Assembly (NCBI GenBank): GCA_017630455.1
Contig: JAGBVG010000023.1
Coordinates: 62,001 to 126,000, forward strand
Origin: Alistipes sp.
Lineage (GTDB): Bacteria; Bacteroidota; Bacteroidia; Bacteroidales; Rikenellaceae
Reading direction: 5' to 3'
Length of the DNA: 64,000 bases
Position numbers and translations under genes: made by a program. Numbering within the stretch: the first letter of the stretch is position 1; each line of letters begins with the position of its first letter. This document shows, in pieces, positions 1 to 64,000 of this stretch. The notes beneath the pieces were generated by a model. It did no database searches. It worked only from the letters and a program-made list of their open reading frames with translations, and was not told where the DNA came from.

Positions 1-171
1 CTATATGTGGCTCGTTCTCAGGATGATAAGCGTCGTCAGAAGAGCTATTTTTTTGGCGGAGAGTTGCCTGCTGATAGGTCTCGTGCCCAGTCACCATCGC
101 GTCACGCAGCGCGTCCACAGCGCAAGGATATCAAGCGCGGAGGGGCATCACGACCTAAGCCACGACGTTAG
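1..171 (+). CDS. C-terminal tail of an unidentified protein (5' end outside window)
   Basis: Frame 1 is open from the first base to TAG at 169-171 and encodes 56 residues. The tail is strongly basic and rich in Arg, Ser, Pro and Lys (it ends RPKPRR), like the disordered RNA- or membrane-binding tails of many bacterial proteins. A second plus-strand reading of 60 codons overlaps it in another frame and looks like a shadow. The frame-1 reading is preferred because it needs no start in the window and is followed directly by a strong hairpin terminator at 186-219. The tail alone does not identify the protein and no function is proposed. Confidence 0.55.
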   Translation, partial: LYVARSQDDKRRQKSYFFGGELPADRSRAQSPSRHAARPQRKDIKRGGASRPKPRR

Positions 172-185
172 TGAATATATATGGT

Positions 186-219
186 AATGGCTTGTCTAAC
201 CGAGGTTGGACAAGCCATT
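186..219. terminator. Bidirectional hairpin terminator between convergent genes
   Basis: AATGGCTTGTC (186-196) pairs with GACAAGCCATT (209-219), giving an 11-bp perfect stem and a 12-base loop. It lies between the plus-strand gene ending at 171 and the minus-strand kinase ending at 225, and can serve both. Confidence 0.75.
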
Positions 220-224
220 GTTCT

Positions 225-1226
225 TTAGAATAGGTATTGTTCGCAGCGTACTCGCTCCACCAGCGTCTTAATGTCGTTCCACGCCTCGTCGCTGAGTGTA
301 GTGCCGACAACCTCGATAACCTTGCCGGCGGCGATAGCTCCTATCGTTCCACACTGTCTGAGGCTCATACCCTCGCACAACGCAGCGAGGAAGCCTGCAG
401 CATAGAAATCTCCAGCACCCGTGGTGTCCACACGTTTGGCAGCTGCCATAATTCCCACCTCCACAACCTCGTCGCCACGCTTGATAAGAGCACCGCGGAT
501 ACCAGTCTTGACAATGGCGAGTTCGCACAGCTTGCCAATGTGGAGTAGTGCCTCCATCGCATCCCTGCAGCCGCTAAACTCGTATGCCTCCTCCTCGTTG
601 GCGAAGATTATGTCAACGTAACGCTCGACGAGGTCGTGGAGAAACTCTCGGTTCTCGCGAACCACGTTAAACGAAGCAAGGTCTATGGCAACCTTCAGGC
701 CGTGTTGCTTCGCACGTGCCATAGTCGTGCGGATAAGGTTATGATCCTGAACGAGATAACCCTCGATGTAGAGCGCATCATAACCCTCAAATACTGCTGT
801 GTCGATATCATTAGCCTGCAGGTCTGCAGCAGCACCCAGGTGTGTAACCAGTGTGCGTTCACCATCTGCTGAAATAAGCGACAGACACTTGCCAGATGAG
901 TGCTCGGAGCGAAGGATGAATGGCTCTACACCCACGTTGCGGAGCGCCTGAATGTAGAAGTCTCCCGTGGAATCCTCGCCAACCTTGCCTATGAAGCCTA
1001 CCTCGGTGCCGAGGCGTGCCATAGTGCGGATGGTGTTTCCCGCTGAGCCACCGAGCGATAGCGAGTGGGGTAGTCCTGCCACTGCCTTCAGAATGTCGGT
1101 CTGAAACTGATTATCCACAAGGCTCATAGAGCCTTTGTCGAGTTGATATTGTGCCAGCACCTCGTCGCCTGAGAGGCTCACGAGCATATCGGTAAGGGCA
1201 TTGCCAATGCCTATGATTTTTTTCAT
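225..1226 (-). CDS. PfkB-family carbohydrate/nucleoside kinase (adenosine kinase-like)
   Basis: This 333-residue cytoplasmic ribokinase-fold enzyme has the usual PfkB length. The N-terminal signature with a Gly-Gly pair is at about 59-73 (GGSAGNTIRTMARLG). The C-terminal signature DTTGAGDF is at 267-274, where Asp273 is the catalytic base and the GAGD turn forms the anion hole for the transferred phosphate. The family phosphorylates sugars or nucleosides with ATP; within Bacteroidales this form is usually named adenosine kinase or simply PfkB kinase, and the substrate cannot be read from sequence. It starts 23 bp downstream of the pfkA stop, so the two may share a transcript, pairing two sugar-phosphate kinases. 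Confidence 0.9.
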   Translation of the reverse strand: MKKIIGIGNALTDMLVSLSGDEVLAQYQLDKGSMSLVDNQFQTDILKAVAGLPHSLSLGGSAGNTIRTMARLGTEVGFIGKVGEDSTGDFYIQALRNVGVEPFILRSEHSSGKCLSLISADGERTLVTHLGAAADLQANDIDTAVFEGYDALYIEGYLVQDHNLIRTTMARAKQHGLKVAIDLASFNVVRENREFLHDLVERYVDIIFANEEEAYEFSGCRDAMEALLHIGKLCELAIVKTGIRGALIKRGDEVVEVGIMAAAKRVDTTGAGDFYAAGFLAALCEGMSLRQCGTIGAIAAGKVIEVVGTTLSDEAWNDIKTLVERVRCEQYLF

Positions 1227-1249
1227 CTGTTTGGGTAGTTTCGGGTTTG

Positions 1250-2230
1250 TTATATAGATAGGATCTTCACAATCTCTATGTCGCTGCGGTCTATGGTGCT
1301 GCTATGGTGTGTAGCCTTCGAGAATGGTACATATACCAGCTCGCCGTTCTTTATTCCGATCATCACGTTGCGCTGTCCCTCCATAAGTGCTGTTATGGTC
1401 TGCGTACCCATACGTGATGCGAGGATGCGGTCAGCAGCCGTGGGTGAGCCTCCGCGCTGCAGGTGTCCAAGGATCGTTACGCGCGCGTCATACTCCGGGA
1501 ACTCCTCCTTGATGCGCTGCGCAAGGCCCATAGCCCCGCCCGTCTCGCGATTCTCGGCTACCAGCACAATTGCCGAGTTTTTACTCTTGCGGAAGCCGCG
1601 GTTGATGAGGTCGCCAAGCTGGTCGATCTCGGTCTCCATCTCAGGGATTATCGCAGCCTCAGCACCCGTGGCTATAGCTCCGTTGAGAGCCAAGTAGCCA
1701 GCTCGGTTTCCCATAACCTCCACGAGGAAGAGGCGCTCGTGGCTCGTAGCCGTGTCGCGGATCTTATCCACAGCATCTACAATGGTGTTCAGCGCAGTGT
1801 CATAGCCTATGGTCTCGTCCGTGCCGCCAAGGTCGTTGTCTATGGTTCCAGGGAGTCCCACGATAGGGATGTCATACTCCTCGGCGAAGATACGCGCGCC
1901 ACTTAGTGAGCCGTCACCGCCGATGACCACAAGGGCGTCGATACCAGCAGCCTTCATATTCTCGTATGCCTTTGCGCGTCCCTCGGAGGTTGTGAACTCA
2001 CGGCAGCGTGCGGTCTTGAGGATTGTGCCTCCCTGCTGGATGATGTTGCTCACAGATTTCGATGTAAACTCCTCCATCTCGTTGTATACCAGGCCGTAGT
2101 AGCCGCGTTTGATGCCTACAACTCGGAGGTTGTTATATATCGCGGTGCGTGTTACGGCGCGTATCGCAGCGTTCATACCTGGTGCGTCGCCGCCTGATGT
2201 GAGGATTCCTATACATTTAATATTAGCCAT
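1250..2230 (-). CDS. pfkA: ATP-dependent 6-phosphofructokinase
   Basis: It catalyses fructose-6-phosphate + ATP to fructose-1,6-bisphosphate, the committed step of glycolysis, in the cytoplasm. At 326 residues it has the bacterial PfkA length. GGDAPGMN at 13-20 is the start of the nucleotide-binding region and IGGDGS at 103-108 follows. Having Gly rather than Asp in the GGDGS motif marks the ATP-dependent rather than the PPi-dependent type. [12 protein letters not shown] at 127-138 carries the catalytic Asp131. MGNRAGYLA, which binds the sugar phosphate, follows around residue 173. It heads a short minus-strand unit with the PfkB kinase. Confidence 0.96.
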
Positions 2231-2302
2231 ACTCGGTTATCTTTTATTCCAGCCATAAAGTTACGAAAAATATACCAAAAGTGTAGCTCCAGAGGTGATA
2301 TA

Positions 2303-2344
2303 AAAAGGGGCTGTTGCAACATCACTGTCGCACAGCCCCTTTCG
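2303..2344 (-). terminator. Rho-independent terminator of the PpiD-like gene
   Basis: Read on the minus strand, AGGGGCTGT pairs with ACAGCCCCT and is followed directly by TTTTTA. It lies 25-60 bp after the stop of the chaperone gene and separates it from pfkA. Confidence 0.85.
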
Positions 2345-2368
2345 TTTATCTAACTTCTCGTCAAGGAA

Positions 2369-4321
2369 TTAAATCTCGCCCTCGCCGCGGAAGTCCTCAA
2401 CCTTAACCTTAGAGCCGAGTACATCAACAGCCTCGCGACCCATTGCGCTCTCACGCTTAGTCATCTCTGGTGTGCGCTCAGTCTCGATAGTAGCTGGGTC
2501 TACCTCGCCGTTGATAGCGTCAACAACGAATACGTAAGCACCTGCGCTACCCTTAACCTTAGTCTCAACACCTGTCTGGCGTGTAGAGGCGATAGCACCT
2601 GCCAACGATGGCTCGTAGCGACCATCCACGCTGTTGATGCTAAACTTAACATCTGCGAATGTGCCGTTCACAGCACCCTCGATAGCTGCATCCATAGCGA
2701 GCTGTGACTCGATAGCTGCATAGTTCTTGTCGCGCTTAAGAACGGTCTCGATAGCCTTATCGTTCTTAGCCATATACTTGTTGTTGTCGATGTCGGTAAC
2801 CATCACTACGTTGATTACGTTCTCGCCGTGGAAGCTCTTGATATCACCCACCTGAGCGTTGTATGCCCATACTGCGATGTTACGTGAGTTTGTGATGCCA
2901 CGAACACCACGTGTGCGGCCCTGCATAGCTACGTAGTCGTTGCGGTTAGCCATAGAGACAAGTACCTGGTAGTGAGCAGCATTAGCAGCATCGTTGAATG
3001 ACTCTGCAGTGTTGCCAGCCTCAGCGATGAACTTCTCTACGCTCTCAACGATGTTGTTGTTGGTAAGTGCGCTTGCCTTAACACTCTTCTCAACATCTGC
3101 TGTGAGTACGAAACGCTCCTTGTCGCCGAGCTTTGTGATCTTCACAACTGCTGGCTTGTGGTTGTAGGTATAAGTGAAGATGTCGCCAACCTTAGCGCCG
3201 ATGAAGTTCTTAGCATCGCTCTCCGACATATTTACCATCTGACGGCTGTCGGTAGCTACGTCTACAGCGTTCTCCAACTTTGTGAAGTCGCCGCCGAGAG
3301 CCTTAACCTCCTCAGCCAACTCCTTAGCCTCGATGATGTTAGCTGCCTCAACAACCTCAAACTCGTATGATGCTGGAACAGTTACGTCAGAGATAAGGTA
3401 TGAAGCACTCCAAGTCTTATCCTCCAATACTGGACCGTAGTTCTTCTTTGCCTTTATAGCCTCCTGAACCTTAGGGTCTACGTTCTCGAACTTCTTGTAT
3501 GTGTCAGCCTTACCGCCGATAGCGCGTACAGCCTGCTTGATAGCGTTGCTGTCGCCGTTAGCCTCCTTAACAGCCTGGTCTGCAGCCATAATCTGCTTCT
3601 CAACCTCAGCCATATCCTCCTCTGTAGGCTCGATCTCGAATGTTACGTAGCGGAGTGTGCGTGCGCCATAGCTTGGATTCTCTCGCTTATTCTCCTCGTA
3701 GTAAGCGTCGATCTCCTCCTGGCTTACAGTAACCTCTGGCATAGCAGAGTAAGGAACCATCATATAACGGCCGTTGAAGGTAGCAGCGTTGTTGCGCAAA
3801 GCATCCTCAACCTCGAGGCGGTTAACGTAGTTTGCAGCGCTGTATGCAGCTGTGAACTTCTCGAAACCGAGGTTAAGACCGATAGTTGGGAGGTTAGCGA
3901 TCCACTGGTTCTGAACCATCATCTCCATCTGGTCACCTGAGATGCCATACATACGGTACATCTCAGCAACGCGCTGGCTGTAAACCTTTGCATAGCTCTT
4001 GATGTCTGCCTCAGCAACGCCAAGACCTACCTGCTCGAGAGCCTCCTTTGTGAATGCGTTGTAGACAGCTGTCTGGTAAGCATAGTCAGACTTGTTGTCG
4101 TCAGAGATGTTTGCATCGCGGAATGTCTCCTGATACTGAGCATACTGTGATGCCTTGATCTCCTGACCATCTACAGTCATTACTGTCTTGTCCTCTGGGA
4201 TCTCGCTTCTGCGGCTCTGCATTGAGAGCTGATCGCCAAGAATGAATGCTACAAGTACGAGTCCAATGATAATTGAAAGGACGATACCGAACTTGGTTCT
4301 TAATGTGTTTAATGATGCCAT
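2369..4321 (-). CDS. PpiD/SurA-like peptidyl-prolyl isomerase, membrane-anchored periplasmic chaperone
   Basis: This 650-residue protein has one N-terminal membrane helix (about 12-30, ending before GDQL), typical of PpiD-type chaperones facing the periplasm. A SurA_N-like helical region follows (about 40-170, containing the EALEQVGL segment), then a charged middle and a parvulin-like rotamase region around 330-420. The family helps outer-membrane proteins fold after secretion. It sits beside lptC, a beta-barrel protein and a TPR protein, which fits an envelope-biogenesis cluster. It has its own promoter (4369-4376) and terminator (2303-2344), so it is likely monocistronic. Whether the rotamase domain is catalytically active cannot be judged by eye. 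Confidence 0.85.
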   Translation of the reverse strand: MASLNTLRTKFGIVLSIIIGLVLVAFILGDQLSMQSRRSEIPEDKTVMTVDGQEIKASQYAQYQETFRDANISDDNKSDYAYQTAVYNAFTKEALEQVGLGVAEADIKSYAKVYSQRVAEMYRMYGISGDQMEMMVQNQWIANLPTIGLNLGFEKFTAAYSAANYVNRLEVEDALRNNAATFNGRYMMVPYSAMPEVTVSQEEIDAYYEENKRENPSYGARTLRYVTFEIEPTEEDMAEVEKQIMAADQAVKEANGDSNAIKQAVRAIGGKADTYKKFENVDPKVQEAIKAKKNYGPVLEDKTWSASYLISDVTVPASYEFEVVEAANIIEAKELAEEVKALGGDFTKLENAVDVATDSRQMVNMSESDAKNFIGAKVGDIFTYTYNHKPAVVKITKLGDKERFVLTADVEKSVKASALTNNNIVESVEKFIAEAGNTAESFNDAANAAHYQVLVSMANRNDYVAMQGRTRGVRGITNSRNIAVWAYNAQVGDIKSFHGENVINVVMVTDIDNNKYMAKNDKAIETVLKRDKNYAAIESQLAMDAAIEGAVNGTFADVKFSINSVDGRYEPSLAGAIASTRQTGVETKVKGSAGAYVFVVDAINGEVDPATIETERTPEMTKRESAMGREAVDVLGSKVKVEDFRGEGEI

Positions 4322-4368
4322 AAAATTTATTGTTTTTATTGTTTTGTCATTGCGTTTAATTTAGCCAC

Positions 4369-4376
4369 CAAAGGTA
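4369..4376 (-). promoter_or_regulatory. Promoter -7 element of the PpiD-like gene
   Basis: TACCTTTG on the minus strand matches the Bacteroidetes consensus TAnnTTTG, about 48 bases before the ATG. No clear TTG is seen at -33. Confidence 0.5.
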
Positions 4377-4460
4377 GTAATTTTTTATTAAACACCACCA
4401 TTTATGTTCGAAAAAAATCAATTATACTATGTTTATATAGAAAAATAGCCCCTAAAAACA

Positions 4461-4485
4461 AAAAAGAGGATGACACTTTTCCTCT
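4461..4485 (-). terminator. Terminator of the mfd-coaX-lptC-HlyC/CorC block
   Basis: On the minus strand AGAGGA (from 4485) pairs with TCCTCT (to 4465), followed by TTTTTTG and further T-rich sequence. It lies 65 bp after the HlyC/CorC stop codon. Confidence 0.75.
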
Positions 4486-4549
4486 AATCGGTCAATAATC
4501 TGCGATTTAGGTGTGAGTCAGCCTCTCTATCTGATGTCTCTTGTTTTTG

Positions 4550-5797
4550 CTACTTGCGCTCTATCTCCACAAGGTCGATACGCGAGCCTACGCGGCGCAG
4601 GATCTTGAAGTTGAAAAGCTCGTTTTCGAAGTGATCGCCTTCGTGGGGGATGTCGCCGCGCTCCGCGATGATATATCCTGCAAGGGTGTCATACTCATCA
4701 TTTTCGGGGAGTTCCAGCGAATACTCCTCGTTGAGATACTCTACCTCCAAACGCGCCGAGAATATCCAGTGGTTCTCCTCCACCTGCTTCTCCACAAGCT
4801 CCTGAACATCGTGCTCATCCTCGATCTCGCCGAAAATTTGCTCCAAAACATCCTCTAGGGAGATGATACCCGCCGTGCCGCCAAACTCATCAATAACCAC
4901 AGCGATGCTCGCCTTACGCTTTGTAAATGTCTCGAGCATAGCCTGCAGAGGCATAGTCTCGGCAACGTAGATAGTCTTGATAAGTATGTCGGAGATAGAG
5001 GTAGGATGCTCGAAGAGGCTCTTGGAGTTTACGTAGCCGATGATGTTGTCAATAGAGTCGTGCCACACGAAGATTCGCGAAAAGTTGCTCTCCACGAAGC
5101 GCTCTGTAAGCTCCTCGATGGTTGTTGACTCGAGGTCCACAGCCTCCACATCCACACGCTGCACCATACAGTCGCGCACCCTGAGGTCGGCAAAGTCTAA
5201 GGCATTTTGCAGCAGGCGAATATCCTCCTCGCTCTCGCTATCCACAGCCACGTTGTCGGCCTCCACCAACGATGCTAAGTCGTTGCGGTTAAACTCCGTA
5301 GGCTCCTGACGTATCTCCACAGAATTGCCTGTGAGGCGCAGCAGACCATACGATAGCAGTGTCGTGAAGCGCGAGATAGGGTAGAGCAGTATATAGATGA
5401 TATAGATGAATGGCGCGAAAAATGTATAGTAGAAGTTTGGGTTGCGGCGCACTATCGACTTTGGGATATATTCGCCGATGAAGATGATGACGATGGTCGA
5501 TATAATGGTCTGACCCAAGGTGTTCTCAATGCCGAGGCCGCTGAGGAGCAGCTTCGACATAAACATTGAGTATACGACGAGGGCGATATTGTTACCCACA
5601 AGGATTGTGGTGATATAGTTGCTGGAGTTGCGCGAAAATACCTCGGCGATATGGTTAAAGAGGTAGCTCTGCTTGCGGTCTATCTCCTCGCGCAGACGGT
5701 TACGTCCGAGGAATGCGATCTCCATTCCTGAGAAGAATGCCGAAAACAGCAGCATCACGGCTATTGTCACAATCATAGAAATTGTTACCTCTCCCAT
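4550..5797 (-). CDS. HlyC/CorC (CNNM-CBS) family membrane protein
   Basis: At 415 residues it is the usual length for the Bacteroidetes hemolysin-family proteins. The N-terminal CNNM/DUF21 region has about four hydrophobic segments (residues 5-25, 62-85, 93-110 and 125-145), including SAFFSGMEIAFL and VGNNIALVVY. A CBS pair spans about 205-330, with IAVVIDEFGGTAGI. A C-terminal CorC_HlyC domain (about 340-415) ends in RRVGSRIDLVEIERK. Relatives are proposed to act in divalent cation (Mg/Co) efflux or homeostasis; the old name hemolysin is not evidence of toxicity. GldE is a related gliding-associated family, but I cannot separate the two by eye. It is the last gene of a six-gene minus-strand block and starts 42 bp after lptC. 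Confidence 0.85.
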   Translation of the reverse strand: MGEVTISMIVTIAVMLLFSAFFSGMEIAFLGRNRLREEIDRKQSYLFNHIAEVFSRNSSNYITTILVGNNIALVVYSMFMSKLLLSGLGIENTLGQTIISTIVIIFIGEYIPKSIVRRNPNFYYTFFAPFIYIIYILLYPISRFTTLLSYGLLRLTGNSVEIRQEPTEFNRNDLASLVEADNVAVDSESEEDIRLLQNALDFADLRVRDCMVQRVDVEAVDLESTTIEELTERFVESNFSRIFVWHDSIDNIIGYVNSKSLFEHPTSISDILIKTIYVAETMPLQAMLETFTKRKASIAVVIDEFGGTAGIISLEDVLEQIFGEIEDEHDVQELVEKQVEENHWIFSARLEVEYLNEEYSLELPENDEYDTLAGYIIAERGDIPHEGDHFENELFNFKILRRVGSRIDLVEIERK

Positions 5798-5839
5798 ATT
5801 TGTATGAGTCTCGATTTCCTCGCTCTCGATTATAATGTG

Positions 5840-6859
5840 TTAGTCTCTCTTTATCACAGCATCGGTATTGAAGTCGGTGCTGAATTTGATCTCTTGTTGA
5901 TTGTGTATTACCTCTCTCTTTTCGCCGATGCCGCTTGATGGCACCTCGCTACTACTTATCGTAGCATTTCCGTTGGGGCGTGACGGAGGCGATATTGCGC
6001 CACCAGGTCGTGGAGGTGTAACGTTGTTATCTCTCTTAGGCATTGTCGATGGAGATATAGAGCCCTTGTCTGCTATACCCTTGTTTTGCTGCGACTTATG
6101 GCCTTTGACGGTATTATTTCTCGAGTTGGAAGCCCTGTTCTTATCCTTCTGGGTATCAAACTTATTTATGCCTCCCGGCTTCTCGGTACCCTTCTTGTCA
6201 GCTCCCTTCTTGTCAGCTTTGTCGGCCTCCCTCTTAGCTTCGCGCTCGCGCTTCTCCTCTTCGGTAGGCTGGCTCATATCGAACTCCATCTCGGAGCTAT
6301 ATTTTCGGAAGTGAATATTCTTCAAATCTTCGTCAGCGTCGAAACCCACGCCAAAGTGCCAGCCATCGGGTTGTAGAACTTTGGTGTCGACGTTGGAGTA
6401 TATCTTCTTTGTCGTAGCGTTCCAGAATAGCTGCTGGGTGTAGATCTCGGTATGTCCTGTTACGGTTGTATCCCCTTCGCTACGGTTGTTCTTGATTATG
6501 ACCACGTTACCCTTAGCCTCCCATAGTTTCTGACGCTCGTAGTAGATGGCGTAGTTTGCCGTGATGGTAGCATCTACGAGCGAGAGAGAGTCGGTGTATG
6601 TTGTCATCTTGATGCCTCGGCGGAACTCCTGATAGGGATTTGTCGCGAGGCTATATCCCTCCATCAGTGGAGAGGAGAATGTGTATGAGCGTTTGCCATT
6701 CTCCATCATCGTGATGGTACGCTCGTGGCTCGACTCCGTAAGCAGTGTCTCGAAGTCGTATGTCGTACTCTCGGTTCTCGAACTGCAAGAGAATAGCAAT
6801 GTAGCACTCGCCATAGCGGAGAGTGCTAACATTGCATATCGTCTTATAGTTCTATACAT
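5840..6859 (-). CDS. lptC: LptC-family LPS export protein with long disordered C-terminal tail
   Basis: The N-terminus is a lipoprotein-like signal ending LLFSCSS, with Cys near residue 25; the mature part is periplasmic. Residues about 40-195 carry the OstA/LptC beta fold (strand patterns such as DATITANYAIYYERQKLWEAKGNVVI). In other bacteria LptC bridges the LptBFG extractor to the LptA bridge. About 140 further residues are low-complexity, rich in Lys, Asp, Asn, Ser, Pro and Gly (for example KKGADKKGTEKPGG and PPRPGGAISPPSRP), and are absent from typical LptC of about 190 residues. It starts 24 bp after the TPR gene and ends 42 bp before the CorC-type gene. The LptC call is good; the role of the tail is unknown. 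Confidence 0.8.
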   Translation of the reverse strand: MYRTIRRYAMLALSAMASATLLFSCSSRTESTTYDFETLLTESSHERTITMMENGKRSYTFSSPLMEGYSLATNPYQEFRRGIKMTTYTDSLSLVDATITANYAIYYERQKLWEAKGNVVIIKNNRSEGDTTVTGHTEIYTQQLFWNATTKKIYSNVDTKVLQPDGWHFGVGFDADEDLKNIHFRKYSSEMEFDMSQPTEEEKREREAKREADKADKKGADKKGTEKPGGINKFDTQKDKNRASNSRNNTVKGHKSQQNKGIADKGSISPSTMPKRDNNVTPPRPGGAISPPSRPNGNATISSSEVPSSGIGEKREVIHNQQEIKFSTDFNTDAVIKRD

Positions 6860-6883
6860 TATAATAATGCCTATTGTGCGTTA

Positions 6884-8320
6884 TTATTTGTAGCGGATTG
6901 TTGTTGTCTGACCTGCAGCAAAACCGCAAGTGATGGTGTAACGCTCGTTCTCCTTAAGCTCTGCGAAGAAGCAGGTCTCCTGAGCAGGGAATGCGCCACG
7001 GTATGCGGCCATTAGCTGCTGAGCAGCCTTCTGCACCTCTGGCTCATCCTTGAGGAGGGTAACAGCCTGTGCCATAGCATCGTATGCAGCCCAGTATACT
7101 GATACACCGCCGATCTTATCGTCTGTACAACGGTTTGAAGCGTAGCACTGACCGAGGATGAAGTATGAGTAGCCGTTCTGAGGGTTGATGCCACGAAGCT
7201 CACGTGCAGCCTCAGCAGCAGCAGCGTAGTTCTGGTTGGTAACCTCGATAAGACCAATCTTAGCGTAGAGAGGCTCCTTCTTTGCAGGGTCAGTCTCCAC
7301 AGCAAGTGCCTCACGCAAATACTTGAGGGCCTTGTCGTTCTCGCCACGGTTCTGGAAGCCCTGAGCAAGGAAGAGTGCTGTCTCAGATGATGGGCTTACG
7401 GCGTAGTACTTCTCGGTAGTTGCGAAGAAGAAGTCGCTTGAGCACTGTGCGCGTGACATAAGCTGTACAGCCTGTGCCAAGAGAGCATCGTTATCTGGGT
7501 CTGCAGCGAGCTTCACTGAGAACAATGCCTCGAGGTTCTCGCAGCTTGCAGCACCGCTGGTACCGAATTTGCTGTCGAATACATCCTTCTGCTGCTTATC
7601 CTTCTCCTCTGTGAGGTTGTCGTAGTATGGTGCAAGACGCTCATACTCAGCAAGTACTACCTCGCTTGTGATGGTGTCGTCGATGTCGTTAGAGTAGTCG
7701 TCGCAAACCATTGAGAAGTAACGTGTTGCGATGTCGAGCTCTACCTTACCCTTCTCGATAGCAGCATCAACGGCATCCTTAAGGATGTTACGGAGGCGGA
7801 TGCGATCCTTATCCGATGAGAGGAGTTTGATCATATCGCGAGCCTTGCTATCCAAGATATCTGCGCGACCCTTCTGAGCATTGCCGAAGTGTACAACGCG
7901 CTGGTCGTAAACGAAGATGAGTGAGTCGATGTAGATACGCTGAGCCTCGAGGTTGCGCTCACGCTTAGCGTTGTTGATACGACCCTTGTAGAGCGATACG
8001 CCACGGATGTAGATGTTCACACTTGCATCTGGGCAGTTCTGGTAGAGGTGGTTGAAGTAGCGTGATGCAAGGTCGTAGTCCTTAGCTGTGAGGGCCTCGC
8101 CGAGGTAAGTACCGATCTGGTAGTTTGCCTTACGCTCCTCTGGAGTCTCGCCCCACTTGCTGAACTTTGCGTCGCTGAACATCTCGTACTGCTTCTTACG
8201 CTCCTCTGGGGTGTCGCCCCACTCGCTGTACTTCTCGTCGCTGAAATCAATCTCCTGCGCTGAGACTGAAACTCCTACGGCTAATGCAAGAATAGCCAAA
8301 AGAAATTTTACGCTTTTCAT
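6884..8320 (-). CDS. Secreted tetratricopeptide-repeat protein
   Basis: This 478-residue protein has a cleavable signal peptide (residues 1-21, ending VGVSVSAQ). The first mature residues contain a direct duplication of about 21 residues: F-S-D-E-K-Y-S-E-W-G-D-T-P-E-E-R-K, then F-S-D-A-K-F-S-K-W-G-E-T-P-E-E-R-K. The rest is alpha-helical TPR-like, clearest at about 300-425 (ALFLAQGFQNRGENDKALKY and SYFILGQCYASN). It lies between a beta-barrel protein and lptC in an arrangement common in Bacteroidales, so an envelope scaffold role is inferred. No enzymatic motif is seen. It is codirectional with a 45-bp gap from the barrel gene upstream. Confidence 0.8.
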   Translation of the reverse strand: MKSVKFLLAILALAVGVSVSAQEIDFSDEKYSEWGDTPEERKKQYEMFSDAKFSKWGETPEERKANYQIGTYLGEALTAKDYDLASRYFNHLYQNCPDASVNIYIRGVSLYKGRINNAKRERNLEAQRIYIDSLIFVYDQRVVHFGNAQKGRADILDSKARDMIKLLSSDKDRIRLRNILKDAVDAAIEKGKVELDIATRYFSMVCDDYSNDIDDTITSEVVLAEYERLAPYYDNLTEEKDKQQKDVFDSKFGTSGAASCENLEALFSVKLAADPDNDALLAQAVQLMSRAQCSSDFFFATTEKYYAVSPSSETALFLAQGFQNRGENDKALKYLREALAVETDPAKKEPLYAKIGLIEVTNQNYAAAAEAARELRGINPQNGYSYFILGQCYASNRCTDDKIGGVSVYWAAYDAMAQAVTLLKDEPEVQKAAQQLMAAYRGAFPAQETCFFAELKENERYTITCGFAAGQTTTIRYK

Positions 8321-8365
8321 AGTTTTGTTTTTAGTTTATGTTTGTTTCTGTGATTTCCTGTGTCG

Positions 8366-9760
8366 TTAGTCAAACTTCTGTCTTACAAACCAGTAGTCCG
8401 ATGTGTCACCCGAGAAGAGTGAGAAGCCTATCGAGATTTTGTAGTAATTCTGCGATACGAGACCTACGCTCTTCGAGCCTACGGTGATGCGCTTAGGAGC
8501 TGCGGTATGTCCATACTCGAAGCCGATGTTTACCGACGATGCACCCCACACCTTCACTGGGAGTCCGATACCTGCCGTGATGGCAAATTGGTTGATACAC
8601 TCTCCGCCGAACGACTGATAGTAGTTTCCAGCACGCGCACCCACGCGGTATGACATACGGTTAAGGTAGTTGCGCACATCCGACGAGCGAGGTGTGATCT
8701 CGAAGCCAAGCTTTACGGTGTGAGTGTTGGTGTATGTCACATTCACACTCTGTGCGTCGTGGTTTTCGCTAAACGAGGTGTTGTCGTTACCCCAAGCGGC
8801 GTAGACATAATCGGCGCCAAAGGCTATTGTGCGGTTGCGGTAGAAGAGACCTGCGCCCACCTGATGTGGCACGCGCAACGACAACGTGCTGATATCCTCA
8901 CGAGCCTTGTTATTGCTGCTGTTGATATTGCTGCCCGTGCTCACTATATTGCGAACCTCGGGGTTCAAAGCTCCGCCAAGATCGTATGTCGCACCGAAGG
9001 TCAAGATCTGCGAGTCGGTACTAATAGGCGACCACTGCACGCCCACCTGAAATTTGAAGCTGTTGACAAGATATTCATCGGTACATACCGTAGAGCTATA
9101 CTTTTCTGTGCCGATAATCTGGTCTGTTACCGATGTCTGATACTTACGCTCGATATATCCCCAGTAGTACTTCGCCGCAACACCAATCGAGAACTTACGC
9201 CAAGGCATCCAGCCTATCGACAGCTTCACCTCTGTGATGTCGCCCATACCCTCGTAGCCATACTGCACACGGCCGATGTCAGCCCAGTTGCTCTCATTCT
9301 GGTCGGTGGTGTTGATTTTGTATCCCACGCTGCTGTAGGGCGCTACGCTGAGCGATGCTCCGAGGCTTTTGGCCAGTGGAAACGCGATGGCGATGTTGTG
9401 GATGTTGGCTGTGTTATATCCTGTCTTGGATGTCGAGACGCGCTTGCCACTCTGGTCATACTTTGGCTGGCTGTTGCGGAAGTGCGTGCCGTCGATGCCC
9501 ACGTCGAAGAGAAAACTCTTGCGCGCTATAGAGCTTGCAGCCGCAGGGTTGATGGTGTTGATCTGACCTACGGTGCGCTTACCAAGACCCACGCCACCCA
9601 TTGCACGCATCTGCGCATTGCCGGGCGTGAGCAACTCGCCAGGGCCATACATCGAGTATGGCGAGTAGGCGTTGATGCTGCTTGTCTGCGCCAATGCTCC
9701 GAAAGGCACACACAAGAGCAACAAAAGTGTGAGATATATGAGTTTAAAACTTCTCTGCAT
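8366..9760 (-). CDS. Outer-membrane beta-barrel protein, FadL/OmpP1-like candidate
   Basis: The start chosen is ATG at 9760, giving 464 residues and a clean signal peptide (MQRSFKLIYLTLLLLLC, then GALAQ). An in-frame ATG at 9787 would add nine residues ahead of it and spoil the signal. The mature part begins SSINAYSPYSMYGPGE and contains AMGGVGLG and NPAAASSIA, a pattern seen in FadL/OmpP1-type and related Bacteroidetes barrels. Alternating aromatic beta strands run to the C-terminus, which ends with YWFVRQKFD. It overlaps the end of coaX by 17 bp, suggesting coupled translation. Ligand and function are unknown; a structural barrel is the safe call. Confidence 0.75.
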   Translation of the reverse strand: MQRSFKLIYLTLLLLLCVPFGALAQTSSINAYSPYSMYGPGELLTPGNAQMRAMGGVGLGKRTVGQINTINPAAASSIARKSFLFDVGIDGTHFRNSQPKYDQSGKRVSTSKTGYNTANIHNIAIAFPLAKSLGASLSVAPYSSVGYKINTTDQNESNWADIGRVQYGYEGMGDITEVKLSIGWMPWRKFSIGVAAKYYWGYIERKYQTSVTDQIIGTEKYSSTVCTDEYLVNSFKFQVGVQWSPISTDSQILTFGATYDLGGALNPEVRNIVSTGSNINSSNNKAREDISTLSLRVPHQVGAGLFYRNRTIAFGADYVYAAWGNDNTSFSENHDAQSVNVTYTNTHTVKLGFEITPRSSDVRNYLNRMSYRVGARAGNYYQSFGGECINQFAITAGIGLPVKVWGASSVNIGFEYGHTAAPKRITVGSKSVGLVSQNYYKISIGFSLFSGDTSDYWFVRQKFD

Positions 9761-10478
9761 TATACTCCAAAATTCTATTGAGACCAAAAATTACTGGCTC
9801 ACAGTCTGCAAATATCGCGTTTTTAATTCTCTTTACAAAATATTTTGCGTCACCTCCGGTGAAAATAATGCAATTTTCACTGTTTTTTAACAAAAACGCC
9901 TCCACATAACCCCTAATTTCCTGCTCAACACCTCGCATCACACCCTGTTCGATGGCCTCGACAGTTGTGCGACCATACTCCAAAACCTCCTCCGTTGGCG
10001 AGCAAAGTGGGAGTTTTGCGGTGTAGTCCGCGAGGGCTCGGAAGCGGGTGGTGACACCAGGTGAGATGTTGCCTCCGAGGAACACATTGTCTACTACGTA
10101 GTCAATGGTTATCGCCGTGCCGAAGTCCACAACCATAATGTCGCGTCCGGGGTACATCGCCGAAACACCCACCGCGGCAGCCAATCTGTCGGCACCCAAG
10201 GTTTGGGGTGTGTGGTAGTGGTTACCCAAGGGCAGAGGTGTCGTGGCGGGGCTGAAGTGTAGCACCTTGCCGATGTGGTTGCGAAGTTGTGCCGCCACCG
10301 CATCGCCATCGCCGCGTGTTGAGGCAACAATCGCCGCTGAGAGCGTGGGGTAGCGTGTGATGATGTCGCGGATGGTGGCGTCGGAGATACTCTCCTCCGT
10401 ATGCTGCATCACAACCTCTCCCTCGCTCATCACCGAGATCTTGGCGCGGCTGTTTCCTATGTCTACGATAAGATTCAT
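9744..10478 (-). CDS. coaX: Type III pantothenate kinase
   Basis: It phosphorylates pantothenate, the first step of coenzyme A synthesis, in the cytoplasm. At 244 residues it is normal for CoaX. The N-terminal ASKHA phosphate motif is MNLIVDIGNSRAK. The mid-protein TLGADRLAA motif (GxDR) provides the pantothenate-site Asp and Arg. VVDFGTAITIDYV and GGNISPG are further family signatures. This class needs a monovalent cation and is insensitive to CoA feedback (family knowledge). It starts 12 bp after the mfd stop and overlaps the barrel gene. Confidence 0.94.
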   Translation of the reverse strand: MNLIVDIGNSRAKISVMSEGEVVMQHTEESISDATIRDIITRYPTLSAAIVASTRGDGDAVAAQLRNHIGKVLHFSPATTPLPLGNHYHTPQTLGADRLAAAVGVSAMYPGRDIMVVDFGTAITIDYVVDNVFLGGNISPGVTTRFRALADYTAKLPLCSPTEEVLEYGRTTVEAIEQGVMRGVEQEIRGYVEAFLLKNSENCIIFTGGDAKYFVKRIKNAIFADCEPVIFGLNRILEYNAEKF

Positions 10479-10490
10479 ACGTTCAATCTG

Positions 10491-13400
10491 TTAAGCATCT
10501 TTGGTGGTAGCTGCCAACTGGCGAAGCATCTCCACCGCCTCGGCTACTGAGTATATCTTTCTAACGGTCATCGACAGACGATTATTGTATTGCTTGACCA
10601 CAAAACGCTCTGGGTCTGCCACAACCTTGCGAAGCAGATTGAGGAATGTGTCGGTTTTGAAGAATGGCGAGTTGTTGTCACCCACGAAGCGCACGATAAG
10701 CAGGCCGTTCTTAACCTTCACGTGTTCCATACCGAGGTTCACAGCCTCGTGGCGCAGACGCACCACATCCGTGAGCACACGCACTGGTTCTGGAATAGCA
10801 CCAAAGCGATCCTTCAGGCGCTCCATAAGTGCCTCAAACTGCTCGTCGGTGTGCATAGCGTCGATCTCGCGATAGAGGCGCAGCTTCTCACTCTGCGAGC
10901 GGACGTAACTATCAGGAATCGAGGCGTCTACATCAATGTCTATCGTAGCGTCGTCGACAAACGCAACCTCCTTCATAGCGTCGTTCTCGGCCTGTGACAA
11001 GCCCGATACATCGAGGCCCTCGGCACGAAGCTCCGAGATAGCCTGGTTGAGAATCTTCTGGTAGGTCTCGATGCCGATGTCGGCGATAAAGCCGCTTTGC
11101 TCCGCGCCCAACAGATTGCCCGCACCGCGAATGTCGAGGTCCTGCATAGCGATGTTGAAGCCTGAGCCGAGATCCGAGAACTCCTCGATGGCCCTCAGAC
11201 GGCGGCGTGCGTCGTCGCCAAGAAGCTCGTCGGGAGGCGAGAGGAGGTAGCAAAAGCCCTTCTTGTCGGAGCGACCCACACGACCACGCAGCTGGTGCAG
11301 GTCGCTGAGTCCGAAGCGGTGTGCATCGTTGATAATAATGGTGTTGGCGTTGGCGATGTCGATACCATTCTCGATGATTGTGGTGGCCAGCAGCACGTCA
11401 AACTCACCATATATGAAGTCCATAATCAGCTTCTCGAGCTGCTCGGCAGGCATACGTCCGTGTCCCACGCCCACACGAGCCTTGGGGCATAGGCGTGTGA
11501 TGAGGCCCTGCATAGTTGTGATATCCTCCACGCGGTTATGCACAAAGTATACCTGACCACCGCGCGACAGCTCCTCCTCGATGGCATCGCGGATGACATC
11601 CTCGGAGAATATATGTGACTCGGTGACAATAGGTTGGCGGTTTGGTGGCGGAGTGGATATCACCGAGAGGTCGCGCGATCCCATCAATGAGAACTGCAAT
11701 GTGCGGGGTATAGGTGTCGCCGTGAGGGTCAGCGTGTCGACAGATACGGAGAGCTGCGTCAGCTTCTCCTTAGCTGCCACACCAAACTTCTGCTCCTCGT
11801 CGATAATCAGCAGTCCGAGGTCGCGGAACTCTATCTGCTTTGAGAGCATCTTATGAGTGCCGATAAGTATATCTATCTTGCCCGCTTTGAGCTCCTCGGC
11901 GATGCGTCGAGCCTCCTTTGCCGACTTGGTGCGGTTGATATACTCCACCGTAACAGGCAGGTCGCGCAGACGCTCCGAGAAGGAGCGGTAGTGTTGCAGC
12001 GCGAGAATCGTAGTAGGCACCAAAACAGCTACCTGTTTGCCGTCGCACGCCGCCTTGAAAGCAGCGCGTATAGCAACCTCGGTCTTTCCGAAGCCCACAT
12101 CGCCACATACGAGGCGGTCCATAGGCTGTGTCGACTCCATATCTCTCTTCACTGCGGCGATGGCACTCTGCTGGTCGGGTGTATCCTCCCACTTGAACGA
12201 GGCCTCCAGCTCCTGCTGAAGGTAGCTATCCTCGGAGAATGCGAAACCTGTCGAGGCCTTACGCTTGGCATAGAGGGCTATCAGCTCGCGAGAGATATCC
12301 TTAACGGCCTTCTTAGTCGTAGCCTTGAGCTTCTGCCACGCTCCATTTCCGAGTTTGTAAATCTTTGGTGGCTCGCCCTCGCCGCTCTTGTATCGCGAGA
12401 TGCGGTGCAGGGCGTGAACATTCACAAAGAGTATGTCGTTGTCCTTGTATATCAGCTTTATAGCCTCCTTGGTGCGGCCGTTATCATTGAGTTTCACAAG
12501 ACCTCCGAAGCGACCTACGCCGTGGTCGATATGCACAACATAATCGCCCACCTTCAGGGCATTAAGCTCGGCGATAGTCATCTGCTCGTCGCGCTTTATC
12601 TCGCCACGGATTCGGTAACGCTGATAGCGGTCAAAAATCTGATGGTCAGTATAAATGCAGATCTTAAGCGCGTTATCCACGAAGCCCTCGTGAAGCACGA
12701 TATCCTCAGCGCGGAAGTCGACATTGCGGCGGCCTACCTGATGAAAGATATTCGTAAGACGCTCTATCTGAGCCTTGTTGTGCGAGAGAATCGAGGTCTC
12801 GTATCCGCGCTCGTTGTTCCAACGGATGTCGTCGGCAAGCATCTCGAAGTTGCGGTTGAAGGCTGGCTGAGGTGTGGTGTCGAAGGTGAGTGTTATCTCG
12901 GCCTGACGCTCGCGGATGTTGTTTTTGCGCAGTGTGACGCTGCACGGCTCCCAATCCTTCAGCACCATCTGGCGCGAGGTTACCTTGCGCGAGAGCTGTT
13001 GAGCCTCCTCATCACTTTCGGCCATCTCCAGCACCTTACGTCGTATATCTGCAATCTTGCGCAGTGCGAAGTCGCCGTCGCCAATCCACCACGTTGCGCC
13101 CGTTGCGAACTTAGCAAGCGACACACGCTCGGCATTATCCTCTGACTGGTGGATGTTCGGGATTATATCCACGCTCTCGGGACGCTCCGCGGAGAGCTGG
13201 CTCGAGATGTCGAAGCGGCGTAGCGAGTCGACGGTATCACCAAAGAAATCAATACGATAGGGCTTCGACTCGGCATACGAAAAGACGTCGACGATACCTC
13301 CGCGAACAGAGTATTGACCAGGCTCATAGACAAAATCTACGCGCACGAAACCCTGCTCCACAAGCCACTCCACCAGGTCGTTTTGCTCGATTGAGTCTCC

Positions 13401-13838
13401 TGTGTTGATGCGTAGCGACTGCGCGTTGAGGCTTCGGCTGTCGATAACCGTCTCGGCAAGAGCCTCTGGGTAGGTGCATATAGCGAGGTAGCCATCCTTG
13501 AAGTTGGAGATGGCATTCAGAGCACCCGTGCGGCGCACTATACCCTGCGGATCCTCCGCGCCGTAAGCTGCGGAGCGTTTATAGCCCGAGGCGAAGAATG
13601 CCACGTGCTCCTCATCGAGAAGTTCGTAGAGGTCGTTGACAAGATATGCTGCAGCATCGCGGTCATCGGCAAGGAAGATGTGTATACCCCCCATACGCTC
13701 AACAGCGTCGGCCGCATAAAGCGAATAAGCTCCACCGACCATCTGCTCGAGATGGACGGTAGAGCCGATCTTTTCCAAACATTTTTTAAGCTCTCCCGCA
13801 CGTTTGGACTTGCGGATGAGACCCTGTAAATAGTTCAT
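10491..13838 (-). CDS. mfd: Transcription-repair coupling factor Mfd
   Basis: This 1115-residue protein removes RNA polymerase stalled at lesions and recruits UvrA. The N-terminal UvrB-like region is present (about 1-330, with IVDVFSYAESKPYRIDFFGD). A CarD-like RNAP-interaction module follows near residue 430 (GDYVVHIDHGVGRFGGL). The RecG-like translocase has Walker A GDVGFGKTE, the DEEQ box (LIIDEEQKFGV), TLTATPIPRTL, and motifs V-VI with ENGIDIANANTIII and QLRGRVGRSDKKGFCYLL. The C-terminal TRCF domain closes the protein. It is the first gene of the mfd-coaX-barrel-TPR-lptC-CorC block. A 430-codon open frame on the opposite strand is only a composition shadow. Confidence 0.97.
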   Translation of the reverse strand: MNYLQGLIRKSKRAGELKKCLEKIGSTVHLEQMVGGAYSLYAADAVERMGGIHIFLADDRDAAAYLVNDLYELLDEEHVAFFASGYKRSAAYGAEDPQGIVRRTGALNAISNFKDGYLAICTYPEALAETVIDSRSLNAQSLRINTGDSIEQNDLVEWLVEQGFVRVDFVYEPGQYSVRGGIVDVFSYAESKPYRIDFFGDTVDSLRRFDISSQLSAERPESVDIIPNIHQSEDNAERVSLAKFATGATWWIGDGDFALRKIADIRRKVLEMAESDEEAQQLSRKVTSRQMVLKDWEPCSVTLRKNNIRERQAEITLTFDTTPQPAFNRNFEMLADDIRWNNERGYETSILSHNKAQIERLTNIFHQVGRRNVDFRAEDIVLHEGFVDNALKICIYTDHQIFDRYQRYRIRGEIKRDEQMTIAELNALKVGDYVVHIDHGVGRFGGLVKLNDNGRTKEAIKLIYKDNDILFVNVHALHRISRYKSGEGEPPKIYKLGNGAWQKLKATTKKAVKDISRELIALYAKRKASTGFAFSEDSYLQQELEASFKWEDTPDQQSAIAAVKRDMESTQPMDRLVCGDVGFGKTEVAIRAAFKAACDGKQVAVLVPTTILALQHYRSFSERLRDLPVTVEYINRTKSAKEARRIAEELKAGKIDILIGTHKMLSKQIEFRDLGLLIIDEEQKFGVAAKEKLTQLSVSVDTLTLTATPIPRTLQFSLMGSRDLSVISTPPPNRQPIVTESHIFSEDVIRDAIEEELSRGGQVYFVHNRVEDITTMQGLITRLCPKARVGVGHGRMPAEQLEKLIMDFIYGEFDVLLATTIIENGIDIANANTIIINDAHRFGLSDLHQLRGRVGRSDKKGFCYLLSPPDELLGDDARRRLRAIEEFSDLGSGFNIAMQDLDIRGAGNLLGAEQSGFIADIGIETYQKILNQAISELRAEGLDVSGLSQAENDAMKEVAFVDDATIDIDVDASIPDSYVRSQSEKLRLYREIDAMHTDEQFEALMERLKDRFGAIPEPVRVLTDVVRLRHEAVNLGMEHVKVKNGLLIVRFVGDNNSPFFKTDTFLNLLRKVVADPERFVVKQYNNRLSMTVRKIYSVAEAVEMLRQLAATTKDA

Positions 13839-13924
13839 ATCGCTTTGGTTATCTATTCGATATTGTTTCAGCCGGCATCTCTGCCCCGAAACATTGACTC
13901 ACGACTGATACCCAACTTACTCTG

Positions 13925-15475
13925 CTACTCTTTTGAGTTTACGAGAAGCGACTCTCCCTTTTTATCGAGGTAACTAACATCAATCATTCCGATACTCTGC
14001 TCGGTAGTTATCTTGATGCGTAGCTTGTACTTGAAAATCCAACGAAGCTTTCGTGATATGATACCCTGCTCGAGGTATGCCTTGACGTATGGGCTTACTC
14101 TGAGGTTTACGTAGCGCACGCCCTTGGCTGCGAGGTTGTGGATCTCGCCCTCGATCTTCTTCTCGAGGAGGATTGTTGGCGCTACTTTGCCTGTGCCGTT
14201 GCACGTTGGGCAGGTATCTGATATCTCGTCTATAGCAATAGGACGTACTCTCTGGCGGGTTATCTGCATAAGTCCAAACTTCGTGAGCGGAAGTATGGTG
14301 TGTTTCGCCTTATCCGTAGCCATCAGTTTCTGCATCTCCTGGTATAGCGTCTGTCGACTCTGCTGCTGGCGCATATCTATGAAGTCGATGATCACAATAC
14401 CACCCATATCTCTAAGGCGCAACTGACGTGCTATCTCTGCTGCTGCTGCGAGGTTCACCTCGAGTGCTGTCTGCTCCTGATCATCCTCGGCCTTGGTGCG
14501 GTTACCCGAGTTGACGTCTATGACGTGCATAGCCTCGGTATGCTCGATGATAAGGTATGCACCGCGGCGCAGTGATACATATTTAGCAAATAACGACTTT
14601 ATCTGTTTCGTGATGTCGAAGTTGTCGAAGATCCCTACCTTACCCTTATATAGCTTCACCATATGCTCCATCTCGGGCTTTATGGCGTGGATGTAGCTCT
14701 TAATCTCCGTGTGCATCGTCTCGTCGTCAACGATAATCTGAGAGAAGGTGTCGTTGAGCGAATCACGAATTATGGTATTCACGCGGCTCATCTCGCTCAT
14801 AAGGCGCGAAGGTGCCGCACCCTTACGCATAGCGTCGAGGGTCTTGTTCCATCTCTCAACAAGAGAGAGTATGTCTTGCATAATGTCGATGTCCTCAGCT
14901 TCGGCCGCAGCCGTGCGGATTATGACACCGAAGTTTTGTGGTAGTACCTCTTGTGCTACCTTTCGAAGTCGTTTCTTTGCGTTGTTAGAGCGAATCTTCG
15001 CAGATACGAAAACCTTATTCGAGAATGGTACCAGCACCACGTTTCTTCCCGCAAGCGATACATCGGCCGTCAAGCGCGGACCTTTGGTTGATATCGCCTC
15101 CTTGGATATCTGCACCATAATGGTCTGTCCTACCTGCAGGTGGTCGCCTATGCGTCCCTCCTTCTCGAGTTGTGGCTCGAGTTTCATATTCTCCACGCGC
15201 ATCATTCGCTTCTCGCGACTATCCACAATGCGCTGCAGCGAGGTGAAGTTCTGGCCAAGGTCGAGGTAGTGGATAAAGGCATCCTTCTCGTGTCCTATAT
15301 TCACGAATGCTGCATTCAGACCCGGCATAATCTTTCGCACGCGACCCAAGTAGATGTCGCCTACGGAGAAGCCTGTCTGGCAGCGCTCCTTGTTCAACTC
15401 GACAAGCACCTTGTCCTCGCAGAGTGCTATCGAGACCTCCGTTGGATTTACATTGATAAATAGTTCTCTGTTCAT
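13925..15475 (-). CDS. rng: Ribonuclease E/G family endoribonuclease (RNase G type)
   Basis: It is an RNA endonuclease acting in rRNA maturation and mRNA decay. Start ATG 15475 gives MNRELFINVNPTE, the usual start in this phylum; an ATG at 15484 would add three residues. The S1 domain has GDIYLGRVRKIMPGLNAAFV with an insertion after DLGQ typical of Bacteroidetes. The catalytic Asp pair sits in HVIDVNSGNR and VIIDFIDMR. The Zn-link CPTC is in DTCPTCNGTGK. With 516 residues and no long C-terminal scaffold it is RNase G-like. It stands alone, 86 bp before mfd and about 140 bp after the small basic protein. Confidence 0.94.
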   Translation of the reverse strand: MNRELFINVNPTEVSIALCEDKVLVELNKERCQTGFSVGDIYLGRVRKIMPGLNAAFVNIGHEKDAFIHYLDLGQNFTSLQRIVDSREKRMMRVENMKLEPQLEKEGRIGDHLQVGQTIMVQISKEAISTKGPRLTADVSLAGRNVVLVPFSNKVFVSAKIRSNNAKKRLRKVAQEVLPQNFGVIIRTAAAEAEDIDIMQDILSLVERWNKTLDAMRKGAAPSRLMSEMSRVNTIIRDSLNDTFSQIIVDDETMHTEIKSYIHAIKPEMEHMVKLYKGKVGIFDNFDITKQIKSLFAKYVSLRRGAYLIIEHTEAMHVIDVNSGNRTKAEDDQEQTALEVNLAAAAEIARQLRLRDMGGIVIIDFIDMRQQQSRQTLYQEMQKLMATDKAKHTILPLTKFGLMQITRQRVRPIAIDEISDTCPTCNGTGKVAPTILLEKKIEGEIHNLAAKGVRYVNLRVSPYVKAYLEQGIISRKLRWIFKYKLRIKITTEQSIGMIDVSYLDKKGESLLVNSKE

Positions 15476-15576
15476 AGTTTTCAATGTAAATCAGTTAGTT
15501 AACCAGAGGCTTGTGCCTTATCGGCAGTTGCCTCTCTCACAATCACACTCCCCCTGGGAGCTGTGAAAATAGCTGA

Positions 15577-15597
15577 AGCTAAGGACTTGCCTTAGCT
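15577..15597 (-). terminator. Possible weak terminator after the 29-residue basic protein
   Basis: AGCTAAGG (15577-15584) pairs with CCTTAGCT (15590-15597) around a 5-base loop. On the minus strand the stem is followed by TCAGCTATTTTC, only a weak T-tract. It lies 23 bp after the small-gene stop. Confidence 0.4.
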
Positions 15598-15619
15598 CCA
15601 ACTGTGTCCTAAAGAAGGA

Positions 15620-15709
15620 TTACTTCTTCTTATGACGATTCTTGCGAAGACGCTTCTTACGCTTGTGCGTCGCCATCTTATGACGCTTGTGCTTCTTTCC
15701 GTTTGGCAT
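15620..15709 (-). CDS. 29-residue basic protein, bS22/mS38 (COX24-like) candidate ribosomal protein
   Basis: ATG at 15707-15709 and TAA at 15620-15622 enclose 29 codons, of which 19 are Lys, Arg or His. The protein begins MPNGKKHKRHKMATHKRKKR and ends LRKNRHKKK. The pattern KKhKRHKMxxHKRKKRLRKNR resembles the C-terminal AURKAIP1/COX24 motif of mitochondrial mS38 and the tiny actinobacterial bS22, which bind small-subunit rRNA (family knowledge; the match was made by eye). Closely similar short proteins are widespread in Bacteroidetes. It sits between the HU gene (about 40 bp upstream) and rng, a translation/RNA neighbourhood. It is below the size limit of most gene callers. Confidence 0.75.
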   Translation of the reverse strand: MPNGKKHKRHKMATHKRKKRLRKNRHKKK

Positions 15710-15749
15710 AATTTATAATATTAAAAGGTTTGTGACTTTCCGATTCTGA

Positions 15750-16022
15750 TTATTTTACCTCACCTGCGAAGCTCTTAGCTGGCTTGAAAGCAGGGATGTT
15801 GTGCTCAGGAATAGTGATAGTAGTGTTCTTAGAGATGTTACGAGCTACCTTCATAGCGCGCTTCTTGATGATGAAGCTACCGAAACCTCTCAAATATACA
15901 TTCTGGCCATCCTTCATTGCGTTCTTCACGCTCTCCATAAAGGCCTCAACGATAGCCTGAACCTGAATCTTCTCTACGCCGGTTGACTTTGCAATCTCGT
16001 TTACGATATCTGCCTTTGTCAT
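15750..16022 (-). CDS. HU/IHF-family DNA-binding protein
   Basis: A 90-residue nucleoid protein of normal HU length. It begins MTKADIVNEIAKSTGV, the helical dimerisation part. The DNA-binding arm signature GFGSFIIKKRA at about 46-56 is followed by the arm residues and IPAFKPAKSF near the C-terminus, the typical HU ending. It bends and compacts DNA as a dimer. A good promoter lies at 16111-16118. It may be cotranscribed with the 29-residue basic gene, which starts about 40 bp after its stop. Confidence 0.95.
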   Translation of the reverse strand: MTKADIVNEIAKSTGVEKIQVQAIVEAFMESVKNAMKDGQNVYLRGFGSFIIKKRAMKVARNISKNTTITIPEHNIPAFKPAKSFAGEVK

Positions 16023-16110
16023 AGTTGTAAATAGTTTATTTAGTTTATTTTTTTAACAAGTGTCTAACAATCTTTTCCCAAAAATGGGGGCTTTTAGCAA
16101 AAAATGTCTG

Positions 16111-16141
16111 CAAATATACGGCAACTTTATATAATATGCAA
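16111..16141 (-). promoter_or_regulatory. Promoter of the HU gene
   Basis: TATATTTG at 16111-16118 (minus) with TTG at 16139-16141, 20 bases apart, fits the Bacteroidetes sigma consensus. The leader is about 85-90 bases. Confidence 0.7.
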
Positions 16142-16218
16142 GCAAAACCGTAAAAAATAGACTCTTTTTTATCCGCGCAACATATTGTCTGGCAAATAAT
16201 AGGCAGTGTTGCGAGCCG

Positions 16219-16629
16219 CTATTTGAAGCTGTTGAGGGCTGTGGCCAAACCCTCTACGGCCTGGTCGAGACCACTTTGGATTTTGCTGCCTATCATCATC
16301 TTCATCATCATATTGAGCTCGGCGTGCAGCACCATACGGATGCGGGTGTCGCGCTCGGCAACCTCCTTCAGCTGAATCCAGAAGCTGAAATCGACGGGGA
16401 TGCCGCCCTCGTCAGCAACGATCTTAACGTGCTTATTCTCAACCTTCTCGGCGATGCGCAAGGATACCTTCATACCCTTAACCTTAAACGAGCAGCTGTC
16501 GGGCGTAGCCTCCCACTCCTCGACCTTGTCCTGGATGGCTGGGGTCATAAGATCCATACGTGAGATGATCGGGAAGATTAGCGCAGCAGGGTGGTTTATC
16601 TGTTGTTGTTTCGATTCGTATTTTTCCAT
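16219..16629 (-). CDS. START-like/SRPBCC-fold protein
   Basis: This is a 136-residue soluble protein of the small START-like family common in Bacteroidetes. It begins MEKYESKQQQINHPAALIFP, where the H-P-A-A segment starts the first strand-helix. A beta sheet follows (SCSFKVKGMKVSLRIAEK, then HVKIVADEGGIPVDFSFWIQ). It ends with a long amphipathic helix containing MMMKMMIGSKIQSGLDQAVEG, which would line a hydrophobic pocket. Ligand and role are unknown. It has its own promoter inside the end of tsaE, so it can be expressed independently. Confidence 0.8.
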   Translation of the reverse strand: MEKYESKQQQINHPAALIFPIISRMDLMTPAIQDKVEEWEATPDSCSFKVKGMKVSLRIAEKVENKHVKIVADEGGIPVDFSFWIQLKEVAERDTRIRMVLHAELNMMMKMMIGSKIQSGLDQAVEGLATALNSFK

Positions 16630-16658
16630 AGTTCACATTGTTAATGTAAAAAGTGCGA

Positions 16659-16689
16659 CAAAGGTAATCAAAATTACCTAATTACAAAA
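16659..16689 (-). promoter_or_regulatory. Promoter of the START-like gene, overlapping the end of tsaE
   Basis: TACCTTTG at 16659-16666 (minus) with TTTTG at 16685-16689, 18 bases apart. The upstream half lies within the last codons of tsaE. Confidence 0.65.
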
Positions 16690-17087
16690 CGTCGCGCGGT
16701 GTCGGAGAGAATCTCAATCTTTACGACCATAGTATCTTCGGGCAGGAGTGCCTCGATCTTCTCAGGCCACTCCACAAGACATAGTTCGCCCGACGAGAGG
16801 TACTCCTCCGAGCCGAAGTCGAGAGCCTCCTCTATCTTGTCGATGCGATACATATCGAAGTGGTATATGGTGCGCTCGCCCTCATACTGGTTTACGATGG
16901 CAAACGTAGGGCTTGTGACATCATCCTCCGAGCCGAGATACTTCGCAATCTGGCTTACAAGGGTTGTCTTACCTGCACCCATAGGGGCGTCGAGAGCCAC
17001 GACAGTTCTTCTGTCGAGGGACTCTATAACAGCTTTGGCAACCTTATCAAGTTCGTCCAATGAGTCTATCTCTATAATCTTTTCCAT
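16674..17087 (-). CDS. tsaE: tRNA threonylcarbamoyladenosine biosynthesis ATPase TsaE
   Basis: TsaE is the ATPase that works with TsaB and TsaD to make t6A37 on ANN-decoding tRNAs. At 137 residues it is normal size. Walker A is APMGAGKTTL at about 35-44. EDDVTSPTFAIVNQYEG carries the T-S-P-T-F signature. YHFDMYRI and the LVEWPEKI segment are also characteristic. It is codirectional with porX, starting 30 bp after the porX stop, so the two are probably cotranscribed with the NUDIX gene. Confidence 0.94.
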   Translation of the reverse strand: MEKIIEIDSLDELDKVAKAVIESLDRRTVVALDAPMGAGKTTLVSQIAKYLGSEDDVTSPTFAIVNQYEGERTIYHFDMYRIDKIEEALDFGSEEYLSSGELCLVEWPEKIEALLPEDTMVVKIEILSDTARRFVIR

Positions 17088-17117
17088 ATCCTATATTATA
17101 TATTAACTATTAAGCGG

Positions 17118-18677
17118 TTATCGTTTCTTGGGTTTCAGCACCGCGAAGGGAACGATCATCTCCTCCATCGAAATACCTCCGTGCTGGAAGGTGTTTTTGT
17201 AGTAGCGGATAAACCTATTCGCGTCGTTGTTGTAGACGAGGAAGTCGCGGTTGTAGGCAAATATGTAGCTCGATGTCAGACGTCCCGACGGCAGCTGCAC
17301 ATCCTCGGGGCGTGTGACCTCGTAGACCTCGCGAGGGTTGTAGGCGAGGTTGCGACCAGTCTTGTAGCGGATGTTTGACGAGGTCTCCTTATCGCCTGTG
17401 ACGCGCACGGGGTTGTCAACGCGGATTGTGCCGTGGTCGGAGGTTATGATAACCCTGTGTCCGTGCTCGGCCAGGAGCTTCAGCAGGGTGTAGAGCTCCG
17501 AGTGTTCGAACCACGAGCGTGTGAGCGAGCGGAATGATGCCTCGTCGTCGGTAAGCTCGCGGATGATGTCGGTCTCGGTACGTGCGTGCGAGAGGATATC
17601 GAGGAAGTTGTAGATGATGACCGAGAAGTCGGCGTCGTAGACGTGCTGCATATTGTCGAGTAGTCGGCGTCCCGCCTCGGGGCGTACCAGCTTGTCGAAC
17701 GACATCTTATATTTCTTACCTGATTGAGTAATAAGACGTTGGAGAAACTCCTCCTCGTACATATTTTTGCCGCCATCCTCGTTGTCGTTGAGCCACTTAT
17801 CGGGCATTAGGCGGTCTATGGCCAGCGGCATCAGACCGGCAAAGAGTGCGTTGCGGGCATACTGCGTGGCGGTGGGGAGTATGGCGCAGTAGAAGTCGTC
17901 GGTGGCGATGTCGAAGTAGCCACGAAGCATAGGCTCTATGGTGCGCCATTGGTCGTAACGCATATTGTCAATGAGGAGCAGGGTGGTGTGTGTGGCACTG
18001 TCCACCTCGGGAAATATGCGGCGGCGCATCACGGTGTGCGACATCACGGGTATCTCCTCCTCCGCGGCGCGCTGGTTTATCCAGTTGAAGTAGTTGCGCT
18101 TCACGAACTTAGAGAACTCCTGATTCGCCTCGTTCTTCTGGTACGACAGCACCTCGCGGATGCTCTTATCTGTTGATTCCGACAGCTCTATCTCCCAGCC
18201 TACAATCTTGCGATAGAGGGCACACCAATCCGAAAATGTCGTGGCTGCCATCTGCTGCGAGGCTATGCGCCCAAACTCTGCACGATAGTCTGCCGTGGTC
18301 TGCTCCGTAACAAGCTGCTTGGAGTGGAGATTCTTCTTAATAGATAGAAGCACCTGGTTGGGGTTCACGGGCTTGATGATGTAGTCGGCGATCTTCGAGC
18401 CTATGGCCTTATCCATAATATTCTCCTCCTCGCTCTTGGTGACCATAATCACGGGCAGCGACGGGTGTGTATTCTTGATAAGCGGCAGGGTCTCGAGGCC
18501 TGTCATACCTGGCATCATCTCGTCAAGTATCACAAGGTCGTAAGCCTCGCTGCTTACCATCTCCACGGCGTCATAGCCATTGTTGCACGTATCCACCTCA
18601 TAGCCCTTGCTCGTGAGGAACATCACGTGTGGCTTAAGAAGATCTATCTCGTCGTCAACCCAAAGTATCTTATTCAT
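17118..18677 (-). CDS. porX: PorX: response regulator with PglZ phosphatase domain, type IX secretion regulator
   Basis: 519 residues. The receiver domain (1-125) has the acidic pair Asp8-Asp9, phospho-acceptor Asp52 (LDEMMPG), Thr80 and Lys102 (IKPVNP). A helical linker follows, then a PglZ/alkaline-phosphatase-like domain from about 205. LLLIDNMRYDQWR contains a metal ligand Asp237, PTATQYAR puts a Thr at 271 (the position of the PglZ nucleophile), and SDHGTIRVDNP is the second metal site. PorX with PorY controls T9SS genes in Porphyromonas, and its phosphatase domain acts on phosphodiester/cyclic oligonucleotide substrates (family knowledge). It overlaps the NUDIX gene by 4 bp, so the two are translationally coupled. 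A T9SS elsewhere in the genome is inferred. Confidence 0.93.
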   Translation of the reverse strand: MNKILWVDDEIDLLKPHVMFLTSKGYEVDTCNNGYDAVEMVSSEAYDLVILDEMMPGMTGLETLPLIKNTHPSLPVIMVTKSEEENIMDKAIGSKIADYIIKPVNPNQVLLSIKKNLHSKQLVTEQTTADYRAEFGRIASQQMAATTFSDWCALYRKIVGWEIELSESTDKSIREVLSYQKNEANQEFSKFVKRNYFNWINQRAAEEEIPVMSHTVMRRRIFPEVDSATHTTLLLIDNMRYDQWRTIEPMLRGYFDIATDDFYCAILPTATQYARNALFAGLMPLAIDRLMPDKWLNDNEDGGKNMYEEEFLQRLITQSGKKYKMSFDKLVRPEAGRRLLDNMQHVYDADFSVIIYNFLDILSHARTETDIIRELTDDEASFRSLTRSWFEHSELYTLLKLLAEHGHRVIITSDHGTIRVDNPVRVTGDKETSSNIRYKTGRNLAYNPREVYEVTRPEDVQLPSGRLTSSYIFAYNRDFLVYNNDANRFIRYYKNTFQHGGISMEEMIVPFAVLKPKKR

Positions 18678-19300
18678 AATTTCGAATCGTTTTTATTCTT
18701 GTCATATAACGCATCTATGACGCGAATAATTGTGGGGTATGTGGTTTGGAGAGCCTCCTGGAGTTCGGTATCGCCGAACCACCTCACGCGGGTGATACCC
18801 TCCTCGGACTGCGCGTTAAGGGTGTCACTCTCGGCTCTCATAGCCCACCAGTCGGTGGATTTAAGTTCCCACTCGCCATAGGTGTCGTAGGCGTGCCACG
18901 TGGTAGCAATAGGCTCTTTGTCTATAATTTTAGTCCTCACACTCGTCTCCTCCTCCACCTCGCGCACTGCAGCCTCACGGCTACTCTCACCCATCTCGAT
19001 ATGTCCCTTGGGCAGATCCCAGCGACCGCGTAGTTCGATAAATAGCACCTCGCCACGCTCGTTCCCCACCACGCCTCCTGCGGCGCGTACCACCTTAAAC
19101 TCTTTGGCCAGCAGCGAGAAAGTAAGCTCGGGGTCGGGTGTTATTATGGCTATAAATTTGTCGGTCTCGACTTTTTTTAGTAATTTCGCTCGCGAAATGG
19201 CTTTCGACGCATCGACATCCATCGTTGCGTAGTGTGCAGCGGGGGCAGCTGTTGCGATAACCACCTCTGTATTACCAAAATATATTGAGCGTGTGTGCAT
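18674..19300 (-). CDS. NUDIX hydrolase
   Basis: Start ATG 19300 gives 208 residues; an in-frame start at 19354 would lie upstream of the promoter at 19323-19330 and is rejected. A short N-terminal region precedes the Nudix fold. The Nudix box is G-H-I-E-M-G-E-S-S-R-E-A-A-V-R-E-V-E-E-E-T, matching Gx5Ex7REUxEE, except that the Gly before the last hydrophobic residue is Ser. These enzymes hydrolyse nucleoside diphosphates linked to another moiety; the substrate cannot be told. The last four bases overlap the porX start (ATGA type). It is divergent from the S9 peptidase. Confidence 0.88.
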   Translation of the reverse strand: MHTRSIYFGNTEVVIATAAPAAHYATMDVDASKAISRAKLLKKVETDKFIAIITPDPELTFSLLAKEFKVVRAAGGVVGNERGEVLFIELRGRWDLPKGHIEMGESSREAAVREVEEETSVRTKIIDKEPIATTWHAYDTYGEWELKSTDWWAMRAESDTLNAQSEEGITRVRWFGDTELQEALQTTYPTIIRVIDALYDKNKNDSKL

Positions 19301-19322
19301 ACAAAAAAGTCGTTTCCAACTA

Positions 19323-19330
19323 CAAATATA
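19323..19330 (-). promoter_or_regulatory. Promoter -7 element for the NUDIX-porX-tsaE unit
   Basis: TATATTTG on the minus strand, with TTTG/TTG sequences 16-21 bases upstream. It places the transcript start near 19316, just ahead of the ATG at 19300. Confidence 0.6.
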
Positions 19331-19359
19331 CGAACAAACTAAACAACAAAACAATATTT

Positions 19360-21474
19360 ATGAAAAAAATTCTCTTTCTTATGACATTTGCAACAATGCT
19401 CGCTATGGGTGGTTGCGCTGTGGAGGGTGGCAATGCTCCGAAGCCTCTCCATATTGATAATGCCCTTACAGCTGAGGAGAAGGCTGAGGGTAAGTTCACC
19501 CCAGAGGTTATGTGGAAGATGAGCCGCATCGGCGCTCAGACCCTCTCGCCAGATGGCTCACAGCTCATCTACACCGTTACGCAGTACAACCTCGCGGAGA
19601 ACCGCGGTGTAACATTTTTGTGGTTGCGTGATATGGCTACAGGTGCTGAGCGTGCTCTCACCGACAATACCTCCACAAACACCGCTCCACAGTGGCTCGA
19701 CAACCAGACCATCGCCTTTATGTCTAACCGCTCGGGTGCTATGCAGGTGTGGGCTATGGGTGTTGATGGCACAGGTCTCACTCAGGTGACTGATATCGAG
19801 GGTGGTATCGAGGGCTTCGGCATCGCTGGTGACCACGCCTTCTACACACAGCGTGTTAAGGTAGCTCCTTTGAAGGGTTCGGATAAGTATGCCGATATGG
19901 ACAAGTCTAAGGTGCGTGTTTACGACGACCTTATGGTGCGCCACTGGGACTACTGGGATGATGGTACTTACCTCCACGTATTCGCAGCAGAGTATGCTAA
20001 TGGCAAGATTGTAAACGGCAAGGATATCATCGGTGCGGATAAGGCATACGATGCTCCTCTTGCTCCATACTTCGACACTGCGGAGATTCGCCTATCGCCA
20101 GATGGCTCATTGCTCGCATATACGTGCAAGCCTCTCACAGGCGTAGATTATGCCCTCTCAACTGATTCGGATATCTTCCTCTACGACTTCGCAACAGAGA
20201 CTACACGCAACCTCTCAAAGGAGGCTGCAGCAACAGGCGTGGATAAGTTCGTAGGTTACGACAAGTATCCAGTATTCTCACCTAACGGTAAGAAGATTGC
20301 CTTCCGCTCGCAGCGTCGCCCAGGGAATGAGGCCGACCAGCAGCGTTTGTGGGTATATGACCTCGAGACTAACGAGTGCACATACATCACACGCGGCCAG
20401 GACTACTGCGTTACTGAGGTTGCGTGGGATGGCAACGATGCTATGTACTTCATCCTCCCTTGGCGTGGCACTCACCAGGTGGCGCATATCGACCTTGCAG
20501 GAAATATGAAGCATATCACAAAGGGTAACTACGACTTCAACTCATTCACCTTCGCAGCAGGTAAGATCGTTGCCAATATGAACACCATCTCTAAGGCTGT
20601 GGAGCTTTACGACGTAAATATCGAGACTGGCGAGTTTACGCAGCTCACAGATGTAAACCGCGAGATTTACGACAACATCAAGTTTGGTGAGGTGCAGGAG
20701 CGCTGGATTACCACTACCGATGGCAAGAAGATGCTCACCTGGGTTATCCTTCCTCCAAACTTCGACCCTAACAAGAAGTATCCTACACTCCTCTACTGCC
20801 AGGGTGGCCCACAGAGCACCGTATCGCAGTTCTGGAGCTATCGCTGGAACTTCCAGCTTATGGCTGCAGAGGGCTACGTTGTTGTAGCGCCTAACCGCCG
20901 TGGTTGTCCTTCATTTGGTCAGGAGTGGACCGACCAGATTTCTGGTGACTACTCTGGTCAGAATATCAAGGACTACCTCGCAGCTATCGACGAGGTTTCG
21001 AAGGAGCCTTGGGTAGATGTTGACCATCGTGGTTGCGTAGGTGCTTCATACGGCGGCTACTCTACATACTACCTTGCTGGTGTTCACGAGAACCGCTTTA
21101 AGGCATTCATCGCACACTGCGGTATCTTCAACTTCGAGTCTATGTACGGCCACACCGAGGAGCTATTCTTCGTGACTAACGACTACGGCGGTGCATACTG
21201 GGAGACAGACAACGCCACTGCAATGCGCTCATACGCCAACTCACCACATAAGAAGGTTGCCAACTGGAACGCACCTATTATGATTATCACCGGTGAGAAG
21301 GACTACCGTATCCCTTATAGCCAGTCGTTGGAGGCCTTCACCGCAGCGCGTGTTCAGGGTCTCGATGCACGTCTCGTATCTTTCGAGAACGAGGCACACC
21401 AGGTATTCCAGCCTCAGAATTCAGTGGTTTGGAATCGTGAGTTCTTTGATTGGCTCAACACCTACTTGAAATAA
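19360..21474 (+). CDS. S9 family (dipeptidyl/acylaminoacyl) peptidase lipoprotein
   Basis: The start chosen is ATG 19360 (MKKILFLMTFATMLAMGGC), a lipoprotein signal with lipobox and Cys at about residue 19; an upstream ATG at 19285 would spoil it. The protein has 704 residues. A beta-propeller of about 430 residues has WD40-like PD40 repeats (RLSPDGSLLAYTC, VFSPNGKKIAFRSQR). The C-terminal alpha/beta hydrolase has nucleophile Ser in VGASYGGYS, an Asp in ITGEKDYRIPY and His in NEAHQVFQP. It would cleave short peptides at the cell surface or in the periplasm. The first of the stop-adjacent repeats begins at its TAA. Confidence 0.92.
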   Translation: MKKILFLMTFATMLAMGGCAVEGGNAPKPLHIDNALTAEEKAEGKFTPEVMWKMSRIGAQTLSPDGSQLIYTVTQYNLAENRGVTFLWLRDMATGAERALTDNTSTNTAPQWLDNQTIAFMSNRSGAMQVWAMGVDGTGLTQVTDIEGGIEGFGIAGDHAFYTQRVKVAPLKGSDKYADMDKSKVRVYDDLMVRHWDYWDDGTYLHVFAAEYANGKIVNGKDIIGADKAYDAPLAPYFDTAEIRLSPDGSLLAYTCKPLTGVDYALSTDSDIFLYDFATETTRNLSKEAAATGVDKFVGYDKYPVFSPNGKKIAFRSQRRPGNEADQQRLWVYDLETNECTYITRGQDYCVTEVAWDGNDAMYFILPWRGTHQVAHIDLAGNMKHITKGNYDFNSFTFAAGKIVANMNTISKAVELYDVNIETGEFTQLTDVNREIYDNIKFGEVQERWITTTDGKKMLTWVILPPNFDPNKKYPTLLYCQGGPQSTVSQFWSYRWNFQLMAAEGYVVVAPNRRGCPSFGQEWTDQISGDYSGQNIKDYLAAIDEVSKEPWVDVDHRGCVGASYGGYSTYYLAGVHENRFKAFIAHCGIFNFESMYGHTEELFFVTNDYGGAYWETDNATAMRSYANSPHKKVANWNAPIMIITGEKDYRIPYSQSLEAFTAARVQGLDARLVSFENEAHQVFQPQNSVVWNREFFDWLNTYLK

Positions 21475-21540
21475 TTTCTTGTGATAAGGGGTCGATTGCT
21501 ACCCCTAACAAAAAATGCCGTCAATGGGCTGTACGTCATT
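21472..21540 (+). repeat. Truncated left part of a stop-adjacent palindromic element
   Basis: TTTCTTGTGATAAGGGG (from 21475) and a GGGCTGTACGTCATTT stretch match the left arm and inner part of the full element that follows at 21541. The right arm is missing. The match begins at the TAA of the S9 peptidase. Confidence 0.7.
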
Positions 21541-21671
21541 TAATTTCTTGTGATAAGGGGTCATTCTCGGCCCATCCCAAAAGTAAGACCCCTCGGGCTG
21601 TACTACTTGTACTATCCCGAGGGGATCTTCTTTTGCGATAGACCAAGCCTAACCCCTTCTGACAAGAAATT
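21541..21671 (+). repeat. Stop-adjacent palindromic element, type A copy 1
   Basis: The outer arms are ATTTCTTGT (left) and ACAAGAAAT (right). Next come AAGGGG/CCCCTT, then inner stems AAAAG/CTTTT, AAGA/TCTT, CCCCTCGGG/CCCGAGGGG and GTAC/GTAC. The 3-by-3 internal loop GAT/CTG after the outer arm is shared by most copies. It follows the truncated copy. Confidence 0.85.
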
Positions 21672-21693
21672 GTAGCGCTATGGGAGGTGGTCT

Positions 21694-21821
21694 GTTAGGG
21701 AATTTAGGGAGTTTAAAGAGTTTAGTGAGTTTAGCGCTTAGCGTTTAATCCCTAACTTCTCTAACTTCTCTAAATTCCCTAAATTCTCTAATCTCCCTAT
21801 CTCCTAACTCCTATCTCTCCC
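21694..21821. repeat. Inverted array of about 9-bp units
   Basis: The left half reads as purine-rich 9-mers of the type GGGAGTTTA (about four units). The right half reads as the complement type TAAATTCYC (about eight units). The halves meet around TTAGCGCTTAGCGTTTAA. It could fold into a long imperfect hairpin. It lies between the S9 peptidase and the promoter of the next lipoprotein and codes for nothing. Confidence 0.7.
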
Positions 21822-21825
21822 CATT

Positions 21826-21856
21826 TTTGGAGAAAAGAAAAATTTTTGTATCTTTG
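21826..21856 (+). promoter_or_regulatory. Promoter of the 762-residue lipoprotein gene
   Basis: TTG at 21827-21829 and TATCTTTG at 21849-21856 are 19 bases apart, a textbook Bacteroidetes promoter. The leader is about 47 bases, A/T-rich. Confidence 0.8.
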
Positions 21857-21909
21857 CCATAATAATCAAAATTACGAAAACAAAATCTATAAACAAAAAC
21901 TATTTTATT

Positions 21910-24198
21910 ATGAGAATCAAGAACTTACTTTTGGCGCTTTTCGCATTGCCACTTCTTCTTGTGGCCTGCGATAAGGACAATCCCGTTGTGGATGAAATCA
22001 AGGATCCTACAGTGGCTGTGACCCCAGGTCTCACTGCTGAGAAGGCTATCACCTTCACAATCACATCTACTGGTGCCGATAAGGTGGCATACATCGTCGT
22101 AGAGGGCACAGAGGTTCCTACATCATCTGAAGTATTGGCAATTGGTACTGCCGTAGAGGTAAACAAGAGCGTGGAGCTTAGGGCTGGCGACCTCACCGCG
22201 GCTACAGAGTACACCATCGTTGCTGCTGCGCAGAACACCAAGGCTGTGGTTAAAGCCACTGCAACAATGACTACAAAGGAGGCTGAGACTCCAGGTCCTG
22301 GTCCAGATCCAGAGGCAGAGAAGTTCGATGCAACACACATCTTTACTGTCTACGAGAACGTTGAGGGCTCGCACGTATACTACTTCGAGGTTGGTGATAA
22401 CACCTGGGATAGCAATGGCTGGGGCGTAGATGGCGGTACTTACTACTCTTTCGCTATCATCGCTGGTGCTAAGGGCAACGGCATCCTTCCAAAGGGTACA
22501 TACGTTCTTTCGGAGTATACAAATGCTAATACCATCATCCCTGAGTATGCTTTCCGCTATCAGATGGAGAATGGCGCTCCTGTTAACGGCTTAGAAGCAT
22601 ACAAGGATGCTAACGTGGTAATTAGCGATGGCAAGATCGAGGCTAACGTAGAGTTGGAGAATGGTAAGATTTACAAGGTAGTATATGAGGGTGACCTCGC
22701 AGTAGAGGATGGTGGTAGCCAGCGTCCAGAGGAGTTCACTGCTACTCACGTTGCTGATAAGTGGTACTGGGGTGGCTCGTCAAGCTATGGCAACAAGTAT
22801 ATGGTTGCTGGTGAGGGTTTCTCTGTAGACGTTCATTTCCAGCCAAAGAACGCAACCGAGGACGCTATCGTTGCGGGTGAGTACACTTGGACTACTACAA
22901 CTATGTGGGGTTACAACGACTTCGAGGAGTTCACAACACGCACATTCACCGTGGATGGCTACTCAGTAGCTGTAGACGCTGGTGATGTTCTTGTTGCAAA
23001 CGAGGGCGATGTATACCACATCGAGATGACGTTGTATGGTCGTGATGGCTTTGTATATATGATTGAGTACAACGGCAAACTCAACGACAAGGGCGACGTT
23101 GGTGGCGGCGAGGACAATGCTCTTGTAGTTAACACTCTTGGCGAGGGTACTTACAACTCATCATACTACTTCTATACCTTTAAGGCTGCAGGTGAGAACT
23201 TCTCATTCGACCTCTTGGTAAACGAGTACCAGGCTAAGAATAATCAGATTCTTGCTGGCAGCTACCAGTATGCCCCTGGCAAGAGCTACGCTGGCAACGA
23301 GAACTACTTCTATATGGATAGCTTCAAGCTCGACGGCGTGACATACAAGGCTTCTGAGGCATCTGCAATGGTTGTTGAGGGCGATGGTACAAACGTATCT
23401 ATTCGTATGAACCTAGTTATGCAGTCTGGCGATATGTTTGTGGTAACCTACAATGGTAAGGTAGGTGACTCTAACGAGGGTGGCTCTACAGAGCTTACAA
23501 AGCTTGCTACACCATCTGTTTCAGGCCTCGTATCGGGCAATGCTGCAACTGTTAGCTGGAATGAGATTGCTGGAGCAAAGGACTACACCGTGACTCTCAA
23601 CGGCACAGATGTAAAGACTGTATCTACAGCATATATCGTTTACGATAATCTTGCTTGGGAGACAACATACAACGTATCTGTTGTTGCTAACCCTGCTGAC
23701 TCTGCTGTGAACAGCGCCTCTGACGCTGGCGTTGCATCATTCACCACCGAGGCTAACCCTAACGGTGGCGATGAGGGTGGCAACGATGACACTACTACAT
23801 CTGATGTTACATTGAAGTTCGTTAAGGACCTCTCATCGGAGTATGAGTATGGTGCAGGCTATGAGGTGTTTTGCTACTATGAGCTCACATCTGGTAACGA
23901 CGTTATCGGCTTCTGGATTTACAACAACAAGAGCGATAAGCACTACCTCTACGATGGTACTTACACTAACGGCACAAGCCTCAACCACGTTGCTTACTAC
24001 CCTTCATCAGGCGTATTCATCGAGAATGTAACTATCGATGGTCAGTACATCAGCCGCACAAATAATGGTGGTTCGCAGACATCGAGCACTATCGTTGTTG
24101 AGGAGCAGGGTGGTCACGTAGTTATCAACCTCGACTATGTTGATGATTATGCAGTATCTAAGAGCCGTACATACGAGTTCAACGGTACGATAAACTAA
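21910..24198 (+). CDS. Large repeat-containing surface lipoprotein with Fn3-like domains
   Basis: This 762-residue protein has a lipoprotein signal (MRIKNLLLALFALPLLLVAC, Cys20). Residues about 32-125 form an Ig/Fn3-like domain, followed by a Pro-Gly linker (TPGPGPDPEAE). Then come three divergent beta-rich units of about 110-130 residues (starting near 138, 276 and 398), each ending in a pattern like M-x-x-x-Y-N-G-K or V-V-Y-E-G-D. An Fn3 domain at about 530-615 (ATVSWNEIAGAKDYTV) and a fourth related unit to the end complete it. No catalytic motif is seen. It is probably surface-exposed; binding or adhesion is inference. It is transcribed alone from its own promoter. Confidence 0.8.
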   Translation: MRIKNLLLALFALPLLLVACDKDNPVVDEIKDPTVAVTPGLTAEKAITFTITSTGADKVAYIVVEGTEVPTSSEVLAIGTAVEVNKSVELRAGDLTAATEYTIVAAAQNTKAVVKATATMTTKEAETPGPGPDPEAEKFDATHIFTVYENVEGSHVYYFEVGDNTWDSNGWGVDGGTYYSFAIIAGAKGNGILPKGTYVLSEYTNANTIIPEYAFRYQMENGAPVNGLEAYKDANVVISDGKIEANVELENGKIYKVVYEGDLAVEDGGSQRPEEFTATHVADKWYWGGSSSYGNKYMVAGEGFSVDVHFQPKNATEDAIVAGEYTWTTTTMWGYNDFEEFTTRTFTVDGYSVAVDAGDVLVANEGDVYHIEMTLYGRDGFVYMIEYNGKLNDKGDVGGGEDNALVVNTLGEGTYNSSYYFYTFKAAGENFSFDLLVNEYQAKNNQILAGSYQYAPGKSYAGNENYFYMDSFKLDGVTYKASEASAMVVEGDGTNVSIRMNLVMQSGDMFVVTYNGKVGDSNEGGSTELTKLATPSVSGLVSGNAATVSWNEIAGAKDYTVTLNGTDVKTVSTAYIVYDNLAWETTYNVSVVANPADSAVNSASDAGVASFTTEANPNGGDEGGNDDTTTSDVTLKFVKDLSSEYEYGAGYEVFCYYELTSGNDVIGFWIYNNKSDKHYLYDGTYTNGTSLNHVAYYPSSGVFIENVTIDGQYISRTNNGGSQTSSTIVVEEQGGHVVINLDYVDDYAVSKSRTYEFNGTIN

Positions 24199-24222
24199 TC
24201 GACACCTATATAATATTACAAT

Positions 24223-24258
24223 GGGCTGGCTGAATTATCGGTTAGCCCTCTTTGTTGT
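24223..24258 (+). terminator. Terminator of the 762-residue lipoprotein gene
   Basis: GGGCTGGC (24223-24230) pairs with GTTAGCCC (24241-24248), with two G-U pairs, followed by TCTTTGTTGTTG. Confidence 0.6.
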
Positions 24259-24321
24259 TGTATAGTATGTTGCATCGTATTGCATAAATATGTCAGAAAT
24301 TTGCATAATTGAATAGGTTTA

Positions 24322-24352
24322 TTTGGCTTGTATCTTTTTTTTCGTATCTTTG
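24322..24352 (+). promoter_or_regulatory. Promoter of the 472-residue lipoprotein gene
   Basis: TTTG at 24322-24325 and TATCTTTG at 24345-24352 are 19 bases apart. The leader to ATG 24452 is about 93 bases. Confidence 0.8.
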
Positions 24353-24451
24353 CGCTTGCTAAAAATACTATGTAATAGTTGATTAGTAGTGAAAATAGAC
24401 AATTTTGGCGCTTTTGGACGACAAATATTATTTAGATACACAAACAATTTT

Positions 24452-25870
24452 ATGAAAAACACTATCAAAATTTTAATGTGTGCAATCCTCGCCTTTGCGT
24501 TTGTGGGTTGTACTGAGAACAAGGAGGAGGGCAACCCAAACCGTCTTGCTACTCCGAATTTTACAGTAAGAGCCGACGGTAATGTAATTATGGTATCGTG
24601 GGAGGAGGTTTCTGGTGCTGCATACTACGAGGTTGCTCTCGATCCAGGCTCAGTAGAGAAGACCGAGAAGGTTATCCACCGCTTCGAAAATCTTGAGTAC
24701 GACGCAGAGTATAAGGTTTCGGTGCGTGCTATTGCTCCAAATACCGCTAATAACTCTGACGCAGAGGTAAAGAGTGTTAAGACTCCTGTGCGCATTGTGC
24801 CACAGTATCGTGAGTTCTACCCTCAGTTTGGTGCTGCGCCACAGGCTATTTCAAACAATGGTCGCTGGGTAGTTGGTGGTAACGACCGTATGGGTTATCT
24901 CCTCGACCTCACAACCGATACGATGGTGGAGTTCCAGGGTGCTGAGCTCTACGATGTTGCCGATGATGGTACTGCCGTAGGTTCTGATCACTCGGAGAAT
25001 CCTGATGGTGATGCAGCTATTCTCTTCAATGGCGAGATGGTTACTATCGACCTCTCGGAGTTGGCTGTAAGCTATGGTATGAGCTGCGCTACAGGTATCA
25101 CCCCTGATGGTGAGTATGTAGTAGGTTGGTACTGGGAGTATGACGAGTCATGCTACTATGCTCAGCAGTATGGTATGGTTATTCCTTTCTGCTACGATAT
25201 TATGAAGGACAAGGTTACTATCCCTGAGGTGGGTCAGCGCATCTATAATAGTGCAGCCGCAACAGCTATTAAGGCTGTTGCACCAAACCGCACATTGCTT
25301 GGCTATGAGCAGTCTGAGGGTATTTACTCTATCGTGTGGGCTGATGAGTACACACCATTTGAGTATGTATATTTCGAGTACGATGCAGAGTATAACCCTG
25401 TGTATGCTCTCGGAGATACTCAGAATCTCTTCTCACAGACAGGCCGTTATATCTATGGTAAGGCTATCGACTATCAGGGCGGCCAGGTAGATAAGGCTGC
25501 TGCATACGACCGCGATACCGACACTCTTATGACATTCATTGGTGCTTCGGTAACTGCTATGAGCGACAACGGTGTAGCATTCCTTAACGACGTTCCTTAC
25601 TATCTCGGTACTACATCATACGTTATCGACACAACAAAGGGTGAGACCGACGACTGGATGACATTGGAGGATTGGCTCTATATAGAGCACGATATTTACA
25701 TTCCGTCATTCGAGCCTACAACTAATACTGACGATACGGATGATATCTATTTGGATGGTATTATCACCGTTGGAGTTTCGGAGGATGGTCGTGTAATCGT
25801 TGGTATGACTAACACCGAGATGGGTTGGTTGACATTTGTGGTTGACCTCGATGGTGCTCCTGTGGAGTAA
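24452..25870 (+). CDS. Lipoprotein with Fn3 domain and HAF-like beta-propeller repeats
   Basis: The start chosen is ATG 24452, which gives lipoprotein signal MKNTIKILMCAILAFAFVGC (Cys20) and 472 residues; an in-frame ATG at 24389 is less likely. An Fn3-like domain spans about 30-120 (VIMVSWEEVSGAAYYEVAL). The rest has repeats of the type A-I-S-N-N-G-R-W-V-V-G-G, G-I-T-P-D-G-E-Y-V-V-G-W and V-S-E-D-G-R-V-I-V-G-M, resembling HAF/propeller repeats of secreted bacterial proteins. It is a neighbour of the 762-residue lipoprotein, but each has its own promoter and terminator. No enzyme motif is visible; a binding role is only inferred. Confidence 0.8.
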   Translation: MKNTIKILMCAILAFAFVGCTENKEEGNPNRLATPNFTVRADGNVIMVSWEEVSGAAYYEVALDPGSVEKTEKVIHRFENLEYDAEYKVSVRAIAPNTANNSDAEVKSVKTPVRIVPQYREFYPQFGAAPQAISNNGRWVVGGNDRMGYLLDLTTDTMVEFQGAELYDVADDGTAVGSDHSENPDGDAAILFNGEMVTIDLSELAVSYGMSCATGITPDGEYVVGWYWEYDESCYYAQQYGMVIPFCYDIMKDKVTIPEVGQRIYNSAAATAIKAVAPNRTLLGYEQSEGIYSIVWADEYTPFEYVYFEYDAEYNPVYALGDTQNLFSQTGRYIYGKAIDYQGGQVDKAAAYDRDTDTLMTFIGASVTAMSDNGVAFLNDVPYYLGTTSYVIDTTKGETDDWMTLEDWLYIEHDIYIPSFEPTTNTDDTDDIYLDGIITVGVSEDGRVIVGMTNTEMGWLTFVVDLDGAPVE

Positions 25871-25916
25871 TTGCAGAAACCGTTTATGTGAAGCCTTGTT
25901 ATACAGCTCCTTAAAA

Positions 25917-25960
25917 AATGAGAAGGTGTCCACAAACCTGTTGGACGCCCTCATTTTTTA
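25917..25960 (+). terminator. Terminator (member of a two-copy terminator-like repeat)
   Basis: ATGAG and GGTGTCC pair imperfectly with GGACGCC and CTCAT, followed by TTTTTTATT. The core GGTGTCCACAAACCTGTTGG is nearly repeated at 37027-37047. Confidence 0.65.
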
Positions 25961-26067
25961 TTGAGAGTTTGGTGATTTTGGGCGGTAAGTAGCGCCCCAT
26001 TACTACCTATCTTTCCCCATCAATCACCTGTCTGAAAATCGCATATTGTAAATAATTTTCTCGAATA

Positions 26068-26099
26068 TTTTGCATATTAGAAAATTAGTTGTATATTTG
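26068..26099 (+). promoter_or_regulatory. Promoter of tRNA-Ser
   Basis: TTTTG at 26068-26072 and TATATTTG at 26092-26099 are 19 bases apart. Transcription would start about 25 bases before the mature tRNA. Confidence 0.75.
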
Positions 26100-26129
26100 C
26101 ACCGCTCTTTTGATAAAAAGATGGTTTAA

Positions 26130-26216
26130 GGAGGGTTGGGTGAGTGGCTTAAACCAGCAGTTTGCTAAACTGCCGATATCGTAAGGTATCCGCTGGTTCG
26201 AATCCAGTGCCCTCCG
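26130..26216 (+). tRNA. tRNA-Ser (anticodon GCT)
   Basis: The acceptor stem pairs GGAGGG with CCCTCC, with G as discriminator. The anticodon arm GCAGT-TTGCTAA-ACTGC has GCT at 26164-26166, reading AGC/AGT codons. A long class II variable arm (GATATCGTAAGGTATC) and the T-arm CTGGTTCGAATCCAG are present. CCA is not encoded. A terminator follows at 26238. Confidence 0.95.
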
Positions 26217-26237
26217 CTAGAGCAATGTTTGCAGAAT

Positions 26238-26264
26238 AGACGACCAAATCGGTCGTCTTTTTTG
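26238..26264 (+). terminator. Terminator of tRNA-Ser
   Basis: AGACGACC (26238-26245) pairs with GGTCGTCT (26251-26258) around a 5-base loop and is followed by TTTTTG. Confidence 0.9.
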
Positions 26265-26326
26265 TTTTTGTGAATGTCGCCATTCAGTGCAAACACTATG
26301 ATAATGTATAAAACTATCTTCATATG

Positions 26327-26350
26327 CAGCTACCGATGGTAGCTGTTTTT
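26327..26350 (+). terminator. Second terminator-like hairpin
   Basis: CAGCTACC (26327-26334) pairs with GGTAGCTG (26338-26345) around GAT, followed by TTTTTG. It may back up the tRNA terminator or end an unseen short RNA. Confidence 0.6.
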
Positions 26351-26432
26351 GTGCGATGAAAAAATAATTACTATTCTCGTAGATTGCGATTTCTACAATA
26401 ACACCAAAATCATTATTGCATATAATAAGAAA

Positions 26433-26471
26433 ACGAAGATACACAATTACCAAGGTGGGGGTAATCTTCGT
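26433..26471 (+). other. Bulged hairpin just upstream of the DUF4491 promoter
   Basis: ACGAAG (26433-26438) pairs with CTTCGT (26466-26471), and ATTACC (26446-26451) with GGTAAT (26460-26465), with a 7-base bulge ATACACA. It lies immediately before the -33 element and could be an operator or remnant; this is inference. Confidence 0.35.
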
Positions 26472-26474
26472 ATA

Positions 26475-26505
26475 TTGCAATATTCAAATGATTTATATAT
26501 CTTTG
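26475..26505 (+). promoter_or_regulatory. Promoter of the DUF4491 gene
   Basis: TTG at 26475-26477 and TATCTTTG at 26498-26505 are 20 bases apart. The leader is about 17 bases, which decides the ATG at 26529 over the longer open frame that begins at 26349. Confidence 0.75.
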
Positions 26506-26528
26506 TATCGATAAAACGTAATTTAACT

Positions 26529-26816
26529 ATGAATTTCATCGGACTTCTTGTGGGATTCTCCACATTCCTAATAATAGGATTATTCCATCCGCTTGTAATT
26601 AAGGCGGAATACTACATTGGTATCAAAAGCTGGATAATCTTTGCAATCGCAGGAATTATCTTCGGCATAGCATCGATAATGGTCAGTCATCTGATTTGGT
26701 CTACAATTCTTGGAGTCGTTGCGTTCTCTTCTTTCTGGAGCATACTGGAAGTGATCCATCAGCGAGAGCGTGTTCGTAAAGGCTGGTTCCCAGAAGGTCC
26801 AGGACATAAGAAATAG
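26529..26816 (+). CDS. DUF4491-family small integral membrane protein
   Basis: 95 residues. It starts at ATG 26529, just after its promoter. There are three hydrophobic segments: about 3-22 (FIGLLVGFSTFLIIGLFHPL), 33-52 and 56-75. The start MNFIGLLVG, the middle HPLVIKAEYYIG and the end RKGWFPEGPGHKK are characteristic of DUF4491, a Bacteroidetes inner-membrane family of unknown function. It is monocistronic, with tRNA-Ser upstream and a strong palindromic terminator downstream. Confidence 0.85.
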   Translation: MNFIGLLVGFSTFLIIGLFHPLVIKAEYYIGIKSWIIFAIAGIIFGIASIMVSHLIWSTILGVVAFSSFWSILEVIHQRERVRKGWFPEGPGHKK

Positions 26817-26889
26817 ACTTACATTTTAATTCCAATTTTTGCTCTAATGCGTCTTTTTTTGTTTTCTAATTGGTGGATTTTAAGGGTTT

Positions 26890-26926
26890 GGTAATGATGC
26901 AAAAAGACCTTTTTGCATCATTACCA
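26890..26926. terminator. Long perfect palindromic terminator between convergent genes
   Basis: GGTAATGATGCAAAAAG is followed by its near-complete reverse complement, giving a stem of about 16-17 bp with an A/T-rich top. It serves the DUF4491 gene and the methyltransferase gene. The AATGATGCAAAAAG core recurs in the terminator at 54397. Confidence 0.7.
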
Positions 26927-27016
26927 AGGGTTTGAAGGAGCTTAGTGATTTTGGCGAAAATTCTTAATCTTCCTATTGTCTATACCAAAACGTCCTAATA
27001 TCTATGCCAAAACTCC

Positions 27017-27547
27017 TTACTTCGCCATTTGTCGGAACATCTCCCACATCAAGACGCCTGCCGACACTGATACGTTGAGCGAGTGCTTGATGCCGACTTG
27101 TGGAATCTCGATCGCGCCATCCACAACATCGACAACCGCCTGGTCGACACCCTCAACCTCATTACCAAATATAAGAGCATATTTCACACCCTCTTCGGCA
27201 CGGAAGGTGTTGAGCATCGTGGAGTTCTCGATCTGCTCGACGGCAAGGATGCGGTAGCCCTCCGAGCGTAGCTTCTCCACGCACTCGAGGGTTGTGGGGT
27301 AGTAGCTCCACGCCACGCTTAGCTCTGCGCCGAGGGCGGTCTTGTGTATCTCGCGATTGGGGGGTGTAGAGCTGATGCCGCATAGTGCAATGTGCTCAAT
27401 ACCAAAGGCATCGGCAGTGCGGAAGAACGAGCCTACGTTCTGTGCCGAGCGCACGTTGTCGAGGACCGCAACTACGGGTAGTTTGTCTACATTTGCATAC
27501 TCCTCGATCGTTGGGCGACCAAGCTCCTCGTTAAGTAGTTTTCGCAT
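27017..27547 (-). CDS. TrmH/SpoU-family RNA 2'-O-methyltransferase
   Basis: This 176-residue protein has only the SPOUT catalytic domain and a short N-terminal extension. Motif 1 is NVRSAQNVGSFFRTADAFG (Asn and Arg residues bind and position the ribose). Motif 2 is LIFGNEVEGV and motif 3 is IEIPQVGIKHSLNVSVSAG, which forms the SAM-binding trefoil knot. It methylates a ribose 2'-OH in tRNA or rRNA; the target cannot be read from sequence. A promoter element is at 27588. It is divergent from the beta-barrel gene at 27646. Confidence 0.9.
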   Translation of the reverse strand: MRKLLNEELGRPTIEEYANVDKLPVVAVLDNVRSAQNVGSFFRTADAFGIEHIALCGISSTPPNREIHKTALGAELSVAWSYYPTTLECVEKLRSEGYRILAVEQIENSTMLNTFRAEEGVKYALIFGNEVEGVDQAVVDVVDGAIEIPQVGIKHSLNVSVSAGVLMWEMFRQMAK

Positions 27548-27587
27548 ATATCAGCGGAGATATTAAGTTTTTTTACTATTTCGGTGA

Positions 27588-27595
27588 CAAATATA
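27588..27595 (-). promoter_or_regulatory. Promoter -7 element of the SpoU methyltransferase gene
   Basis: TATATTTG on the minus strand, about 40 bases before the ATG. The -33 half is unclear. Confidence 0.55.
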
Positions 27596-27617
27596 CGAAA
27601 ATATAAAATATTTTTGG

Positions 27618-27625
27618 TAATTTTG
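27618..27625 (+). promoter_or_regulatory. Promoter -7 element of the 27646 gene
   Basis: TAATTTTG matches TAnnTTTG. Transcription would start at about 27632, so an ATG at 27628 would be lost and ATG 27646 is the likely start. Confidence 0.55.
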
Positions 27626-27645
27626 CGGTGAAATGTTTTCTCGAA

Positions 27646-28743
27646 ATGCGTAAGTTGGCGATATATACGATGTTGGTTTTGGCGATGCTCTTGGGCGTTG
27701 CCTCGCGTGCTGTGGCGCAGAAGTTTATCGTGGGTGCCGACTTTGCAACGCTTTTCGATAATACGGAGTATGCTGCGATGCTCTATTCGCCACGCTCCGA
27801 GACCCTCTTCAGCTCGCGTCTGACGCCTAAGCTCGGATTTGGGTGGAATGAGCGTCATAGTGTTATCTTGGGTGTCGACCTTGTGCAGGACTTCGGTCAC
27901 GACTCTCGGTTTGTGTCGGATGTCAATGTGCAGATGTACTACAATTTCGACGCCCCAAGGGTGAAGGTCTTTGCTGGAATCTTTCCTCGCGAGGCTATGC
28001 GCGGACTCCGCAGCTCGATCTTTTTCGACCGTGGCTACCGCTATTACAACAACCGTATTCAGGGTGTGGTAGCGCGTTATGAGGATGGTGTGGATAGCTA
28101 TGTGGAGTTTGCTATGGATTATACAGGTATGCGCAGCGAAGAGACGCGCGAGGCCTTTGCGATAATGTCGTCGGCACGCAAATCTATCTATGGCCGCAAT
28201 GGCGCGGGAGATATGCACCTCGGCTACGACTTTCTTATGGGTCACTACGCCAAGGATTATAACCCCGCGACAGAGGATGGTGTAGTGGATAATATAATGC
28301 TCACGCCGCTTATCGGCTATAGCCACGCTTTTGCAACGGGTGAGAGTCGCCCAAGTGTGAATCTGTGTGCCGAGGCGAAGTATATCCTCTCGTTGCAGCG
28401 CGACAGAGCTAAGGAGAATGTGTGGTGTGCACCGCAGGGAGCTGAGATTATGGTCGAGGCGGAGTGGTATGGAGCTGTAGTTCGCAACCGTCTGTATGTG
28501 GGTGGTAACCTCCTCTCCTATTTCGGTCGCTATGGCGCGGACCTATATCACGGCTCGCCGTTTTATGGTACGGAGAAGGGTGTTTTCAATGCCGTCGAGT
28601 TGGGCTATAAGCGACTCTTTTGTGAGGGTATCCTTGCTGTTGAGGCAGGTGTTTCGATCGATTATGATGGTACTGGTTGGGGTACGCGACAATTTATATC
28701 TTTAGGCGTAAACTTTAATCACGGATTTGATATTAAGAAATAA
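27646..28743 (+). CDS. Putative outer-membrane beta-barrel/porin-like protein
   Basis: From ATG 27646 the protein has 365 residues with a signal peptide MRKLAIYTMLVLAMLLGVAS ending AVAQ. The mature part alternates aromatic and polar residues in beta-strand fashion (YYNFDAPRVKVFAGIFPREAM, RGYRYYNNRIQGVVARYEDG, VGGNLLSYFGRYGADLYHGS) and ends GVNFNHGFDIKK. I do not recognise a named family. It precedes glnS by 21 bp on the same strand, so the two may be cotranscribed, although a functional link is not evident. Confidence 0.65.
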   Translation: MRKLAIYTMLVLAMLLGVASRAVAQKFIVGADFATLFDNTEYAAMLYSPRSETLFSSRLTPKLGFGWNERHSVILGVDLVQDFGHDSRFVSDVNVQMYYNFDAPRVKVFAGIFPREAMRGLRSSIFFDRGYRYYNNRIQGVVARYEDGVDSYVEFAMDYTGMRSEETREAFAIMSSARKSIYGRNGAGDMHLGYDFLMGHYAKDYNPATEDGVVDNIMLTPLIGYSHAFATGESRPSVNLCAEAKYILSLQRDRAKENVWCAPQGAEIMVEAEWYGAVVRNRLYVGGNLLSYFGRYGADLYHGSPFYGTEKGVFNAVELGYKRLFCEGILAVEAGVSIDYDGTGWGTRQFISLGVNFNHGFDIKK

Positions 28744-28764
28744 ATAATTAAAACACAGTATATT

Positions 28765-30492
28765 ATGACAACTGAAGTAACAGAAGTAAAGGAGAAGTCT
28801 TTGAACTTCGTGGAAGAGATCATCGAGGAGGCGATTGCCAAGGGTAAGACACGCGTGCAGACACGATTCCCACCCGAGCCTAATGGCTACCTCCATATCG
28901 GTCACGCAAAGGCTATCTGTATGGACTTCGGCGTGGCAAAGCGCTATGGCGGTGTGTGTAACCTCCGCTTCGACGATACCAACCCAACGAAGGAGGATGT
29001 GGAGTATGTAGAGGCTATTAAGGAGGATATCCAGTGGCTCGGCTTCGAGTGGGGTGCGGAGTACTACGCTTCGGATTACTTCCAGCAGTTGTGGGACTTT
29101 GCCATCCGCCTCATCAAGCAGGGTAAGGCATATATCGACGAGCAGACATCGGAGCAGATTGCCGAGCAGAAGGGTACTCCTACACAGGCGGGTATCGAAA
29201 GTCCATTCCGCAACCGTCCTATCGAGGAGAACCTCGACCTCTTTATGAAGATGACAAATGGCGAGATTGAGGAGGGTAAGATGGTGCTTCGTGCCAAGAT
29301 TGATATGGCAAGCTCGAATATGCACTTCCGCGACCCTATCATCTATCGTGTTGTCAACCACCCACACCACCGCACAGGCAATAAGTGGAAGGTATACCCT
29401 ATGTATGACTTTGCCCACGGCCAGAGCGACTACTTCGAGGGTGTTACACACTCGTTGTGTACATTGGAGTTTGTGCCTCACCGCCCTCTGTACGACTTGT
29501 TCGTAGATTGGGTTAAGGAGGGTGTCGATCCATCGGATGAGCGTCCACGTCAGTATGAGTTTAACAAGCTCAACCTCAACTATACGCTTATGAGCAAGCG
29601 TAACCTCTTGATTCTCGTTAAGGAGGGCTTGGTTAATGGCTGGGATGACCCTCGTATGCCTACGTTGTGCGGCTTCCGTCGTCGTGGCTACTCTCCAGAG
29701 TCTATCCGCAACTTCGTGGATAAGATCGGCTATACTACCTACGATGCGTTGAACGATATGGCGTTGCTCGAGAGCGCCGTGCGTGACGACCTTAATAAGC
29801 GCGCTACACGCGTAAGCGCGGTCCTCGACCCTGTGAAGCTCGTTATCATCAACTATCCTGAGGGTCAGGTGGAGTCGTTCGAGGCTATCGACAATCCTGA
29901 GGATCCAAATTCTGCAACACACACCATCGAGTTCAGCCGCGAGTTGTGGATGGAGCGTGAGGACTTTATGGAGGATGCTCCAAAGAAGTATTTTCGTATG
30001 ACTCCAGGCCAGGAGGTGCGCCTCAAGAATGCCTATATCGTTAAGTGTACTGGCTGCGAGAAGGATGAGAATGGCAATGTAACCACCGTATATGCCGAGT
30101 ATGACCCTGAGACCAAGACAGGTCTTCCAGGTAGCAACCGCAAGGTTAAGGGTACGCTCCACTGGGTGAGCAGCGACCACTGCATCAAGGCCGAGGTACG
30201 TCTCTACGACCGTCTTTGGAAGGTGGAGAACCCTCGCGACGAGATGGCTGCTATCCGCAAGGAGACAGGCTGCGAGGCTCTCGAGGCTATGCAGCAGATG
30301 ATCAATGAGGATTCATTGAAGGTGCTTACAGAGTGCTACGTGGAGAAGTATCTCGCCGAGGCTAAGCCTTATGACTATCTCCAGTTCCAGCGTATCGGCT
30401 ACTTCAACGTTGATAAGGAGTCTACACCAGAGCATCTTGTGTTCAACCGCACTGTAACTCTTAAGGATACCTGGGCGAAGATGAATAAGTAG
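28765..30492 (+). CDS. glnS: Glutamine--tRNA ligase
   Basis: It charges tRNA-Gln with glutamine and is a class I synthetase. At 575 residues it matches bacterial GlnRS. The HIGH motif is PNGYLHIGHAK with HIGH at 44-47, and the KMSKS-like loop is LMSKRN at 275-280. RFDDTNP and QSDYFEGVTHS are glutaminyl/glutamyl signatures, and the C-terminal beta-barrel anticodon domains follow. Its presence implies direct glutaminylation. Large open frames on the other strand here are shadows of biased codon use. Confidence 0.97.
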   Translation: MTTEVTEVKEKSLNFVEEIIEEAIAKGKTRVQTRFPPEPNGYLHIGHAKAICMDFGVAKRYGGVCNLRFDDTNPTKEDVEYVEAIKEDIQWLGFEWGAEYYASDYFQQLWDFAIRLIKQGKAYIDEQTSEQIAEQKGTPTQAGIESPFRNRPIEENLDLFMKMTNGEIEEGKMVLRAKIDMASSNMHFRDPIIYRVVNHPHHRTGNKWKVYPMYDFAHGQSDYFEGVTHSLCTLEFVPHRPLYDLFVDWVKEGVDPSDERPRQYEFNKLNLNYTLMSKRNLLILVKEGLVNGWDDPRMPTLCGFRRRGYSPESIRNFVDKIGYTTYDALNDMALLESAVRDDLNKRATRVSAVLDPVKLVIINYPEGQVESFEAIDNPEDPNSATHTIEFSRELWMEREDFMEDAPKKYFRMTPGQEVRLKNAYIVKCTGCEKDENGNVTTVYAEYDPETKTGLPGSNRKVKGTLHWVSSDHCIKAEVRLYDRLWKVENPRDEMAAIRKETGCEALEAMQQMINEDSLKVLTECYVEKYLAEAKPYDYLQFQRIGYFNVDKESTPEHLVFNRTVTLKDTWAKMNK

Positions 30493-30559
30493 TCCTTTGT
30501 CGAAGCCCAAGATGCTGAAAATGTGAGGGTATCGGGGTGGAAAAAAGTGACGAAAAATA

Positions 30560-30589
30560 TTGGAAAACCAAAAATTTTTGCTACCTTTG
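30560..30589 (+). promoter_or_regulatory. Promoter of the rimP-nusA-infB operon
   Basis: TTGG at 30560-30563 and TACCTTTG at 30582-30589. It is followed by a leader of about 78 bases containing a strong hairpin. Confidence 0.75.
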
Positions 30590-30606
30590 TAGCGTGATTG
30601 AGAATG

Positions 30607-30632
30607 TAAGGGGGCTAATAGTCCCCTTATTT
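30607..30632 (+). promoter_or_regulatory. Leader hairpin (possible attenuator) before rimP-nusA-infB
   Basis: TAAGGGGGCT (30607-30616) pairs with AGTCCCCTTA (30620-30629) around the loop AAT, with one G-U pair, and is followed by TTTC. It lies about 10 bases after the predicted transcript start. nusA operons are autoregulated in other bacteria (established knowledge); an attenuator role here is inference. Confidence 0.5.
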
Positions 30633-30673
30633 CGTAGATTTACCTAACGATAACATAGAAATTTTTGAGATAT

Positions 30674-31141
30674 ATGATTGATGTTAAGCATATTATGGAG
30701 ATAGCCGAGAGGTCTCTTGCCGACACCGATATGTTCGTTGTGGAGTGCAAGATATCTCCTATGGGCGATATTGAGTTGCTCATTGATAGCGATACGGCAG
30801 TAAAGTTGGAGGATTGTGCAGCGTTGAACCGTGCCATAGAGGCGGAGTTGGATCGCGAGGTGGAGGACTACTCGCTTATGGTTGCCTCGGCAGGTATCGG
30901 CTCGGAGCTTAAGCTTCTACGCCAGTACAAGAAGATTCTCGGCAACTCTGTGGAGGTGCTTCTCAAGGATGGTATCAAGATTCTCGCGAAGCTCAACGAC
31001 GCTACCGAGGAGGGTATCGCACTTTCATACGAGGAGAAGCAGGTTGTAGAGGGTAAGAAGCGCAAGGTGACTGTGGAGGTTACCAAGAGCTATGCTTGGG
31101 AGGAGATTAAGTATGTTAAAGAATACCTCGACTTCAAGTAA
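30674..31141 (+). CDS. rimP: Ribosome maturation factor RimP
   Basis: A 155-residue cytoplasmic factor for 30S subunit assembly. The start is ATG 30674 (MIDVKHIMEIAE); a TTG nine bases upstream is possible but unneeded. The N-terminal domain has DMFVVECKISPMGDIELLID and the signature VKLEDCAALNRAIEAELD. It then has YSLMVASAGIGSELK, the counterpart of the E. coli LEVSSPG region, and a C-terminal SH3-like domain. It is the first gene of the conserved rimP-nusA-infB operon. Its TAA is the start of a type B palindromic element. Confidence 0.93.
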   Translation: MIDVKHIMEIAERSLADTDMFVVECKISPMGDIELLIDSDTAVKLEDCAALNRAIEAELDREVEDYSLMVASAGIGSELKLLRQYKKILGNSVEVLLKDGIKILAKLNDATEEGIALSYEEKQVVEGKKRKVTVEVTKSYAWEEIKYVKEYLDFK

Positions 31142-31265
31142 TTTGTTGTGATAAGGGCGCATCTTCGACGCTTTGCTTGTCTGAAAATGCTCATTTACCT
31201 CAAGTAAACTCTGCTTTTTCAGCCTGCGACAAATCGTCAAATCTGACACCCTTCTGACAACAAAT
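31139..31265 (+). repeat. Stop-adjacent palindromic element, type B copy 1 (inside the rimP-nusA-infB operon)
   Basis: It begins with the rimP stop codon. Outer arms TTTGTTGT/ACAACAAA, then AAGGG/CCCTT, GACG/CGTC and TTGTC/GACAA, with an inner stem-loop CTGAAAA/TTTTCAG and TTTAC/GTAAA closed by a CTCAA loop. The internal loop GAT/CTG matches the type A copies. Confidence 0.85.
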
Positions 31266-31320
31266 AGGTGAGAGCCTCATTACTATAGTAAATAACTAAA
31301 ACAAAATATAAAGCACAAAA

Positions 31321-32550
31321 ATGAAGTACATTAATCTTATCAGCAACTTTGCTGAGTTTAAGGAGTTGAAGAGCATCGACAATTCTACGCTCATCGGTGT
31401 ATTGGAGGATGTCTTCCGTCACGCACTCCAGAAGCAGTTTGAGAGCGATGAGAATTTCGACGTGATCATCAACCCTGAGAAGGGTGACCTCGAGATCTGG
31501 CGCAACCGCACCGTGGTAGATGATGAGGAGTTGGAGAATCCTAACACCGAGATTGCTCTCTCGGAGGTGAAGGCTATCGACGCATCATACGAGCTTGGTG
31601 ATGAGTATGTAGACCAGATTGATATGACAAAGTTTGGCCGCCGCGCTGTGTTGTCGCTTCGTCAGAACCTCGCATCACGCATCCTCGACCTCGAGAAGGC
31701 AGCTTTGTTTGAGCTCTACTCTGAGAAGGTGGGTGAGATCATCACCGGTGAGGTTTACCAGGTGTGGAAGAAGGAGGTCTTGGTGCGCGACGATGAGGGT
31801 AACGACCTCGTGTTGCCTAAGACCGAGCAGATCCCTAACGACTTCTACCGCAAGGGCGATGCTATCAAGGCTATCGTTAAGTCTGTGGAGATGAACAACA
31901 ACCAGCCACGTATCATCCTTTCGCGTGCCGACAACCAGTTCCTCGAGCGCCTCTTTGAGCAGGAGGTGCCAGAGATCTTCGATGGTCTGATCACCATCAA
32001 GCGCATCGCGCGTATCCCTGGCGAGCGCGCTAAGGTAGCTGTAGAGTCTTACGACGATCGTATCGATCCTGTAGGTGCGTGCGTGGGTATGAAGGGCTCG
32101 CGTATCTACACCGTGGTAAAGGAGTTGCGTAACGAGAATATCGACGTGGTGAACTACACCTCAAACGCATCGTTGCTCATCCAGCGCTCGTTGAACCCTG
32201 CGAAGATTTCGTCTATCGTTGTTGACGAGGAGCGTAAGACAGCTTCGGTATACCTCAAGCCAGAGGAGGTGTCGCTTGCTATCGGTAAGGGTGGTTTGAA
32301 CATCCGCCTCTCGAAGATGCTCACAGGCTACGACATCGACGTATACCGCGAGATCGAGGAGGAGGATGTGGCACTCACAGAGTTCGCAGACGAGATCGAG
32401 GGTTGGATTATCGAGGCTCTCAAGAGCGCGGGTTGCGACACTGCCAAGAGCGTATTGGAGTTGTCGGTAGAGGAGATTGCGCAGCGTGCCGACCTCGAGG
32501 TTGAGCAGGCCGAGCAGGTAGTCTCTATCCTTAAGGCAGAGTTCGAGTAG
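31321..32550 (+). CDS. nusA: Transcription termination/antitermination factor NusA
   Basis: 409 residues. It has an N-terminal RNAP-binding domain (1-125), then an S1 domain (about 133-200, GEIITGEVYQVWKKEVLV) and two KH domains (GACVGMKGSRI and LAIGKGGLNIRLS). It ends with one helix-hairpin-helix-like repeat (SAGCDTAKSVLELSVEEIAQ). The long C-terminal AR repeats of E. coli NusA are absent, as is usual outside Proteobacteria. It binds RNA polymerase and modulates pausing and termination. A 179-base gap with a palindromic element separates it from rimP. Confidence 0.96.
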   Translation: MKYINLISNFAEFKELKSIDNSTLIGVLEDVFRHALQKQFESDENFDVIINPEKGDLEIWRNRTVVDDEELENPNTEIALSEVKAIDASYELGDEYVDQIDMTKFGRRAVLSLRQNLASRILDLEKAALFELYSEKVGEIITGEVYQVWKKEVLVRDDEGNDLVLPKTEQIPNDFYRKGDAIKAIVKSVEMNNNQPRIILSRADNQFLERLFEQEVPEIFDGLITIKRIARIPGERAKVAVESYDDRIDPVGACVGMKGSRIYTVVKELRNENIDVVNYTSNASLLIQRSLNPAKISSIVVDEERKTASVYLKPEEVSLAIGKGGLNIRLSKMLTGYDIDVYREIEEEDVALTEFADEIEGWIIEALKSAGCDTAKSVLELSVEEIAQRADLEVEQAEQVVSILKAEFE

Positions 32551-32581
32551 TTTGATAACGATTAATGAAAGGAGATATTGA

Positions 32582-35314
32582 ATGGATAATAGCAAAAAAA
32601 TAAGGCTTATACAGGTGGCTAAGGAGTTTAAGGTGGGCTTCAACACTCTCGCCGAGTTTCTCCAGCGTAAGGGTTTGCAGAGCGACTGCTCACCCTCATC
32701 GCCAGTGTCACAGGAGGTATATGCCGCACTCGAGAAGGAGTTTGGTCATAATCGTCAGTCGGGTAACGAGCGTAATGCTGTGCGCGAGCGCATACAGCAG
32801 AAGGGTAGCGTAAGCCTTCAGTCACAGGATAAGGAGGATGAGGAGGATGAGGTTGTTGTGCGCAGCAACACCATCAGCGTCAAGGATGAGGTGCGTGGCC
32901 CGAAGATTCTTGGTAAGATAGACCTCGATGGCAATAAGCGTGCTAAGGAGGAGACTCCAGCAGCTGAGACTCCAAAGTCGGAGCCACAGCCAGCACCTGT
33001 TGCAGAGGTGAAGCCTGAGCCTAAGCCAGAACCAAAGCCAGAGCCACAGCCTGTTGTGGAGCAGAAGCCACAGCCAGAGCCACAGCCTGCGGAGGTTGCT
33101 GCAGAGCCTAAGCGCGACTCGGTATATCGCCCACAGGCTCCACATCTCGACGGCCCAAAGATCTTGGGTACTATGGATGTGTCGAATATGACCCCTGGTG
33201 GCAAGCATAAGCGTAAGCGTCTCGAGAAGGAGAAGGTAAACGTAGCCAAGGAGGGTAAGAATGGCGGCAAGCCACAGCAGGGTGGCGGAAACAATAAGGG
33301 TGGTAACAAGGGTGCGCAGCCACAGCAGGGTGGTCAGCAGCAGCCGCAGCAGCCACAGTCTAAGAAGCAGAAGAAACAGCAGAAACAGCAGCCAAAGCCT
33401 GTAGTACGCCCAGAGGTTTCGGACGAGGAGGTATCAAAGCAGATTAAGGATACCTTGGCACGTCTTACTGCCAAGGGTACAAAGTCTAAGGGTGCGAAAT
33501 ATCGTAAGGAGAAGCGCGATGAGGTTCGTGAGCGTATGAACGAGGAGATGGAGCGCGAGGAGATGGAGCGCAGCGTACTTAAGGTTACGGAGTTCGTAAC
33601 CGTAAGTGAGCTGGCTACGATGATGAGCGTCTCGCCTATGGAGGTTATCTCGGCGTGTATGAACCTCGGACTTATGGTATCTATCAACCAGCGTCTCGAT
33701 GCCGAGGCTTTGGTGGTTGTTGCCGAGGAGTTTGGCTTCACCGTGGAGTTTGTATCTGTGGAGATTCAGGAGGCTATCGAGAATGATGCCGATAGCGAGG
33801 ATGAGCTCGTTGCACGTCCGCCTATCGTAACCGTAATGGGTCACGTAGACCACGGTAAGACATCGCTCTTGGATAACATCCGTAAGACAAACGTTACAGC
33901 TGGCGAGGCTGGTGGTATCACACAGCATATCGGTGCTTACTCTGTAGAGCTTAACGGTCAGAAGATCACCTTCCTCGATACTCCAGGTCACGAGGCCTTT
34001 ACGGCTATGCGTGCGCGTGGTGCTAAGATGACTGACGTAGCCATCATCATCGTTGCTGCCGATGACAGCGTGATGCCTCAGACCGTGGAGGCTATCAACC
34101 ACGCTTCGGCTGCCGGTGTACCTATGGTATTCGCTATCAACAAGATGGATAAGCCTCAGGCAAATGCCGACCGCATCCGCGAGCAGCTCTCGCAGATGAA
34201 CATTCTCGTGGAGGATTGGGGTGGTAAGTATCAGTGCCAGGAGGTATCTGCAAAGCAGGGTCTCAACCTCGACAAGCTTCTCGAGAAGGTACTCCTCGAG
34301 GCTGAGGTATTGGAGCTTAAGGCAAACCCTGATCGTAAGGCTTCGGGTGCTGTGATCGAGTCGATGCTCGACAAGGGTCGTGGCTACGTAGCTACAATTA
34401 TGGTCCAGAATGGTACTTTGCGCGTTGGTGATGTTCTTCTCTCGGGTACTTACACAGGTCGTGTGAAGGCTATGTTCGACGAGAATGGCCGTAAGGTTGC
34501 CGAGGCAGGTCCATCAACACCTGTTCAGGTGCTTGGTCTTAACGGTGCGCCACAGGCGGGTGATACCTTCAACGTTATGGACGACGACCGCTCGGCACGT
34601 GAGATTGCCAACAAGCGCGAGCAGTTGCAGCGTATGCAGGGTATTATGACCCAGAAGCACGTGACACTCGACGAGATCGGTCGCCGTATTGCCATCGGCT
34701 CGTTCAAGGAGCTTAACATCATCGTTAAGGGTGATGTGGATGGCTCTGTAGAGGCTATGACAGGTTCGCTCATCAAACTCTCTAAGGAGACCGTACAGGT
34801 TAACGTCATCCACTCTGCCGTAGGTCAGATCTCTGAGTCGGATGTGCTTCTTGCAGCGGCATCTAACGCCATCATCGTAGGTTTCCAGGTGCGTCCATCT
34901 GCTGCAGCACGTAAGGCTGCCGAGAAGGAGCAGATCGATATCCGTCTCTACTCTATCATCTACGATGCTATCAACGAGATCAAGGATGCTATCGAGGGTA
35001 TGCTCGAGCCTGTGATGAAGGAGGAGATTGTATGCTCTACCGAGGTTATGGAGACCTTCAAGATCTCTAAGGTTGGTACTGTGGCGGGATGTATCGTTCG
35101 CGAGGGTAAGATGCAGCGCAACACGCCTATCCGCGTAATCCGCGATGGTATCGTGATCTACACCGGTAAGCTCGGCTCACTCCGCCGCTTCAAGGACGAC
35201 GTGAAGGAGGTTACCGTAGGTCAGGATTGTGGTCTTAACATCGAGTCATACAACGATATTAAGGTTGGTGATATTATTGAGGGTTACGAGCAGGTAGAGG
35301 TAAAACGCAAATAA
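32582..35314 (+). CDS. infB: Translation initiation factor IF-2
   Basis: 910 residues. An N-terminal helix ([19 protein letters not shown]) is followed by a long disordered linker (about 65-330) with Glu-Pro-Lys repeats (140-175) and Gln/Gly/Lys-rich sequence (205-270). The IF2_N domain is at about 330-385. The G domain has GHVDHGKTS (420-428), DTPGH (466-470) and NKMDKPQ (about 527-533). The beta-barrel domains and C1/C2 domains that bind fMet-tRNA complete it. It starts 31 bp after nusA. Its TAA is followed at once by a type B palindromic element. Confidence 0.97.
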
Positions 35315-35439
35315 TTTGTTGTGATAGCAGGCAATCTGCGGCGTTGGGCTTGTGGTTGAAATGCTCACATACGTCAAGTATGCTCCGCTTTCAACCACTG
35401 CGACCCACCACCACATCTCACCTGCTCTAACAACAAATT
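35312..35439 (+). repeat. Stop-adjacent palindromic element, type B copy 2
   Basis: It begins with the infB stop codon. Outer arms TTTGTTGT/ACAACAAA, then AGCAGG/CCTGCT (against AAGGG/CCCTT in other copies), with an inner stem GTGGTTGAAA/TTTCAACCAC and CATAC/GTATG closed by a GTCAA loop. Confidence 0.85.
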
Positions 35440-35513
35440 GGGTGTTGCGCTGATAACCTTGCAACAACTATTATAACTTAGGAACATAACAAACCTAAAA
35501 TAAAACTTAACAA

Positions 35514-36827
35514 ATGAGCAACATTAAATTTACTACTGCCGAGGAGGCTGTAAAGTGTATCAAGTCGGGTGATCATATTCACCTCAGTTCAGTAGCTTCT
35601 GCACCTCAGTGCCTTATCAAGGCTATGTGCGAGCGTGGCCGTTCAGGTGAGCTTAAGGATGTCCACATCCACCACCTTCACACCGAGGGCCCTGCGCCAT
35701 ACGCCGACCCAGAGTTCGAGGGCGTATTCCAGCTCGATTCATTCTTCGTAGGTGGCAACGTACGTAAGGTGACACAGAGCGGCTTTGCTGATTATATTCC
35801 AATCTTCCTCTCTGAGACTCAGAAGCTCTATCGTTCGGGTGCTGTTCCTTGTAACGTGGCTATGATTCAGGTGTCACGTCCCGACAAGCACGGCTACGTA
35901 TCTCTCGGTACATCTGTAGATGCTACACTCGCAGCTGTAGAGTGCGCAGACTATGTTATTGCTGTTGTGAACAAATACGTGCCACGCTCTTTCGGTGACG
36001 CTATGATTCACTCATCACGTATCAACTTCTTCGTGGAGGATGACCAGCCACTCGAGGAGGCTCACTTCACAGCGCCTAACGAGGTAGAGACAAAGATCGG
36101 TAACCTCTGTGCAGGTCTTATCGAGGATGGTGCTACACTCCAGATGGGTATCGGTGCTATTCCTAACGCTGTTCTCGCGCAGCTCGGAGGCCACAAGAAC
36201 CTTGGTGTTCACACCGAGATGTTCGCTGACGGCGTACTCCCACTCGTAGAGAAGGGCGTTATCAACGGTGCTTTGAAGAATATCGATAAGGGTAAGATGG
36301 TATCTACATTCCTTATGGGTTCGCAGAAGGTTTACGACTTCATCGACGACAACCCTGGCGTACTTATGATGGACGTAGGCTACACCAACGACCCATTTGT
36401 AATCGCTAAGAACGATAAGGTTACAGCTATCAACTCTGCCCTCCAGGTGGATATCACAGGTCAGGTATGTGCCGACTCTCTCGGCCGTAAGTTCTACTCT
36501 GGCGTAGGTGGTCAGGTAGACTTCATCTATGGTGCATCGCTCTCTAAGGGTGGTAAGGCTATCATCGCTATGCCATCTATCACCAACAAGGGTGTATCGA
36601 AGATCTCTGACGTTCTCACCGAGGGTGCAGGTGTTGTCACCACACGTAACCACATCCACTGGTTCGTAACCGAGAATGGTGCTGTAGACCTCTATGGCAA
36701 GAGCCTTCAGGAGCGTGCGCGCCTCATCATCTCTGTAGCTCACCCATCAGCACAGGAGGCTTTGGACGAGGCAGCGTTCAACCGCTACGGTAGCCACCAT
36801 CACTATATTAAAAGCTATATGAAGTAA
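35514..36827 (+). CDS. Acetyl-CoA hydrolase/transferase-family CoA-transferase
   Basis: This 437-residue family I CoA-transferase has an N-terminal half with GDHIHLSSVASAPQCL and a C-terminal half with GGQVDFIYGASLSKGG. The catalytic Glu, which forms the CoA thioester, is predicted as Glu235 in GVHTEMFADG. GIGAIPNAVL and SLGTSVDAT are family signatures. The closest characterised types are 4-hydroxybutyrate, butyrate and succinate CoA-transferases, so a role in short-chain fatty acid or succinate fermentation is likely; the exact acceptor is not decidable. It is monocistronic, bracketed by a type B element upstream and a type A element downstream. Confidence 0.88.
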   Translation: MSNIKFTTAEEAVKCIKSGDHIHLSSVASAPQCLIKAMCERGRSGELKDVHIHHLHTEGPAPYADPEFEGVFQLDSFFVGGNVRKVTQSGFADYIPIFLSETQKLYRSGAVPCNVAMIQVSRPDKHGYVSLGTSVDATLAAVECADYVIAVVNKYVPRSFGDAMIHSSRINFFVEDDQPLEEAHFTAPNEVETKIGNLCAGLIEDGATLQMGIGAIPNAVLAQLGGHKNLGVHTEMFADGVLPLVEKGVINGALKNIDKGKMVSTFLMGSQKVYDFIDDNPGVLMMDVGYTNDPFVIAKNDKVTAINSALQVDITGQVCADSLGRKFYSGVGGQVDFIYGASLSKGGKAIIAMPSITNKGVSKISDVLTEGAGVVTTRNHIHWFVTENGAVDLYGKSLQERARLIISVAHPSAQEALDEAAFNRYGSHHHYIKSYMK

Positions 36828-36959
36828 AATTTTTTGTGATAAGGGCGCATCTGCGTCACATCGCTAAAAGTAAATATCCTTGGGCTGTAGGTCAAACTAC
36901 TATCCCAAGGATATTTCTTTTGTGATATAACACATCTGCAACCCTTCTGACAAGAAATT
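36825..36959 (+). repeat. Stop-adjacent palindromic element, type A copy 2
   Basis: It begins with the stop codon of the CoA-transferase. Outer arms TTTTTTGT/ACAAGAAA (one G-U in RNA), AAGGG/CCCTT, AAAAG/CTTTT, a perfect 13-bp inner stem AAATATCCTTGGG/CCCAAGGATATTT and GTAG/CTAC at the top. Confidence 0.85.
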
Positions 36960-37022
36960 GGTCGTGGCGCTTGGGAAGGTTAGAGAATAGGTTATACCTT
37001 GGAGTATAACTTCTTAAAAAAG

Positions 37023-37066
37023 AGAGGGTGTTCACAAAACTTGTTGGACACCCTCTTGTTGTTTTT
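37023..37066 (+). terminator. Terminator of the CoA-transferase gene (second copy of a terminator-like repeat)
   Basis: AGAGGGTGTTC (37023-37033) pairs with GGACACCCTCT (37046-37056), with ACAA/TTGT extending the stem, followed by TGTTGTTTTT. The core is nearly the same as at 25924-25950. Confidence 0.8.
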
Positions 37067-37095
37067 AATACCCCCCCAACCAACCACCATACCCC

Positions 37096-37131
37096 AAAAA
37101 AATAAGGAGCTACCCACGGGTAACTCCTTAT
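37096..37131 (-). terminator. Terminator of rplS
   Basis: On the minus strand ATAAGGAG and TACCC pair with GGGTA and CTCCTTAT (one unpaired base on each side) and are followed by TTTTTTTGGGG. It lies 20-55 bp after the rplS stop. Confidence 0.9.
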
Positions 37132-37151
37132 CTCTCGGATGTAGCGATTTA

Positions 37152-37529
37152 CTACTCCTCCTTGCGAACGATACGACGCTCCTTGATACGAGCCTTCTTA
37201 CCTGTAAGATCGCGGAGATAGTAGATACGTGCGCGACGTACTACACCATACTTGTTAACCTCGATCTTGTCGATGTGTGGTGAGTAGAGAGGGAAGATAC
37301 GCTCTACACCTACGCCGTTAGATACCTTACGGATGGTGAACATCTTTGTGCGGCCTGTACCCTTGATCTGGATTACTACACCGCGGAAGCTCTGCAAACG
37401 CTCCTTGTTACCCTCTACGATACGGTAAGTTACTGTGATTGTGTCACCTGCGCCAAACTGAGGTACATCTGCCTCACCCTTGGTCCACATCTTCTCGTTT
37501 ACGAGTCTGATCAACTGATCCTTGTTCAT
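37152..37529 (-). CDS. rplS: 50S ribosomal protein L19
   Basis: 125 residues. It starts MNKDQLIRLVNEKMW and contains FGAGDTITVTYRIVEG, RLQSFRGVVIQIKGTG and the signature FTIRKVSNGVGVERIFPLYSP. It ends with the RAKIYYLRDLTGKKARIKERR-type tail. L19 lies at the 30S-50S interface. It is monocistronic here, with a strong promoter (37692-37723) and terminator; trmD and rimM, its partners in many bacteria, are not adjacent. Confidence 0.97.
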   Translation of the reverse strand: MNKDQLIRLVNEKMWTKGEADVPQFGAGDTITVTYRIVEGNKERLQSFRGVVIQIKGTGRTKMFTIRKVSNGVGVERIFPLYSPHIDKIEVNKYGVVRRARIYYLRDLTGKKARIKERRIVRKEE

Positions 37530-37691
37530 TGTTGCAACAAAATTAAAAGTTTATCGTTCAACATTAGCGCTGCGTCAGAGTTACCATATTGCCACCCTCG
37601 ACAATAATCCCGCGGCTTTAGGAGCCTTTCATCGCTGAAAACCTCCGCCACATCTACCCTGACACCCAATATAAGAGGTTGATACGGGCTG

Positions 37692-37723
37692 CAAAGATAT
37701 ATAAAATTATTTATTTTGCAAAA
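37692..37723 (-). promoter_or_regulatory. Promoter of rplS
   Basis: TATCTTTG at 37692-37699 (minus) with TTTTG at 37719-37723, 19 bases apart. The leader is about 155 bases, long enough for regulation. Confidence 0.8.
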
Positions 37724-37759
37724 CTATATCGAAAATATGCAGATCTTTACGCTGATTAT

Positions 37760-39628
37760 CTACATATTGCGAATCTCGATAAAGGTCTTCTCCAACCACG
37801 CCTTGCCCTCCTCCACGTGGCGCGCGGTGTCATCGCCCTCGCTGGTGATGATGAGGTCGGTGTTGCAGTCGTAGATGGTCTTGCCGCGGCTGTCGATGAT
37901 TCCGAAGCCCACGGGATATGCCCAATATGCAAAGTGTGCGCACCCCGCAGCGCAGATGTCGCGGCTGAACTTAAACTCTGTGTGGTCCACGTTCATCTGT
38001 CCCAGCAGCGTCGCGGCGATATCGGTTTGCGACATATACTCCTCTACAACCATAGGCTCCTTCACTGCGCCGCCAAGCCATATCATAGGTATGCGGTGAC
38101 GCTCCGAGGTGTGGTTGCCAATGGTGGCAGGGTATGGCGTGCTGTGGTCGGGGACGAGGATTATGAGCATATCCTCCCACGCCGAAGAGTTGCGAAGCCT
38201 ATCTATGAAGTTGCCGATAGCCTCGTCTGTGAAGGCAAAGGAGTTCAGAAGCTTATTCTCGAGGCGTGAGTATGGCACCTCGTAAGGCTCGTGGCTGCTG
38301 AGTGTGAGGATGGTCTCGAAGCTCGGGGTGTCGTTACTCTCTATGCGGCGTATGATCTCCTCGGCGGCGTAGTCAAGCACTATATTATCGGCATATCCCC
38401 ACTTCGAGTAGTGACCCTCGAGGTTCATACTCTTCTCATCTACCACCTCCTTATACCCTGTGGAGTAGAGGTATGCGCGGGTGTTTGTGAAGTTCGAGTC
38501 GCCGCCATAGAAGAAGCGTGTGGTGTAGCCCGCAGCGTCGAGAGCTGATGCTATGCCTGGGAGTTTGGCAGCCTTATTCGCGAGCTTCATAATCGAGAGT
38601 GTCGGCTGTCCTGGGAAGCCGCTGAGGATGGCCACGTTGCCGCGGTCGGTGCGGAACGACGAGGCATACATATTCTCAAACCAGATACCCTTCGAGCGCA
38701 GGGCATTGAGGTGCGGTGTCACAGGCTCTGTGCCGTCGTAGCTCTCGGTGATGGTACATCCCATACCCTCCATAACCACGATGACGATATTGGGACGCTC
38801 GGTGTTGAGCCACTTTGCGCCACAGATGTCGCTCTTGGAGTCGGCGTTATGCAGCGAGTGGAGGAAGATACGCTCGGCCGTCTCCTCGCCATAGTAATCG
38901 AAGCGGTTGAGGTCGTCACCCGTCGTGGCGGACTCTATAAGCGAGAATACAGGGTTTATGGCTATCTTATTAAGTATCGCCTTGTGGGAGAAGTGCACCA
39001 TCGAGACATTGGCTGTCGAGGTTGTGATGCCGCCACGCATAATGAGGAATATGACTCCCGCGAGGAGTATCATCAGCGTGGTGTGTATGCCGCGCTGCAA
39101 TATCGTATGACGCACGCAGCTTGGCTCGGGCAGCAGCCAGCGGCGTATGGCGATGTCGAAGAGGTATAGTGCTGCGGCGAGTGTAGCTCCGATGTAGGCC
39201 ACAGCTCCGAGGATGTTGCCAAGGGTGAGGCTCGCCATCATCTCCTTGGGAGAGTAGATAAGCACCTGTGCATCGATACGTGACTGCCACGCGCCGTAGA
39301 GTCCTATATCTCCCGTCTCGATAATTGCCACGGCGAGGGTTATGGTTGCGAAGTAGCCCAAAAGAGCCCATCTCCACGCCTTAGCGTTGCGCTGTGTGAC
39401 GGGTAGCCAGATGGCGATGATGGTGGCGATGAGTGGTATCGCGGTGATATATCCTGCTATGGATGCGTCGAGGATAAGAGCGTGGATGAAGCTCTGCAGA
39501 AGCTCCCACGCACTACACTCCGGCGCAATGAGTGTGTAGTTGAAGATGACAAACACCCCGCGGTTGATAATCGAGAGAAGTAGCGCAATGAGGAATATTG
39601 CCACTATAAACTTTATCCGTCTGCCCAT
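37760..39628 (-). CDS. LTA-synthase-like sulfatase-family membrane protein
   Basis: 622 residues. About five N-terminal membrane helices (8-28, 43-60, 63-80, 92-112 and 132-155) are followed by an extracytoplasmic sulfatase/alkaline-phosphatase-fold domain. Metal and nucleophile features are VIVVMEGMGCTITES (first metal Glu), SFRTDRGNVA (Thr predicted as nucleophile) and LVPDHSTPYP (Asp-His site). In Gram-negatives this family transfers phosphoglycerol or phosphoethanolamine to glycans or lipids. It is the third gene of an operon with two BACON-like lipoproteins (14-bp gap). The substrate is unknown. Confidence 0.88.
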   Translation of the reverse strand: MGRRIKFIVAIFLIALLLSIINRGVFVIFNYTLIAPECSAWELLQSFIHALILDASIAGYITAIPLIATIIAIWLPVTQRNAKAWRWALLGYFATITLAVAIIETGDIGLYGAWQSRIDAQVLIYSPKEMMASLTLGNILGAVAYIGATLAAALYLFDIAIRRWLLPEPSCVRHTILQRGIHTTLMILLAGVIFLIMRGGITTSTANVSMVHFSHKAILNKIAINPVFSLIESATTGDDLNRFDYYGEETAERIFLHSLHNADSKSDICGAKWLNTERPNIVIVVMEGMGCTITESYDGTEPVTPHLNALRSKGIWFENMYASSFRTDRGNVAILSGFPGQPTLSIMKLANKAAKLPGIASALDAAGYTTRFFYGGDSNFTNTRAYLYSTGYKEVVDEKSMNLEGHYSKWGYADNIVLDYAAEEIIRRIESNDTPSFETILTLSSHEPYEVPYSRLENKLLNSFAFTDEAIGNFIDRLRNSSAWEDMLIILVPDHSTPYPATIGNHTSERHRIPMIWLGGAVKEPMVVEEYMSQTDIAATLLGQMNVDHTEFKFSRDICAAGCAHFAYWAYPVGFGIIDSRGKTIYDCNTDLIITSEGDDTARHVEEGKAWLEKTFIEIRNM

Positions 39629-39642
39629 TGAATTACAGCTGC

Positions 39643-41502
39643 TTAATTATTTACATACTCCTTGTAGAGTTCCACGAAGATGCGAGCATCGGAGGTCTGC
39701 TCCTCGGTAAATCGTATAGGCTCCGAAACGTACATCTCGCCCACAAAGCCATTCTCATCCTCGGCCAAACCGCAGAGTATGTACTCATTGCCGTAGCTAC
39801 ACAACGCCCAATCGGGAGATGAGGTGTAGGCATACTCCAGAAGGCTCTCGCGAATATCCTCGTGGGTATAGCTGTCGTACTGCGACTTGGCATATAGCTC
39901 GAAGTGGAGCGTAGGGGCCGGAGCGAGGGTTTCAACATCCATCGACAGGAAGTAGTCGGCATAGCCCATCATCGAGGTGTAGTAAGGCTCCAGTGCAGCA
40001 ACCTCCTCGATGTCGAATGCCGAGAAGCTAACGCCGATAATCTTGTTTGTACCTTTGCCGTCGGCTGCCGTAGTGAAGCGATAGACAAAGAGGTCTGTGG
40101 TAGGCGCACCAGCATAGTAGCCATATACCGCAATCACAAATTCAGTCTCGGGAGGCAGCTGGTCGATATGCTCGCGATATACTCCCGAAATCTCCAATGG
40201 TGCATATTTCTCGGTGACATACTCCAACTGCTCCTGCTTATTACCCTCGGGGAGGTTGCGGGCATACATCATCACTGCGGAGTATGTTTCGTCCGTAGAG
40301 GGTGTAATCATAACATCCACCGAGCGAGGGCGGATGTTTGAGAACTCCACCTCGAAGGTCATATCCGAGCGCTCGACAGTTCCTGTTGTGAAGTACTCGA
40401 CTTGGGGTTGTGACACCACCATTGGCACGCCGCCATCCTGCGAATCTATGGCGTAGATGAGTGCCATATAGCGGTGGTTGGCATTCAGGGTTTTATGCAC
40501 TGTTGCCTGACCCTTATGTCCGAGCTGCTGCATAATCTCCTCGGCACTCTTCTCCTCGAAGAAGTAGAGGTGGTCAGCGATGTAGAAGAAGGCCTCGGCA
40601 ACCTGCTCCTCGTTCTGAGTGGTGAAGGGGAGTCCTTGCTCTATATATCCCGCCTCGCTATCCTCCACAAGCTGCACCATATAGTAGCCCTCCCAGCTCT
40701 GTGGCGCAACGTCGATGGTAACCTCAGGGCCGTCGGCCGTAATCGTGATGTTGAAGCTCTCCTCTATGCGCTCGGGGAGTCGCTTCTCAATGGTGGTGTG
40801 GTATATGGGCGTCACACGTTCATAGTCGTCGCCACTAACATAGATGCCATAGGCGTATGCGACATACTCCTTTGCTGGTGAGAGATCTTGCCAACGCTTG
40901 GTCTGCGTGCCCTGCATCGCAATGCCGCTCTTGGTGAGAAACTCCTCGAGAGTGGTGTCGGTGGCGTATGACGCAAAGAGTGCGTAGTCGGCGTAGATGA
41001 GGGTCTCGGCGTCTGTAATACCCATATCCGCGAAGTATGACTTCTCGGCCATCATAACAATGTAGGATATCGAGTCGCTTTCGGGTGTTACCGTTACGGC
41101 ACACTCCGAGTATCCTGCCTCAGCAACCTCTATGCGCAGTTTCTCACCCTCCTGACCAGCTTGACGTACTACAACCGTAGGTCTTGTGTCGATATCAATG
41201 TAGCGCAGTTCGATGGTCGCCTCGCGACTTGCGGCGTCGAAGTTTGGAGCCACACGCAGTGATATCTCCCCCTTGCGGCTGTTGTCTATGGTGCTTATCC
41301 ACTCGACATTCGCCACCGCTGCGGGCATAATCTCGCCTATATACTTCTCAAGGTGGTAGGTGATGGTTATCTCGCCACCCTCACTTACGATGTCGATTAC
41401 GGAGGGTGACGCGGTGAAGTCGCTATGAGAAGTTGTAACCTCCTCGCCTTTGCACCCTACAAGCAGCGTGGTGGCGATCAAAGCCCAAAGAAATCTGCAC
41501 AT
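39643..41502 (-). CDS. BACON/Ig-like lipoprotein, 619 residues
   Basis: The lipoprotein signal MCRFLWALIATTLLVGC puts the Cys at 17. Residues about 30-120 look like a BACON/Ig-type beta domain (SVIDIVSEGGEITITYHLEK and ATIELRYIDIDTRPTVVVRQ). After this come tandem beta/alpha modules: Y-S-E-C-A-V-T-V-T-P opens one and RSVDVMITPSTDETYSAVM another. It shares a clear region with the upstream 376-residue gene, for example GYYMVQLVEDSEAGYIEQG against GYYNVQIAPDTSVYYIEPG. BACON modules bind carbohydrate or mucin, or act as spacers (family view). It sits 10 bp after its paralogue and 14 bp before the sulfatase. No enzyme motif is seen. Confidence 0.75.
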   Translation of the reverse strand: MCRFLWALIATTLLVGCKGEEVTTSHSDFTASPSVIDIVSEGGEITITYHLEKYIGEIMPAAVANVEWISTIDNSRKGEISLRVAPNFDAASREATIELRYIDIDTRPTVVVRQAGQEGEKLRIEVAEAGYSECAVTVTPESDSISYIVMMAEKSYFADMGITDAETLIYADYALFASYATDTTLEEFLTKSGIAMQGTQTKRWQDLSPAKEYVAYAYGIYVSGDDYERVTPIYHTTIEKRLPERIEESFNITITADGPEVTIDVAPQSWEGYYMVQLVEDSEAGYIEQGLPFTTQNEEQVAEAFFYIADHLYFFEEKSAEEIMQQLGHKGQATVHKTLNANHRYMALIYAIDSQDGGVPMVVSQPQVEYFTTGTVERSDMTFEVEFSNIRPRSVDVMITPSTDETYSAVMMYARNLPEGNKQEQLEYVTEKYAPLEISGVYREHIDQLPPETEFVIAVYGYYAGAPTTDLFVYRFTTAADGKGTNKIIGVSFSAFDIEEVAALEPYYTSMMGYADYFLSMDVETLAPAPTLHFELYAKSQYDSYTHEDIRESLLEYAYTSSPDWALCSYGNEYILCGLAEDENGFVGEMYVSEPIRFTEEQTSDARIFVELYKEYVNN

Positions 41503-41512
41503 ATATTATATA

Positions 41513-42643
41513 CTATAGGTAGATGTATGATGGTATGGAGCGCATAACTGGCAGTGAGCCCTCCTCGTAGTCCACAGCAAATACGTAGACCATATATCTT
41601 GTGTCTCTCTCGAGCGAGACGTTGATCTGCTTATTGCCCTTGTAGCAGCTACTCTTGAGGAACTGCTCTACGGTAGCACCATTGCTAACAGCCTTGCGAG
41701 CACTGTCGTAGAAGTAGGATGCTAAGTTACGTACCAAGCCTTCGATAGATAATGAGCCTGGCTCGATGTAGTACACCGAGGTATCTGGCGCGATCTGCAC
41801 GTTGTAGTAGCCATCCCAGTTTTTAGGTGTGATGGTGATGCTGGTCATAGTGCCACTAATCTGCGATGAGATGTCGAACGTAGCGTTGTACATATCTGGC
41901 ATAGGGATCTCCACCATAGTTTGGTGCATAGGCGTAAGGAGTGTGTACTCATTACCCTTGAACGTAATGCCATAGCTGTAGATGATATAGCTCGAGCCGT
42001 GCTTCATACCTGTAAACGAACGCTCTGCATCACCAGTATAGATGAGCTGAGGGCTCACGCGATCCATCAACTCCTCGAGGGTCATCTGGTTACGCTTGGC
42101 GATGCTACGGTAGTTGTTCATCTCGGTCTCGATAAATACGTTCATATCTGTAGTTCCCGACTGCTTGAAGTACTCGGCGTCGATGATATTTGCCATATAT
42201 GGCATATCCTTGTCTGCCGGCATATACTTCACGGTGCAGCTGTTGTAGGTGATGTTTGTGGCCTCGAAGCGGAACTTGTTGAGCGGCTGCTTATCCTGAA
42301 GGATATTTACGCGAACGGGAGTCTCCATTCCAGTATAGTTAATGGTTATGGATGCAAAGCGCTCCTCGTTGGTGTCGCTTGCCTTGATGTGAAGGATGAT
42401 GGTCGAAGAGGTAACTTCCTTGAGAGATACCCAATCCACTGGTGACATTACCTCAGGTTTAGCACCCTTAACACCATTCTCTACGGCGTAGAAGAGTGGA
42501 ATGTCGCCACCGTTGCCATCGATATTTAGTTCGTAGGTGTCGAGGGTGAGTTTTGGAGGGTTGTTAGGATCGATCTCCTCCTTGCTACATCCAACAAAAA
42601 TAGTTGCCATAAGGGCAACAACAAGAATAGCTAACTGCTTCAT
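41513..42643 (-). CDS. BACON/Ig-like lipoprotein, 376 residues, paralogue of the next gene
   Basis: The lipoprotein signal MKQLAILVVALMATIFVGC puts the Cys at 19. A BACON-like domain at about 30-118 (LTLDTYELNIDGNGGDIPLF, VSPVDW-like segment MSPVDWVSL, ASITINYTGMETPVRV) is followed by modules like those in the 619-residue neighbour. It stops at the point where the neighbour continues with another module, so it is a shorter architecture rather than an obvious frameshift: no related coding remnant is seen between the two genes. It is first in the three-gene operon with the sulfatase, with a -7 element at 42670. Confidence 0.75.
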   Translation of the reverse strand: MKQLAILVVALMATIFVGCSKEEIDPNNPPKLTLDTYELNIDGNGGDIPLFYAVENGVKGAKPEVMSPVDWVSLKEVTSSTIILHIKASDTNEERFASITINYTGMETPVRVNILQDKQPLNKFRFEATNITYNSCTVKYMPADKDMPYMANIIDAEYFKQSGTTDMNVFIETEMNNYRSIAKRNQMTLEELMDRVSPQLIYTGDAERSFTGMKHGSSYIIYSYGITFKGNEYTLLTPMHQTMVEIPMPDMYNATFDISSQISGTMTSITITPKNWDGYYNVQIAPDTSVYYIEPGSLSIEGLVRNLASYFYDSARKAVSNGATVEQFLKSSCYKGNKQINVSLERDTRYMVYVFAVDYEEGSLPVMRSIPSYIYL

Positions 42644-42669
42644 AGTTTGTATAAAAAGTTAATTTTCGA

Positions 42670-42677
42670 CAAAGGTA
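42670..42677 (-). promoter_or_regulatory. Promoter -7 element of the BACON-sulfatase operon
   Basis: TACCTTTG on the minus strand, 27 bases before the ATG. A -33 TTG is not clear. Confidence 0.55.
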
Positions 42678-42737
42678 ACTCTTTTTTTAGTTTTATAGCA
42701 TTATAAGCTATAAAATTTGCTGTTGTGGGTGAAATAG

Positions 42738-42768
42738 TTGACATTGTCGTAGAAATGTGCTAAATTTG
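42738..42768 (+). promoter_or_regulatory. Promoter of the LuxE-like/LicD-GT2 pair
   Basis: TTG at 42738-42740 and TAAATTTG at 42761-42768 are 20 bases apart. The leader is about 15-20 bases to ATG 42791. Confidence 0.75.
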
Positions 42769-42790
42769 CATTTTACAACCGAAGATAATT

Positions 42791-43765
42791 ATGCTTACTA
42801 TCGACCAAATTCTATCCATACATACTCCCGAGGAGTTTGAACGTTGTGCCTTGGAGCTATTTCGTTTTCAGGCGGTGGCGTGTGCGCCATATTGTCGCTA
42901 TGTGGAGCTGTTGGGTGTGGATGTGGATGGCGTTCGCAGAGTTGAGGATATCCCGTTTATGCCCGTGGAGCTCTTCAAGACGGAGGATGTCTATTGTGGC
43001 GACGGCTCTCCAGAGATAGTCTTTACCTCGAGCAATACCGGCTCGACGGTGGCATCGCGACATATAATGCAGTCGTTGGAGGTCTATCGCAGGAGCTTCA
43101 CTGCAGCCTTCGAGCACTTCTATGGCGCGGTGGAGGGGTGGAGTATATATGGTCTTTTGCCCAACTACTTGGAGCGCGAAGGGTCGTCGTTGGTATATAT
43201 GGTCGACACACTTATAAAGCAGTGTGGATCAGGTGGCTTCTATCTCCACGATTACGAAAAACTCATTGCCGATATGGCGGCGGATAAGCGTCCTAAGATT
43301 CTGCTTGGCGTGAGCTATGCGCTGTGGGATTTGGCGGAGAAGTATGCGCCGCAGTTGCACGATACGGTGGTTATGGAGACTGGTGGTATGAAGGGTCGCC
43401 GCAAGGAGATTTCGAAGCGTGAGTTGCACGAGATTCTATGCCGTGGCTTTGGCGTGGAGCATATCCACTCGGAGTATGGTATGGCGGAGCTTACGTCGCA
43501 GGCATACTCCGCGGGTGAGGGTCTGTTCCGTGCACCGTCGTGGATGCGGGTCTTGGTGCGCGATGTCAACGATCCGTTTGATCATCGTCCCGAGGGTATG
43601 CGCGGAGGCGTAGATATCATCGACTTGGCGAACCTAACGTCGTGCGCCTTCATCCAGACTCAGGATGTGGGACGTGTGCTGGAGGATGGAAGTTTTATGA
43701 TCGAGGGACGTATTGCGGGTAGCGATATTCGCGGGTGTAACCTTTTGGTACACAATATTTTGTAA
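42791..43765 (+). CDS. LuxE-like acyl-protein synthetase/acyltransferase
   Basis: 324 residues resembling PF04443 (LuxE, the acyl-protein synthetase that activates fatty acids as acyl-AMP and transfers them). Supporting features are the N-terminal P-F-M-P-V-E-L-F-K segment, the Ser/Thr-rich ATP loop FTSSNTGSTVASRH at about 79-92, and the downstream METGGMKGRRKEISKRELHE and HSEYGMAELTSQAYS motifs typical of adenylate-forming enzymes. It has no luciferase genes beside it. Its TAA overlaps the ATG of the next gene (TAATG), indicating translational coupling with a LicD-glycosyltransferase fusion. Acylation or activation of a surface glycan is the likely theme; the substrate is unknown. Confidence 0.82.
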   Translation: MLTIDQILSIHTPEEFERCALELFRFQAVACAPYCRYVELLGVDVDGVRRVEDIPFMPVELFKTEDVYCGDGSPEIVFTSSNTGSTVASRHIMQSLEVYRRSFTAAFEHFYGAVEGWSIYGLLPNYLEREGSSLVYMVDTLIKQCGSGGFYLHDYEKLIADMAADKRPKILLGVSYALWDLAEKYAPQLHDTVVMETGGMKGRRKEISKRELHEILCRGFGVEHIHSEYGMAELTSQAYSAGEGLFRAPSWMRVLVRDVNDPFDHRPEGMRGGVDIIDLANLTSCAFIQTQDVGRVLEDGSFMIEGRIAGSDIRGCNLLVHNIL

Positions 43766-45552
43766 TGAAATATAATAACGATATACTTAGGCGATTGCAT
43801 CGAGAGTTATATGATGTTCTCGGCGAGGTGGTGCGTGTATGCGAGGCTGCGGGCATCCCCTATTTCATTCAGGGTGGCACGGCTATCGGAGCACACTTCT
43901 TCGAGGATATAGTGCCGTGGGATGATGATATTGACCTCGGTATGACGCGCGAAAATTATGAGCGTTTTCTTCGTGAGGCCCCTGCACTTTTGGGTGAGGA
44001 TTATCAGCTGCAGGAGTTTGCCACGGAGCCTGATACGCCGTTCTACTACATCAAAATACGCAAGCGTGGAACGCGATTTGTGGAGAGCGAGTGGGTGGGT
44101 ATGCCCATCTCGGAGGGTATCTATGTCGATATCTTTCCATACGATGTAATCCCTGATGATGAGCGACTTAGGATTGCGCAACGCCGTAAGGTGGGCTTTC
44201 TCGTAAACTGCTTTATGGCCAAGAGCGTATGGCTGTGGCGATGGTTCGGGAGGGCGAATAATGGTGTGGTGTTCCCCAAAAGTTGGTTGTCGTGTGCGGC
44301 CATAAAGCTCTATGCGTCGTTGCACACTAAGGAGCAGATATACAACCGCTTGAAGCGTGAAATGACACGCTACAATGCCACCGATGGGGTGTACTACAAC
44401 ATTGTGCGTATGCCCAAGGATATGATCTCGTGCGAGGCAATAGCGCATCTCGAGCCGCGACGCTTGGGCGAACTTACGGTTATGGCTCCTGCGGATTTGG
44501 AGACATATCTGCGTAGCCACTACGGCGACATCCAGAAGTGGCTGCCCGAGGAGAAACGCCTGAATCACGCCCCCGAGGTGCTGCATTTCGGAGAGAGCGT
44601 TACGACCGCGGAGTCGGAGTCTATAAGTGTGGTTATTCCGCTATATAATAAAGAGTTGGAGGTGGAGCGTGCCTTGCGCTCGGTGCTCTCTCAGAGCCTT
44701 ATGCCTGGCGAGATTATCGTTGTGGATGATGGCTCGACAGATGGCTCGCGTGCGGTGGTGGAGCGTGTTATGGCTGAGAATCCCACCTCGAACATCCGTC
44801 TCCTTGTGCAAAAAAATGGCGGTGTCAGCGCGGCGCGAAACAGAGGTATTGCGGAGGCTAAGGGGCGTTATGTTGCACTTCTGGATGCCGATGATTGGTG
44901 GCTCACGGGATATATCGCCGAGGTGTGCAGAATGATGGAGTATTACCCCGATGCCGAGGCCTACTCTACAGCATTTGACATAGTCTCGGGAGATAAGCGT
45001 GTGAGGGCTGCAGTGCCTGAGTGTGAGGGTGTTATCAATCCGGCGGAGGAGGCTCTCAGGAGTCGTTATCCGATCATCCCATCCACGGCAACGCTGCTTC
45101 GCAGTGCCGTTATGGAGTGTGGCGGTTTCCCCGAGGGTATGCGCATTGGCGAGGATCAGTGGCTGTGGGTGAGGATGATGCAACGCGGCTGCCGCTTCGT
45201 CTTCTCACCGATGTCGCTTGTGCGTTACTCGCGTGAGGCATCCAACCGCTCGGCAGCGATATATCGCGCGGAGCAGAGCCAGCATTCGCTCGAGGGACTT
45301 TACAGCTCCGAGCAGGATGAGCAGCTCAATGAATATATAGCCCGTATAGCCCTCGGCAAGGCCATCACGCAGAGTGTTCGCGGTGGCACGGAGGATGCTC
45401 GCCGTGCGGCCGAAAAATTCTCATATACGCATCTGTCACGCAGACAGTTGTATCGACTACGTATGCTGAACACCCTCCCCGTGGCTCTCCGTCCGCTGGT
45501 TGACAGGCTCTATTCGACCCTTGCGTGGGTGGTGAGGAGGCGTGGATTGTAG
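43765..45552 (+). CDS. LicD-family phosphotransferase fused to a family 2 glycosyltransferase
   Basis: 595 residues in two domains. The N-terminal LicD-like nucleotidyl/phosphotransferase (about 1-270) has GGTAIGAHFFEDIVPWDDDI, with the DDDID metal motif, followed by GMTRENYERFL and YVDIFPYDVIPDDE. LicD proteins move phosphocholine or similar groups onto glycans. The C-terminal GT-A glycosyltransferase (about 285-595) has SVVIPLYNKELEVERALRSV, VDDGSTDGS and LLDADDWW (DXD). The domains join through a short linker with no stop codon. It shares one base with the LuxE-like gene. The pair suggests decoration of a cell-surface polysaccharide or lipid, but no wider capsule locus is in view. Confidence 0.85.
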   Translation: MKYNNDILRRLHRELYDVLGEVVRVCEAAGIPYFIQGGTAIGAHFFEDIVPWDDDIDLGMTRENYERFLREAPALLGEDYQLQEFATEPDTPFYYIKIRKRGTRFVESEWVGMPISEGIYVDIFPYDVIPDDERLRIAQRRKVGFLVNCFMAKSVWLWRWFGRANNGVVFPKSWLSCAAIKLYASLHTKEQIYNRLKREMTRYNATDGVYYNIVRMPKDMISCEAIAHLEPRRLGELTVMAPADLETYLRSHYGDIQKWLPEEKRLNHAPEVLHFGESVTTAESESISVVIPLYNKELEVERALRSVLSQSLMPGEIIVVDDGSTDGSRAVVERVMAENPTSNIRLLVQKNGGVSAARNRGIAEAKGRYVALLDADDWWLTGYIAEVCRMMEYYPDAEAYSTAFDIVSGDKRVRAAVPECEGVINPAEEALRSRYPIIPSTATLLRSAVMECGGFPEGMRIGEDQWLWVRMMQRGCRFVFSPMSLVRYSREASNRSAAIYRAEQSQHSLEGLYSSEQDEQLNEYIARIALGKAITQSVRGGTEDARRAAEKFSYTHLSRRQLYRLRMLNTLPVALRPLVDRLYSTLAWVVRRRGL

Positions 45553-45594
45553 TCATAAAAATCTCTTTTTTTAGATTATTTCTCTCGCAGAGAG

Positions 45595-45624
45595 TTGTTT
45601 ATTACATAAGTTTTTGTATATTTG
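45595..45624 (+). promoter_or_regulatory. Promoter of pdxA
   Basis: TTG at 45595-45597 and TATATTTG at 45617-45624 are 19 bases apart. It excludes the earlier in-frame ATG at 45614 and supports ATG 45647. Confidence 0.8.
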
Positions 45625-45646
45625 TATTTCGAAACTTACGAAACTT

Positions 45647-46738
45647 ATGAACAATAGACTAAAAATAGGTATCTCGCAGGGCGATACTAATGGTATCGGC
45701 TGGGAGGTAATCCTCAAAATACTTTCGGATAATCGTATCACGGAGCTTTGCACCCCTGTGGTGTATGGCTCGGCAAAGGCTGCGGCATACTACGAGCGTT
45801 CGCTCAAGGAGTATGAGCCTGTGAAGTTTGTGGTGGTGGATGGTGCGGAGAATGCCCAGGCGGGTCGTTGTAACCTCGTGGAGTGTTGCGACGAAAACAT
45901 CTCTATCACCCCTGGCAAACCATCTAAGGCGGGTGGTGAGGCTGCTTCGGCGGCGTTGCGTCGTGCAGTTGCGGAGCTTAAGGCTGGTCGTATAGATGCT
46001 CTTGTAACGGCTCCTATCGACAAGGAGATGATTCAGAGCGAGGAGTTTAACTTTACGGGTCACACCGAGTTTCTCGCTGCGGAGCTTGGCGGCAAGCCGC
46101 TTATGATTATGGCGTCGGATCTTATGCGCGTGGGTCTGGCAACCATCCACGTTCCTGTGTCGAGGGTTGCGGAGCATCTCTCCAAGGAGCTTATCGTGGA
46201 GCGTATCGAGCAGATGAATCGCTCTATGGTTGAGGATTTTGGCGTTGTGAAGCCACGCATCGCGGTGTTGGCACTTAACCCTCACGCGGGTGATGGAGGA
46301 CTTCTCGGCTCGGAGGAGGCGGAGATTATCAAGCCTGCTATTGTCGATGCTTTCGAGAGGGATATCCTCGCGTTTGGACCTTTTGCTGCGGATGGCTTCT
46401 TCGCAGCGGGACAGTTCAAGAACTACGATGCGATACTTGCTATGTACCACGACCAGGGTCTCGCACCTTTCAAGACCCTTACGCCAGATGGTGTGAACTT
46501 CTCGGCATCGCTTGATGCAGTGCGCACATCGCCAGATCACGGCGTGGCATACGACATCGCAGGCAAGGGTATTGCCGATGAGCAGTCTATGCGCAACGCG
46601 ATCTATATGGCTATGGACATCGTTCGTCGCCGCAAGGAGTGGGCACGCTGGACAGCACGTCCTCTGGAGCACTTCGAGCGCGAGAAGGGTCGCGATATCT
46701 CCATCAAGGATTTGCCTGAGCAGGAGCATCACGACTAA
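45647..46738 (+). CDS. pdxA: 4-hydroxythreonine-4-phosphate dehydrogenase
   Basis: It oxidises 4-phosphohydroxy-L-threonine with NAD in DXP-dependent pyridoxal phosphate synthesis. From ATG 45647 there are 363 residues. It begins MNNRLKIGISQGDTNGIGWE, in which GDTNGIG takes the place of the usual GDPAGIGPE. TAPIDKEMIQ and FTGHTEFLAAELG (metal His) follow. NPHAGDGGLLG and YHDQGLAPFK carry further metal/substrate His residues, and RTSPDHGVAYDIAGKG ends the signature set. It is a homodimer in the cytoplasm. It precedes a small membrane protein by 5 bp. Confidence 0.94.
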   Translation: MNNRLKIGISQGDTNGIGWEVILKILSDNRITELCTPVVYGSAKAAAYYERSLKEYEPVKFVVVDGAENAQAGRCNLVECCDENISITPGKPSKAGGEAASAALRRAVAELKAGRIDALVTAPIDKEMIQSEEFNFTGHTEFLAAELGGKPLMIMASDLMRVGLATIHVPVSRVAEHLSKELIVERIEQMNRSMVEDFGVVKPRIAVLALNPHAGDGGLLGSEEAEIIKPAIVDAFERDILAFGPFAADGFFAAGQFKNYDAILAMYHDQGLAPFKTLTPDGVNFSASLDAVRTSPDHGVAYDIAGKGIADEQSMRNAIYMAMDIVRRRKEWARWTARPLEHFEREKGRDISIKDLPEQEHHD

Positions 46739-46743
46739 ACGCT

Positions 46744-46941
46744 ATGCATAACAAGGTTTTGGCAATAATATTTATCGTGCTCTTCAGCGTGGCATTAGCA
46801 TGGGCGGTTATGTTCTGCATAGATGCCATAGAGGGTGAGAAATGGGCCGTTGCACTAATGTCAGCAGCCGTTGCCGGCATCTCGATATTTAGAATAGCAT
46901 ACTACGCCAAAGCACTATCCCATAGGGATGAAGATAGATAG
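46744..46941 (+). CDS. Small hypothetical membrane protein (65 residues)
   Basis: It starts 5 bp after pdxA. There are two hydrophobic helices, about 5-27 (VLAIIFIVLFSVALAWAVMF) and 34-52, separated by a charged DAIEGEKW loop, with a basic/acidic tail ending KALSHRDEDR. The spacing, same strand and codon use support a real gene; no family is recognised. A link to pyridoxal phosphate synthesis is not implied. Confidence 0.55.
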   Translation: MHNKVLAIIFIVLFSVALAWAVMFCIDAIEGEKWAVALMSAAVAGISIFRIAYYAKALSHRDEDR

Positions 46942-47035
46942 AAGACACTGAGCACAACTGAGTAGTAATCCGTCTCGTTATTGTGGAGCTGCGAAGGTGC
47001 TCGAAATAATAACTTTTTAAAACAACTAAACAATT

Positions 47036-48976
47036 ATGGTTAAAGTAACCTTTCCCGATGGCTCGGTAAGAGAGTTCGCCAAAGGGACAACTGCCTTTCA
47101 GGTGGCAGAGAGCATCAGCCCTCGTTTAGCTGCTGACTCACTCGCAGCCGAGGTAAACGGCGCAACTGTAGATATGATGCGCGCTATCGATTGTGACTGT
47201 ACAATCAAATTCTTCAAGTGGGACGACGCCGAGGGTAAACACGCTTTCTGGCACACATCATCACACCTCTTGGCAGAGGCTTTGGAGGCTCTCTACCCAG
47301 GTATTAAGTTTGGTATCGGTCCTGCTATCGACAATGGTTTCTACTACGACGTAGATTCGCCTGTGGCTATCACAGAGGCTGACCTCGAGAAGATCGAGGC
47401 TAAGATGATCGAGCTTTCGCGTAACAAGGAGGCTTTGGTGCGCACAGAGGTTTCGAAGGCTGAGGCTCTCAAGACCTTCACCGAGAAGGGCGACCAGTAT
47501 AAGGTGGAGCTTATCACCGACCTCGAGGATGGTACAATCTCGTTCTATACCAACGGCGCTTTCACCGATCTATGTCGTGGTCCACATATCCCTAACACGG
47601 GTTATATCAAGGCTATTAAGTTGACCTCTATCGCAGGTGCTTACTGGCGTGGTAACGAGAAGAACAAGATGCTCACTCGTATCTACGGCGTATCGTTCCC
47701 TAAGAAGTCGATGCTCGACGAGCACCTCGCAATGTTGGAGGAGGCTAAGAAGCGCGACCACCGTAAGCTCGGCAAGGATCTCGAGTTGTTTATGTTCTCG
47801 CAGCGTGTAGGTCAGGGCCTTCCAATGTGGTTGCCTAAGGGTGCAGAGTTGCGCGACCGTTTGGAGCGTTTCTTGCGTCAGATTCAGAAGGAGTATGGCT
47901 ACCTTCAGGTTATCACCCCACATATCGGTAACAAGGATCTCTACGTTACATCAGGCCACTATGCTAAGTATGGCAAGGACTCGTTCCAGCCTATCCACAC
48001 TCCATTCGAGGGTGAGGAGTATCTGTTGAAGCCTATGAACTGTCCTCACCATTGTGAGATCTACCGCTCTAAGCCACGCTCTTACAAGGATCTTCCAGTG
48101 CGCTTGGCAGAGTTCGGTACTGTATACCGCTACGAGCAGTCTGGTGAGTTGCACGGCTTGACTCGTGTACGCTCGTTTACTCAGGATGATGCCCACCTCT
48201 TCGTGCGTCCAGACCAGTTGTTGGAGGAGTTCGAGAAGGTTATCGACATCGTGCTCTACATCTTCCGCACTCTTAAGTTCGACAACTACACCGCACAGAT
48301 CTCGCTCCGCGACCCTAACAACACCGAGAAGTATATCGGCTCGGATGAGAACTGGGAGAAGGCTGAGGGTGCTATCATCCAGGCTTGTAAGGAGAAGGGC
48401 CTCAACACCACTGTGGAGCTTGGCGAGGCTGCGTTCTACGGTCCTAAGCTCGACTTTATGGTTAAGGATGCTCTCGGTCGCAGCTGGCAGCTCGGTACTA
48501 TCCAGGTGGACTACAACCTCCCAGAGCGTTTCGACCTTACATATAAGGGCTCTGACGATAAGCTTCACCGCCCAATTATGATCCACCGTGCGCCATTTGG
48601 CTCTATGGAGCGTTTCGTGGCTGTGTTGTTGGAGCACACTGGTGGTAAGTTCCCATTGTGGCTCACCCCAGACCAGGCTGTGGTATTGCCTATCTCGGAG
48701 AAGTATAACGACTATGCTCAGGAGGTAGCTCGTCAGCTCAACATCGCTGATGTTCGCGTTCAGGTGGATGATCGTAACGAGAAGATCGGCCGTAAGATTC
48801 GCGACAACGAGCTTAAGCGTATCCCATTCCTCTTGATCGTAGGTGAGAAGGAGGCTGAGGATGGCTTGGTATCGGTTCGCGCACAGGGCGAGGGCGATAA
48901 GGGTCAGATGACTATTGCAGAGTTCGCAGAGTTTATGAAGGGCCTCGTATCAGCAGAGATTGAAGCAAATAAATAA
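47036..48976 (+). CDS. thrS: Threonine--tRNA ligase
   Basis: It charges tRNA-Thr. 646 residues is normal for the bacterial class IIa enzyme. The TGS domain is at 1-62 ([16 protein letters not shown]). The editing domain is at about 65-235, with [11 protein letters not shown] and the later zinc-type editing His/Cys in [12 protein letters not shown]. The catalytic core has [12 protein letters not shown] (zinc Cys), [20 protein letters not shown] and [11 protein letters not shown], and the anticodon domain is at the end. It precedes infC by 25 bp, the classic thrS-infC order. No T-box-like leader was seen in the 94-base upstream gap. Confidence 0.97.
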
Positions 48977-49001
48977 TAAGTCTAACTAACAATTAACTAA
49001 T

Positions 49002-49625
49002 TTGGCAGGACAATTTCCATTCCGCCCACGCCCACAGGCGCAGGGGAATAACCAGCAACAGCAGAACAACAACCAGCAGCAGCGCGACCCTCGTGGCCGT
49101 CGCCCACAGCAGGAGAACCCTAACCGAATCAACGACGAGATCACAGCACCTACAGTGCGTGTCGTAGGCGAGAACGTTGAGCCTAACCTTGTGTTGCCTA
49201 TCAAGGAGGCACTCCGCTTGGCTGATGAGATGGAGCTTGACCTTATCGAGATTTCGCCTAAGGCTGAGCCTCCAGTATGCCGCATTGCCGACTACCAGAA
49301 GTTCCTTTACCAGCAGAAGCGTAAGGCTAAGGAGATCAAGGCAAAGCAGGTGAAGGTTGTTATCAAGGAGATTCGTTTTGGTCCTCAGACCGATGATCAC
49401 GACTACAACTTCAAGCTTAAGCACGCCGAGAACTTCCTCAAGGAGGGTGCTAAGGTTAAGGCGTACGTATTCTTCCGTGGTCGCTCTATCGTCTTCAAGG
49501 AGCAGGGAGAGATTCTTCTTCTCCGTTTTGCCAACGACCTCGAGGAGCTTGCTCGTGTAGAGCTGATGCCAAAGCTCGATGGTAAGAAGATGAATATGAT
49601 TCTTGCGCCTAAATCAAAGAAGTAA
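49002..49625 (+). CDS. infC: Translation initiation factor IF-3 (TTG start)
   Basis: The start is TTG 49002: the next upstream stop is TAA at 48987 and only CAA, TTA, ACT and AAT lie between, while the first in-frame ATG falls deep in the N-domain. It has 207 residues with a Gln/Asn-rich N-terminal extension (about 10-40) before the IF3 N-domain ([16 protein letters not shown]). The linker is followed by the C-domain ([18 protein letters not shown] and [20 protein letters not shown]). IF-3 prevents subunit joining and checks the start codon, and infC of E. coli uses a rare start for autoregulation. No rpmI or rplT follows; a palindromic element comes directly after the stop. Confidence 0.95.
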
Positions 49626-49626
49626 T

Positions 49627-49757
49627 TAATTTCTTGTGATAAGGGGTCATCTTCGACTCATCCCGAAAAGTAATGGACCAAGGGCTGTACGTTTTGTACT
49701 ATCCCTTGGTCTATTCTTTTGCGATAAGCCAAATCTAACCCCTTCTGACAAGAAATT
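49627..49757 (+). repeat. Stop-adjacent palindromic element, type A copy 3
   Basis: It begins one base after the infC TAA. Arms ATTTCTTGT/ACAAGAAAT, AAGGGG/CCCCTT, AAAAG/CTTTT, AAT/ATT, GACCAAGGG/CCCTTGGTC and GTAC/GTAC. Confidence 0.85.
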
Positions 49758-49803
49758 TGGGCGTTATCCCATCGTCGGGATTTTTGCAGAGCGTTGCACT
49801 CGG

Positions 49804-49825
49804 CACCCTTCTGACAAGAAATTTA
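49804..49825 (+). repeat. Solo right arm of a type A element
   Basis: ACCCTTCTGACAAGAAATTT repeats the right end of the copy that finished 47 bases earlier; no left arm accompanies it. Confidence 0.7.
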
Positions 49826-49848
49826 TCTTATTCTGTGAGGTGAAAAAC

Positions 49849-49882
49849 AATGTCATCCTTCGACTTCGCTCGGGATGACATT
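49849..49882. repeat. Short palindromic repeat, copy 1
   Basis: AATGTCATCC pairs with GGATGACATT around TTCGACTTCGCTCG. It could act as a terminator in either direction. A second copy lies at 49968-49995. Confidence 0.65.
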
Positions 49883-49967
49883 GTGGGCGTGTTGATAACA
49901 CTGGCAACCAAGTCCCCCTTTGGCAAAGGGGGATTTAGGGGGAATGTGAAAATGAAATGATGCAAAG

Positions 49968-49995
49968 CATCCTTCGACTCCGCTCGGGATGACAT
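49968..49995. repeat. Short palindromic repeat, copy 2
   Basis: CATCCTTCGACTCCGCTCGG followed by GATGACAT repeats the core of copy 1 with one base difference (TTC to TCC). Confidence 0.65.
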
Positions 49996-50039
49996 AGTAT
50001 AGTTTCATAATCGCTCCGGCGGAGCAACCCCATTACTCA

Positions 50040-50843
50040 TTACTCACTCCTCATTACTAATTCCTTAATAGCCTTAGCGCACAGCTCTGGCTCCTCTAAG
50101 AAACCCATATGTCCCGAGTGCTCGAGCCACACAACACGTGCCGTGGTGTCAGCAGCGATCATCTCCTGTGCCACATTCTCGGGAATGTAGTGGTCGTGGC
50201 GACCAAAGATAAACTGGTGGGCGATGCCACTGTCGCGTAGCTGCTCGCCGCGACTCTTACGCTCGATCATACCGCCAAGGATAGCTATGACACCCTCATC
50301 CTCGGTGATAAGGATAAGCTCGCTGAGATCCTCGATGTAATCTTTTAGACGCTTCACATTCTCGGGTGCGAAGCCCTGGTGTGGCACAAGACGCGCCAGG
50401 GTATTCTTTTTGCCAGCCTTTATAAGCTCTATCTCGCGGCGGCGACGGTCACACTTCTCCTGGCTGTCTGCCGAGGTTGTGGAGCTTAGGAGCGTGATGC
50501 TCTCGAGATTCGCGGCGTAGCTGTCCATCATCGCCAGAGCCACGTAGCCGCCCATAGAGTGTCCTACGACATTATATTTCTCGATACCCAAGGCTTGCAT
50601 AGTAAGTCCCACGCAATCAGCGAGATACTCCATAGTATGTGTTTCGCCGTTTACCATCGACACGCCGTGACCTGGCAGGTCGAGGACTACCACGCGCAGC
50701 TCATCCTTTAGCAAGTCGATAAACTCATCCCACACCAGCATTGACTCCAAGTAGCCGTGTAGAAGAACAACGCACCTCTCGCCGCGCTCGCTGTCGGCAA
50801 CGTGCATAGGCGTAGTGCCTGCCATAACAAATTTCTCAACCAT
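50040..50843 (-). CDS. Alpha/beta-hydrolase
   Basis: 267 residues with no signal peptide. LLHGYLES at about 27-34 forms the oxyanion region. The nucleophile elbow VGHSMGGY gives Ser96. The acid is the Asp in FGRHDHYIP and the His is in LEHSGHMGFLEEPE. A cap region lies at about 125-200. The family includes esterases, lactonases and haloperoxidase-like enzymes; the substrate is unknown. It is divergent from dapF and convergent with infC. Confidence 0.88.
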   Translation of the reverse strand: MVEKFVMAGTTPMHVADSERGERCVVLLHGYLESMLVWDEFIDLLKDELRVVVLDLPGHGVSMVNGETHTMEYLADCVGLTMQALGIEKYNVVGHSMGGYVALAMMDSYAANLESITLLSSTTSADSQEKCDRRRREIELIKAGKKNTLARLVPHQGFAPENVKRLKDYIEDLSELILITEDEGVIAILGGMIERKSRGEQLRDSGIAHQFIFGRHDHYIPENVAQEMIAADTTARVVWLEHSGHMGFLEEPELCAKAIKELVMRSE

Positions 50844-50926
50844 AGTGTCGCATATTACGATTTACTCTACAATATTACAAAAATCTTGGGACAAAAGCAA
50901 TAGGAGAGCGCAAAAAGAGGTGAGAA

Positions 50927-50958
50927 TTTTGTTGTGCCGGAAAAATTTTGTAACTTTG
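50927..50958 (+). promoter_or_regulatory. Promoter of dapF and the TamL-like gene
   Basis: TTTTGTTG at 50927-50934 and TAACTTTG at 50951-50958. The leader to ATG 51006 is about 41 bases. Confidence 0.75.
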
Positions 50959-51005
50959 GTCATTATATATACGTACACCACTGTTAATGACAAAATGATA
51001 GAGCT

Positions 51006-51956
51006 ATGTCGCGCTTCGAATTTATAAAATGCCACGGGTCGGGCAACGACTTTATACTTGTTGATATCACTAACGACGAGGCTCTGCAGCGCGTCGACTG
51101 GTCGGCATTTGCGCGTGTGGCGTGCGACAGATCGACAAGTATTGGCAGCGATGGTCTGTTGCTCGTTGTGCGTCACGAGGATGGGGTGTATGGTATGGAT
51201 ATGCTCAACCCCGACGGCTCGCGTGCCGAGATGTGTGGCAATGGCATCCGCTGCGTGGCGCGATATGCTATGGAGCGCGGTTATATCTCGGCTCGGAGTG
51301 TGCTTCGCTCTGGAGGTCGCGACTATGCTGTGGCGGCGGCAGGAGAGATAGCAGAGGGTGTACCGATGTATGGCGTGGATATAGCTATACGCCTATGGAG
51401 CAAGGACTTCGCCTTCTTTGCCGAGGGAGAAGAGTGGCTTGGTAAGAGTGTCGAGGCCTTGTCGTCGGAGCTCCAGTTTTCGGCGCTTAGTCTCGGAAAT
51501 CCTCACCTTGTGGCCAAGGTGGAGCAGATTTCGCTTGCGGAGCTTGAGACCCTCGGCGAGAGGGTAAAGGTGCTCCCGAATATAGTTCCTAATGGAGTAA
51601 ATGTGTCGTTATACGAGCGTCGTAGCAATCGTAGCATCTTTGTTGCTACATACGAGCGTGGTGCGGGTATCACGCTGTCGTGTGGCACGGCTATGACCGC
51701 TTCGGCTACGGCGGCAGCACAGCTTGGATATGTGGAGCGTGGCGAGCGCATCGAGGTGCGTAATCGAGGTGGTAAGGTATATTGTACTACGCGCATAGAG
51801 GGCAGTGAGATTATTACGCGCCTGGAGGGTAATGCAACGTTTGAGTGGCGTGGTGAGGTGAACTTTGTAGATGGCAAAGTGGAGTATCGCGTTGTGGAGG
51901 AGTCTGGCGAGGCAGATTTGTGGCAGCGTGCCGTGGAGGTGTGGGGGAGTTTATAG
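51006..51956 (+). CDS. dapF: Diaminopimelate epimerase
   Basis: It converts LL- to meso-diaminopimelate for lysine and peptidoglycan synthesis. The two catalytic cysteines are visible: Cys77 in MCGNGIRC and Cys226 in LSCGTAMTA. The start CHGSGNDFILVD carries the substrate-binding Asn. At 316 residues it is longer than the usual 270-280; the extra length is in the middle (about 110-150) and at the C-terminus (about 285-316). It is followed after 51 bp by the TamL-like gene. Confidence 0.94.
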   Translation: MSRFEFIKCHGSGNDFILVDITNDEALQRVDWSAFARVACDRSTSIGSDGLLLVVRHEDGVYGMDMLNPDGSRAEMCGNGIRCVARYAMERGYISARSVLRSGGRDYAVAAAGEIAEGVPMYGVDIAIRLWSKDFAFFAEGEEWLGKSVEALSSELQFSALSLGNPHLVAKVEQISLAELETLGERVKVLPNIVPNGVNVSLYERRSNRSIFVATYERGAGITLSCGTAMTASATAAAQLGYVERGERIEVRNRGGKVYCTTRIEGSEIITRLEGNATFEWRGEVNFVDGKVEYRVVEESGEADLWQRAVEVWGSL

Positions 51957-52007
51957 GTGGCGATAGTGTGCTCTAAGCAGCAGATTACTAATTATAGATA
52001 ATTTAAG

Positions 52008-54392
52008 GTGGTTGCGTTTCTGAGATATTTGGTGTTGTGTTTGGTGGCGATTGTTGTTGCTGCCTGCAGCGTCACGCGCTCACTGCCCGAGGGAGAGTAT
52101 CTTCTGGATAAGGTGGAGATAAAGGCCGATAAGAGCGTGCCGCGCGAGAGACGTATAACCGAGGGCAAGGATGGCTTGGAGGCCTACGTGCGTCAGTCGG
52201 CAAATAAGCGACTCTTTGGCCTCGATTTCTATATATGGGTCTACGAGAATGCAAATCCCGATAAGGATAACTGGTGGCACAACCTGATGCGAAAGATAGG
52301 CGAGGAGCCTGTGCTGCTCGATAGTGCGCTCACCGAGAAGTCGGTGCAGAATCTGCATACCTACCTCAAAACCCGCGGATACTTCTCTTCGGATGTAACA
52401 TACCGTGTCGACACCGCGCGCCGTAAGCGCCGTGCCGAGGTCATCTATACCATCAAGCAGGGCGAGCCAACGCTTATTGATTCTATCGAGTATGACTTCC
52501 GCGACCGCTCGCTGAGGGATATCATCCTTGCCGACACAGCACGATCGCAGCTTAGACGCGGTGAGATTCTCGATATCACAACCCTCGATGCTGAGCGTAA
52601 TCGCATAGCCTCATTCCTTAATAATCGTGGATATTTCGACTTCACGGCAAATAACATCAGCTATGAGGTAGATACTATAGGTATGGGATATAATGCCGAT
52701 GTGAAGATGATTGTGCATCCTACGTCGGTTGGCATCAACAACCGCGGCGAGCAGATCTATGAGGATAACTCTATTTATCGCTTGCGCAACATCAACGTTT
52801 ATCCTACCTACGACCCTATGATGCGCTCTACGATGGGCTTCAAGGAGGGCGCTGTGATTGACACTGTGGATTATTATGGTCTCACCATCATCCGCGATCA
52901 CAACTTCACGCCACGCCTGCGCGATGCGGTGTTGCGACGTACCATATCGCTCTATCCGCAATATATCTACAACGCGCGACAGATAACTCACACCAACAAG
53001 GAGCTTATGTCGTTGGGATTCTTCCGCAACTCAAAGATTAGCTTCGAGCGTGTGGAGTCGGAGCCTTCGTATGTGAGCTTTGTTGGTGGCAACACCAGCG
53101 ATGCGACACTCGATATCCAGCAGAAGTATCTCGATTGCAACATCTTCGTATCTCCGGCATTGAAGCAGAGCCTCAAGGCGGAGGTCGAGGCATCATCGAC
53201 CTCTACATTCCTTGGTCTCAGTACCACCTTGGGTTATTCGAATACCAATATCTTCCGCGGTGCCGAGGCCTTCGATTTCGCCGTGCGCTTTGGTTTCGAG
53301 TATATGTATGCCAAGAATATCGAGAAGCGCAGTGCGCAGGAGTTGGGTATCACCGCAGGCCTCACCTTCCCGCGCTTCCTGCTACCGTTCCGCATCGCTC
53401 CGAGCCTTCGTGTGGCGCAACCGCGAACACGCCTTGAGCTGGCTTTCGACTATCAGAATCGACCATACTATCGCCGTAATATCTTCACCACACGTTGGGC
53501 ATACAGCTGGCAGCAGGATCGTCGCTCGTCGTTTGTGGTGCGCCCTGTGGATATCAACTGGATTGATGTGAAGGAGGTAGACCCCTCGTTCCTCGCCGAT
53601 ATCGACAACAACTACCTGCGCACCTCGTTTGAGTCGCAGCTTAACGCTGGACTCTCGGTGTCGTGGATATATAACACTCAGCGATCAGATATCGACAAGA
53701 ATGCCACCCTCATCCGCGCGAATCTCGAGACCACGGGTAACCTTATTCAGGGTCTTGAATCACTATTTTCGGAGTATGCCGAGGGTAAGGATTACTATGA
53801 GATTCTCGGCATCCGCTACTCGCAGTATGTGCGTGCCGAGCTCAATGCCAGCCATAATATAGACCTCGGACATAATATGGCCCTCGCAGGACGTATCTTT
53901 GGTGGTGTGGGTGTCACCTACGGCAACTCGGCTGGCAACTCCATACCTTTCGACCGTATGTTCTACTGCGGTGGTGCCAACTCTATGCGTGGCTGGGTAC
54001 CTCGCACCTTGGGTCCTGGTGCTAAGCCTGAGATTACTGATGCAAGCTATCCTTCGCAGGTGGGTGATGTGCGTCTGGAGGCCAACCTCGAGTTCCGCTT
54101 CCCGATATGGTGGGTCTTTAACGGCGCGATATTCTTCGATGCGGGTAATGTGTGGTATCTGCGCAACAACGAGTCGAACAACCGCGAAGAGGTTTTCTAC
54201 CTCAAGGATTTCTACAAGCAGTTAGGTTTCAACACTGGTGTCGGCTTGCGCCTCGACGTCAAGTTTGTCGTGATACGCCTCGACCTCGGTATACAGCTCC
54301 ACAACCCTGGACAGCCCGAGGGTATGCGATGGATTCACAACTTCAAGTGGAATAATATGGCGTTGAATTTCGGTGTGGGATATCCGTTCTAA
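52008..54392 (+). CDS. TamL-like outer-membrane lipoprotein of the BamA/TamA superfamily (GTG start)
   Basis: 794 residues from GTG 52008; the stop TAA at 51999 leaves no other start close by. The N-terminal lipoprotein signal (VLCLVAIVVAACS, Cys20) is unlike BamA and fits the TamL type of Bacteroidetes. POTRA-like modules run from about 90-340 (RKRRAEVIYTIKQGEPTLID and NRIASFLNNRGYFDFTANNI). The C-terminal 16-strand barrel (about 400-794) has the superfamily motif region YCGGANSMRGW, similar to the lid-lock VRGF/Y motif with MRGW here, and ends in Phe (FGVGYPF). It would insert or translocate outer-membrane substrates; a tamB partner is not in this window. Confidence 0.85.
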   Translation: MVAFLRYLVLCLVAIVVAACSVTRSLPEGEYLLDKVEIKADKSVPRERRITEGKDGLEAYVRQSANKRLFGLDFYIWVYENANPDKDNWWHNLMRKIGEEPVLLDSALTEKSVQNLHTYLKTRGYFSSDVTYRVDTARRKRRAEVIYTIKQGEPTLIDSIEYDFRDRSLRDIILADTARSQLRRGEILDITTLDAERNRIASFLNNRGYFDFTANNISYEVDTIGMGYNADVKMIVHPTSVGINNRGEQIYEDNSIYRLRNINVYPTYDPMMRSTMGFKEGAVIDTVDYYGLTIIRDHNFTPRLRDAVLRRTISLYPQYIYNARQITHTNKELMSLGFFRNSKISFERVESEPSYVSFVGGNTSDATLDIQQKYLDCNIFVSPALKQSLKAEVEASSTSTFLGLSTTLGYSNTNIFRGAEAFDFAVRFGFEYMYAKNIEKRSAQELGITAGLTFPRFLLPFRIAPSLRVAQPRTRLELAFDYQNRPYYRRNIFTTRWAYSWQQDRRSSFVVRPVDINWIDVKEVDPSFLADIDNNYLRTSFESQLNAGLSVSWIYNTQRSDIDKNATLIRANLETTGNLIQGLESLFSEYAEGKDYYEILGIRYSQYVRAELNASHNIDLGHNMALAGRIFGGVGVTYGNSAGNSIPFDRMFYCGGANSMRGWVPRTLGPGAKPEITDASYPSQVGDVRLEANLEFRFPIWWVFNGAIFFDAGNVWYLRNNESNNREEVFYLKDFYKQLGFNTGVGLRLDVKFVVIRLDLGIQLHNPGQPEGMRWIHNFKWNNMALNFGVGYPF

Positions 54393-54396
54393 TGAT

Positions 54397-54428
54397 AATG
54401 ATGCAAAAAGCGTCACTTTTTGCATTAT
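54397..54428. terminator. Bidirectional palindromic terminator
   Basis: AATGATGCAAAAAG (54397-54410) pairs with CTTTTTGCATTATT (54415-54428), one G-U in RNA. It lies between the TamL-like gene and the convergent pseudouridine synthase. The same core occurs at 26890. Confidence 0.75.
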
Positions 54429-54474
54429 TACTATTCTGAAAGTTGAGCTTGTCTAACGAACAGTTGTAGCCCCC

Positions 54475-56091
54475 TCAGAACTCTGCCTCGCACTCTATAC
54501 GTATGGTCTTGCCACTCGAGGGGTGCGCAAACTCCACCATCGAGGCGTGGAGACAGAGACGATGTTCGCTGCACTCGGTGTGGCACTCCCTGCCATAGAT
54601 GTTATCTCCAACGATAGGGGCATTGAGACCCTCGCTATGTGCGGCGTGTAGGCGTAACTGGTGTGTGCGGCCAGTGATAGGGTAGAATGATACCAGTGTG
54701 CGATCTCCCCTCACCTCCACCACGTCATATTCAGTTATGGCGCTCTTGCCATCTGCGGCCACCATCTGTCGAGGGCGGTTGTCGTAGTCGAGACGCATAG
54801 GTAGCTCGATGCGACCACGTTTTGCGGTTATAACACCCTCGAGCAGAGCGGTATATCGTTTCGAAATCGAGCGCGTTATGAACTGCTCCTGCATAGCCTT
54901 GTGGGTATCCTTATCCTTAGCAAGCAGCAGTATTCCAGAGGTAGATTGGTCGAGACGGTGGATGATCATAGGCCCTGTGGCCTCGGGATATCGCTCTTTG
55001 GCCCAACGCTCCACGCTCCTGACACCCGACTTACCCTCCACCGATAGCATCCCGCAGGGCTTATCTATAGCCAAAAGCCACTCATCTTCCCAGAGTATGC
55101 GTGGCTCGGGAGGTGTGATCTCGAGGAGTGGGTTTGGCTCAACCTCCAGTCCCTCAAGCATAAACGTAAGTATGGGCTTGCACTTGCCATTACACGCAGG
55201 GTAGAATGCTCCGTCGTGGCGCACCTCGCCGCGTGGCGACGCTCCCATCCAGAACTCAGCCATACATATCGGCGTGAGGTTGTTGCGGTAGGCATATTGC
55301 AGCAGCTTTGGCGCGGCACACTCGCCAGCACCCGCAGGGGGAACGCCCTGCGCCGTAGGGGCAAACAACTCGCATAAATCCTTCACCTCGCCGCGAGCAT
55401 TGAGGATGCGGAACTCGGCGAAGAGCCTCATCTGCAGCTCGGCGGATTTCTGCTGTCGCATTCTCTTTAGCTCGGCAACTTCGTGGCTTAGGGTGTCGAA
55501 GAGTTGTTGCGCCTCTGCGATGCGAGCCTTGTGGTGTCGCTTTAGGCGTTGCATATCGGCGTTATCGCGCTGACTCTCAAGTATAAGCGTCTCGCTACTC
55601 TCGCCCTCCGCACGTCGTCTGTCGCGCTGCTCTTTTCGCACCCTGTGTAGAGCCCTTAACGCACTTAGTTCTTCCTCTGCGTGCTGCTTTGCATTAAGGA
55701 GAGCCTCGTGTGCAGCGCAGTAAGCCTCACCTTCGGTAAGTTTGTCAATGTGGCGGTTGATGGCCGATATCTCTGCCTCGCCAATGCGGAAGAACTCCCC
55801 GGGGCGCAGCATATCGTATATCGGCGGCACGAAGTATTCGTGGTTGTTGGTGCCACACAGGTTACCGGAGAAGGCGGCAAGGAAGCCTATGCCACCATCT
55901 CCATCCATCACCACTAAGACTCCGAACATCTTACCCTCAGCAATCTCGGAGTGCAGATGGCTCTGAGTTGCGAGGTATTGCTGCACCTCCTGAGCCGCAA
56001 GGCGCGACAGAGGGTGAGGCTCATAGTGGAAGGGCCACGTGAAGAGCCTCGGGAGTTCTATCGCGGATATATCTTTTCGAAAGCGATGCAA
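54475..56091 (-). CDS. RluA-family pseudouridine synthase with large N-terminal extension (TTG start)
   Basis: 538 residues. The C-terminal third is the catalytic domain: LLAIDKPCGMLSVEGKSG, then HRLDQSTSGILLLAKD with the catalytic Asp, and GRTHQLRLHAA. It isomerises uridines in rRNA or tRNA; the target is unknown. The first 330 residues include a globular start (LFTWPFHYEPHPL and GKMFGVLVVMDGDGG), a charged coiled coil (about 140-240) and a Cys-containing segment ending ACNGKCKPIL. The start is TTG 56091, since TAA lies two codons upstream and the first ATG would remove conserved sequence. It is last in the operon below the lipoproteins (25-bp gap). Confidence 0.88.
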   Translation of the reverse strand: MHRFRKDISAIELPRLFTWPFHYEPHPLSRLAAQEVQQYLATQSHLHSEIAEGKMFGVLVVMDGDGGIGFLAAFSGNLCGTNNHEYFVPPIYDMLRPGEFFRIGEAEISAINRHIDKLTEGEAYCAAHEALLNAKQHAEEELSALRALHRVRKEQRDRRRAEGESSETLILESQRDNADMQRLKRHHKARIAEAQQLFDTLSHEVAELKRMRQQKSAELQMRLFAEFRILNARGEVKDLCELFAPTAQGVPPAGAGECAAPKLLQYAYRNNLTPICMAEFWMGASPRGEVRHDGAFYPACNGKCKPILTFMLEGLEVEPNPLLEITPPEPRILWEDEWLLAIDKPCGMLSVEGKSGVRSVERWAKERYPEATGPMIIHRLDQSTSGILLLAKDKDTHKAMQEQFITRSISKRYTALLEGVITAKRGRIELPMRLDYDNRPRQMVAADGKSAITEYDVVEVRGDRTLVSFYPITGRTHQLRLHAAHSEGLNAPIVGDNIYGRECHTECSEHRLCLHASMVEFAHPSSGKTIRIECEAEF

Positions 56092-56116
56092 TTCTTACTC
56101 CAAGATTATCAGTGGT

Positions 56117-58552
56117 TTAGTATAGCTTCACTTCGCCTCCAGCGGTGTAGTAGCTATAGATGCGGAACTTGCCGTCGGTGTCGAGGACTACAGCTACGAG
56201 GATGTCACCACCGTACGTTGTGCTGTACTCCTGCAATGCCTCATACTTAGGGTCCCAGTCGCTGCCACTATCCTCATACTTGAGAGGGTAGCCAACCTTT
56301 GCCTCTTTGTATGAACCCTTTACCTTCTTGGTGTCGGCATACTCCGAGAATGAGTACTTCACCTCATCCTCGATGCTTGTAATAACGCCGTTAAAGCGTA
56401 TGAGCCACACCTTTGCTGCGTTTGCTGAGCGGCTGTCGGTGTTCACGGTGAGGCTTATGCGCTCCTCTTTTTTGTCTGTGATGGTAACAACCATATCCAC
56501 AGTACCTGTACCTGTGAGGTCTATGTTTATCTCCTCCTCGATGACATCTATTGTGGTGTAGTACTCGGTCTCGAGGCCTGCCATCTCTGCAACGCAAACC
56601 ATCTCGCCAGCCTTGCCCTCCTGGTCTACGGCTACGGCATAGAGGTAGTAGTTGCTTGCAGGGTGGTAAATCTCCACGACGGCTGTTGCCACGCCATTGG
56701 CAACCTCATACTCCTCGCGGTAGTTCTGGTAGTCGTTGGCATCCATAATATACTCGAGGTTGGCAGCGTATGCCGCGTGGTCGCTCTCAGGAGCTGCATA
56801 GAGACGTACCTTAGTAGCGTTGTTATCCACGCCAAGAACTACGGTGAGGGTCTCGTGTGTTGTCTGCTCGAGGATCTCTGCCGAGGTGATCTTAGCCACA
56901 CCAGTGAGCGATGGGGTCTTGGTTGTGAACTTCTCGAAAGCCACGTTACCCACCTTGCCATCCTTTATGGCGATGGCGTAGGCGTAGTATGTGCCACCGA
57001 TTGCGAGCTGGTTGAGGTGACGTGTCACAGGTTCGCTGTAGAGCGTAGGTATCGCGTGGGTCATAGTCACGAGGTAGTTGTTAATCTCCTCATTGCTCTT
57101 ACCCTCGAAGTCGAATGGATTTTCGGTGTCGGCCTTGGTAACAGCAGGATCCATATAGCCAATGATAATCTTGCACGCCTCGGCAGCCTCGACACTCATA
57201 ACTGCCGAAGTCTCGGTGATATCGCTGATGGCAACGCTAACCTCCACATTACCATTTAGTTCGGCTGTAGGTGCTATGAACTCCTTGGTTACAACGCTGC
57301 TCAAGCCATCCTCATTCTCGCAGTATACGGCGATGGTGTACGATGTCCCTGGAACGAGCATAATACCCGCATTCTCCTCACTGGTGATGAGTGAGTTACG
57401 CACCAAGTCCTGCTCCGAGAATGTGCGGCTCTCAGTTGCTGAGTTGAACACAGCAAATGGGTAATCCTCATCTGGGTTGAGCGATGACTGCGCCTGCTCG
57501 ATGAAGATGTTACGGTCGTAGGCATCGGTATGCGCAGCACCTGCAACGTAGCACACGCAGTGTTCCTTCTTGGTGATTACAGCATCGAAAGAGTAGCCTG
57601 TGAGGTTCTCAACAGCAATCTCCACACCTGGCGACATCACAGAAAACTCTGCTCTCTTCTCCTCGCCCTTGAGGATTGCGTTCTCGGCGCGGAAGGTGAA
57701 CTGATACTCCGTGTCATACTCCACAACATAGTTCACTGTACGTGGCTCATTATCCATATAATAGGTCCAGGCATCTGGAGAATCAGGATATATATCTCCA
57801 TAAGGACCCCAGTACCAGTGGTGGGTATCCGCAGATGGTGTAACCTCGAAAGATAGGGTCATCGTATCCTCGTCGAACATAGGCTTCGATACGGTGATTG
57901 TAGGCACCGGTGGCTCGAAGTAGCACTCAGCGCTTATCTCCTTAGACTTTACAGCACCACACTCGGCGTATGCTTCCAAGACGAAGGTCTTACCCCACTC
58001 GTATGCAAAAGCGATGCTCTGCTTGCCGCTGCCCTCGCCGCCAATCCACTCAGTTGTGATGCTATCCTTCTCGTATGCACGCCAGTACCACTTTGTAGCG
58101 TTCGACGATGGGTAGATGGTAGCTTCAGCCTTCATACTCTCTGCGTTGAGCGTAATCTCGCCAATGTTAACTGCCACCTCACCCTCAGGCATCTGGCAGA
58201 ACTTCTTGGTGGCAATGTCGCTCTTGCCAGCCTTATTCTCAGCGTAGGCAGTGATGGTGTACTCCACGCCATAGGTAACCGCAAACTCTATCTCCTTGGC
58301 TGCTGCGCCCTCCACCTTGGTCATCATAGCGTCATCGGTGTCTGTGCTTCCCTTAACCATCCAATACCACGCCGTAGCATCGGTCGAAGGTGCTATCATC
58401 ACCTTTGCCTTCATATTCTCGGCGTCGAACTCAGGCTCAAGAATGCCGATAGTAGGCTTATTTACAGGAGCTTCGGTATTCTCCTTTTGGCAAGCTATAC
58501 CCGCGAAGAGTATCGCGAGTGTAGCAATGAAGTAGGTAAAAAATCGTTTCAT
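56117..58552 (-). CDS. Large Fn3/Ig-like lipoprotein (811 residues)
   Basis: The signal MKRFFTYFIATLAILFAGIAC places the lipid Cys at 21. Three related modules of about 95 residues follow (starting near 32, 128 and 214). They share a core such as M-K-A-K-V-M-I-A-P-S-T-D-A-T-A-W-Y-W, which recurs as KAEATIYPSSNATKWYW and SFEVTPSADTHHWYWG. Further Fn3-like modules run to the C-terminus (ending RIYSYYTAGGEVKLY). No enzyme motif is found. Repeating W-Y-W modules suggest a ligand-binding or spacer role on the surface. It is second to last in the LRR/subtilisin operon, 12 bp after the small lipoprotein. Confidence 0.78.
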   Translation of the reverse strand: MKRFFTYFIATLAILFAGIACQKENTEAPVNKPTIGILEPEFDAENMKAKVMIAPSTDATAWYWMVKGSTDTDDAMMTKVEGAAAKEIEFAVTYGVEYTITAYAENKAGKSDIATKKFCQMPEGEVAVNIGEITLNAESMKAEATIYPSSNATKWYWRAYEKDSITTEWIGGEGSGKQSIAFAYEWGKTFVLEAYAECGAVKSKEISAECYFEPPVPTITVSKPMFDEDTMTLSFEVTPSADTHHWYWGPYGDIYPDSPDAWTYYMDNEPRTVNYVVEYDTEYQFTFRAENAILKGEEKRAEFSVMSPGVEIAVENLTGYSFDAVITKKEHCVCYVAGAAHTDAYDRNIFIEQAQSSLNPDEDYPFAVFNSATESRTFSEQDLVRNSLITSEENAGIMLVPGTSYTIAVYCENEDGLSSVVTKEFIAPTAELNGNVEVSVAISDITETSAVMSVEAAEACKIIIGYMDPAVTKADTENPFDFEGKSNEEINNYLVTMTHAIPTLYSEPVTRHLNQLAIGGTYYAYAIAIKDGKVGNVAFEKFTTKTPSLTGVAKITSAEILEQTTHETLTVVLGVDNNATKVRLYAAPESDHAAYAANLEYIMDANDYQNYREEYEVANGVATAVVEIYHPASNYYLYAVAVDQEGKAGEMVCVAEMAGLETEYYTTIDVIEEEINIDLTGTGTVDMVVTITDKKEERISLTVNTDSRSANAAKVWLIRFNGVITSIEDEVKYSFSEYADTKKVKGSYKEAKVGYPLKYEDSGSDWDPKYEALQEYSTTYGGDILVAVVLDTDGKFRIYSYYTAGGEVKLY

Positions 58553-58564
58553 ATTGTTTGTGTT

Positions 58565-59008
58565 TTAGTTTAGTTCGGGTATCGCGTCAATGCGGTTGAA
58601 TGTCATACTCTCCTGGTTGTTCTGCCACTCCATCTCTTGGCAATCTACGGTCATTCGCACTACATATTCGTTGTTCCAGTCGCCTACGCCATTGTCGTAT
58701 ATGCCCGATAGCACATACTCCTTGTTGGTGTTCTGGTTGATGCTAAACGTGCCACTTTTGTGCTGGGTATACATCGAGCCGAGGTTATCCCACATCTCGA
58801 AGCGGCGGCTATCACCATCGAATGTTATATAAAGATATGTCTGCTCGCCAAGCTCGCCATCGCGCCACGAGGTTAGTTGCCACGAGCCATCCATAGCCGT
58901 ATAGGTAACCTCCACCACGGGTTGTGGCTCAGGGTGTGTCTCTGTCTTTTTGCAGCTGCCTGCAATCAGCGCAACAACCATCAATATTAGTAGTCTGAAG
59001 TCTCTCAT
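58565..59008 (-). CDS. Small lipocalin-like lipoprotein (147 residues)
   Basis: The signal MRDFRLLILMVVALIAGSC puts the Cys at 19. The mature part begins with a Pro/Glu linker and then MDGSWQLTSWRDGE, the conserved GxW start seen in lipocalin-like (META/lipocalin_4-type) domains. Beta strands follow (YLYITFDGDSRRFEMWDN, KSGTFSINQNTNKEYVLSG and YVVRMTVDCQEMEWQNNQES). It could be a small-molecule binder. The family assignment is by pattern only. It lies 29 bp after DUF1573 and 12 bp before the large lipoprotein. Confidence 0.7.
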   Translation of the reverse strand: MRDFRLLILMVVALIAGSCKKTETHPEPQPVVEVTYTAMDGSWQLTSWRDGELGEQTYLYITFDGDSRRFEMWDNLGSMYTQHKSGTFSINQNTNKEYVLSGIYDNGVGDWNNEYVVRMTVDCQEMEWQNNQESMTFNRIDAIPELN

Positions 59009-59037
59009 TGTCGTTTATTGTTTGTCTACTGTTGTTA

Positions 59038-59487
59038 TTATTCTCTATTCACCACGCCCATAAACTCTAAGCGCAGTGTGGGATGCTCGGTGTCGAGATT
59101 GGTGTATAGCCATACGCTTTGCCTAAATTCGCTACTCAGCCCCTCGTGCTGGTACTCCGCCACAACTCTTGCAGCGCTATCAGAGGCAAGGCTCTGTGGC
59201 GCGCTGACTATGCGAACGCAACGGCACGCTGGGCGTATCTCGCTAATTGTCACTCTATCTGGCGTTGTGTTGCGTAGTGTAAATGTCACGCGCGCAATAT
59301 CCTCCGAGCCGATAGTGCCAATATTCTTGAGTTGCTCATCAACGGCTATAGCACCCTCGGCTATCTTCGACACTGCGGGGAATACCAGCGAGTCGAGTTC
59401 GGCGCGTGTTGGGAATCTCCTCTGCGCCGATGCTGTAGCTGTGGTGCAGAGTAGCACCGCGGCAATTATCACGTGCCACCACCGCAT
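59038..59487 (-). CDS. DUF1573-domain periplasmic protein
   Basis: The start chosen is ATG 59487, directly after the subtilisin stop, giving a clean signal peptide MRWWHVIIAAVLLC ending ASAQ and 149 residues; ATG 59502 is an alternative that overlaps the protease by 14 bp. The mature domain has the Ig-like DUF1573 core: FTLRNTTPDRVTISEIRPAC and CRCVRI, then A-E-Y-Q-H-E-G. This fold is found in many exported Bacteroidetes proteins; its function is unclear. It is coupled to the S8 peptidase. Confidence 0.82.
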   Translation of the reverse strand: MRWWHVIIAAVLLCTTATASAQRRFPTRAELDSLVFPAVSKIAEGAIAVDEQLKNIGTIGSEDIARVTFTLRNTTPDRVTISEIRPACRCVRIVSAPQSLASDSAARVVAEYQHEGLSSEFRQSVWLYTNLDTEHPTLRLEFMGVVNRE

Positions 59488-59488
59488 C

Positions 59489-61525
59489 CTACAACCAACC
59501 ATTATCGTTAGCGCCCTCGCGAACGGTAATAGTTACCGTATAGCTCCTATCTGCCTCAATGGTGAGGGTGGTCTGACCCTCGCTCTTGGCGGTGATGGTC
59601 AGCGTATTACCCTGCAGTGTTGCCTCGGCTATGGCGATGTTTGCCACCGTAGCGCTCTTGGCATTTGTGATGTTGTACTCCTCCAATTTGAGGGTCATAG
59701 TTGCCTCGGGAGCGAGGTAGATGTTTGGCAGACGCATATCGCGACCCGCACCATCAATAGCCTTGAGCAATGCTCCAGCATCTATCAAGCGCCCCATCTT
59801 ACCCTTGTAATCCTCGAGGTTCATCTTCACAGGCGTAGCACCCGCAGAGTTATGACGCATATAGAAGAGCTTTTCACCCACGAAGTAGGAGTCTATATCG
59901 CGAGCCGATGAGTACATAAGGTTGCGGAACTCCTCCCACGTGAAGTGACGCTTCTGCTGCTTGGCGTAGGCAAGGCCGAGGGCTGCAACACCCGAGACGT
60001 GAGGACACGCCATCGACGTACCCTCGTAGTAGCCATATCCCGCAACGCCGTTTACTACGAGCGTCGAGAATATCGCGCCCTGCTGCTTGAGGATGCCATA
60101 CTCATCGTAGCTGTCATCATCCTCACCCGGAGTGCCGTAGTACTCGAGGTCGCCACCTGGGGCCGAGAGCAACACCTCCGAGCCATAGTTGGAGTATGAA
60201 GAAGGGGTGTAGTCCGCCGCGATGGCTGATACTGAGATACACTTCGAATATGCCGCTGGGAACGACGACTGTGCCGCATACTCATTGCCTGATGCAAATA
60301 TCGCGAGACCACCATCAATGACACCATTTGGCGAGCCTGCGCAGTTGATGAAGTAGTCGAGAGCCTCCTTCTCGAGAGGATACAACGCAGCCCACTCCTC
60401 CTCTGTAGCAGGACCTGGTGTGTAGCCCATAATGAGATTAGACTTTGCGGAGTTGTAGCCCCACGAGCACTGCAGGATCACAGCCCCGTTGTCGGCAGCA
60501 TACTTCATAGCACGAGCCTCCATAGCCAACGAGCAGGAGTTCATACCGTCAAAGAGCTGAATGGTCATAATCTTAACACCCTTCTGACCCTTGCCGCCAC
60601 CTGCGATACCCGCAACGCCAATGCCGTTGTCGTTCACCGCGGCGATAGTTCCCGCAACGTGAGTGCCGTGTCCTGTGCTGCCGTTGGATGTCCACGAGGT
60701 GATAGGTGTGTTACGCGCGAAGTTGTAACCATACTTATCATCCACATATCCGTTGCCGTCGGCATCAACGCCAGCGTTAAGCTCCTCGCCCTCGTTGATC
60801 CAGATGTTATCCGCCAAGTCGGGGTGGCTCCACATAACAGCCTCGTCCATCACCGCCACGATGATATCTTCGTCGCCAGTGCAGAGCTTCCACGCCTCCT
60901 CGCATCCTGCATCCGCACCTGCAACAACACCTGCCCACTCCTGTGCTATAGGCGCAGTGCCGTCGTTGATGTAGCACCACTGACGGTAGATCTCAGGGTC
61001 GTTGAATGGCCACTCGGTGCTGCGTGTGGCGTTGCCATTTGCCTCGGCGCAGCTGATGAAGCGTGGCTCTGAGGATGGGTTGTAGGCACGCCTAATCTCT
61101 CTGTTACACTGTAGCTTATCCACCTCGCCGAGCTGCGAGAGACGTCTCATAGCCTCCGCGAGATTCTCCTCGGGGTTGAAACGTACGATATACCATAGAT
61201 GCAGGCCATTCTCACGTGTGCGAGCCTCGTGACGGCTGTCAACGGGGAATACACGCTCGAAGTGGTAGGCATCCAGAATCTCAAGAATCTCATCCGTTGA
61301 GGGGATTCCCGAGCGTGTGGCAACGCCGCCTGAGCGTGTCATAGTCTGCTCGAGGATAGTCTCCATCTCGGGCTTGAACTTGATGATAACCTCGCCCTGG
61401 AGGGCATCCTCGGGCAATACGACAGGTGTTGTAGTGCCCTCGGCAGGTGTGGTGGTCATATCATCCTTGACGCAGGCACTTAGCATAAGGGCCACGGTCA
61501 TATATAAATATAGGTACTTTCTCAT
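59489..61525 (-). CDS. S8 (subtilisin-type) serine peptidase lipoprotein
   Basis: 678 residues. The lipoprotein signal MRKYLYLYMTVALMLSAC puts the Cys at 18. A propeptide-like region (about 40-145) resembles the fervidolysin-type prodomain (GEVIIKFKPEME, then YIVRFNPEENLAEA). In the catalytic domain Asp227 is in VAVMDEAVMWSHPDL (DEA replaces the common DTG/DSG), His286 in GHGTHVAGTIAA, the oxyanion Asn414 in IFASGNE and Ser504 in EGTSMACPHVSG. The full triad is present. A C-terminal Ig-like tail (about 615-678) ends in GANDNGWL. It lies 6 bp after the LRR-BACON gene. Substrates may be neighbouring surface proteins; this is inference. Confidence 0.92.
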   Translation of the reverse strand: MRKYLYLYMTVALMLSACVKDDMTTTPAEGTTTPVVLPEDALQGEVIIKFKPEMETILEQTMTRSGGVATRSGIPSTDEILEILDAYHFERVFPVDSRHEARTRENGLHLWYIVRFNPEENLAEAMRRLSQLGEVDKLQCNREIRRAYNPSSEPRFISCAEANGNATRSTEWPFNDPEIYRQWCYINDGTAPIAQEWAGVVAGADAGCEEAWKLCTGDEDIIVAVMDEAVMWSHPDLADNIWINEGEELNAGVDADGNGYVDDKYGYNFARNTPITSWTSNGSTGHGTHVAGTIAAVNDNGIGVAGIAGGGKGQKGVKIMTIQLFDGMNSCSLAMEARAMKYAADNGAVILQCSWGYNSAKSNLIMGYTPGPATEEEWAALYPLEKEALDYFINCAGSPNGVIDGGLAIFASGNEYAAQSSFPAAYSKCISVSAIAADYTPSSYSNYGSEVLLSAPGGDLEYYGTPGEDDDSYDEYGILKQQGAIFSTLVVNGVAGYGYYEGTSMACPHVSGVAALGLAYAKQQKRHFTWEEFRNLMYSSARDIDSYFVGEKLFYMRHNSAGATPVKMNLEDYKGKMGRLIDAGALLKAIDGAGRDMRLPNIYLAPEATMTLKLEEYNITNAKSATVANIAIAEATLQGNTLTITAKSEGQTTLTIEADRSYTVTITVREGANDNGWL

Positions 61526-61531
61526 TTTGTA

Positions 61532-63181
61532 CTACATTTCATCGTTAAACTCATATCGTGAACGGTAGAGCGGATATGCCTCGAAGTAGTACTCTCTGGA
61601 TGTAGGTACGTTCGAGAATCCCACTACACTACCCGTGCTGTCGTAGCTCTTCTCCTGCTGAGTGTATAACAATACCTCGGCAGCCAACTCCATAAGGTTG
61701 GGGTGGTAGAGCAGCCACTCGGGAAGTTCTCCGGTCATAAAGTTGAGGTTTAGGCGCAGCGTGCGGATGTTAGGTAGCACACGTGGCAGCTTATACTCCA
61801 CAGCCCAGTTTAGCGTGTCGCCGCGCTCTGCAATATCCTCCGCGGTGTAGGCACGCACTGCGCCATCCTTGAAGTCGGGGAGCGAACCCTCGATATAGTT
61901 GTAGGATAGTGCCAACTCCTCGAGATTCTCCCACAAGAGCAGGCGGCGTATAGCGTCGTCCTCGCCCATATTTGCGTAAATACCCTCATTGCCGCTGCGA
62001 CCGCTAAGATCCGAGATTGTGGAGCGGCGGTTGCTTGAGAGGTCTAGTACGGTGAGGTGAGGGAAGTTCTCGGGACTCAAGACATCGGGAATGGCGGTGA
62101 AGTTGTTAGAGTCGAGGTACAGACCCTCCAACGTATCTCCCAACTCGGCAAAGTTGTCGGGGAGCGACACGAGACCTATGGCCGCCACACGCAGCTCCTT
62201 TAGGTAGTTGAGCGTCGAAACCTCGGGACATAGGTGGATATCCTTGAGCATAGCGTTTACATTGCCATAGAGCGACAGCGTCTCGAGATATTTGAGGTAC
62301 TTGATCTCCACAGGGATGTCATCCTCGGTGTTGAAGTAGCTGAGGTCGAGGTCGCGAACACGACCTACAGCATCGGCACAAGGGAGTGTCTCATCCGAAG
62401 CCTGCCACAGGCGCAGACATACCCAGTTGTTCATAGGCTCCGAAGTCGACAATGCACTCTCCTCCCAGCACTCCATCTTATTAAAGATGGTCACCACGGC
62501 AAGTGAGTCGCCCTGGCGGTTATCCTCGATGAGTGGGCCAGCCTGCTGGCGAATCTTGATTGTTGCAGGGGTGGCAAGAGGTTCGCCGCTCTTGGGTATC
62601 AGCGAGAGTGTCATCTCGCGGCTCTCAGGGTCGGAGTTCATCTTCCAATCCAGATGCAGACGTGTGGTACGTGGTCGCGCGCCACGGTCGAGATTAACCT
62701 CTACATCCTCTGGCGTAATCCACGCAGCATCGGCAACAACGTCAAACTCCACGTTGGTCTTGATGTCTACCTCCACCCAACGCTCAGCACGTACTGCCGA
62801 GGCCGAGATGCTGATAGTGTTCTTGCTCGGGGTTATGGCACGCTCGAAGCCCGCTTGGTTAACTGCTACCTCCTGGAGTATCTCTCCTGCTGAGGAGAAG
62901 CGTACCACAGCCTCGCGCGAGTCGTTAATGAGCGTGGAGTCGATCTTTATCTTGCACTTCACCTCGCCGCGGCCATTTGCCGGAGATATCATAATCCACG
63001 GCACCTCGGCTTGTGCGGTCCACTCTCTGTCGGAGCGGATGGTGATGCTATGTTCGCCACCCGAGGCCTTAGCTTTGATCTCCGATTTGTCGCTCTCGAA
63101 ACCCTTGAAGCTCTCGGTGGTGTCGTTCTGGCAACCGCCCAAAACGAGGGCAGCGGCAATAAGTATATATATCTTTCTCAT
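61532..63181 (-). CDS. Lipoprotein with two BACON domains and leucine-rich repeats
   Basis: 549 residues. The signal MRKIYILIAAALVLGGC puts the Cys at 17. There are two BACON-like domains, about 33-115 (ASGGEHSITIRSDREWTAQA, VPWIMISPANGRG and VNQAG) and about 125-215 (WVEVDIKTNVEFDVVADAAW and IKIRQQAG). Leucine-rich repeats follow at about 285-500 (LETLSLYGN, LYLDSNNFTAIPD, LTVLDLSSN and LEELALSYNYIEGSLPD), ending NDEM. It starts 2 bp after the upstream LRR gene and 6 bp before the protease. The repeats suggest a protein- or glycan-binding surface receptor. Confidence 0.85.
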   Translation of the reverse strand: MRKIYILIAAALVLGGCQNDTTESFKGFESDKSEIKAKASGGEHSITIRSDREWTAQAEVPWIMISPANGRGEVKCKIKIDSTLINDSREAVVRFSSAGEILQEVAVNQAGFERAITPSKNTISISASAVRAERWVEVDIKTNVEFDVVADAAWITPEDVEVNLDRGARPRTTRLHLDWKMNSDPESREMTLSLIPKSGEPLATPATIKIRQQAGPLIEDNRQGDSLAVVTIFNKMECWEESALSTSEPMNNWVCLRLWQASDETLPCADAVGRVRDLDLSYFNTEDDIPVEIKYLKYLETLSLYGNVNAMLKDIHLCPEVSTLNYLKELRVAAIGLVSLPDNFAELGDTLEGLYLDSNNFTAIPDVLSPENFPHLTVLDLSSNRRSTISDLSGRSGNEGIYANMGEDDAIRRLLLWENLEELALSYNYIEGSLPDFKDGAVRAYTAEDIAERGDTLNWAVEYKLPRVLPNIRTLRLNLNFMTGELPEWLLYHPNLMELAAEVLLYTQQEKSYDSTGSVVGFSNVPTSREYYFEAYPLYRSRYEFNDEM

Positions 63182-63183
63182 TG

Positions 63184-64000
63184 TTAGTCAAGTTTTAGCG
63201 CATCGCAACCACGGATGTCCTGTGTTGAGTCGTATACAAGTTCGTAGTATCCCTTCTCGATGTATGGACATACGTTCGAGAGATCTATCGATATGTTTGG
63301 GTTATCCTTGATCTCGAAGAGCAGGATGTATGGCGAGATGGTGTCGTTGATCTCTCCCAGGTCGTTAGAGCCCATATATAGCGCTGCCATCGTAGGATGC
63401 TTGCCGATGCCTGTAGGCCAGTCGCTGAAGGTGCGGTTACCCTGGTCATCACGCTGCTGGCGGATGCTGATAATGGTAAGAGCGTCGATCTCGAGCAGGC
63501 TGCGCGGGAACACCGACAGAGCGTTGTTCGAGAGGTCGATACCATAGAGATAAGGGAGGTTCTCAGCTGTGAAGTCAGAAGCTGGAAGCTCTGACAAGCG
63601 GTTGAAGCTCAGGTCGATAGTCGAGAGCATTATGCTGTTTTCACCTGTCAGCGCTCCCTCCTCTATCGTTCGCATACCGTTGGCGCTGAGCATAAGCACC
63701 TCGATAACAGATCCCGAGCCTATGATGCGCTTAGGGAGTGTAGTGAGGCGGTTGTCAGCGAGGTTCAGCGTGCCGGCGTTTATGCCTCGCCACGCCTCGC
63801 CATTCTCCAACTCCGTAATCTCGTTCGATGAGAAGTCGGCAGTAAGCATCGTGTATATCGAGCGTGCCGAGAAGAGGTCGGGGAGCTTCGTGAGGCGGTT
63901 GTTCGAGCAGGAGAAGGTCTCCATCATCGACAGACCGCAGTAGTAGCCATCCTCGCCGAGGGTGATGGTGTGGATGCGGTTGTTATCCAGAAGCACCGAC
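63184..64000 (-). CDS. Leucine-rich repeat protein (5' end outside window)
   Basis: The minus-strand frame is open to the window edge (about 271 residues seen). A GTG codon at 63994-63996 is not needed as a start: the sequence before it continues in frame and the repeats are already under way. LRR units are visible: MLLDNN-type start, LTKLPDLFS, LNLADNRLTTLPKRI, IDLSFNRLSELPASDF and IDLSNNALSVFPRSLL. The C-terminus ends DSTQDIRGCDALKLD. It is the first visible gene of the LRR/subtilisin operon and may well have further genes upstream. Confidence 0.8.
   Translation of the reverse strand, partial: SVLLDNNRIHTITLGEDGYYCGLSMMETFSCSNNRLTKLPDLFSARSIYTMLTADFSSNEITELENGEAWRGINAGTLNLADNRLTTLPKRIIGSGSVIEVLMLSANGMRTIEEGALTGENSIMLSTIDLSFNRLSELPASDFTAENLPYLYGIDLSNNALSVFPRSLLEIDALTIISIRQQRDDQGNRTFSDWPTGIGKHPTMAALYMGSNDLGEINDTISPYILLFEIKDNPNISIDLSNVCPYIEKGYYELVYDSTQDIRGCDALKLD

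What the first reader, a model, noticed from the sequence alone, without database searches (positions are those of the whole stretch)
21472..49825. A family of structured elements of about 130 bases at stop codons, with covarying stems
Five full copies (21541-21671, 31139-31265, 35312-35439, 36825-36959, 49627-49757) and two partial ones were seen. All start with TTGTGATA plus AAGGG (or AGCAGG) and end with the mirrored arm. The base pairing is kept while the bases change: TTTCTTGT/ACAAGAAA against TTTGTTGT/ACAACAAA; AAGGG/CCCTT against AGCAGG/CCTGCT; CCTCGGG/CCCGAGG against CCTTGGG/CCCAAGG; GTAC/GTAC against GTAG/CTAC. This is visible covariation. All full copies are in the same orientation as the gene before them and begin at its stop codon or within a few bases, apart from 21541, which follows a partial copy that starts at the stop. 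They could be folded 3'-UTR RNA, terminators, or a palindromic mobile element that targets the ends of genes.
Basis: seen in the sequence. Interest (0 to 1): 0.85.

Follow-up and report, generated by a model that had tools for sequence, protein, structure and literature searches.

The report
Hairpin repeats sitting at stop codons
A gut bacterium and many of its relatives carry dozens of copies of a roughly 125-base DNA hairpin that sits right where genes stop and seems to fold from the strand opposite to the gene; how it gets there, and what moves it, is unknown.

Summary
The five copies belong to a high-copy hairpin family, mostly 122-129 nt long, found here only in one genus of Rikenellaceae ("Alistipes sp." MAGs, mostly ruminant gut). 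In 1.15 Mb of a relative taken without regard to the element: 108 copies, 102 of 106 in the sense orientation of the upstream gene; 56 start exactly after its stop codon and 22 are second or third copies stacked behind a first. Covariation is very strong.

Two results change the reading. (1) The constrained fold lies on the strand opposite to the gene: G.U is 1.4% of pairs on the sense strand, 8.7% on the antisense strand, and the antisense fold is more stable in 274 of 297 copies. (2) Many copies are recent, yet orthologous gene ends are often occupied too (33 of 64), mostly by another subtype (36 of 46 comparisons).

A plain terminator or sense 3'-UTR role is disfavoured, not excluded. Best account: a miniature hairpin element that spreads as a folded single strand to gene ends. 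No Y1 (REP-type) transposase and no integron integrase above cut-off in 61 genomes. Enzyme and stop-codon targeting are unexplained.

The parts
21473..21541 (-). partial copy (left part) directly at the stop codon of the S9-peptidase gene
   Evidence: sequence read; left-arm hit at 21475
21542..21671 (-). full copy, type A, second in the array (69 nt after the stop). Strand given is the one that folds best; the gene is on +
   Evidence: strand from family analysis
21695..21782 (.). purine-rich / pyrimidine-rich inverted repeat behind the array, of the kind seen behind arrays in G017
   Evidence: inverted repeat I2, arms 21695-21728 and 21749-21782; compare
31140..31266 (-). full copy, type B, 0 nt after the stop of rimP and before nusA
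35313..35439 (-). full copy, type B, 0 nt after the stop of infB
36828..36959 (-). full copy, type A, 2 nt after the stop of an acetyl-CoA hydrolase/transferase gene
49628..49757 (-). full copy, type A, 4 nt after the stop of infC
49758..49823 (-). remnant of a second copy (right part) stacked behind the full one
   Evidence: sequence read; right-arm hit 49806-49821
30665..31141 (+). rimP, gene whose stop is abutted
   Evidence: RimP_N above cut-off
32582..35314 (+). infB (IF-2), gene whose stop is abutted
35514..36827 (+). acetyl-CoA hydrolase/transferase gene
49002..49625 (+). infC (IF-3), gene whose stop is abutted

Best explanation
A family of miniature hairpin elements, found here only in one genus, that multiplies within genomes and comes to lie at the 3' ends of genes, one end at or inside the stop codon. 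The form that matters is a single strand, the one complementary to the gene, folded into a long imperfect hairpin. Pairing, total length, an apical GGGnnGTAC-loop-GTACnnCCC motif and certain fixed mismatches are kept, while the sequence in between is largely free. I infer that an unidentified enzyme handles this fold, as folded single strands are handled in attC recombination or proposed for REPINs, and that new copies arrive next to the stop codon and push older ones downstream, where they decay. SHOWN: placement, orientation, copy number, covariation, strand asymmetry, near-identical copies at many genes, different subtypes at orthologous sites. INFERRED: mobility as a folded strand, DNA rather than RNA, stacking order. 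UNKNOWN: the enzyme and how the stop codon is found.
For: Unbiased 1.149 Mb of G017: 102 of 106 copies sense to the upstream gene; 56 at distance 0, 7 with the stop inside the element, 17 at 1-13 nt, 22 stacked behind others. Clusters of 21, 16 and 13 copies at >=93% interior identity at different genes; 34 of 108 have a relative at >=98%. Patchy: apex motif in 79 of 121 genus genomes, up to 132 forward / 149 reverse hits, control at most 2. Structure kept while sequence changes. Strand asymmetry: G.U 1.4% sense, 8.7% antisense; antisense fold lower in 274 of 297, 291 of 297 with DNA parameters, 36 of 39 also before co-directional genes; one-sided changes A.C 34 against G.T 15 in sense letters. 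Stop-adjacent copies have closer relatives and fewer arm mismatches than stacked ones (median 97.8 against 95.5%; 0.20 against 0.86). No antisense promoter signal to suggest an RNA gene.
Against: No enzyme found: Y1_Tnp 0 of 61; integron integrase 0 of 61 above cut-off; reverse transcriptase in 21 of 61, missing in rich G011, G017, G021, G022, G060, G067, G072; DDE_Tnp_1 in 2 of 9 and rve in 1 of 9 rich genomes; IS110 and DDE_3 0 of 9 above cut-off. No target-site duplication in 80 first-position copies. No longer autonomous copy in held loci. No cleanly resolved empty site (whose output I saw cut). Orthologous sites are shared far above baseline (33 of 64 against 80 of 952), which a host function would also give. 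MAGs often lose repeats and transposons.
Confidence: 0.45

Rival explanations
1. A conserved antisense RNA structure: the hairpin works as RNA in transcripts that run against the upstream gene, for example shielding its 3' end from antisense transcription; the interiors are exchanged between copies by gene conversion.
For: Antisense strand tolerates G.U at 8.7% and folds better; sites shared between species; stems change at 0.013 per site against 0.044 for internal unpaired sites in near-identical copies.
Against: No promoter-like signal on that strand: 0 of 88 regions with a TTG box plus TA..TTTG, and 11 of the 23 TA..TTTG hits fall in one 10-nt bin at the hairpin end. No Rfam match. In 37 of 102 cases the next gene is co-directional, so no opposing gene supplies the transcript.
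Confidence: 0.2
2. A sense-strand 3'-end module: hairpins right after the stop codon shield mRNA 3' ends, with transcription ending further downstream, perhaps by Rho in a C-rich, G-poor stretch.
For: Sense orientation and stop adjacency; convergent gene ends preferred, 48 of 266 against 32 of 672; terminator-like site within 130 nt behind in 1 of 45 against 84 of 167; C/G 2.4-2.6 at +100..260 in G017 against 1.05-1.10 without element. High-stability stem-loops shortly after stop codons are common in bacteria (passages of PMC1590033).
Against: Sense G.U 1.4%, ten times below tRNAs and terminators, and the complement folds better. The C-rich stretch is weak in the own genome and other species (1.42 and 1.32). 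A copy lies between rimP and nusA. Anywhere in the intergenic region, 16 of 45 element-bearing cases do have a terminator-like site.
Confidence: 0.17
3. An ordinary MITE moved as double-stranded DNA by a DDE transposase that recognises the inverted ends.
For: Size, inverted ends, high copy number, patchy presence.
Against: No target-site duplication; 102 of 106 in one orientation is odd for near-symmetric ends; compensatory pairing and strand asymmetry call for a folded strand; between diverged species the ends differ and the apex is kept, the reverse of a MITE; DDE families mostly missing in rich genomes.
Confidence: 0.1

Closest known systems
REPINs (REP doublets forming hairpins) with RAYT transposases
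   Same: Short non-coding hairpin units at high copy within genomes, tandem clusters, conserved ends, interior kept mainly in length and pairing with compensatory changes (passages of PMC3116915).
   Different: No Y1_Tnp (the domain family of RAYTs; link recalled) in 61 genus genomes. REPINs are described as randomly distributed in extragenic space; this element lies at stop codons in one orientation.
integron attC sites
   Same: Imperfect hairpins of comparable length (57-142 nt), poor sequence conservation, one strand (the bottom one) is the folded substrate, fixed unpaired features (passages of PMC2727003). Here too the complementary strand folds best. That attC lies behind the cassette gene is recalled.
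   Different: No integron integrase above cut-off in 61 genomes; the GTT/AAC core of the R boxes is not seen in the arms; the genes looked at in the window are ordinary chromosomal ones, not cassettes.
ERIC / IRU and other enterobacterial miniature repeats
   Same: 127 bp, long stem-loop, co-transcribed with neighbours, orientation matters (passages of PMC2229807).
   Different: ERIC is listed there with TA termini and target-site duplications; no duplication was found here. Other phylum.
ordinary stem-loops after stop codons, including terminators
   Same: Stable stem-loops prefer convergent regions and the 50 bp after stop codons (passages of PMC1590033).
   Different: Here a repeated family of fixed length whose stem takes in the last two bases of the stop codon, with near-absent sense G.U.

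Membership tests
REPIN / RAYT system | Y1 (REP-associated) transposase in the genome | tested here: not met
   PF01797 in 0 of 61 genus genomes, control in 5 of 14
REPIN / RAYT system | paired inverted ends forming one long hairpin, interior constrained in length and pairing | tested here: met
REPIN / RAYT system | REP tetranucleotide tag (GTAG/CGTC) | not tested
   known from the title of PMC3733652 in a listing and recall; no such tag noticed in the arms
integron attC | integron integrase in the genome | tested here: not met
   TIGR02249 above cut-off in 0 of 61; weak matches to tyrosine recombinases in 61 of 61 and in 14 of 14 controls
integron attC | R boxes with GTT/AAC core | tested here: not met
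   read by eye in the consensus of A1 and A2; no pattern search was run
integron attC | bottom strand is the folded one | tested here: met
   in the sense that the strand opposite to the gene folds better, 274 of 297; recombination not testable
MITE of a DDE transposon / ERIC | target-site duplication | tested here: not met
   80 copies, duplications of 2-9 nt at 0-7 nt offsets; largest excess 12.8 over 174.2 expected matches; resolved empty sites were not available
MITE of a DDE transposon / ERIC | matching transposase in element-rich genomes | tested here: inconclusive
   DDE_Tnp_1 in 2 of 9, rve in 1 of 9, DDE_3 in 0 of 9 rich genomes; other DDE families not tested, MAGs incomplete
known structured RNA | match to an Rfam 15 model | tested here: not met
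   window at gathering: only a tRNA; five loci at E<=1: two miRNA-precursor matches far below gathering score
intrinsic terminator | GC-rich hairpin followed by a T-tract | tested here: not met
   composition after the last element has no T-tract (T 0.37-0.40 in the first 20 nt); termination itself not testable

The most novel reading that the evidence does not exclude
A selfish hairpin whose insertion is addressed to translation stop codons: it arrives as a folded single strand of fixed polarity, joins inside the stop codon and supplies its last base (genes with TAG in empty relatives have TAA when occupied), so the gene stays intact. No shared sequence upstream of the stop was seen, so the address would have to be read from something that knows where translation ends, such as a terminating ribosome or an mRNA cut there. 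That would be a new kind of safe-site targeting.
Probability: 0.15. Interest if true: 0.93.

Novelty: new variant of a known kind. Interest (0 to 1): 0.74.

Why it matters
If these hairpins are placed at stop codons by an insertion mechanism, bacteria have a repeat that finds a position after a gene that does no harm, without a transposase of the kinds tested here. Even if they are host structures, a gene-end hairpin whose working strand is the opposite one, with its sequence exchanged between species but its place kept, is unusual. The G.U against A.C asymmetry used here is a simple way to ask which strand of any palindromic repeat is the working one, and could be applied to REPINs, ERIC and attC sites.

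Tried and rejected
Enzymes: seven families tested (three in 61 genomes, four in 13 genomes: nine rich, four without the element); none follows the element. Reverse transcriptase does occur in some rich genomes (G000, G003, G041, G056, G057). Autonomous longer copies: no neighbouring left-right arm pair more than 140 nt apart in the loci held then. Viral contigs with an exact two-arm pattern: 0. Phage and plasmid records, one copy as query: no match. Apex motif in 246 other genomes of the order: 15 have 1-2 hits per strand, 16 have hits of the reversed control, so chance.

Unknown arm types: scanning 340 kb for long hairpins gave 690 candidates, too unspecific. Folding the 150 nt after each stop instead: 29 of 265 ORF ends have a single hairpin of >=30 bp; 14 of them are this element, the other 15 by eye are not.

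Instant arm-to-arm copying as the source of covariation: rejected for most stem positions, since the share of double changes rises from 0.03 to 0.42 with divergence. All 7 examples of double changes within 3 differences are the C/G position of the arm, which I cannot explain. A mutational strand bias as the source of the A.C excess: unpaired sites show A/G 94 and C/T 79, so not supported.

Rho/3'-end module: strong in G017, weak elsewhere. Antisense promoter: not seen. Ortholog comparison with the own genome gave 3 usable sites, 1 occupied, and was redone with other species. Pair counts on A1 were not obtained. Empty-site alignments showed empty and differently occupied orthologs, but the intergenic DNA was too diverged to fix both junctions; both outputs were cut.

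Rows dropped: copies with more arm mismatches than the limits (decayed copies), copies with short flanks, 2 orthologs at contig edges, tRNAs outside 70-95 nt.

Papers: search listings only; passages of four papers. Those searches listed no report of this element; they cover openly licensed PMC papers only. RelE-type cleavage at stop codons, the place of attC behind cassette genes and Rho-dependent trimming are recalled.
Full report
WHAT WAS CHECKED. The window is G000:C10:62001-126000 of a 2.0-Mb, 93-contig assembly, 90.3% complete, 7.2% contaminated. In this genome the arm pattern hits 52 times with 1 control hit. A covariance model from 28 own copies (A1; R1) gives 115 hits, including mirror-strand hits to the same places.

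WHERE IT OCCURS. R1 matches 15 of 41 genomes: 15 of 25 of the genus (own included), 0 of 16 from other families of the order (stricter filters there lose weak matches). In diverged species of the genus the arms and much of the interior differ, but length (about 125 nt), the long hairpin and the apex are kept (14 loci). The apex pattern GGGNNGTACN{4,6}GTACN{2,3}CCC is in 79 of 121 genus genomes, up to 132 forward and 149 reverse hits, controls at most 2. Elsewhere in the order it is at control level: 15 of 246 genomes with a hit, 16 with a control hit. Viral contigs, phages, plasmids: none.

PLACEMENT. From the loci held then, 205 distinct copies were collected under fixed mismatch limits, so decayed copies are missed; 201 of 205 are 122-129 nt. 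Of 190 with at least 400 nt upstream, 84 begin exactly after a stop codon and in 12 the gene stops at the TGA inside the element. The mirror control has no ORF end nearby in 118 of 165 and is flat apart from small heaps at +11 (4) and +21 (5). These loci were chosen for the element, so I repeated the count in 1.149 Mb of G017: 108 copies; upstream gene on the same strand in 102 of 106; distance 0 in 56, stop inside the element in 7, 1-13 nt in 17, and 22 at 118-266 nt as second or third copies of an array. Stops at distance 0 are TAA 53, TGA 2, TAG 1, against 592 TAA, 298 TAG, 62 TGA in 952 ORFs (p=1.5e-8). Six copies overlap a called ORF; I did not examine them singly. In the own genome 12 of 32 usable copies are at 0, 10 within 4 nt, 4 have the stop inside, 3 lie further away and 3 had no ORF stop in range. 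Stable stem-loops near stop codons are common in bacteria (passages of PMC1590033); the exactness and the single repeated family are what is unusual.

STRUCTURE AND COVARIATION. On 24 non-redundant type-A copies (A2) the full-length hairpin has 94.7% paired cells and a covariation score of 0.314 against 0.084 in shuffles (0 of 500 reach it) and at most 0.057 slid. The structure came from these sequences, which favours it over the slid versions, and the shuffles ignore relatedness. On 300 copies the C/G arm position pairs in 275 against 137.7 expected if independent; pairing extends two bases beyond the arms (277 against 228.1, 220 against 191.4) and not a third (145 against 162.0); two positions are nearly always mismatched, G.G/G.A (paired in 7 of 300) and T.C (paired in 3 of 300). 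In most copies those two outer bases are the last two of the stop codon; where it is TAG in the offset-0 set (5 copies) the opposite base is C in 3 and T in 2.

THE STRAND. Sense-strand folds have G.U in 184 of 13,573 pairs (1.4%), against 13.3% in 18 tRNAs, 14.8% in 196 terminator-like hairpins and 13.6% in random windows of G017. Folding the complement gives 1,293 of 14,823 (8.7%) and a mean of -68.0 against -54.6 kcal/mol, lower in 274 and higher in 23 of 297 copies. DNA parameters agree (291 of 297), and so do copies before co-directional (36 of 39) and convergent genes (61 of 67); tRNAs, as control, fold better on their own strand in 18 of 18. Between near-identical copies one-sided stem changes give A.C 34 and G.T 15 in sense letters (p=0.009), that is, G.U on the complement is the tolerated one; unpaired sites show no such bias (A/G 94, C/T 79). 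The ATCT found on both sides of an inner loop reads AGAT on the complement, which would allow tandem G.A pairs (by inspection). So the constrained molecule is the strand opposite to the gene. DNA or RNA is not decided; no promoter signal was seen that would make it an RNA gene, and nothing in Rfam matches.

CONSTRAINT. In 111 nearest-neighbour comparisons stems change at 0.013 per site, internal unpaired sites at 0.044, the apical loop at 0.10.

TURNOVER. In G017, 87 of 108 copies have a relative at >=93% and 34 at >=98% interior identity; clusters of 21, 16 and 13 lie at different genes. Copies next to the stop (80) have closer relatives and fewer arm mismatches than the 22 behind them (97.8 against 95.5%, p=0.02; 0.20 against 0.86); stronger constraint on the first copy would give the same. 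Of 137 first-position copies from other species, 86 had an ortholog end in the held part of G017; 2 were dropped at edges, leaving 64 distinct sites: 33 occupied, 31 empty, against 80 of 952 ORFs overall. The baseline is not matched for gene-end type. At occupied sites the subtype differs in 36 of 46 comparisons. Occupied orthologs stop with TAA in 33 of 33, empty ones with TAA 17, TAG 13, TGA 1 (p=5.5e-6). This can be read as recurrent arrival at preferred gene ends or as conserved sites whose interior is exchanged.

SURROUNDINGS. In G017, 32 of 108 copies are followed by another element. Behind the array comes GTGCGCTGATTGAGGTGG: 47 of 66 hits lie within 60 nt of an element, 41 of them at 2-5 nt; several of the other 19 follow element remnants, the rest are near the control level of 11. 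Then a purine-rich/pyrimidine-rich inverted repeat and, at +100..260, a C-rich, G-poor stretch (C/G 2.37 and 2.62 against 1.10 and 1.05 without element). In the own genome and other species this is weaker (1.42 in 14 and 1.32 in 67 sequences). Convergent gene ends carry the element more often (48 of 266 against 32 of 672), and terminator-like sites within 130 nt behind it are rare (1 of 45 against 84 of 167; anywhere in the intergenic region 16 of 45 against 91 of 167). In the window one copy sits between rimP and nusA, followed by infB, where a strong terminator would be costly.

MACHINERY. None of seven enzyme families tracks the element. No target-site duplication, no autonomous copy.

CONCLUSION. 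It resembles REPINs in build and attC sites in polarity and size but fails the enzyme tests of both. I file it as a new variant of miniature hairpin elements with two features that the systems compared here do not explain: exact placement at stop codons, and constraint on the strand opposite to the gene.

Noticed in passing
L147 (site orthologous to L190:3032), L017 and the DNA just upstream of the copies in L011 and L014: A second kind of outer arm, AATTTTTGATTTTATAGGAGC ... GCTCCTCTAAAATCAAAAATT, also at gene ends and with similar interiors.
   Followed up: partly
window 21695-21782; G017 intergenic regions: Purine-rich/pyrimidine-rich minisatellite-like inverted repeats behind the hairpin arrays, variable in length.
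   Followed up: partly
G017, 2-5 nt behind the last hairpin: Conserved 18-mer GTGCGCTGATTGAGGTGG, nearly confined to positions behind the element; other species have a looser version. Role unknown.
   Followed up: partly
window 49854-49884 and 49968-49998: Another short palindromic repeat, CATCCTTCGACTTCGCTCGGGATGACAT, two copies 114 nt apart behind the infC copy.
   Followed up: no
G017 clusters: The 4-6 nt apical loop between the two GTAC motifs varies among otherwise near-identical copies (rate 0.10 per site), and the arm base C/G flips on both sides together within 2-3 total differences.
   Followed up: partly
G072, G315: Genomes with the highest counts of the apex motif (102/149 and 132/132); their copies were not examined.
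   Followed up: no
G023, G070, G331 and other larger genomes of the genus: Larger genomes (2.9-3.5 Mb) tend to lack the element; whether this is phylogeny was not tested.
   Followed up: no
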